The notes below the pieces were generated by a model. It was not told the origin of the DNA. It saw only the letters and a list, made by a program, of their open reading frames with translations, and made no database searches. A program made the position numbers and the translations under genes. Source: Amylibacter sp. (lineage in GTDB: Bacteria; Pseudomonadota; Alphaproteobacteria; Rhodobacterales; Rhodobacteraceae). From it: a stretch of DNA of 21,302 nucleotides. Numbering within the stretch: the first letter of the stretch is position 1; each line of letters begins with the position of its first letter. The stretch covers positions 1 to 21,302 of the forward strand of contig DAOUQS010000007.1 of the NCBI GenBank assembly GCA_030625465.1, read 5' to 3'. Of the stretch, positions 1-21,302 are shown piece by piece.

Positions 1-842
1 TCAGGGATGTCGGTGTTCAGCTGCTTGCCGTCGCCAGACCAGCACATTGTCAACCAAGCATCGCCATTGCGCATGGATGGTTGGTAATCCGAAGAAATCG
101 CGAACAGGTGCGGTTTGACATCAATCAGCAGTTTTTCGGCATCCGCCAGTTCTGCCTCGTCGACCGAGTTGAAGGAATATCCGAAATATTTCAATGCGTT
201 ACCAATCGTCGTCAACTGATAGTCATGCACCATTGTTCTGCCGGAAAAGCTGTCCATTGTGATATCAAAGAACTCTTTCCAACTGGTGATAGCCTTGCCA
301 CCATTATGGGCGGTGTTTATCGCAAAACCGGTTGTGCCCCAGTCTTTTGGCACAGCATAAAGCTGACCATCGACCGAACCCGCCTCGGCGTAACGTGCGT
401 CGAAAGCCGATGCATCATAGTTAGGCAACTTTGATGTATCCAGCGGTTCAATCAGACCCTCGGAGACGTAGGTAGTGATTGTGTAGTTGGTCGGTACATA
501 AACATCCCAACCGCTTCCACCTGCTTGCAGTTTGGCCAGCATTTCCTCATTAGAGCCAAACACATTGACCTGCACATGCGCACCCGTGGCTTCGGTAAAC
601 GCCTCAAAGTTAGACGGGTCGTGGTAGTTTGGCCATGTCGCCAGGATCACTCGATCCCCGATATCACCAGCGGCAAATGCCGGACTTGGAAACACGCCGG
701 GCATCGCGGCACCCATAACAGCCGTAGCGGCACCTAGGCCTGTTACGTTCAGAAAATGCCGCCTTGTCACTGAACCGCGTTTGTAGCGGTGCAGTTCTTC
801 CATGAATTTTTCTTTAGAGATGTAGTTGTTGTCCTTAGTCAT
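1..842 (-). CDS. Pot-type ABC transporter periplasmic substrate-binding protein, partial (C-terminus beyond left edge)
   Basis: My own translation of the minus strand gives an open frame of about 280 residues from an ATG at 842 that runs off the left edge. The start follows a good AGGGAG ribosome-binding site. A twin-arginine signal (TRRHFL near residues 26-31) precedes a hydrophobic Ala/Gly stretch ending in SPAFA, so export is probably by Tat. The mature part begins VILATWPNYHDPSNFEAF and contains YAVPKDWGTTGFAIN, the layout of spermidine/putrescine-binding proteins of the PotD type. This family delivers polyamines, betaines or related organic cations to a membrane permease. The gene lies 32 bp downstream of the ATPase gene, in the same operon; the permeases are presumably further left, outside the window. 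The ligand cannot be read from sequence. Confidence 0.88.
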   Translation of the reverse strand, partial: MTKDNNYISKEKFMEELHRYKRGSVTRRHFLNVTGLGAATAVMGAAMPGVFPSPAFAAGDIGDRVILATWPNYHDPSNFEAFTEATGAHVQVNVFGSNEEMLAKLQAGGSGWDVYVPTNYTITTYVSEGLIEPLDTSKLPNYDASAFDARYAEAGSVDGQLYAVPKDWGTTGFAINTAHNGGKAITSWKEFFDITMDSFSGRTMVHDYQLTTIGNALKYFGYSFNSVDEAELADAEKLLIDVKPHLFAISSDYQPSMRNGDAWLTMCWSGDGKQLNTDIP

Positions 843-874
843 AATGTTTCTCCCTGAGGTTCAGTGTTGATTGG

Positions 875-2005
875 CTAGTCTCGATCTAAGACAAGAGCAG
901 TACCGGCATCCCATGACGCCTGTACTGTTTCGCCTGCGTTGAACGTTCCATCGTTCAATTCCGATTGCCTTGGTGCCAGAACGAGAAATTCGCCAAGGGT
1001 GTTATGCTCCACTAGGTATTCAGTATGCTCACCTAGAAAAATTCGGTTTTTAACTTCAACTGACAGGCTGTCTTTGCTGTCTGTGTTGCGGCTTAGTGAG
1101 ACCTGCTCCGGGCGTACGCTGATGCAAACGCCCTGACCTGTTGCAAACTTACCAACAGGCTGACCTTTCACGACCATCCCATTTTCAAGGGTTACACAGG
1201 TCAGATCTCCTGAGCTTTTCGAAATCTTGCCATTGAAAAAGTTCGACGTGCCGACAAAACCAGCCACGTAACGGCTTTGCGGGCGGTCATAAAGCTCTCG
1301 CGGACTGCCGATTTGAACGATACGCCCGTCTCGCATGATGCAGATCCGGTCGCTCATCGATAACGCCTCTTCCTGATCGTGGGTCACCAGAACAAAGGTT
1401 ATCCCAAGTGTGCGCTGGATATTTTGCAGCTCGATCTGCATTTCTTTGCGCAGCTTGCGATCCAAAGCCGCCATAGGTTCATCCAAAAGCAACATCTTCG
1501 GCTGGTTAATAATGGCACGCGCCAATGCTACCCTTTGTTGTTGTCCACCTGACATTTCCCAGATGCGCCGATCTTGAAATCCGTCCAATCGCACCAGTGT
1601 CAGAACCTCATGGACCTTAGTGGCAATAATGTTTTTTGCGATGCGGGGGCGTTGTTGTTTCAATCCGTACCCGACGTTCTGTGCAACAGTCAGGTGGGGA
1701 AACAAAGCATAATGCTGGAATACCATATTAACCGGTCGGTGGTGTGCGTCGCAATCATTGACGACCTCTCCGTCTATCAGAACTTCCCCCGTGGTTGGGG
1801 TTTCGAACCCAGCCAACATGCGCAATGCAGTGGTTTTTCCACACCCCGATGGGCCAAGAAAAGAAAGGAACTCACCCTCACGAATACGCAAGTTCAAATC
1901 AACGGCTGCAAGGATGTCGCCAAATGACTTAGAAACGCCTCTTAACTCGGCGATAACTTTCCCGTCTTTAGGTTCTTTCTCAGATATATATCCCTCAGTT
2001 CCCAT
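875..2005 (-). CDS. Pot-type ABC transporter ATP-binding protein
   Basis: This 376-residue cytoplasmic ATPase would energise uptake with the binding protein encoded just downstream. It shows Walker A GPSGCGKTT (residues 51-59), Q-loop Gln97, signature MSGGQQQR (151-158), Walker B LLLDEP (172-177) and the H-loop His209 in VTHDQEEAL. A C-terminal region of about 120 residues containing VCISVRPEQVSLS is the TOBE domain typical of PotA/MalK-like importers. The length matches PotA. The ATG at 2005 is preceded by an A-rich tract with only a weak GGGA ribosome-binding site, so the start is moderately certain. It is divergent from the LuxR-type gene, which may control it. The permeases of this system are not in the window. 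Confidence 0.93.
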   Translation of the reverse strand: MGTEGYISEKEPKDGKVIAELRGVSKSFGDILAAVDLNLRIREGEFLSFLGPSGCGKTTALRMLAGFETPTTGEVLIDGEVVNDCDAHHRPVNMVFQHYALFPHLTVAQNVGYGLKQQRPRIAKNIIATKVHEVLTLVRLDGFQDRRIWEMSGGQQQRVALARAIINQPKMLLLDEPMAALDRKLRKEMQIELQNIQRTLGITFVLVTHDQEEALSMSDRICIMRDGRIVQIGSPRELYDRPQSRYVAGFVGTSNFFNGKISKSSGDLTCVTLENGMVVKGQPVGKFATGQGVCISVRPEQVSLSRNTDSKDSLSVEVKNRIFLGEHTEYLVEHNTLGEFLVLAPRQSELNDGTFNAGETVQASWDAGTALVLDRD

Positions 2006-2133
2006 TTTTTTATTTTTTTTCCCGATCAGATGTATACTATTGGTATTGAAAAAATGGTAATAAAAAGTCGTTTTGTTGTATATACCACGAATTGGGTAGA
2101 CTACACAATTTTAAGGGGGAGGCGAAGGGACAG
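2006..2133. promoter_or_regulatory. Divergent intergenic control region between ABC ATPase and LuxR-type gene
   Basis: This AT-rich spacer of 128 bp separates divergent starts. It must hold the promoters of both the left ABC transporter operon and the regulator gene. On the minus strand, TTACCA (2060-2055) and TATACA (2036-2031) are 18 bp apart and form a weak candidate -35/-10 pair. TGGTAT at 2041-2046 and ATACCA at 2082-2087 form a widely spaced inverted repeat that could be a regulator site. Both assignments are tentative; only the divergent geometry is clear. Confidence 0.45.
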
Positions 2134-2937
2134 ATGAAAGGTTGGCTTGAACCAACAGGGGACGTTATCGCCGCCATTGGAAGTGACGGGTTTGCCACCC
2201 ACTTGACGAATGCGCTTAACCAAATTGCCGCGTTCGATTATTGTGTGATCTTCGGATACCTTGGGTCAGCCCGGCCATTGGATTTGTTTGACACCTTTCC
2301 AAAAATGAAACGAAGAATTTTTATCGAGGATTATCTTGAAGGCCCGTATCTGCTTGATCCGTTTTATTTGGCCTGCATGACACCGGTCGCTTCCGGCCTT
2401 TATCGCATGCGCGATATCGCCCCGGATCGCTTTTTTCAGGCCGAATACTTTCGCAGCTATTATGTGCAGACAGGTCTGGCGGAAGAAGTTGGTTATATCG
2501 TTGAACTTCCCGGTAACGCCGTGATTGTTATTTCTTTAATGCGCGCGCAAAAAGTATTTTCAGCCAAAGAGATTAGGGAGTTGAAACAATATTGGCCGGT
2601 GGTCAGCACAGCTTGTCGGCAGCATTGGCGTGGGCTTTCTTCTGATTTCGGACAGGAAAACGGCACGGCATCGGAGACTATACTTCACAAATCGGTGGAA
2701 CGCGCACTGTTGCGATTTGGCGAAGGAACACTGACCCCAAGAGAACGCGAAGTCGTTGAGTTTACACTAAAAGGGCATTCGGCTGATGCGGTTGGTCGCA
2801 TTCTTGGGATATCATCCGGAACAGTCCGAATTCATCGCCGGAATATTTATTCAAAACTACAAATCCGGTCGCAAGGTGAACTGTTCTCTAGGTTCATCAA
2901 AACGCTGGTTAACGATTCAGGTGATGAAGTTAACTGA
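2134..2937 (+). CDS. LuxR-family transcriptional regulator
   Basis: This is a 267-residue regulator with a C-terminal LuxR-type helix-turn-helix at about residues 200-255 (LTPREREVVEFTLKGHSADAV, then SSGTVRIHRRNIYSKL). The N-terminal 190 residues form a sensor domain I cannot assign. It contains a LLDPFY segment loosely recalling autoinducer-binding LuxR domains, but the family's ligand residues are not clear, and no LuxI-type synthase is present. I chose ATG 2134 because it follows a strong AAGGGGGAGGCGAAGGG purine tract; an in-frame TTG at 2092 has no such site. It is divergent from the ABC ATPase and converges on the TMADH-family gene with a 50-bp gap. It probably controls the left transporter, the catabolic genes, or both (inference). 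Confidence 0.88.
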   Translation: MKGWLEPTGDVIAAIGSDGFATHLTNALNQIAAFDYCVIFGYLGSARPLDLFDTFPKMKRRIFIEDYLEGPYLLDPFYLACMTPVASGLYRMRDIAPDRFFQAEYFRSYYVQTGLAEEVGYIVELPGNAVIVISLMRAQKVFSAKEIRELKQYWPVVSTACRQHWRGLSSDFGQENGTASETILHKSVERALLRFGEGTLTPREREVVEFTLKGHSADAVGRILGISSGTVRIHRRNIYSKLQIRSQGELFSRFIKTLVNDSGDEVN

Positions 2938-2987
2938 TTTGCTTAAAGGGGTGCGGCGGTCATATTCGAGCGGAATAGGGACCAAAG

Positions 2988-5063
2988 TCATCCTCCCAGC
3001 TCCAAGTCATATTTTACAGTCTTGAATGGCACCCCATCGGGATCAACATCGGTGTCAAGTTCACGGGCGTAGCGATGGCCTTCGTACACAGCGGCAGCGA
3101 TGGTGGCCGGGCCGTAGCAATCACCGATGCGGCGCACAGATTTAATGTTAGCGGTTTTCAGTTTGTCAGGGTCATTCATCAACGCATCATAAAGCGCGTC
3201 GTTGGGCAGACGCATGGTCACCGGCACCAGTGTGCCCAGGTGCTTTACGCTTTCACCAGTGACAAGGTTAACCATTTCGATCCCCCCGTCGCCAAGTGCC
3301 ACCACAGAATGGCGCGGCAGGATTTTCACGCCTAGACCAATAAGTCGTTTTTCGATGTGTTGTTGCTCCAGTGTATACTCGGTCCAGCTGCTCACACATA
3401 GTCCCGGTGTTACCAGAGTGACTTGATATCCTTCACCTGCCAACAAGTCGGCCATCATGCTGCCCATGTAATAATGATCGTCATCAAACACCATGACTTG
3501 GCCATTGTCGGGCCGCTTGCCGTCCATAATATCGCCGGGGCTTAGGGAATGTGGGTATATGGCACCCGGTATGGGCTTGCGGATATGGCGCCCGATGCCA
3601 TCACGACGCCATGCGGAACCAGTGGCAAGGGCCACATGATCCGCACCAAACTCCAGAACCTCTTCTACGCTCAGTTCGCTGTTCAGGTATAGATCAACAT
3701 TGGGCATGGGTGCTATCTGGCCCAGCCGATAATCGCGCACCCGCGCCCAGGCATTCAGGTTTGGCAGCGCACTTTCGCGGCTGACACGCCCGCCAGCCTT
3801 AGACCCGGCCTCAGCCAAGGTCACGCGGTAGCCACGTTTACCCAGTTGATGTGCGGCCTCTAACCCGGCGGGGCCGGCACCAACCACCAGCACGTGGCTG
3901 TCCGACCCTTTTGGTGCGATCTGTTCTGGATGCCAACCTTTACGCCACTCTTCCCCCATCGTCGGGTTTTGAGTGCAGCGTATGGGGGCGGAAATATTGT
4001 TCCACGCCGCACAGATATTGCAGCCAATGCATTCGCGGATGTCATCTACACGACCTTCCTTGATCTTATTGGGTAGGAATGGATCAGCGATGGAAGGCCG
4101 TGCGGCACAGACCATATCAACCAGACCGCGCTTAATTGCCGAAACCATGGTATCGGGCGAAGTGTAGCGCCCAACAGCGGCAACCGGCTTGCTGCTGACC
4201 TGTTTGACGAAGGCGATATAGTCTTCCTGATAGCCTTCGGGTGCAAAACGCGAGGTCATGGAATCGTTTTCCCAGTCAGCGACATTGACATCCCACATGT
4301 CTGGCATTTCGGCCATCATCTCGATTGCATCCCGCCCTTCGTTTTGCCATTCCAACCCGTCAGGTCCCATCATTTCGTCAACCGCAAAACGTGCAACCAC
4401 GCCCATGGTATCGCCAACGGCATCCAGCGTTTCTTCCAATAGCTCACGATAAAGCCGCAGGCGGTTTTCCAGACTGCCTCCATATTCATCGCTACGTTGA
4501 TTGTGCCGGCGTGACAAAAAATGTGAGGGCATCGTGCCGTCATGCCCGGCATAGACCACAACAATATCAAACCCTGCCTCGCGCGCCCGCAGTGCGGCGT
4601 TGCGGTGCCAGCGGCGATAGGCCCGAATATCGCTTAAGTCCATGGCGCGGGCTTGTACCGGATGATTGTGCCATGTGACCGGACGGTGCATCGGGCCAAT
4701 GGGCACTTCACGGCTATAGATATTGCCCGTGTCGTGGCCGTTATGAACCAGCTCAACGGCGGCCAGACTGCCATGCTTATGCACTGCATTCACCATGCCT
4801 GCCAGATAAGGGACATCCACATCGCCCCATAGACGGGTTTCGGTAAACGGTTGCACGTCGCCTGTGGGGTGAAAATCACATTGCTCGGTTGCGACAATAC
4901 CCCAGCCACCTTCGGCCTTCATACCACGCATAGCGATCATGCTGTCGGGAAACAGGCGGCCCATACCGTTGCAGTGCGGTGCCTGATAGAACCGGTTGGG
5001 GGCTGTTACGGGCCCAATTTGGATGGGTTCAAATAGTATGTCATAGCGCGGATCTCGGGTCAT
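2988..5063 (-). CDS. TMADH-family FMN/4Fe-4S/FAD oxidoreductase (paralogue 1)
   Basis: This 691-residue flavoprotein has the architecture of trimethylamine and dimethylamine dehydrogenases: an FMN-binding TIM barrel, a 4Fe-4S cluster, then FAD- and NAD-type Rossmann folds. Cys31 in APHCNG matches the cysteine that covalently holds FMN in TMADH. Tyr171, His174 and Asp267 match the catalytic Tyr/His/Asp triad. Cluster cysteines are C345, C348, C351 and C363. The dinucleotide motif VLVVGAGPAG starts at 391. Of the aromatic residues that cradle the trimethylammonium group in TMADH, the first is Gln61 here; Trp264 and a tryptophan near the third site (Trp354) remain. The TMADH Ser74 and Trp105 positions are Glu75 and Val106. 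Oxidative N-dealkylation of an amine is expected, but the substrate is unknown. SD AAGGAA precedes ATG 5063. It is last in the minus operon. Confidence 0.92.
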   Translation of the reverse strand: MTRDPRYDILFEPIQIGPVTAPNRFYQAPHCNGMGRLFPDSMIAMRGMKAEGGWGIVATEQCDFHPTGDVQPFTETRLWGDVDVPYLAGMVNAVHKHGSLAAVELVHNGHDTGNIYSREVPIGPMHRPVTWHNHPVQARAMDLSDIRAYRRWHRNAALRAREAGFDIVVVYAGHDGTMPSHFLSRRHNQRSDEYGGSLENRLRLYRELLEETLDAVGDTMGVVARFAVDEMMGPDGLEWQNEGRDAIEMMAEMPDMWDVNVADWENDSMTSRFAPEGYQEDYIAFVKQVSSKPVAAVGRYTSPDTMVSAIKRGLVDMVCAARPSIADPFLPNKIKEGRVDDIRECIGCNICAAWNNISAPIRCTQNPTMGEEWRKGWHPEQIAPKGSDSHVLVVGAGPAGLEAAHQLGKRGYRVTLAEAGSKAGGRVSRESALPNLNAWARVRDYRLGQIAPMPNVDLYLNSELSVEEVLEFGADHVALATGSAWRRDGIGRHIRKPIPGAIYPHSLSPGDIMDGKRPDNGQVMVFDDDHYYMGSMMADLLAGEGYQVTLVTPGLCVSSWTEYTLEQQHIEKRLIGLGVKILPRHSVVALGDGGIEMVNLVTGESVKHLGTLVPVTMRLPNDALYDALMNDPDKLKTANIKSVRRIGDCYGPATIAAAVYEGHRYARELDTDVDPDGVPFKTVKYDLELGG

Positions 5064-5086
5064 TTTCTTATTCCTTCACGGCATTG

Positions 5087-5239
5087 TCATGTTAACTCTT
5101 CAAGCTTTATTTTTTCACTGTGTATTAAAAACAAAGGGTAGTAGGTTGTTTCGGGGGTGATACTGAGATTGTTTTTCACCGTAACACCATCTTGCAAGAT
5201 AGGGTTGAATTGAGATATTGGCTTCGTGTCTGCGGTCAT
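5087..5239 (-). CDS. Small ORF of 50 residues between enolase-superfamily and TMADH-family genes
   Basis: I translated the apparent gap between the two large minus-strand genes. An ATG at 5239 overlaps the upstream stop as ATGA, the arrangement of a translationally coupled gene. The frame stays open for 50 codons and ends in TGA 23 bp before the next start, so it nearly fills the gap. The purine run AGAGAG lies upstream of the ATG. The product starts MTADTKPISQFNPILQ and has no membrane segment or cysteine. The stretch FNPILQDGVTVKNN loosely resembles the N-terminal hairpin of old-yellow-enzyme-type barrels (FxPIxxGxxTxKNR), so it may be a small partner or a leftover of such a gene. It is visibly more AT-rich than its neighbours. 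Function unknown, and expression is unproven. Confidence 0.5.
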   Translation of the reverse strand: MTADTKPISQFNPILQDGVTVKNNLSITPETTYYPLFLIHSEKIKLEELT

Positions 5240-6384
5240 TTGATTGATCTCTCTTTCATCCGGGCGGGCTGGGAGGCAGGGTCGTATTCCATGGCTGCAA
5301 GGGCTCCTTCGTCAACAGTGACCCCTAACCCCGGCTCGGGGGAGAACGGAATACAGCCATCTTCATCCAGCTCAACTGGGAAGCATGAGAAGGTATTGGA
5401 TGCTTTTTCCAAACGGGGGAAAAATTCCACCACTGTAGCATTTGGGCAAACTGCCGCCGCCTGCATGGCCGCCGCAAGGCCGATGGTCATTGTGTTGTCA
5501 TTGTGAATCGCGACAGGTGTTGAATAGGCTTCGGCGATCGCTGCGATTTCCTTTGTGCCCAGAATGCCCAATAGGGTTATTTCCGGGTTCAGAATATCTG
5601 CGGCCTGATTTTCAAGAAGCCGACGAAAATCCTGTTTTGTGACCAGAGTCTCACCCGAAACGATCTGTAGGCGTGATTGGGCGCGGATTTGCGCCAGCGC
5701 GTCCGTATCCTTCGCATCAGCTGGATCCTCAAACCATGAAACCTCATGAGCGCGCAAAGCCTCGACAATTACGGAAAAATCCTTTGGGGATAACTGGCTC
5801 CACATATCAACAAAAACGTCAATACCGGGACCGACCGCATCCCGAACTGCCCCAAGGCGTTCGATGCCTTCTTTTGCTGTGGCACCATAGAGGAAAGGAT
5901 AGATCTTGACGGCCTTAAAACCTCGTTCCACCTGTTTGCTTGCAAAACATGCGAGCTGTTCTGCAGAGCGGGTTTTATCACTCCAGCAATTTGCGTATAG
6001 CTTGATACGGTCGTGACAGCCCCCCCCCAGTAAATTGTAAACAGGCGCGCCCAAAGTCTTGCCGATGATGTCCCACAGGGCGATTTCGATACCGGCTGCC
6101 GCCGTCGAAATATCGGTTTCTTCCAGCGGATTGATGTTGGTTTCAGATATATTTTTCATGAAGCGTTTGATGCAATACGGGCTCTTGCCCACCAGGCTTT
6201 GCGCTAACCGGTGAACCTGTGCAGCAATCGCATGTTCACGTGTATGGAACCTATGCGTCTCACCCCATCCTTCTATGCCTTCGTCGGTTTCCAGCTTGAC
6301 CAGAACCCAGGTTTCCCCAGCAGACCAATCTGTTGCAGATATTTTGGACGGGACGATAAAAGTTTTCACATTCGAAATTTTCAT
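5236..6384 (-). CDS. Enolase-superfamily enzyme, mandelate racemase/muconate lactonizing type
   Basis: This 382-residue enzyme has the N-terminal capping domain and the C-terminal barrel of the mandelate racemase/muconate lactonizing group. Members abstract the proton next to a carboxylate and then eliminate, racemise or cycloisomerise. Expected Mg2+ ligands are Asp193 (VDMWS), Glu219 (WFEDP) and Glu245 (VSGET). Lys160 in FKAVKIYPF occupies the KxK position, but the second lysine is Tyr162. His294 (IHNDN) is the likely general base of the mandelate racemase subgroup; its usual Asp partner appears to be Glu268 (NPEI). A sugar-acid dehydratase or a betaine epimerase-like activity is possible; the substrate cannot be named. 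The stop overlaps the start of the 50-residue ORF, and the SMR gene ends 21 bp upstream. A run of nine cytosines (6020-6028) lies inside the gene. Confidence 0.87.
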   Translation of the reverse strand: MKISNVKTFIVPSKISATDWSAGETWVLVKLETDEGIEGWGETHRFHTREHAIAAQVHRLAQSLVGKSPYCIKRFMKNISETNINPLEETDISTAAAGIEIALWDIIGKTLGAPVYNLLGGGCHDRIKLYANCWSDKTRSAEQLACFASKQVERGFKAVKIYPFLYGATAKEGIERLGAVRDAVGPGIDVFVDMWSQLSPKDFSVIVEALRAHEVSWFEDPADAKDTDALAQIRAQSRLQIVSGETLVTKQDFRRLLENQAADILNPEITLLGILGTKEIAAIAEAYSTPVAIHNDNTMTIGLAAAMQAAAVCPNATVVEFFPRLEKASNTFSCFPVELDEDGCIPFSPEPGLGVTVDEGALAAMEYDPASQPARMKERSIK

Positions 6385-6405
6385 GAGATGCTGTTTTCCC
6401 CTGAC

Positions 6406-6738
6406 CTATCCGTGTGTGGCAGTTTTGGAGAACATCTGAATTACAACAATTCCGCTAAGGATAAGTGTTATTCCCAAAAACGCCGGTAAATCAAGTTTCT
6501 GTTCAAAGATCACACTGCCAATTCCAGCAATTAGGGCGATGCCAACGCCGGACCATATGGCATAGACAATACCAACCGGCATGACTTTCAGCGTGAGTGC
6601 CATGAAATAGAATGACGCAGCATAGCCAACCACCACAATGGCGGAAAAACCAAGTTTGGTGAATTGCGCGCTAGCCTGAAGCGCTAAAGTTGCCGTAATT
6701 TCCGTGATAATTGCGAGAAGTAAATAGATGTAGTGCAT
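6406..6738 (-). CDS. Small multidrug resistance (SMR) family exporter, EmrE-like
   Basis: This 110-residue protein has four membrane helices and strong similarity to EmrE. Glu13 in the first helix corresponds to the proton/substrate site Glu14. Tyr39, Tyr59 and Trp62 (GIVYAIWSGVGIALI) match EmrE Tyr40, Tyr60 and Trp63. The family exports quaternary and other lipophilic cations in exchange for protons, as dimers in the inner membrane, and EmrE has been reported to move betaine and choline. A very strong GGAGG site four bases before ATG 6738 suggests independent, efficient translation. It sits between the cupin and enolase-superfamily genes of a catabolic operon, which suggests relief from toxic amine intermediates or excess substrate rather than drug resistance (inference). 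Confidence 0.93.
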   Translation of the reverse strand: MHYIYLLLAIITEITATLALQASAQFTKLGFSAIVVVGYAASFYFMALTLKVMPVGIVYAIWSGVGIALIAGIGSVIFEQKLDLPAFLGITLILSGIVVIQMFSKTATHG

Positions 6739-6795
6739 AGATCCTCCAAGGATTTGATAATCAGCGGTTAGTTCCGGTCTTTTTTGGCAATCAAT

Positions 6796-6855
6796 GGCGT
6801 CCGAACAATGCGCCGAACGCCACCGTAAATACGGGTGTATGATCTGTCACAGATC
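6796..6855 (-). repeat. Cluster of three short stem-loops downstream of the cupin gene
   Basis: Three short inverted repeats sit between the cupin stop and the SMR gene. TGATCTG/CAGATCA with a 3-base loop spans the stop codon. CCGTA/TACGG lies at 6823-6827 and 6830-6834. GGCGT/ACGCC lies at 6796-6800 and 6817-6821. On the minus transcript no run of T immediately follows, so this is not a standard intrinsic terminator. It could be an RNA-processing or stability element that uncouples cupin expression from the genes downstream. Confidence 0.35.
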
Positions 6856-7602
6856 AAGTATGGCGTAGTGTTTTTTCACATGGTCTTTGATAGCCCAGCT
6901 GCAAACCGTTCCCTTGGGCACGAAAAAACAATCCCCGCCACGGAATGTTTGTGCAGTGCCGTCCGCTTCGGTAATCGTCACTTCGCCGTCCAACATGCGC
7001 ACAAACTCATGGGTTGGAAAGGGCAGCATCTTGCTGACCATCGGGCCGCTTTCCCAGGTACCGACGTGGAAGTTTCCGGCATCGTTGGTGAAGATCGTGT
7101 GGTTCTTTTGCTCTGGCGCTGTACCTTCGATCTCAAACGGGTCGGTGGTATCCATGACCTCCATTTCCACATCGGGATCAAGCACGCGAACGCCGCCTTC
7201 TGCTGATTTTATTTCTGGCGTTTCAGCATTTGGGTCAAGAAAAGTGATGTAGAGTTTCTTAAGATAACCTTCTTGATGCCAACTGGTCGGGATGGCGTTG
7301 CGAAAATATGCACAGTCATTGGCATGGACCGGCACCGTATCCCCGTTGTCGTGAACCATCTTGAATTCACCTTCAAGAACCCAGATAAACTCATCGCCCG
7401 GATAGGGGCCAAATGCTTCGCGCATGGTGGTCGTGTCCCAGACGCCCACATTCAGGCCGATCGCGGGATCGCTATAATAAACATGCACATGCTGCGTCGG
7501 TAAGGGGGATTGAAAATCGGCTGGGTCGCATTTCATTTCAGCTATGCCAGACCCGTTCGGCCCGTTTCGTTCAAGGCGAATAATTCTCTTTTCAATGCTC
7601 AT
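6847..7602 (-). CDS. Two-domain cupin protein (Cupin_3/DUF861-like)
   Basis: This 251-residue protein contains two cupin folds, at about residues 50-120 (GVWDTTTMREAFGPYPGDE then WVLEGEF) and 178-250 (VGTWESGP, FVRMLDGEVTI, GGDCFFVPKGT). The repeated GxWxxxP-VLEG-GDxxxxP layout is that of the Cupin_3/DUF861 group, seen in (S)-ureidoglycine aminohydrolase-like and EutQ-like proteins. The classic HxH metal motif is not evident, so an enzyme role is uncertain; it may bind an amine, act as an isomerase or lyase, or sense a ligand. I chose ATG 7602 because GGGGTAAATAC precedes it; a longer in-frame start at 7701 adds a basic segment lying in the control region. It is first in the minus operon and divergent from the binding-protein gene at 7872. 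Confidence 0.82.
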   Translation of the reverse strand: MSIEKRIIRLERNGPNGSGIAEMKCDPADFQSPLPTQHVHVYYSDPAIGLNVGVWDTTTMREAFGPYPGDEFIWVLEGEFKMVHDNGDTVPVHANDCAYFRNAIPTSWHQEGYLKKLYITFLDPNAETPEIKSAEGGVRVLDPDVEMEVMDTTDPFEIEGTAPEQKNHTIFTNDAGNFHVGTWESGPMVSKMLPFPTHEFVRMLDGEVTITEADGTAQTFRGGDCFFVPKGTVCSWAIKDHVKKHYAILDL

Positions 7603-7871
7603 GTATTTACCCCGTAGATAAGTTGAAACAGGTGCGCGAATTATTGAGATTCGCCCAAACCGCCTTTGAATTTGATTAAATACTGTCTTGACTCGACTCA
7701 AAAATCAACCCACTGATTGAATGATCATTCAGTGGATAGGAAGGTATTTACGAAAAATTGCAGGCAGGGGCCGAAACAAAAGCAACTGTCGTGACGAATG
7801 TCGCAACCTGAAAAGCGCAAGAATGATTATATTGCCTGGTAAACTCTGGGTGCCAAAAAGGGAGACCGAAT
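7603..7871. promoter_or_regulatory. Divergent control region between the two catabolic operons
   Basis: These 269 bp separate the first gene of the minus operon (cupin) from the first gene of the plus operon (binding protein). No convincing coding frame is present. It must carry both promoters. The main visible element is the palindrome at 7718-7731, nearly central, which could control both directions. I could not find a consensus-quality -35/-10 pair; TATATT near 7832 is a possible -10 for the plus operon but lacks a good -35. Confidence 0.6.
7710..7735. promoter_or_regulatory. Perfect 14-bp palindrome, candidate operator for the BetI-like repressor
   Basis: TGAATGATCATTCA at 7718-7731 is a perfect palindrome. 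Overlapping it, CCACTGA (7710-7716) and TCAGTGG (7729-7735) form a second inverted repeat with a 12-base spacer and a centre shifted by 2 bp. TetR-family repressors usually bind palindromes of this size, and the BetI site contains a related TTGAAC/GTTCAA palindrome. A BetI-like gene lies in the plus operon at 12032. The assignment as its operator is inference; the symmetry is directly visible. Confidence 0.6.
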
Positions 7872-8993
7872 ATGGATGTAATTGACCAATTAGGTGAGCT
7901 TGGCGAAGGAAAGCTGAGCCGCAGAAAATTCACAAAATCACTAATGGCTGCCGGGATAGGTATTGCCACAACGCCACTGGCTTCTAGCCTTGCCCAAGCG
8001 GCGGCAGATGATCAGGGTACCTTCTTTACTTGGGGTGGATATGACATTCCGGAACTGTTCGGTGCTTACAAGGAAAAGCACGGCGAATTGCCAAGTTTTG
8101 CAACTTTCGGCGGGTCGGAAGAAGCCTTGACCAAAATGCGCGGCGGCTATGTTGTTGACGTTTCGCACCCGTGTAATGCGGGCATTCCGCGCTGGATTGC
8201 CTCGGGTCTGTTCCAGCCAATTGACACATCGCGCCTGTCGAACTGGTCTGATGTGATACCAGAGCTTTATAACCTTCAAGGCAACTTCGTGGATGGCAAG
8301 CCGTATCTGGCACCGTTTGATTGGGGCCAAACCTCGATCACCTACCGCACGGATCTTTTCGAGCTGGAAGGCGAAGAGTCTTGGGATATGCTTTGGGATG
8401 AACGCTACAAGGGTCGCCTTGGCAGCCTAGCATCAGGTGGCGACGCTTGGTGGTGTGGTGCCATCAAGGCCGGTGTCGCCATGAGTGATATCGATACACC
8501 TGAAGCCTTTGAAAAGATCGCGGCGGCTATGCGCGCACAACGCCCGCTTATTCGTGTCTACACGGATGACACCACCACATTGGAACAAGCACTTGCTTCG
8601 GGCGAGATGGTTGCTGCGATGACTTGGAACAGTTCGGCATCGCTACTGAAAGCCGATGGTGTTCCTGTCCGGTTTGCAACCCCGAAAGAAGGTGCTTTGA
8701 CTTGGGTTTGCGGGTTGATGATTCACAAGGATGCACCAAATCTGGATAGTGCTTATGACATCATTGATTCCCTGCTAAGTGTGGAATCCGGTAAGTACAT
8801 GATCAATGATTATGGCTATGGCCATGCCAACAGTAAGGCCTTCGACGCATTCGACGAGGAAACCCTAGTGGGGCTTGGTCTAAGCAAGACCCCGACCGAT
8901 ATCCTTGCCGCAGGTCACTTCCAAATACCGCAGTCGCAGGAATGGGAAACCAAGATGAACGCCTTGTTTGAGGAAATCAAAGCAGGCTTTTAA
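7872..8993 (+). CDS. Pot-type ABC transporter periplasmic substrate-binding protein
   Basis: This 373-residue binding protein is complete. A Tat signal (LSRRKFTKSLMAAG, about residues 15-28) is followed by a hydrophobic stretch and a likely cleavage after SLAQA. The mature protein starts with TFFTWGGYDIPELFGAYKEK and shows the family pattern YLAPFDWGQTSITYR, typical of PotD-like extracytoplasmic receptors for polyamines and related organic cations. Several Trp/Tyr residues (WGGY, FDWG, AWWCGA, TWVCG) could form a cage for a methylated ammonium group (inference). GGGAG lies nine bases before ATG 7872. It is first gene of the long plus operon; the strong hairpin after it probably keeps its expression above that of the permeases. 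Confidence 0.92.
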   Translation: MDVIDQLGELGEGKLSRRKFTKSLMAAGIGIATTPLASSLAQAAADDQGTFFTWGGYDIPELFGAYKEKHGELPSFATFGGSEEALTKMRGGYVVDVSHPCNAGIPRWIASGLFQPIDTSRLSNWSDVIPELYNLQGNFVDGKPYLAPFDWGQTSITYRTDLFELEGEESWDMLWDERYKGRLGSLASGGDAWWCGAIKAGVAMSDIDTPEAFEKIAAAMRAQRPLIRVYTDDTTTLEQALASGEMVAAMTWNSSASLLKADGVPVRFATPKEGALTWVCGLMIHKDAPNLDSAYDIIDSLLSVESGKYMINDYGYGHANSKAFDAFDEETLVGLGLSKTPTDILAAGHFQIPQSQEWETKMNALFEEIKAGF

Positions 8994-9002
8994 CGCTTAC
9001 TG

Positions 9003-9050
9003 TTTCGGGCCTGATTGGGTTTAATTGATCCGCCGGGCCCGAAATTTTTT
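9003..9050 (+). terminator. Intrinsic terminator-like hairpin after the binding-protein gene (probably leaky)
   Basis: TTTCGGGCC (9003-9011) pairs perfectly with GGCCCGAAA (9036-9044) across a 24-base loop, and six T residues (9045-9050) follow at once. This is a textbook intrinsic terminator, 10 bp past the binding-protein stop. Since the permease and ATPase genes follow on the same strand, it is likely partial, as in other importer operons where the binding protein is made in excess. Confidence 0.8.
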
Positions 9051-9064
9051 GCATATAGGTTACC

Positions 9065-9117
9065 TTGCGATTTTGCGCGATTGCGCGCGATCAGGGTCAC
9101 CTTCCAGTCACTTCCAG
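9065..9117 (+). repeat. Short tandem repeat series in the binding-protein/permease spacer
   Basis: The spacer shows TTGCGAT, then TTGCGCGAT, then TTGCGCGCGAT (9065-9091), a series growing by one GC step each time. The near-duplicate TCACCTTCCAG / TCACTTCCAG follows (9097-9117). No function is known; replication slippage could have produced the pattern, or it may form part of the permease mRNA leader. Confidence 0.45.
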
Positions 9118-9204
9118 TTTGGAGCACGCCTCAATATGAGTGCAGATCACGCAACAAATATCTCAGGCTGCACAACGCCTCTGCCAAAGACCGGAAGGCT
9201 GAGC

Positions 9205-10068
9205 ATGATGCTACAGAAATCCGAGACGTTGCGCGCCTACAGCCTGTTATCGCCAACTCTGATTATCATGGCGATCGGTATTCTTGTGCCGTTTGGCATC
9301 CTGATCGTCATGAGTTTCTGGACGCAGGTTGGTTTTGGGTTTGACATGACCCCGACTGTTGCCAATTACGAAATGGCCACGGAACGGCCCATTTATGGCG
9401 CGCTGCTTAAGCGATCCTTGTGGATGTCCGGCATGGCAACCGTTACCACCGTGCTGCTGTGTTATCCAATGGCTTACTTCGTTGCCTTCCATGTGCATCG
9501 CAACAAGATGTTATGGATCGTCCTGATGACACTTCCGTTCTGGACCAGCTACCTGCTGCGGGTTTTCGCCTGGAAAGTGGTGCTGGGCTATGATGGTGTT
9601 ATCAATTCAGCCCTGATGAACATCGGGTTGATCGAAAAGCCGCTGGAATTTCTTCTTTACAGTCAAGCCGCCGTGATCATCACGCTTGCACACGCCTGGG
9701 CGGCGTTTGCCATTTTACCGATGTATGTGTCGCTTGAAAAAATCGACAGGTCGCTCTTAGAGGCGGCTACCGACCTTGGCGATGGGCCGGTGATGCGATT
9801 TCTTAGAATAACACTGCCGCTATCGCTGCCGGGTGTCATGTCGGCCACCCTGCTGATTTTCATTCCAACCACCGGCGACTATATCACACCAGCACTTCTG
9901 GGTGGCCCTGACGGCGTGATGATTGGCAACCTGATCCAGAAACAATTTGGGGCCGTGAACAACTGGCCCATGGGGGCAACACTTGCCATCATCCTGATGC
10001 TGTCGATCGCGATGATTACACTGGTCTTTTTGTTCGCCACCAATTTCGTCAGAAAGCGTATATCATGA
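9205..10068 (+). CDS. ABC transporter permease 1 (PotB-like)
   Basis: This is an inner-membrane permease of 287 residues from the chosen start, with about six membrane helices beginning LLSPTLIIMAIGILVPFGIL. The cytoplasmic EAA loop that docks the ATPase is clear: EAATDLGDGPVMRFLRITLP. PotB-type proteins are about 285 residues. I prefer ATG 9205 because GGAAGG lies six bases upstream; an in-frame ATG at 9136 with a distant GGAG would add 23 hydrophilic residues and remains possible. A still longer TTG start at 9025 falls inside the terminator hairpin and is unlikely. It overlaps the next permease gene by 4 bp (ATGA). Confidence 0.9.
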   Translation: MMLQKSETLRAYSLLSPTLIIMAIGILVPFGILIVMSFWTQVGFGFDMTPTVANYEMATERPIYGALLKRSLWMSGMATVTTVLLCYPMAYFVAFHVHRNKMLWIVLMTLPFWTSYLLRVFAWKVVLGYDGVINSALMNIGLIEKPLEFLLYSQAAVIITLAHAWAAFAILPMYVSLEKIDRSLLEAATDLGDGPVMRFLRITLPLSLPGVMSATLLIFIPTTGDYITPALLGGPDGVMIGNLIQKQFGAVNNWPMGATLAIILMLSIAMITLVFLFATNFVRKRIS

Positions 10069-10880
10069 AGTCTGGCACCTATATAAAACAAGTAAATCGC
10101 CCACTTCAGTTTTATGCGGTGTTGTTTCTGATCGTGCTTTACGTGCCAGTTCTTTTTCTGCCGCTGTTCAGCTTTAACGACTCGATCTATGTCAAATTCC
10201 CGCTAAAAGGTTTCACGTTTCAATGGTACATTGAACTTCTTGACCGTGAACCGGTTTGGGCCGCTTTGATGAACAGTATCAAGGTCGGGGTGACAACGTC
10301 AGTCATTGCAACGGGGTTCGGTGTTTTTGCCGCCAAAGCCATCACGCGCTACAGTTTGCCGGGTCGTGGCCCCGTGGTCGGCTTTATCATGCTGCCACTG
10401 GTCGTTCCGGGTATCATTTTCGGGGTAGCACTTTTGGTTCTGCTCAGCCAGTTGGGCATTCGCCTGTCACTTTACACGGTGACCGCGGGTCATATTATCG
10501 TCTGCCTGCCCTTTGCCATCGCGACCATGATCCCGCGTTTTGAAGGTTTTGATAAATCAGTGGAAGAAGCTTCGGCCGATCTGGGGGAAAACGCTTGGTG
10601 GACATTTTGGCGGATAACCTTCCCGATGGTTTTTCCGGGTATTCTGGCCAGCCTACTGCTAACCTTCACGGTTTCATTTGATGAATTTATCATGGCCTTT
10701 TTCCTAAGCGGATCCGACGCGACACTACCGATGTATATCTGGGGCCAACTTCGGTTTCCCCAAGCGTTCCCTTCGATCCTCGCAATGGCGTCGATCATCC
10801 TCGCTATATCGTTCATTCTGGTATTTCTTGGGCAATGGATCAACCGCGATGCCCATTCCAATACATTCGAAAGTAAATAA
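10065..10880 (+). CDS. ABC transporter permease 2 (PotC-like)
   Basis: This 271-residue inner-membrane protein has about six membrane helices; the first is FYAVLFLIVLYVPVLFLPLF. The EAA-loop motif EEASADLGENAWWTFWRITF marks it as the second channel subunit of a Pot-type importer. Family members have about 260-280 residues. It starts in an ATGA overlap with permease 1 and ends 5 bp before the ATPase start, so the three membrane-complex genes are translated together. Confidence 0.93.
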   Translation: MKSGTYIKQVNRPLQFYAVLFLIVLYVPVLFLPLFSFNDSIYVKFPLKGFTFQWYIELLDREPVWAALMNSIKVGVTTSVIATGFGVFAAKAITRYSLPGRGPVVGFIMLPLVVPGIIFGVALLVLLSQLGIRLSLYTVTAGHIIVCLPFAIATMIPRFEGFDKSVEEASADLGENAWWTFWRITFPMVFPGILASLLLTFTVSFDEFIMAFFLSGSDATLPMYIWGQLRFPQAFPSILAMASIILAISFILVFLGQWINRDAHSNTFESK

Positions 10881-10885
10881 AACAC

Positions 10886-11986
10886 ATGACGCAAGATAAC
10901 GCCTTTATTTCATTCCGGAACGTCAACAAATTCTTTGGCAAGTATCAAGCGATCGATGATGTGTCCCTGGATATCAGTCATGGCGAGTTTTTCTCACTGC
11001 TTGGATCATCCGGTTGCGGAAAAACCACATTATTGCGGATGCTGGCGGGCTTTGAGGCCGTCAGTTCGGGTGAAATTTATATTGATGGGCAACCAATGTC
11101 GGGCGTGCCGCCACATCACCGGCCGGTCAATATGGTGTTTCAGAACTATGCGATCTTTCCGCACCTGAATGTACGCGACAACATCGCTTATGGTTTACGT
11201 AAACAAAAGCTGTCGCGCGCCAAACGCAACGATATGGTCGACGACATGCTGGAGTTGATCAAGCTGCCGGAATATGGTGACCACAAAGCCACCCAACTGT
11301 CTGGCGGACAACGCCAAAGAATTGCACTGGCACGCGCCCTGATCCTGAAACCCAAGGTTTTACTGCTGGATGAGCCGCTGGGCGCACTTGATAAACAACT
11401 GCGCGAACAGATGCAACTGGAACTGCGCGCGTTGCAAAAAACCGTGGGCATCACCTTTGTCTTTGTGACACATGATCAAGAAGAAGCACTAACATTATCA
11501 GACCGGATCGCGGTGATGTCTGAAGGGCGCTATTTGCAGGTTGATACACCGACAGGGCTATACGAAAATCCAGTGAGCCGTGAAGTGGCCAGCTTTATCG
11601 GAACCATGAACTTTTTTGACGGCACTGTAACGTCAATCAAGGACGGCAACGCAGTGATCAAGGTTGACGGTTTGGGGGAAGTTTCAGCACCGGTAGGAAC
11701 GATGCCTCTGATGGCAGGGAATACCGTTACTGTTGCTATCCGGCCAGAAAAGTTTTTGCTGACGGATGATAAACCCGATGGCCTGCAATATTCTGTCAAA
11801 GGGCAGTTGAACAATGCGGCCTATCTGGGCGAGCGCAGCCATTATTACGTCAGCATAGAAGGCGTTTCGCAACCTACCGCCGTATCAACACAAAACCGGG
11901 GCCGCACCAAAGAGATTGAAGCACAAAACCGCCCGGTTTGGTTAAGCTGGGACAGTGCGGCAATTGTTGTTTTGAAAGATGTATGA
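10886..11986 (+). CDS. Pot-type ABC transporter ATP-binding protein
   Basis: This 366-residue ATPase energises the importer encoded directly upstream. Walker A is GSSGCGKTT (residues 40-48), Q-loop Gln86, signature LSGGQ (138-142), Walker B LLLDEP (159-164) and H-loop His196 in VTHDQEEALT. The C-terminal 120 residues form a TOBE-type region with VAIRPEKFLLT. It resembles the ATPase of the left transporter in motif order and length, so the two systems are related but separate. The ATG at 10886 is 5 bp after the permease stop. Confidence 0.94.
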   Translation: MTQDNAFISFRNVNKFFGKYQAIDDVSLDISHGEFFSLLGSSGCGKTTLLRMLAGFEAVSSGEIYIDGQPMSGVPPHHRPVNMVFQNYAIFPHLNVRDNIAYGLRKQKLSRAKRNDMVDDMLELIKLPEYGDHKATQLSGGQRQRIALARALILKPKVLLLDEPLGALDKQLREQMQLELRALQKTVGITFVFVTHDQEEALTLSDRIAVMSEGRYLQVDTPTGLYENPVSREVASFIGTMNFFDGTVTSIKDGNAVIKVDGLGEVSAPVGTMPLMAGNTVTVAIRPEKFLLTDDKPDGLQYSVKGQLNNAAYLGERSHYYVSIEGVSQPTAVSTQNRGRTKEIEAQNRPVWLSWDSAAIVVLKDV

Positions 11987-12031
11987 TTGATCCGTACAAT
12001 GCGCGCGAAACAGGAACTAAAGTGTTAAATA

Positions 12032-12706
12032 ATGAACCAAGAACAGATAAAACCTGATAAGATCAGTCCAAAAAAACCCAGAACCGCCTCAAAAGAAGTG
12101 CGGCGGCAACAGCTTATCAACGCCACAATCGACAGCATTGCCAAACATGGCATCGCGGGCACTACTGTGACCACTGTTACCAAGGCGGCTGGCCTATCTA
12201 TGGGGCTGGCAAACTTCCATTTCGCAACCAAGCAAAACCTGTTTGAGGAGACCCTACGCTTTCTGGCCGAAGAGCATCACAATCACTGGAAGGTCAGCTA
12301 TGAAAAAGCTAATCTTACCCCTGTGGATAAACTCCGGGCCATTGTTGCAGCACATTTTCATTCCAAAATCTGTAACCGGAAAAAAATCGCCGTCTGGTAC
12401 AGTTTTTTCGGCGATGCCAAGGCGCGGGCTTCTTACCGTAAGCTTGCTGACGAAATCGATACTGAACGCCGTGATATCACGGCTGAGCTGTGCATACAGA
12501 TCATCAAAGACGGAGGCTACGATAATGTGGATCCTGTCAATATCGCCTATACGCTTGAAGGTCTTTATGATGGTCTGTGGCTTAACATTCTGATGTATCC
12601 TGAGGAATTTTCACGCTCTGACATGACCTTGCGCATCGAAAGCTACCTTTCGCTGGTCTTTCCAAGACACTTCAAAAACTCCACCAACCCTGCATGCAAA
12701 GGATAG
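12032..12706 (+). CDS. TetR-family transcriptional repressor, BetI-like
   Basis: This 224-residue regulator has an N-terminal TetR helix-turn-helix at about residues 25-70 (RRQQLINATIDSIAKHGIAG, then AAGLSMGLANFHFATKQNLF). This pattern and the C-terminal GLYDGLWLN segment match BetI, the choline-responsive repressor of glycine betaine synthesis, whose C-terminus has DGLWLR. The N-terminus is about 15 residues longer than BetI and rich in Lys. No bet dehydrogenase genes are nearby, so it probably senses the amine processed by this locus. It lies between the transporter and enzyme genes; the palindrome at 7718-7731 is the best candidate operator. The next gene starts 3 bp after its stop. Confidence 0.88.
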   Translation: MNQEQIKPDKISPKKPRTASKEVRRQQLINATIDSIAKHGIAGTTVTTVTKAAGLSMGLANFHFATKQNLFEETLRFLAEEHHNHWKVSYEKANLTPVDKLRAIVAAHFHSKICNRKKIAVWYSFFGDAKARASYRKLADEIDTERRDITAELCIQIIKDGGYDNVDPVNIAYTLEGLYDGLWLNILMYPEEFSRSDMTLRIESYLSLVFPRHFKNSTNPACKG

Positions 12707-12709
12707 AAT

Positions 12710-14761
12710 TTGGCCCGTGATCCACGTTATAACATCCTATTTGAACCGATTAAAATTGGCCCTGTAACCGCTAAAAACCGATTTTATCAGGTGCCGCATT
12801 GTAACGGCATGGGGCATCTTTACCCATCCAGTTGGCTTGAAATGCGGCGCATCAAAGCCCAAGGGGGCTGGGGTGTGGTGAACACTGAAGAAGTTGAAAT
12901 CAGCCATACGTCTGAACTTAGCCCGATCCCGGAAGGGCGGCTTTGGGATGACAGCGATATTCCGCTTTTGGCCAGAATGGCTGATGCGGTTCACGAATAT
13001 GGCGCGCTGGCCGGCATTGAACCTGCGCATCTGGGTGGCGGGGCGTCCAATAACTACAGTCGGGAAATTCCGATGGGTGTGTCTGCGCGGCCCATCGACC
13101 TTCTGGAACCCATTCAGGCCCGGGCCATGGACAAGGCAGATATCAAGGCATTTCGTAAGATGCATGTCGATGCAGCCATTCGCAGTAAGAAGGCCGGATT
13201 TGACATCATCTATATTTATTGCGGCCATGATATGACGACCTTTGCCCATTTTCTGTCTCGCCGTAATGATCGGTCGGATGAATATGGCGGGGTGCTGAAA
13301 AACCGGGTCCGCCTGATCCGCGAGGTTCTTGAAGAAACCAAAGAGGCGATTGGCAACACCTGTGCCGTGGCCATACGCTTTGGTGTCGAAGAACTGATAG
13401 GGCCAGCAGGACTGACCTGTGAGGGCGAAGGGCGCGAAGTTGTCGAGTTGCTGGCCGACCTGCCGGATCTTTGGGATGTGAACCTGTCCGGCTGGCCAAA
13501 TGACAGCGCGACCTCTCGGTTTGAGGCAGAGGGATTTCAGGACAGTTATGTTTCTTTCGTCAAGAAAGTAACCAACAAGCCGGTTGTCGGTGTCGGCCGC
13601 TATACCTCGCCTGATGCGATGGTTTCGCTTATCAAAAGCGGTCAACTTGATCTGATTGGTGCGGCACGGCCCTCAATCGCTGACCCGTTCCTGCCCAATA
13701 AGATTGCAGAAGGCCGGGTTGAAGATATTCGCGAATGTATCGGCTGCAACATGTGTGTGACCGGGGACGCTTTGGCAACGCCAATGCGGTGTACGCAAAA
13801 TCCGACCATGGGCGAAGAGTGGCGCCGTGGCTGGCACCCTGAAAAGATCGCTCCGGCGAAATCTGACGAGACTGTTTTGATCGTCGGGGGTGGCCCCGCG
13901 GGGCTAGAGGCCGCGCGTGCTTTGGGCCAGCGGGGGCATGCCGTAACACTGGCAGAGGCTGGCACTGAAACTGGCGGACGGGTTGCTATTGAAAGCCGCC
14001 TGCCGGGGCTTTCGCAATGGCGCCGGGTGGCTGATTACCGCCAATACCAGATCAGCCAGATGGCCAATGTTGAGGTCTTTTATGACAGCCGTTTGACAGC
14101 AGAACAGGTTTTGGAGTTTGGGGCAGATCACGTTGTTCTGGCCACCGGGTCGAAATGGGCACGCCACGGTATCGGGCGGCATAATCACGATCCGATCCAG
14201 ATGTCTGATGGGGCAGTGGTTCTGACACCGGATGAAATTGCGGCAGGTAAGATACCCAAAGGCCCGGTCGTGGTGTTTGATGACGATCACTACTACATGG
14301 GCGGTGTCATGGCCGAAAAACTACGGCTTGAAGGGCTGGATGTGACCTATGTCACGCCGGCTGCGGATGTGTCGACATGGACGCACAACACGTTGGAACA
14401 GGCTAAAATTCAGACACGCCTGATCGAATTGGGTGTCAAGATCGTACCACTTCACAATCTTGCTTCCATTGAACCCGACCATGTTAAGCTGGCTTGCGTC
14501 TTTACCGATAAAAAACAAACATTGGTGTGCAAATCAGTGGTGATGGTCACCATGCGCGATGCCGAAGATGCGCTTTACCATGCCTTGACGGCAAACCCCG
14601 AAAACAGCCCAAAGACCGTGACCCGTATAGGCGATTGCCTTGCACCCGGTACCATCGCGGCCGCCGTTTATTCCGGCCACCGCTATGCCCGCGAATTGGG
14701 CGAACCCGTATCTGAAGGGGTTCCGTTTCGCCGTGAACTTGTTGCCCTGTCCCCTGATTGA
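12710..14761 (+). CDS. TMADH-family FMN/4Fe-4S/FAD oxidoreductase (paralogue 2)
   Basis: This 683-residue member of the trimethylamine dehydrogenase family likely removes N-alkyl groups oxidatively from an amine. The start is TTG; AAAGGA precedes it and the resulting MARDPRYNILFEP aligns end to end with TMADH. Cys31 matches the flavinylation cysteine. Tyr170, His173 and Asp265 match the catalytic triad. Cluster cysteines are C343, C346, C349 and C361. The FAD/NAD motif VGGGPAGLE starts near 392. The substrate pocket differs strongly from TMADH: the Tyr60 position is Glu61, Ser74 is Glu75, Trp105 is Ala106, and the third cage tryptophan is missing; only Trp262 of the cage remains. Two acidic residues in the pocket suggest a substrate with an extra positive or hydroxyl group (inference). 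Confidence 0.93.
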   Translation: MARDPRYNILFEPIKIGPVTAKNRFYQVPHCNGMGHLYPSSWLEMRRIKAQGGWGVVNTEEVEISHTSELSPIPEGRLWDDSDIPLLARMADAVHEYGALAGIEPAHLGGGASNNYSREIPMGVSARPIDLLEPIQARAMDKADIKAFRKMHVDAAIRSKKAGFDIIYIYCGHDMTTFAHFLSRRNDRSDEYGGVLKNRVRLIREVLEETKEAIGNTCAVAIRFGVEELIGPAGLTCEGEGREVVELLADLPDLWDVNLSGWPNDSATSRFEAEGFQDSYVSFVKKVTNKPVVGVGRYTSPDAMVSLIKSGQLDLIGAARPSIADPFLPNKIAEGRVEDIRECIGCNMCVTGDALATPMRCTQNPTMGEEWRRGWHPEKIAPAKSDETVLIVGGGPAGLEAARALGQRGHAVTLAEAGTETGGRVAIESRLPGLSQWRRVADYRQYQISQMANVEVFYDSRLTAEQVLEFGADHVVLATGSKWARHGIGRHNHDPIQMSDGAVVLTPDEIAAGKIPKGPVVVFDDDHYYMGGVMAEKLRLEGLDVTYVTPAADVSTWTHNTLEQAKIQTRLIELGVKIVPLHNLASIEPDHVKLACVFTDKKQTLVCKSVVMVTMRDAEDALYHALTANPENSPKTVTRIGDCLAPGTIAAAVYSGHRYARELGEPVSEGVPFRRELVALSPD

Positions 14762-14782
14762 TAACAAATACCGGAGAAACCC

Positions 14783-16870
14783 ATGAGCCGCGATCCACGT
14801 TACGACATCCTTTTTGAGCCGATCAAAATCGGGCCGGTCACGGCAAAAAACCGCTTCTATCAGGTGCCTCATTGCACCGGAATGGGCTATCTGCGACCAC
14901 GCATGCTGGCTGATATGCGTGAAATGAAAGCGATGGGTGGCTGGGGGGTGATCTGCACCGAATATAACTCGATCCATCCCAGTTCGGATGACCTGTCACA
15001 CCCATCAGCCTCGCTCTGGGATGATAGCGATATTCGGGCGCATGCGCTGATGACCGAAAAGGTGCACGCCCATGGTGCGCTGGCGGGGGCTGAATTGTGG
15101 TATGGCGGGATCCGGACCGCAAACATGCTGACGCGCGAAGTGCCGATGGACCTTGCTAGTTTTCCCAATTCCGTAGGCCATCCGTTTCAAACCCGTGGGA
15201 TGGACAAATCCGACATTCGCATGTTTCGCTACTGGCATCGCAAAGCGGCCTTGCGCGCCAAAGAGGCGGAATTTGACATCGTCTATGTCTACGCAACCCA
15301 TGGCTACCTGATCTCAAACTTCCTTAACCCGCATATGAACACGCGCAGCGATGAATATGGCGGCTCGCTTGAAAACAGAACCCGGTTGCTGCGCGAATTG
15401 ATCGAAGAAACCAAAGAGGCTGTGGGCGATCGCTGTGCCGTTGCTGTCCGTTTTGCAGCGGACGAACAAATTGGCGAAGATGGCGTGCCGATCCACGGTG
15501 AGCGGCGCGAGATGTTTGAAATGCTTGCCGAAATGCCGGATCTCTGGGATATCAACATCGCGGATTATTCGCTGGAAATGGGGGTATCGCGTTTCGTCAA
15601 AGAGGCGCCACTGGAACCCTATATGGATTTCGTGAAATCCGTGACCAGCAAACCGGTTGTAACAGTGGGTCGCTTTACCTCGCCTGACACAATGGTCAGC
15701 CAGCTGAAACGTGGCGTAGTCGATATGATTGGTGCGGCGCGTCCGTCAATCGCTGACCCGTTCCTGCCCAATAAAATCGCAGAAGGCCGGATTGACGCTA
15801 TCCGCGAATGTATCGGCTGCAATGTGTGCTATTCTGGTGATGCAATCGGTGTGCCGATCAGGTGCACGCAGAACCCGACGATGGGCGAGGAATGGCGCAA
15901 GGGCTGGCATCCTGAAAAGATTGCAGAAAAAGGCTCAGACGGTAAAGTTCTGGTCGTGGGTGCGGGGCCAACTGGCCTGGAAGCTGCCCGTGCCCTTGGT
16001 GCACGCGGCTATGATGTCATGCTGGCGGAAGCCACGCGCGATCTTGGCGGACGTGTTACACGCGAATGCGCCCTACCGGGGATGGTTGAATATGTTCGCG
16101 TGCGCGCCAACCGCGAACAAGAACTGTTGAACATGCCCAATGTCGAAGTGTACCGCGAAAGCGCGCTGACAGCAGAGGATGTTTTTGCGACCGAAGCCGA
16201 TCACGTAGCGATTGCCACCGGTGCCACATGGCGCCGCGAGCGGTTCAACGAAGAGGCCTATGTCTCCGTTGCCGCAAAAGGTACAACGCCCGAAATCCTA
16301 ACACCCGATGACATCATGGACGGCAAGCTGCCCAAGGGGCCGGTGCTGGTCTATGACGAAGACGGCTATTACATGGGCGGTGTGATCGCCGAACGCCTGA
16401 TTGATGCTGGTCTTGAGGTCACGCTGGCTACACCGTCTGACCAAATATCCCAATGGGCGGGGAAAACCTCGGAACGTTGGCGGGTGCGCACGCATCTTAT
16501 GAAACTGGGGGTTAAAATCATCGTGTCCCACAACCTGACCACATTTGACGGCAAAACGGCAAACCTTGCCTGTGAATATTCCGGGACAGCACTGCCGTTG
16601 CCCGTAAGCTCGGTCGTTATGGTCACGCAACGAACCCCCAATGACGGGCTTTACCGCGACATTCTTGCCAAGGTTGACGGCAAGATTGATGAGCTACCCT
16701 TCACCCTGAAACGGATCGGTGATTGCGAGGCCCCGGCTATTATTGCGGCGGCCATCTATGCTGGTCACAAATACGCTCGCGAGTTGGATACCGTGGTTGA
16801 TCTCGATGAGCCAATGAAACACGACCGGGTTGATGTGGGCGATATCCCCTTTGCGAGGTATAAGTCATGA
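14783..16870 (+). CDS. TMADH-family FMN/4Fe-4S/FAD oxidoreductase (paralogue 3)
   Basis: This 695-residue family member starts MSRDPRYDILFEP after a GGAG site. Cys31 (VPHCTG) matches the FMN-linking cysteine; C343, C346, C349 and C361 ligate the 4Fe-4S cluster; the dinucleotide motif VVGAGPTGLEAA follows. Tyr170 and His173 match the catalytic pair, but the Asp267 position of TMADH is Glu265 here. Tyr61, Ser75 and Trp106 match TMADH Tyr60, Ser74 and Trp105, whereas the Trp264 position is Tyr262 and the third cage tryptophan is absent. It is therefore the closest of the three to TMADH at the specificity positions but altered in its triad. It overlaps the next gene by 4 bp (ATGA). Confidence 0.93.
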   Translation: MSRDPRYDILFEPIKIGPVTAKNRFYQVPHCTGMGYLRPRMLADMREMKAMGGWGVICTEYNSIHPSSDDLSHPSASLWDDSDIRAHALMTEKVHAHGALAGAELWYGGIRTANMLTREVPMDLASFPNSVGHPFQTRGMDKSDIRMFRYWHRKAALRAKEAEFDIVYVYATHGYLISNFLNPHMNTRSDEYGGSLENRTRLLRELIEETKEAVGDRCAVAVRFAADEQIGEDGVPIHGERREMFEMLAEMPDLWDINIADYSLEMGVSRFVKEAPLEPYMDFVKSVTSKPVVTVGRFTSPDTMVSQLKRGVVDMIGAARPSIADPFLPNKIAEGRIDAIRECIGCNVCYSGDAIGVPIRCTQNPTMGEEWRKGWHPEKIAEKGSDGKVLVVGAGPTGLEAARALGARGYDVMLAEATRDLGGRVTRECALPGMVEYVRVRANREQELLNMPNVEVYRESALTAEDVFATEADHVAIATGATWRRERFNEEAYVSVAAKGTTPEILTPDDIMDGKLPKGPVLVYDEDGYYMGGVIAERLIDAGLEVTLATPSDQISQWAGKTSERWRVRTHLMKLGVKIIVSHNLTTFDGKTANLACEYSGTALPLPVSSVVMVTQRTPNDGLYRDILAKVDGKIDELPFTLKRIGDCEAPAIIAAAIYAGHKYARELDTVVDLDEPMKHDRVDVGDIPFARYKS

Positions 16871-17358
16871 CAAAATCAGCTTCCTCTGCCCCGACGCAGG
16901 CTTATATCGATACGTTGCTGCTTTATTACGAGGAAGAGGTTGAGGGAGAGACCTATTTCAAAGCATTGGCGGATTTTGCGGAGCAACCCGATCACAGTGA
17001 TAAGTTGAATTTACTGGCCAAGGTAGAAAACCACGCCGCCAATATCACACTGCCCCTGACCCGCAAATACAATCTGACCCCAAAAGGCGATGCACTCCTG
17101 TTCCAATCTGGGCAAGAAATGGCGCGCAGGGATAACAAAACTTGGGCTGACCTTCTGTCGGAAATGGCACGGCTATTTCCCGGTTATGTAGATGATTTCC
17201 TGCGGCTCGAGGCGATGGCCCCACCCGAAGACTTGCCGCGTTTGAAGCTGCTGACAGCGCATGAGGTTGCAGCGGTTGAATTCCTTGATTTGGAATTATC
17301 GGGTGCACAGGGTAGTGTTGCGCCGTTGAACGCCTATCTTGAGGAAGACATTACATGA
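16867..17358 (+). CDS. Small acidic, helical protein of unknown function, possibly ferritin-like
   Basis: I do not recognise this 163-residue protein. It is soluble, acidic and predicted mostly helical, with four likely helices at about residues 12-38, 45-66, 78-112 and 122-145. Acidic and histidine residues fall in helix-like positions: EEEVEGE (22-28), E54 and H56, then H132, E133 and E138. That recalls ferritin-like four-helix bundles such as rubrerythrin, but the defining ExxH motifs are not present, so a metal centre is only a possibility. Its start overlaps the preceding flavoprotein stop and its stop overlaps the next start (both ATGA). This tight coupling suggests a subunit or chaperone that acts with the neighbouring flavoproteins (inference). 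Confidence 0.8.
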   Translation: MTKSASSAPTQAYIDTLLLYYEEEVEGETYFKALADFAEQPDHSDKLNLLAKVENHAANITLPLTRKYNLTPKGDALLFQSGQEMARRDNKTWADLLSEMARLFPGYVDDFLRLEAMAPPEDLPRLKLLTAHEVAAVEFLDLELSGAQGSVAPLNAYLEEDIT

Positions 17359-17558
17359 ACCGGTCACGGGGTATCTATCTGGGCGCCTTTCTTGCTATTT
17401 CGTTAATCGGCGGGGTCTGGTTCTTTGCCTATGATAAGGCACCAGTCCCTGCCAAAGAAATAAGTCAGGCTGTGGTCTGCGATGCTTGTGCCGCACGCCA
17501 TAAGAACCTGATACGATTGCGCGATGCGGGTGGCCTTACCGCGAAAACGGGGGACTGA
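17355..17558 (+). CDS. Small membrane-anchored CxxC protein of unknown function
   Basis: This 67-residue protein has one membrane helix (about residues 8-26, GIYLGAFLAISLIGGVWFF) after a basic N-terminus, so the rest should face the periplasm. The tail carries CDACAARH (C42, C45, H49). The spacing CxxCxxxH is not the CxxCH of c-type haem; a metal site or a thiol pair is possible. The gene starts in an ATGA overlap and its TGA overlaps the next ATG (TGATG), placing it firmly inside the operon. I know no named family for it. The overlaps and readable motif make a real gene likely despite its size. Confidence 0.72.
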   Translation: MNRSRGIYLGAFLAISLIGGVWFFAYDKAPVPAKEISQAVVCDACAARHKNLIRLRDAGGLTAKTGD

Positions 17559-19519
17559 TGGCGCAAGATTTTCCAAATCTTTTTTCAGAACTTGCTGTCG
17601 GCCCGACATGTTTGAAAAACCGTATCTTATCGACCGGTCATATGACCGTCATGCTGGAAAACGGTGTTCCAAGTGATGCAATGGTCGCCTACCACAAGGC
17701 GCGCGCCGCAGGTGGTGCAGGACTGATTATTCTGGAAGCGGCGCGCGCGCATATATCGGGCGAAGGCAGTCGGCCTGCAATCCGGGCCTATGATGATGCC
17801 TGCATCCCCGGCTACCAACGCATTGCCAAGGCCTGCCATCCCTTTGGTTGCAAGGTTTTTGCCCAGCTTTCACATCCGGGGCGCGAAATGCCGCTGGCAG
17901 CTGATGGTACATATGCCGTGGCCGTAGCACCTTCATCCATCCCCAATGAACGCTTTCATGTCATGCCCCGGGAAATGCCCCGGGCTTCAATAGCTGAAAT
18001 CATTGACGGATTTGAGGCTGCCGCAGGGCGCATTCGTCAGGCCGGGCTGGACGGGGTTGAGGTTGTCGCCTCGCATGGCTACCTGATCGCCCAATTCTTT
18101 AACGCCCGCGTTAATATCAGAACCGACGCATATGGTGGCAGTTTTGAAAACCGGATGCGCTTTGCCCGCGAAGTTCTGAAAGCCGTGCGGCAGGGTGCTG
18201 GGCCTGATCTGGCGGTTGGCATGCGACTGTCAGGCGCGGAAAACGACCATGATGGGCTTGATGATACTGAGTGCCTGAAAATTGCGCGTGCGTTGGCACA
18301 AGACGGAACACTTGATTATCTGAATATGACGGCGGGCACCTCTGCCGGTCTTGCCGGGTCTATCCATATTGTTCCCGCCATGTCGTTTGAGACCGGCTAT
18401 ACAGCACCATTGGCCGCAGCCGTTCGCGCGCAAGTTGATATTCCGGTTTTCGTGGCGGGGCGGATCAACCAGCCCCAAATCGCCGAACAGATACTGGCAT
18501 CAGGGCAGGCGGATATGTGTGGCATGACGCGTGCAATGATTGCCGACCCCAGAATGCCGCAAAAGGCCAAAGCCGGAAACTCGGATGACATCCGCGCCTG
18601 CGTCGCCTGCAATCAGGCCTGCATTGGCCACATGCTGAACGGGTACCCGATCTCATGCATCCAGCACCCAGAAACTGGGCGGGAACTTGAGTTTGGCACA
18701 CGAATACCAACGGAATCACCACGCCAGGTCATGGTGGTGGGCGGCGGCCCCGCTGGCATGAAGGCCGCAGCGGTTGCGGTTGAACGGGGCCATGAGGTAA
18801 CATTATTTGAGGCTGGTTCAATCTTGGGCGGGCAGGTGGCACTTGCGCAGCTTTTGCCGGGACGGGCTGAGTTTGGGGGCGTGACCCAGAACCTTGCCCG
18901 AAAGGTTATGGCCGCCGGTGTTACGGTTAAACTTGGCGTTCGGGTCACACGCGAATTGGTTGATCAGATCCACCCCGATGTGGTGATCATGGCAACAGGC
19001 GCCGTTCCATATACGCCTCTGATAGAAGGTGCTGAGGACGCGCATGTGATTTCCGCTTGGCAGGTGTTGCAGGGCAAAGCAAAAGTTGGTTCGCGAGTTG
19101 TCATCGCCGATTGGCGTTGTGACTGGATCGGATTGGGTCTGGCAGAACAACTGGCCCGAGATGGCTGTTATGTGCGACTTGTTGTGAACGGCATGACAGC
19201 TGGCCAGTCCATTCCGCAATACGCCCGGGATAAATGGCTGGGAGATATGCACCGCCTTGGGGTCGAGGTTATTCCCTATGCGCGCTTTTATGGGGCCGAT
19301 CAAGACAGTGCCTATTTTCAGCACACCTTAAGCGGTGAACCCATCGTGCTGGAAGGCATCGATACCATCGTTACCTCACTTGGGCACCAGCCGGTAACGG
19401 CATTGGCTGACGATCTTGGCGATTGGGGCGGTGACATTCACATGATCGGGGACTGTCTGTCACCGCGAACAGTGGAAGAGGCAGTGCTGGAAGGTCTTAG
19501 GATTGGATCGCAGATATGA
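17558..19519 (+). CDS. FMN/4Fe-4S/FAD oxidoreductase, 2,4-dienoyl-CoA reductase-type member of the TMADH superfamily
   Basis: This 653-residue flavoprotein has the same three-part plan as its neighbours but belongs to a different branch. The cluster motif is CVACNQAC with a fourth cysteine after 11 residues (C348, C351, C355, C367), the CxxCxxxC spacing of 2,4-dienoyl-CoA reductase rather than TMADH. The FMN-linking cysteine is absent (RILSTGHM), so FMN should be non-covalent. His173 in ASHGYLIAQFFN lies in the active site. The motif VMVVGGGPAG starts at 391. Related proteins act in dimethylglycine and N-methylproline demethylation, so N-demethylation is as likely as enoyl reduction. ATG 17558 overlaps the preceding stop by one base. 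Confidence 0.91.
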   Translation: MAQDFPNLFSELAVGPTCLKNRILSTGHMTVMLENGVPSDAMVAYHKARAAGGAGLIILEAARAHISGEGSRPAIRAYDDACIPGYQRIAKACHPFGCKVFAQLSHPGREMPLAADGTYAVAVAPSSIPNERFHVMPREMPRASIAEIIDGFEAAAGRIRQAGLDGVEVVASHGYLIAQFFNARVNIRTDAYGGSFENRMRFAREVLKAVRQGAGPDLAVGMRLSGAENDHDGLDDTECLKIARALAQDGTLDYLNMTAGTSAGLAGSIHIVPAMSFETGYTAPLAAAVRAQVDIPVFVAGRINQPQIAEQILASGQADMCGMTRAMIADPRMPQKAKAGNSDDIRACVACNQACIGHMLNGYPISCIQHPETGRELEFGTRIPTESPRQVMVVGGGPAGMKAAAVAVERGHEVTLFEAGSILGGQVALAQLLPGRAEFGGVTQNLARKVMAAGVTVKLGVRVTRELVDQIHPDVVIMATGAVPYTPLIEGAEDAHVISAWQVLQGKAKVGSRVVIADWRCDWIGLGLAEQLARDGCYVRLVVNGMTAGQSIPQYARDKWLGDMHRLGVEVIPYARFYGADQDSAYFQHTLSGEPIVLEGIDTIVTSLGHQPVTALADDLGDWGGDIHMIGDCLSPRTVEEAVLEGLRIGSQI

Positions 19520-19556
19520 TCACTAACCAGCCGCCCAAACGACGAAGAGGAAAGAA

Positions 19557-20921
19557 ATGATGGATGATAATCAGGTAACGACCCGCGATATGCAGGATAT
19601 GGACACCCATTTTATTCACCCTTGGGAAGATGTCACCGCCATCGGGGCCGAGGCCCGAACGGTCATTACACATGGCGACGGGATCTATATCACCGACAGC
19701 GACGGGAACCGGATGATTGATGGCCCTGGTGGCATGTGGTGCGTGAATGTTGGCTACGGACGCGAAGAAATCGTTGAAGCCGTTGCGGCACAGATGCGTG
19801 AATTAACTTATTTTTCCCCTTGGTCGGTAACCGCCTCACCAGCGGCAATCTTGGCTGACCGGTTGGCCACGATTGCGCCTGGCGACCTGAACAACGTCTT
19901 TTTCACCACCGGTGGTTCAACCGCAGTGGATTCTGCCCTCAGATTTGCATTCTTCTATAACAACTGCCTTGGCCGGCCTGAGAAAAAGCACATCATCTCG
20001 CGCATTGGCGCCTATCACGGCAGCACCTATCTGTCGGCCTCATGTTCGGGCAAGTTGCCGGAAAAAATCAATATGGATATGATCGAGGACCGGGTGCATC
20101 TTTTGCCCAAGCCAAACCCGGCCGAACGCCCAGATGGCATGCCAATCGAGGCGTTTTGCACCGAAAAAGTCGCCGATCTGGAAAATAAAATACTGGAACT
20201 TGGCCCAGATAAAGTGGCCGCCTTCATCGCCGAACCGGTTCTGGCATCCGGTGGTGTGATTATCCCGCCTGACGGCTATTTTAAACGGTGCCACGAAATC
20301 TGCAAAAAATATGATGTTTTGTTCATCGCAGATGAGGTGGTGACGGCTTTTGGACGGCTGGGGCACTATTTTGCCAGCAAGGATGTGTTTGGCGTCGAGC
20401 CGGATATGATCACCACTGCCAAAGGTCTGACATCCGGTTACCTGCCCATGGGGGCATTGCTTATCTCGGATCGCCTGATTGCCGACATCAAGACGACGGG
20501 AAATTCTGCAAAATACTTCTCTAGCGGATTTACCTATTCAGGGCACCCGGTCGCTGCGGCTGCGGCCTTGGCCAATCTTGATATCTTTGAACGCGACGGG
20601 TTGCTTGGCCATGTGCAAAAAACCGCCCCTTACTTTGAAAAGTGTATGAAAGAGCTGGCTGATATTCCGGTCGTCAGTGAGGTCAGGGTCAATGGATTGA
20701 TGGCAGGCGTGGAGTGCTGTCTTGATCCAGATCATCCAGACGAAGAGCGGGATTCAGGATTTTTGCTGGAAGTCGACCGGATATGCCAAGAGAACGGCCT
20801 TTTGCTGCGACCGATTTACGCCACAGCGGTTATGTCTCCGCCACTGACGATCACTGATACCCAGATAGATGATATGACGGGTATATTGCGTCAGGGATTG
20901 GAAACGGCGTTGGCAAGGTGA
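19557..20921 (+). CDS. Class III (omega-type) PLP-dependent aminotransferase
   Basis: This 454-residue cytosolic enzyme is a fold-type I, class III aminotransferase, the group that moves amino groups from terminal (omega) amines to pyruvate or similar acceptors. Lys289 (TTAKGLTSGYLPMGA) should form the Schiff base with PLP. Asp259 in FIADEVVTAFGR binds the pyridine nitrogen, GGST (119-122) the phosphate, Tyr153-His154-Gly155 stacks on the ring, and FTYSGHP completes the site. The length is normal. GAGGAAAG precedes ATG 19557, 37 bp after the oxidoreductase stop. As last gene of the operon it could deaminate the primary amine left after N-dealkylation (inference). A taurine-, beta-alanine- or GABA-like substrate cannot be told apart from sequence. 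Confidence 0.93.
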   Translation: MMDDNQVTTRDMQDMDTHFIHPWEDVTAIGAEARTVITHGDGIYITDSDGNRMIDGPGGMWCVNVGYGREEIVEAVAAQMRELTYFSPWSVTASPAAILADRLATIAPGDLNNVFFTTGGSTAVDSALRFAFFYNNCLGRPEKKHIISRIGAYHGSTYLSASCSGKLPEKINMDMIEDRVHLLPKPNPAERPDGMPIEAFCTEKVADLENKILELGPDKVAAFIAEPVLASGGVIIPPDGYFKRCHEICKKYDVLFIADEVVTAFGRLGHYFASKDVFGVEPDMITTAKGLTSGYLPMGALLISDRLIADIKTTGNSAKYFSSGFTYSGHPVAAAAALANLDIFERDGLLGHVQKTAPYFEKCMKELADIPVVSEVRVNGLMAGVECCLDPDHPDEERDSGFLLEVDRICQENGLLLRPIYATAVMSPPLTITDTQIDDMTGILRQGLETALAR

Positions 20922-21302
20922 CTGGACTTGTTCATCCGTAGCGACCTGAGCCCCTAAAACTCCTCCAAAATGATGTAGAGTCCGCCCAACTAAAGGACGG
21001 ATAAATGAAGAGACGATTCACAGACGCACAGATCATTTCAATGCTTAAGGAACAGGAGGCTGGCGAACGGACAACAGACCAGCTATATCCTAAGGATTGA
21101 ATGGTTCTACATTCGGCGCTGCTTATTACCGCAATGAAGTGAAGCTTTCGCACCCCCCGTGATGCTAAATGGAAATTAAAGAAATATGCTATCAATATTC
21201 AATTACCTTCGCCGGGCACCGAAACGGGAGGTGGCCGAGCTAAAGGTTTCTGTGTCTGGAAACATGGCCGAAATTTCGTTGGGGAAAAGGTCATTTTCCA
21301 TA
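20922..21302. mobile_element. Remnant IS element at the right end of the catabolic locus
   Basis: No intact gene is seen in these 381 bp. They hold the broken OrfA and a leader (about 20965-21004) typical of the sequence just before OrfA in IS3-type elements. I could not find both terminal inverted repeats, so the boundaries are unknown. It lies directly after the aminotransferase gene and may mark the edge of a mobile or rearranged segment. Confidence 0.5.
21005..21210 (+). pseudogene. Decayed IS3-family transposase OrfA remnant
   Basis: After an AAGGACGG site, ATG 21005 opens a frame MKRRFTDAQIISMLKEQEAG that matches the N-terminus of IS3-family OrfA proteins (MKxRFTxxQIIxxLKExEAG). It ends early at TGA 21098-21100. 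In another frame the text resumes with GLNGSTF, and later DAKWKLKK recalls the OrfA segments HGxxxxTF and DAKRLK. The remainder has no clear match. It is therefore a frameshifted, partly deleted remnant. Confidence 0.75.

Follow-up and report, generated by a model that had tools for sequence, protein, structure and literature searches.

Four related flavoproteins encoded in one locus of an Amylibacter sp. raise the question of whether they act in turn on one amine. The window, by which we mean the whole 21,302-nucleotide stretch that was analysed, encodes four proteins (T1 to T4) that all carry an Oxidored_FMN domain (Pfam), and the first-pass annotation had combined these with a Pot-type importer, a BetI-like TetR regulator and a class III aminotransferase into a pathway that successively removes N-alkyl groups from a single compound and ends in transamination. 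The importer, regulator and aminotransferase were all confirmed by matches to domain or family profiles. To our knowledge, the dissolved amines consumed by marine Rhodobacterales, and the enzymes that act on them, have mostly not yet been assigned. We consider it probable that the genes listed below form an island for the catabolism of a small organic cation, with Pot-type uptake, C-N oxidation by T2 and T3, X163 as a partner protein and BetI-like control.

3..842, minus strand: SBP1, Pot-type solute-binding protein truncated by the contig end (PF13416); accompanies PotA1 and the LuxR gene in genomes G042 and G011
875..2005, minus strand: PotA1, ATPase of a second Pot-type importer (PF00005/PF08402; potA TIGR01187 above cut-off)
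2092..2937, plus strand: LuxR-type regulator (PF00196); adjoins PotA1/SBP1 in G011 and G042
2988..5063, minus strand: T1, amine-dehydrogenase-type flavoprotein, 691 aa; pocket Q60/E74/V105/W264/N355
5236..6384, minus strand: ENO, enolase superfamily, mandelate racemase/galactonate dehydratase-like
6406..6738, minus strand: SMR-family small exporter (PF00893)
6847..7602, minus strand: CUP, bicupin (PF05899/PF07883)
7710..7735, no strand: imperfect 26-bp palindrome, core ATTGAAT-N4-ATTCAGT at 7716-7733; candidate operator between two divergent units
7872..8993, plus strand: SBP2, Pot-type solute-binding protein
9025..10068, plus strand: PERM1, PotB/PotH-like permease; start codon uncertain
10065..10880, plus strand: PERM2, PotC/PotI-like permease
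10886..11986, plus strand: PotA2, importer ATPase
12032..12706, plus strand: BetI-like TetR repressor, scoring under the BetI cut-offs
12710..14761, plus strand: T2, amine-dehydrogenase-type flavoprotein, 683 aa; pocket E60/E74/A105/W264/D355
14783..16870, plus strand: T3, amine-dehydrogenase-type flavoprotein of a separate clade, 695 aa; pocket Y60/S74/W105/Y264/E267/D355
16867..17358, plus strand: X163, predicted ferritin-like helical protein, 163 aa, previously unannotated; here a gene of its own directly after T3
17558..19519, plus strand: T4, dienoyl-CoA-reductase-like Fe-S flavoprotein, 653 aa, without the reductase's His252
19557..20921, plus strand: AT, class III aminotransferase (PRK07036)

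For CUP, the ATG at 7602 is a likelier start than the TTG at 7701; several homologues align only from 7602. ENO had no match of at least 45% identity in the 44 compared loci.

T1 to T3 are full-length Fe-S flavoproteins of the trimethylamine dehydrogenase (TMADH)/histamine dehydrogenase type, with near end-to-end matches, far above chance, to histamine dehydrogenase, HisD and TMADH. Identities of T1, T2 and T3, respectively, were 52, 54 and 50% to the histamine dehydrogenase of Nocardioides simplex (3k30), 50, 54 and 48% to that of Rhizobium sp. 4-9 (6de6), 50, 51 and 47% to the nicotine-pathway enzyme HisD (6-hydroxypseudooxynicotine amine oxidase, 6l6j; Pno in strain S33), which has the same fold and size, and 40, 41 and 40% to TMADH (1djn), so that by sequence all three are nearer to histamine dehydrogenase and HisD than to TMADH. 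The TMADH plan initially described for the three enzymes is present: alignment places Cys at TMADH position 30 and the cluster C-x2-C-x2-C-x11-C in each, which with Tyr169 and His172 completes the features of the 6-S-cysteinyl-FMN amine dehydrogenase family (Cys30, CxxCxxC-x11/12-C, Tyr169, His172). TMADH shares the domain plan, Cys30 and the Tyr169/His172 pair, and histamine dehydrogenase the covalent-FMN Cys, the catalytic Tyr/His and also the cluster spacing, since TMADH itself has x12. The 6l6j enzyme, from which an Ala30 feature was taken, has Ala at position 30, where T1 to T3 have Cys.

Positions 60/74/105 read Q/E/V in T1, E/E/A in T2 and Y/S/W in T3, exactly as first reported, and positions 264/355, beyond those three, read W/N, W/D and Y/D, compared with W/D in histamine dehydrogenase ("355" being the residue in place of TMADH Trp355, in alignment column 356, as TMADH has one residue more). 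Pocket residues are largely kept within each clade: Tyr264 and Glu267 occur in 44/44 alphaproteobacterial and 12/12 other T3-type rows, Tyr60 in 41/44 and 12/12, and Asp355 with Trp264 in 17/17 T2a-type rows. None of the three has the full trimethylamine-binding bowl of TMADH, which we take to be Tyr60/Trp264/Trp355 (alignment gives Q/W/-, E/W/- and Y/Y/-), and they were rejected as trimethylamine dehydrogenases, although T3 has Tyr60, Asp69, Ser74, Trp105 and Tyr174 in common with TMADH. The full histamine dehydrogenase pocket, Gln60/Glu74/Trp264/Asp355, was likewise found in none (Q/E/W/N, E/E/W/D and Y/S/Y/D). Trp264 and Glu74 are shared by T1 and T2, Gln60 by T1 and Asp355 by T2 and T3, leaving one of the four residues missing in T1 and one in T2; the departures are Asn at 355 in T1, Glu60 in T2, which is common to HisD, and, in T3, whose pocket is aromatic, Tyr264 and Glu267. 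The predicted structure of T3 has pLDDT below 50 at residues 71-73, 110-130 and 348-359, and a cage geometry is therefore unsupported.

Histamine dehydrogenases also accept agmatine, putrescine, cadaverine and 1,3-diaminopropane as substrates (PMC10180351). N-dealkylation as such was not borne out, since the pockets of T1 and T2 are histamine-dehydrogenase-like and this family also deaminates primary diamines. It is quite possible, if short of probable, that di- or polyamines are deaminated without involvement of N-methyl groups, T1 and T2 being histamine/putrescine/agmatine-type enzymes for different chain lengths and AT a parallel diamine aminotransferase. The nearest solved relatives of SBP2, which are putrescine/spermidine binders, are consistent with such deamination, as are genes for flavin amine oxidase, DAO-type oxidase and PuuC-like aldehyde dehydrogenase in T3 loci (raw counts of 12/44, 13/44 and 7/44), whereas the aromatic pocket of T3, unlike that of histamine dehydrogenase, and Rieske genes near T3 in 5/44 loci argue against it. 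A Pot-type importer is not diagnostic either, because such genes also occur in a nicotine cluster, that of A. tumefaciens S33, where Pno, which belongs to this enzyme family, is encoded together with putrescine/spermidine-type ABC genes whose expression is higher on nicotine (PMC5500553). Like this island, for which it is a precedent, that cluster combines Pot-type ABC genes with a TetR regulator; no nicotine-pathway genes were recognised in the window.

A T2-type gene adjoins T3 on the same strand, 12-47 bp apart, in 23 of the 44 alphaproteobacterial T3 loci, and among 295 genomes of the family T2 lies beside T3 in all 7 counted as T2 carriers; T2 and T3 are a real module. T3 is not paired with one and the same enzyme throughout, since in 10 of these 23 loci its neighbour is the T2b subtype, which has a different pocket and in 6 cases was the sole T2 seen. 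Of the 44 T3 loci, 26 include a Pot-type importer (SBP2 or SBPc12 kind) and 29 a BetI-like gene. That unrelated amine dehydrogenases have been grouped here by accident is highly improbable: the rarity of linkage to T1 and ENO would fit, but it is opposed by the adjacency of T2 and T3, by the conserved palindrome and by the recurrence of the block in G301, a close relative, and for T2-T3 accident is already disfavoured.

The TetR repressor was rejected as BetI proper (TIGR03384, 114 bits against a cut-off of 201; PRK00767, 114.1 against 118). A search for ATTGAAY-N4-RTTCAAT allowing at most one mismatch gave 18 matches in 17/47 sequences, whereas ten dinucleotide shuffles yielded 0-2 apiece. 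Of the 18 matches, 9 precede SBP2 by 129-177 bp, 6 precede the BetI-like gene by 8-198 bp and 3 lie elsewhere, and at this threshold the palindrome is absent from 30/47 sequences. The BetI-like repressor may bind at this site.

Close orthologues of T1 and of AT are each found in 2/295 genomes, T1 occurs in 2/44 T3 loci and AT, at an identity of at least 75%, in 3/44. The first-pass claim that all enzymes serve one compound is not supported by the T1 counts or by one of these genomes, G042, in which T1 lies on a different contig from T2-T3 with an importer and LuxR regulator of its own; nor do the AT counts support transamination as a fixed last step. What survives is that several paralogues, whose pockets differ from one another but are conserved within clades, share one importer-linked locus and a candidate operator, and that T2 and T3 travel jointly. 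We consider it doubtful that T1, T2 and T3 strip successive N-alkyl groups from one compound, T3 enclosing the most highly alkylated form in a cage of aromatic residues and AT removing the freed primary amine, an order in which N-dealkylation would precede transamination. In its favour, T3 retains Tyr60 and Trp105 of TMADH, a Rieske oxygenase, DMGDH-type or GcvT gene, as expected for N-demethylation, lies within the fetched flanks of 13/44 related T3 loci, a DMGDH-type gene precedes T1 in G042, and the two genomes with close T1 orthologues are those with AT. Against it stand the separate importer and regulator of T1 in G042, the absence of Trp264 and Trp355 from T3, the scarcity of AT, and the window itself, which showed no recognisable gene of the GcvT, Rieske or DMGDH type. 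The earlier remark that Rieske and DMGDH-type genes are missing holds for the window, where Pfam matched no Rieske oxygenase, BHMT or DMGDH among the ORFs scanned and canonical glycine betaine demethylation was rejected for the locus, but not for the genome, which elsewhere has a single Ring_hydroxyl_A match that includes a Rieske domain and is closest, among solved structures, to carnitine monooxygenase, and three DAO-GcvT fusions of the DMGDH type.

The remaining enzymes are assigned by family. AT exceeds the cut-off for the PRK07036 aminotransferase (NF005447, 640 bits against 618). T4, rightly credited at the outset with a dienoyl-reductase cluster, has E. coli dienoyl-CoA reductase (1ps9) as its best match and lacks Cys30; with that reductase and TIGR03997 it shares C-x2-C-x3-C-x11-C, FMN and pyridine-nucleotide domains and Tyr166. 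Of the catalytic residues of 2,4-dienoyl-CoA reductase, which we take to be Tyr166 and His252, the first is kept but the second is Ser in the alignment, and Glu164 is His; T4 was rejected both as this enzyme and as mycofactocin OYE 2 (TIGR03997, 628.7 bits against an NCBIfam cut-off of 793).

Directly after T3 lies X163, a 163-residue partner that the finding of the first-pass annotation had left unmentioned. It is fused to the T3 C-terminus in 17/44 loci and is a separate gene in 9/44, and its predicted four-helix bundle superposes on ferritins, at 5-16% identity among the matches listed; this predicted ferritin-like bundle and its fusion to T3 are new here, and searches for it turned up no description of the T3-X163 domain pairing. 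Unlike ferritins and bacterioferritins, X163 has a flavoprotein partner and no ExxH motifs, the two expected at 54/57 and 133/136 (positions by helix counting) being present in 0/25 aligned rows, and it was rejected as a diiron ferritin. X163 is not generally needed by T3, because it was found nowhere in 18 of the 21 T3-bearing genomes searched. It is very unlikely that X163 is redox-active and hands electrons from T3 on to O2 or peroxide, in which case T3-X163 would act on quaternary amines as an oxidase or a self-sufficient oxygenase. The predicted fold, the frequent fusion and residues invariant in 60 rows (E22-E24, E54, E115, H132 and E133) would suit this role, but the missing motifs and patchy occurrence do not. 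No ETF-alpha gene turned up in this genome, which is 84% complete; this favours a redox role for X163 and counts against the island reading that we prefer, but ETF-alpha is present in 26/27 relatives. X163 would have a degenerate metal site and probably serves T3 in docking or as a structural partner rather than as a ferroxidase.

In the catabolic island that we favour, SBP2-PERM1-PERM2-PotA2 would take up a small organic cation, probably a di- or polyamine or an amine with N-methyl groups, as opposed to trimethylamine or glycine betaine, and T2 and T3, as 6-S-cysteinyl-FMN/[4Fe-4S] amine dehydrogenases, would oxidise its C-N bond. The family resemblance suggests that the flavin of T1 to T3 is covalently bound and that in vivo hydride would pass to FMN and electrons through the Fe-S cluster to ETF, the presumed acceptor, while the iminium would hydrolyse to an aldehyde and an amine. 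T2, with its acidic, histamine-dehydrogenase-like pocket, and T3, whose pocket would be aromatic on one side (Tyr60, Trp105, Tyr264) with the acid Asp355 kept, may each deal with another portion of the compound or another stage of its breakdown, X163 working with T3. Through the palindrome at 7710-7735 the BetI-like repressor would control both divergent units, thereby recruiting T1 and the cupin, exporter and enolase-like genes, and T4 and AT may handle later products. The island points to an undescribed route of amine catabolism, and the T2-T3-X163 module, with its importer and candidate operator, provides a defined marker and narrows the choice of enzymes for assay. As a tentative extension, which we hold to be rather unlikely, T3 may be the first representative of a class of its own among covalent-FMN amine dehydrogenases, marked by Tyr60/Trp105/Tyr264/Glu267/Asp355 and in alphaproteobacteria two-part or fused with a new ferritin-like domain; together with T2, and with a Pot-type importer controlled from a BetI-type operator, it would break down an N-methylated di- or polyamine without a known bacterial pathway. 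In the related genome G011 a separate gene, different from T1 to T3, encodes a homologue that shows every TMADH pocket residue tested, and its contig also carries ETF-alpha.

The island comprises two divergent gene sets, separated by the space at 7603-7871, and part of a second importer:

Left of T1: a LuxR gene (+), then PotA1 and SBP1 (both -), from a second Pot-type importer
Leftward set, in order: CUP (bicupin), SMR, ENO (5236-6384, enolase superfamily) and T1 (2988-5063, -, TMADH/histamine dehydrogenase-type flavoprotein)
Rightward set, in order: SBP2, PERM1, PERM2 and PotA2 (Pot-type importer), a BetI-like TetR repressor gene, T2 (12710-14761, +) and T3 (14783-16870, +; both of the same type as T1), X163 (16867-17358, +, predicted ferritin-like protein), T4 (17558-19519, +, dienoyl-CoA reductase-like) and AT (class III aminotransferase)

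Gaps or overlaps within the rightward set are at most 45 bp, except for 199 bp before T4. The enzyme family, the importer and the regulator all belong to known types; a search of the open-access literature recognised no paper on this locus and found no description of the pocket class of T3, of T2-T3 as a module or, above all, of the T3-X163 fusion. PMC8437039, on SAR11 polyamine metabolism, does not enter the interpretation.

T1, T2 and T3 are 52, 54 and 50% identical to the histamine dehydrogenase of Nocardioides, 50, 54 and 48% to that of Rhizobium, 50, 51 and 47% to the 6-hydroxypseudooxynicotine amine oxidase HisD (6l6j), and 40, 41 and 40% to trimethylamine dehydrogenase (TMADH). In alignment, Cys30, the four cluster cysteines, Tyr169 and His172 are kept in all three, and the residues that the first-pass annotation had read at TMADH positions 60/74/105 (Gln/Glu/Val in T1, Glu/Glu/Ala in T2 and Tyr/Ser/Trp in T3) were confirmed. 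At position 264 and in the place of Trp355, T1 has Trp and Asn, T2 Trp and Asp, and T3 Tyr and Asp, whereas TMADH has Trp at both and histamine dehydrogenase has Trp and Asp. PMC10180351 gives the active site of the Rhizobium enzyme as Gln60, Phe72, Glu74, Trp263 and Asp354, with the triad Tyr171/His174/Asp265. T3 has Glu aligned at the catalytic Asp267, where the alignment may be shifted by one residue, as it is for the Rhizobium enzyme. The trimethylamine bowl of T3 is incomplete in alignment, for which reason its assignment as TMADH was rejected, and its AlphaFold model (mean pLDDT 83) was dropped as a guide to pocket geometry because the pocket loops, at pLDDT below 50, are too uncertain. 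A homologue in a kin genome (L038:6893-9079) has Tyr60, Ser74, Trp105, Trp264 and Trp355, all the TMADH pocket residues tested, and is likely a true TMADH; an ETF-alpha gene shares its contig.

ETF is the usual electron acceptor of TMADH/histamine dehydrogenase-type enzymes. It was not found in a search of the host assembly (2.27 Mb in 439 contigs, 84% complete, the window being one entire contig) and is present in 26 of 27 relatives searched. The host genome also encodes a fourth enzyme of the family (G000:C35:5022-7067), 57% identical to T2 and adjoining a weakly BetI-like gene.

A FastTree phylogeny built from 127 rows, which has local support values only and leaves 35 forks open, placed T3 homologues apart from the rows holding histamine dehydrogenase, T1 and T2. 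Among T3-clade rows, both Tyr264 and Glu267 occur in 44/44 alphaproteobacterial ones (window included) and 12/12 others, Tyr60 in 41/44 and 12/12, Trp105 in 37/44 and 12/12, Ser74 in 29/44 and 10/12, and an acid at 355 in 43/44 and 12/12; most of the 12 others come from Acidimicrobiia or are unplaced, and they include an Acidobacteria and a Flavobacteriales MAG. T2 homologues form two subtypes, T2a (that of the window; 17 rows), with Glu (12) or Gln (5) at position 60, Glu74 in 16/17 and Asp355 in 17/17, and T2b (10 rows), with Glu60 and Asp355 in 10/10 and Trp72, Gly74 and Asn105 in 9/10 each. The five T1 homologues keep Gln60, Glu74 and Val105, and at 355 three have Asn, one Thr and one Asp. 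The different pockets proposed for T1-T3 are therefore real, and each clade conserves its own letters apart from some drift. A divergent T3-type paralogue (L032:3432-5474), with Gly60 and Asn at 355, lies directly after T3 and X163 in one genome. In loci mostly from Acidimicrobiia (L080-L090 and L096), T3-clade enzymes, several directly after Pot-type importer genes, occur with no T2 or X163 seen, perhaps a minimal form of the system.

Conservation of the gene set was surveyed in 44 alphaproteobacterial T3 loci besides the window, collected by their similarity to T3, with L124 added for its 92% T3; L031 and L032 are parts of one contig, so that 45 rows represent 44 loci, and L078 was dropped as lying on the same contig as L035. 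Because of this sampling, the set shows the frequency of T2, T4 and X163 with T3 and not the reverse, and since many contigs are short the counts are lower bounds. In 23/44 loci a T2-type gene precedes T3 in the same orientation at a distance of 12-47 bp, X163 is present in 26/44 (the genome-wide X163 search left out L045), T4 in 14/44, a BetI-like gene in 29/44, a Pot-type importer (two kinds looked for) in 26/44 and T1 in 2/44, and a class III aminotransferase is found at ≥45% identity in 11/44 and at ≥75% in 3/44. The T3-adjoining T2-type gene is T2a in 13 of the 23 (L124 counted as such by 89% identity) and T2b in 10; T2a stands ahead of T2b in four of these ten, and no T2a was seen in the other six, one of which (L043) starts at a contig end. 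In L046, L047, L061 and L076, T2a and then T2b, with its distinct pocket, precede T3 and T4, so that four flavoprotein genes of this kind follow one another.

A second sample consisted of 295 genomes of one family, chosen regardless of T3, with three first-look candidates scored per genome (up to five for AT). T3 orthologues were found in 18/295 and T2 orthologues (63-90% identity) in 7/295, each with its match 18-32 bp from the T3 match; the raw T2 count of nine was reduced by leaving out G127, G073 and 56-59% matches (T1 genes, G301:C654). T1 orthologues occur in 2/295 (five before the removal of 57-61% matches, these being T2 genes), and AT orthologues in the same two. Of the expected co-occurrence of all four flavoproteins with the aminotransferase, the T2-T3 part is borne out (23/44 loci; 7/7 T2 genomes), and close orthologues of T1 and AT are rare (2/295 each).

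Close relative G301 carries PERM1 through X163, T4 and AT on contig L124 and SBP2-CUP-SMR-T1 on L125; because the importer is split between them, we infer that the two adjoin. In kin genome G042, T1 and T2-T3 are on different contigs, with T1 flanked by a DMGDH-type gene before and by LuxR, PotA1, SBP1, two permeases and two short-chain dehydrogenases after. With its own contig and flanking genes there, T1 looks like a separate module joined to T2-T3. Homologues of T1/T2 at 55-59% identity, found on plasmids of S. meliloti, Ideonella, Sulfitobacter and Shinella, have different neighbourhoods and offer no substrate clue; pSymA of strain 1021 bears no annotation. ENO had no match at ≥45% identity in the 44 T3 loci and is absent from the G301 T1 neighbourhood; its reading as a proline-betaine epimerase such as HpbD was set aside on the names of its matches at the cut-off used, 2qgy and 4e4u, neither of which is so called.

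T4 shares the cluster and Tyr166 with dienoyl-CoA reductase in alignment but has Ser at His252 and His at Glu164, and therefore should not be filed as a 2,4-dienoyl-CoA reductase. AT scores above the PRK07036 model cut-off, and its sole solved chain at the cut-off used, 3i5t, is named just 'aminotransferase'. X163 was rejected as a diiron ferroxidase, as ExxH motifs are absent. Fused T3-X163 homologues occur, for example, in Yoonia sp. F2084L (L058) and, in company with T2, in the cultured Shimia gijangensis (L050); the cultured Ruegeria denitrificans (L062) carries T3.

SBP2 is closest to putrescine/spermidine binding proteins. Nevertheless, the nicotine cluster of A. tumefaciens S33 has Pot-type ABC genes along with Pno, an enzyme of the same family as T1-T3, and these ABC genes show higher expression on nicotine (PMC5500553), so the importer marks an organic cation and was rejected as proof of a polyamine. 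T3 neighbours in other genomes point both ways: by raw counts, uncorrected for background, they include a flavin amine oxidase (12/44), a DAO-type oxidase (13/44) and a PuuC-like aldehyde dehydrogenase (7/44) on one side, and a Rieske oxygenase (5/44), DMGDH-type (4/44) and GcvT-like (4/44) genes on the opposing side. A possible relative is DgcA, a DMG demethylase that carries an NADH:flavin-oxidoreductase domain (PMC12093977). Known relatives deaminate the primary amines histamine, putrescine and agmatine (PMC10180351) or, like Pno, free methylamine from a side chain (PMC5500553), so N-dealkylation should not be assumed. Given these mixed signals and varied chemistries, we consider the full pathway first proposed, stepwise N-dealkylation followed by transamination, rather improbable, and the island probably cleaves a C-N bond oxidatively in a small di- or polycation that may be N-methylated. 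The accompanying claim that Rieske and DMGDH-type enzymes are missing holds for the window and not for the genome, other contigs of which encode a Rieske oxygenase, with carnitine monooxygenase as its nearest solved relative, and three dimethylglycine/sarcosine dehydrogenase-type DAO-GcvT fusions.

On a Leisingera thetidis plasmid (L122), a TMADH-family enzyme 59% identical to T2 adjoins choline-sulfatase, small cupin, importer and betaine-aldehyde dehydrogenase genes. A Leisingera caerulea plasmid (L123) carries a TMADH-family gene in the vicinity of genes for a Rieske oxygenase, an MttB-family methyltransferase, agmatinase, a mandelate-racemase-family protein and an importer; these may form a cluster for a betaine or guanidino-amine. 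A small protein of ~110 aa recurs near T3-type or T2-type genes (L031:12496-12834 and L066:8755-9084, the latter just above the DUF6614 cut-off).

When no more than one mismatch is allowed, ATTGAAY-N4-RTTCAAT, a palindrome, is matched 18 times, in 17 of the 47 sequences searched, which include the window; ten shuffles of the whole set that preserved dinucleotides yielded 0-2 matches each. Other spacers gave 0-3 matches (lengths 0-3 and 5-7) or nine (length 8), five of which overlap N4 sites. The search found no copy in L126, the contig of G042 that bears T1. Nine of the 18 are 129-177 bp ahead of SBP2, six are 8-198 bp ahead of the BetI-like gene, and three are elsewhere; the window copy (7716-7733) is part of a longer imperfect palindrome of 26 bp (7710-7735) that separates the divergent units, a candidate shared operator that the BetI-like protein may bind.
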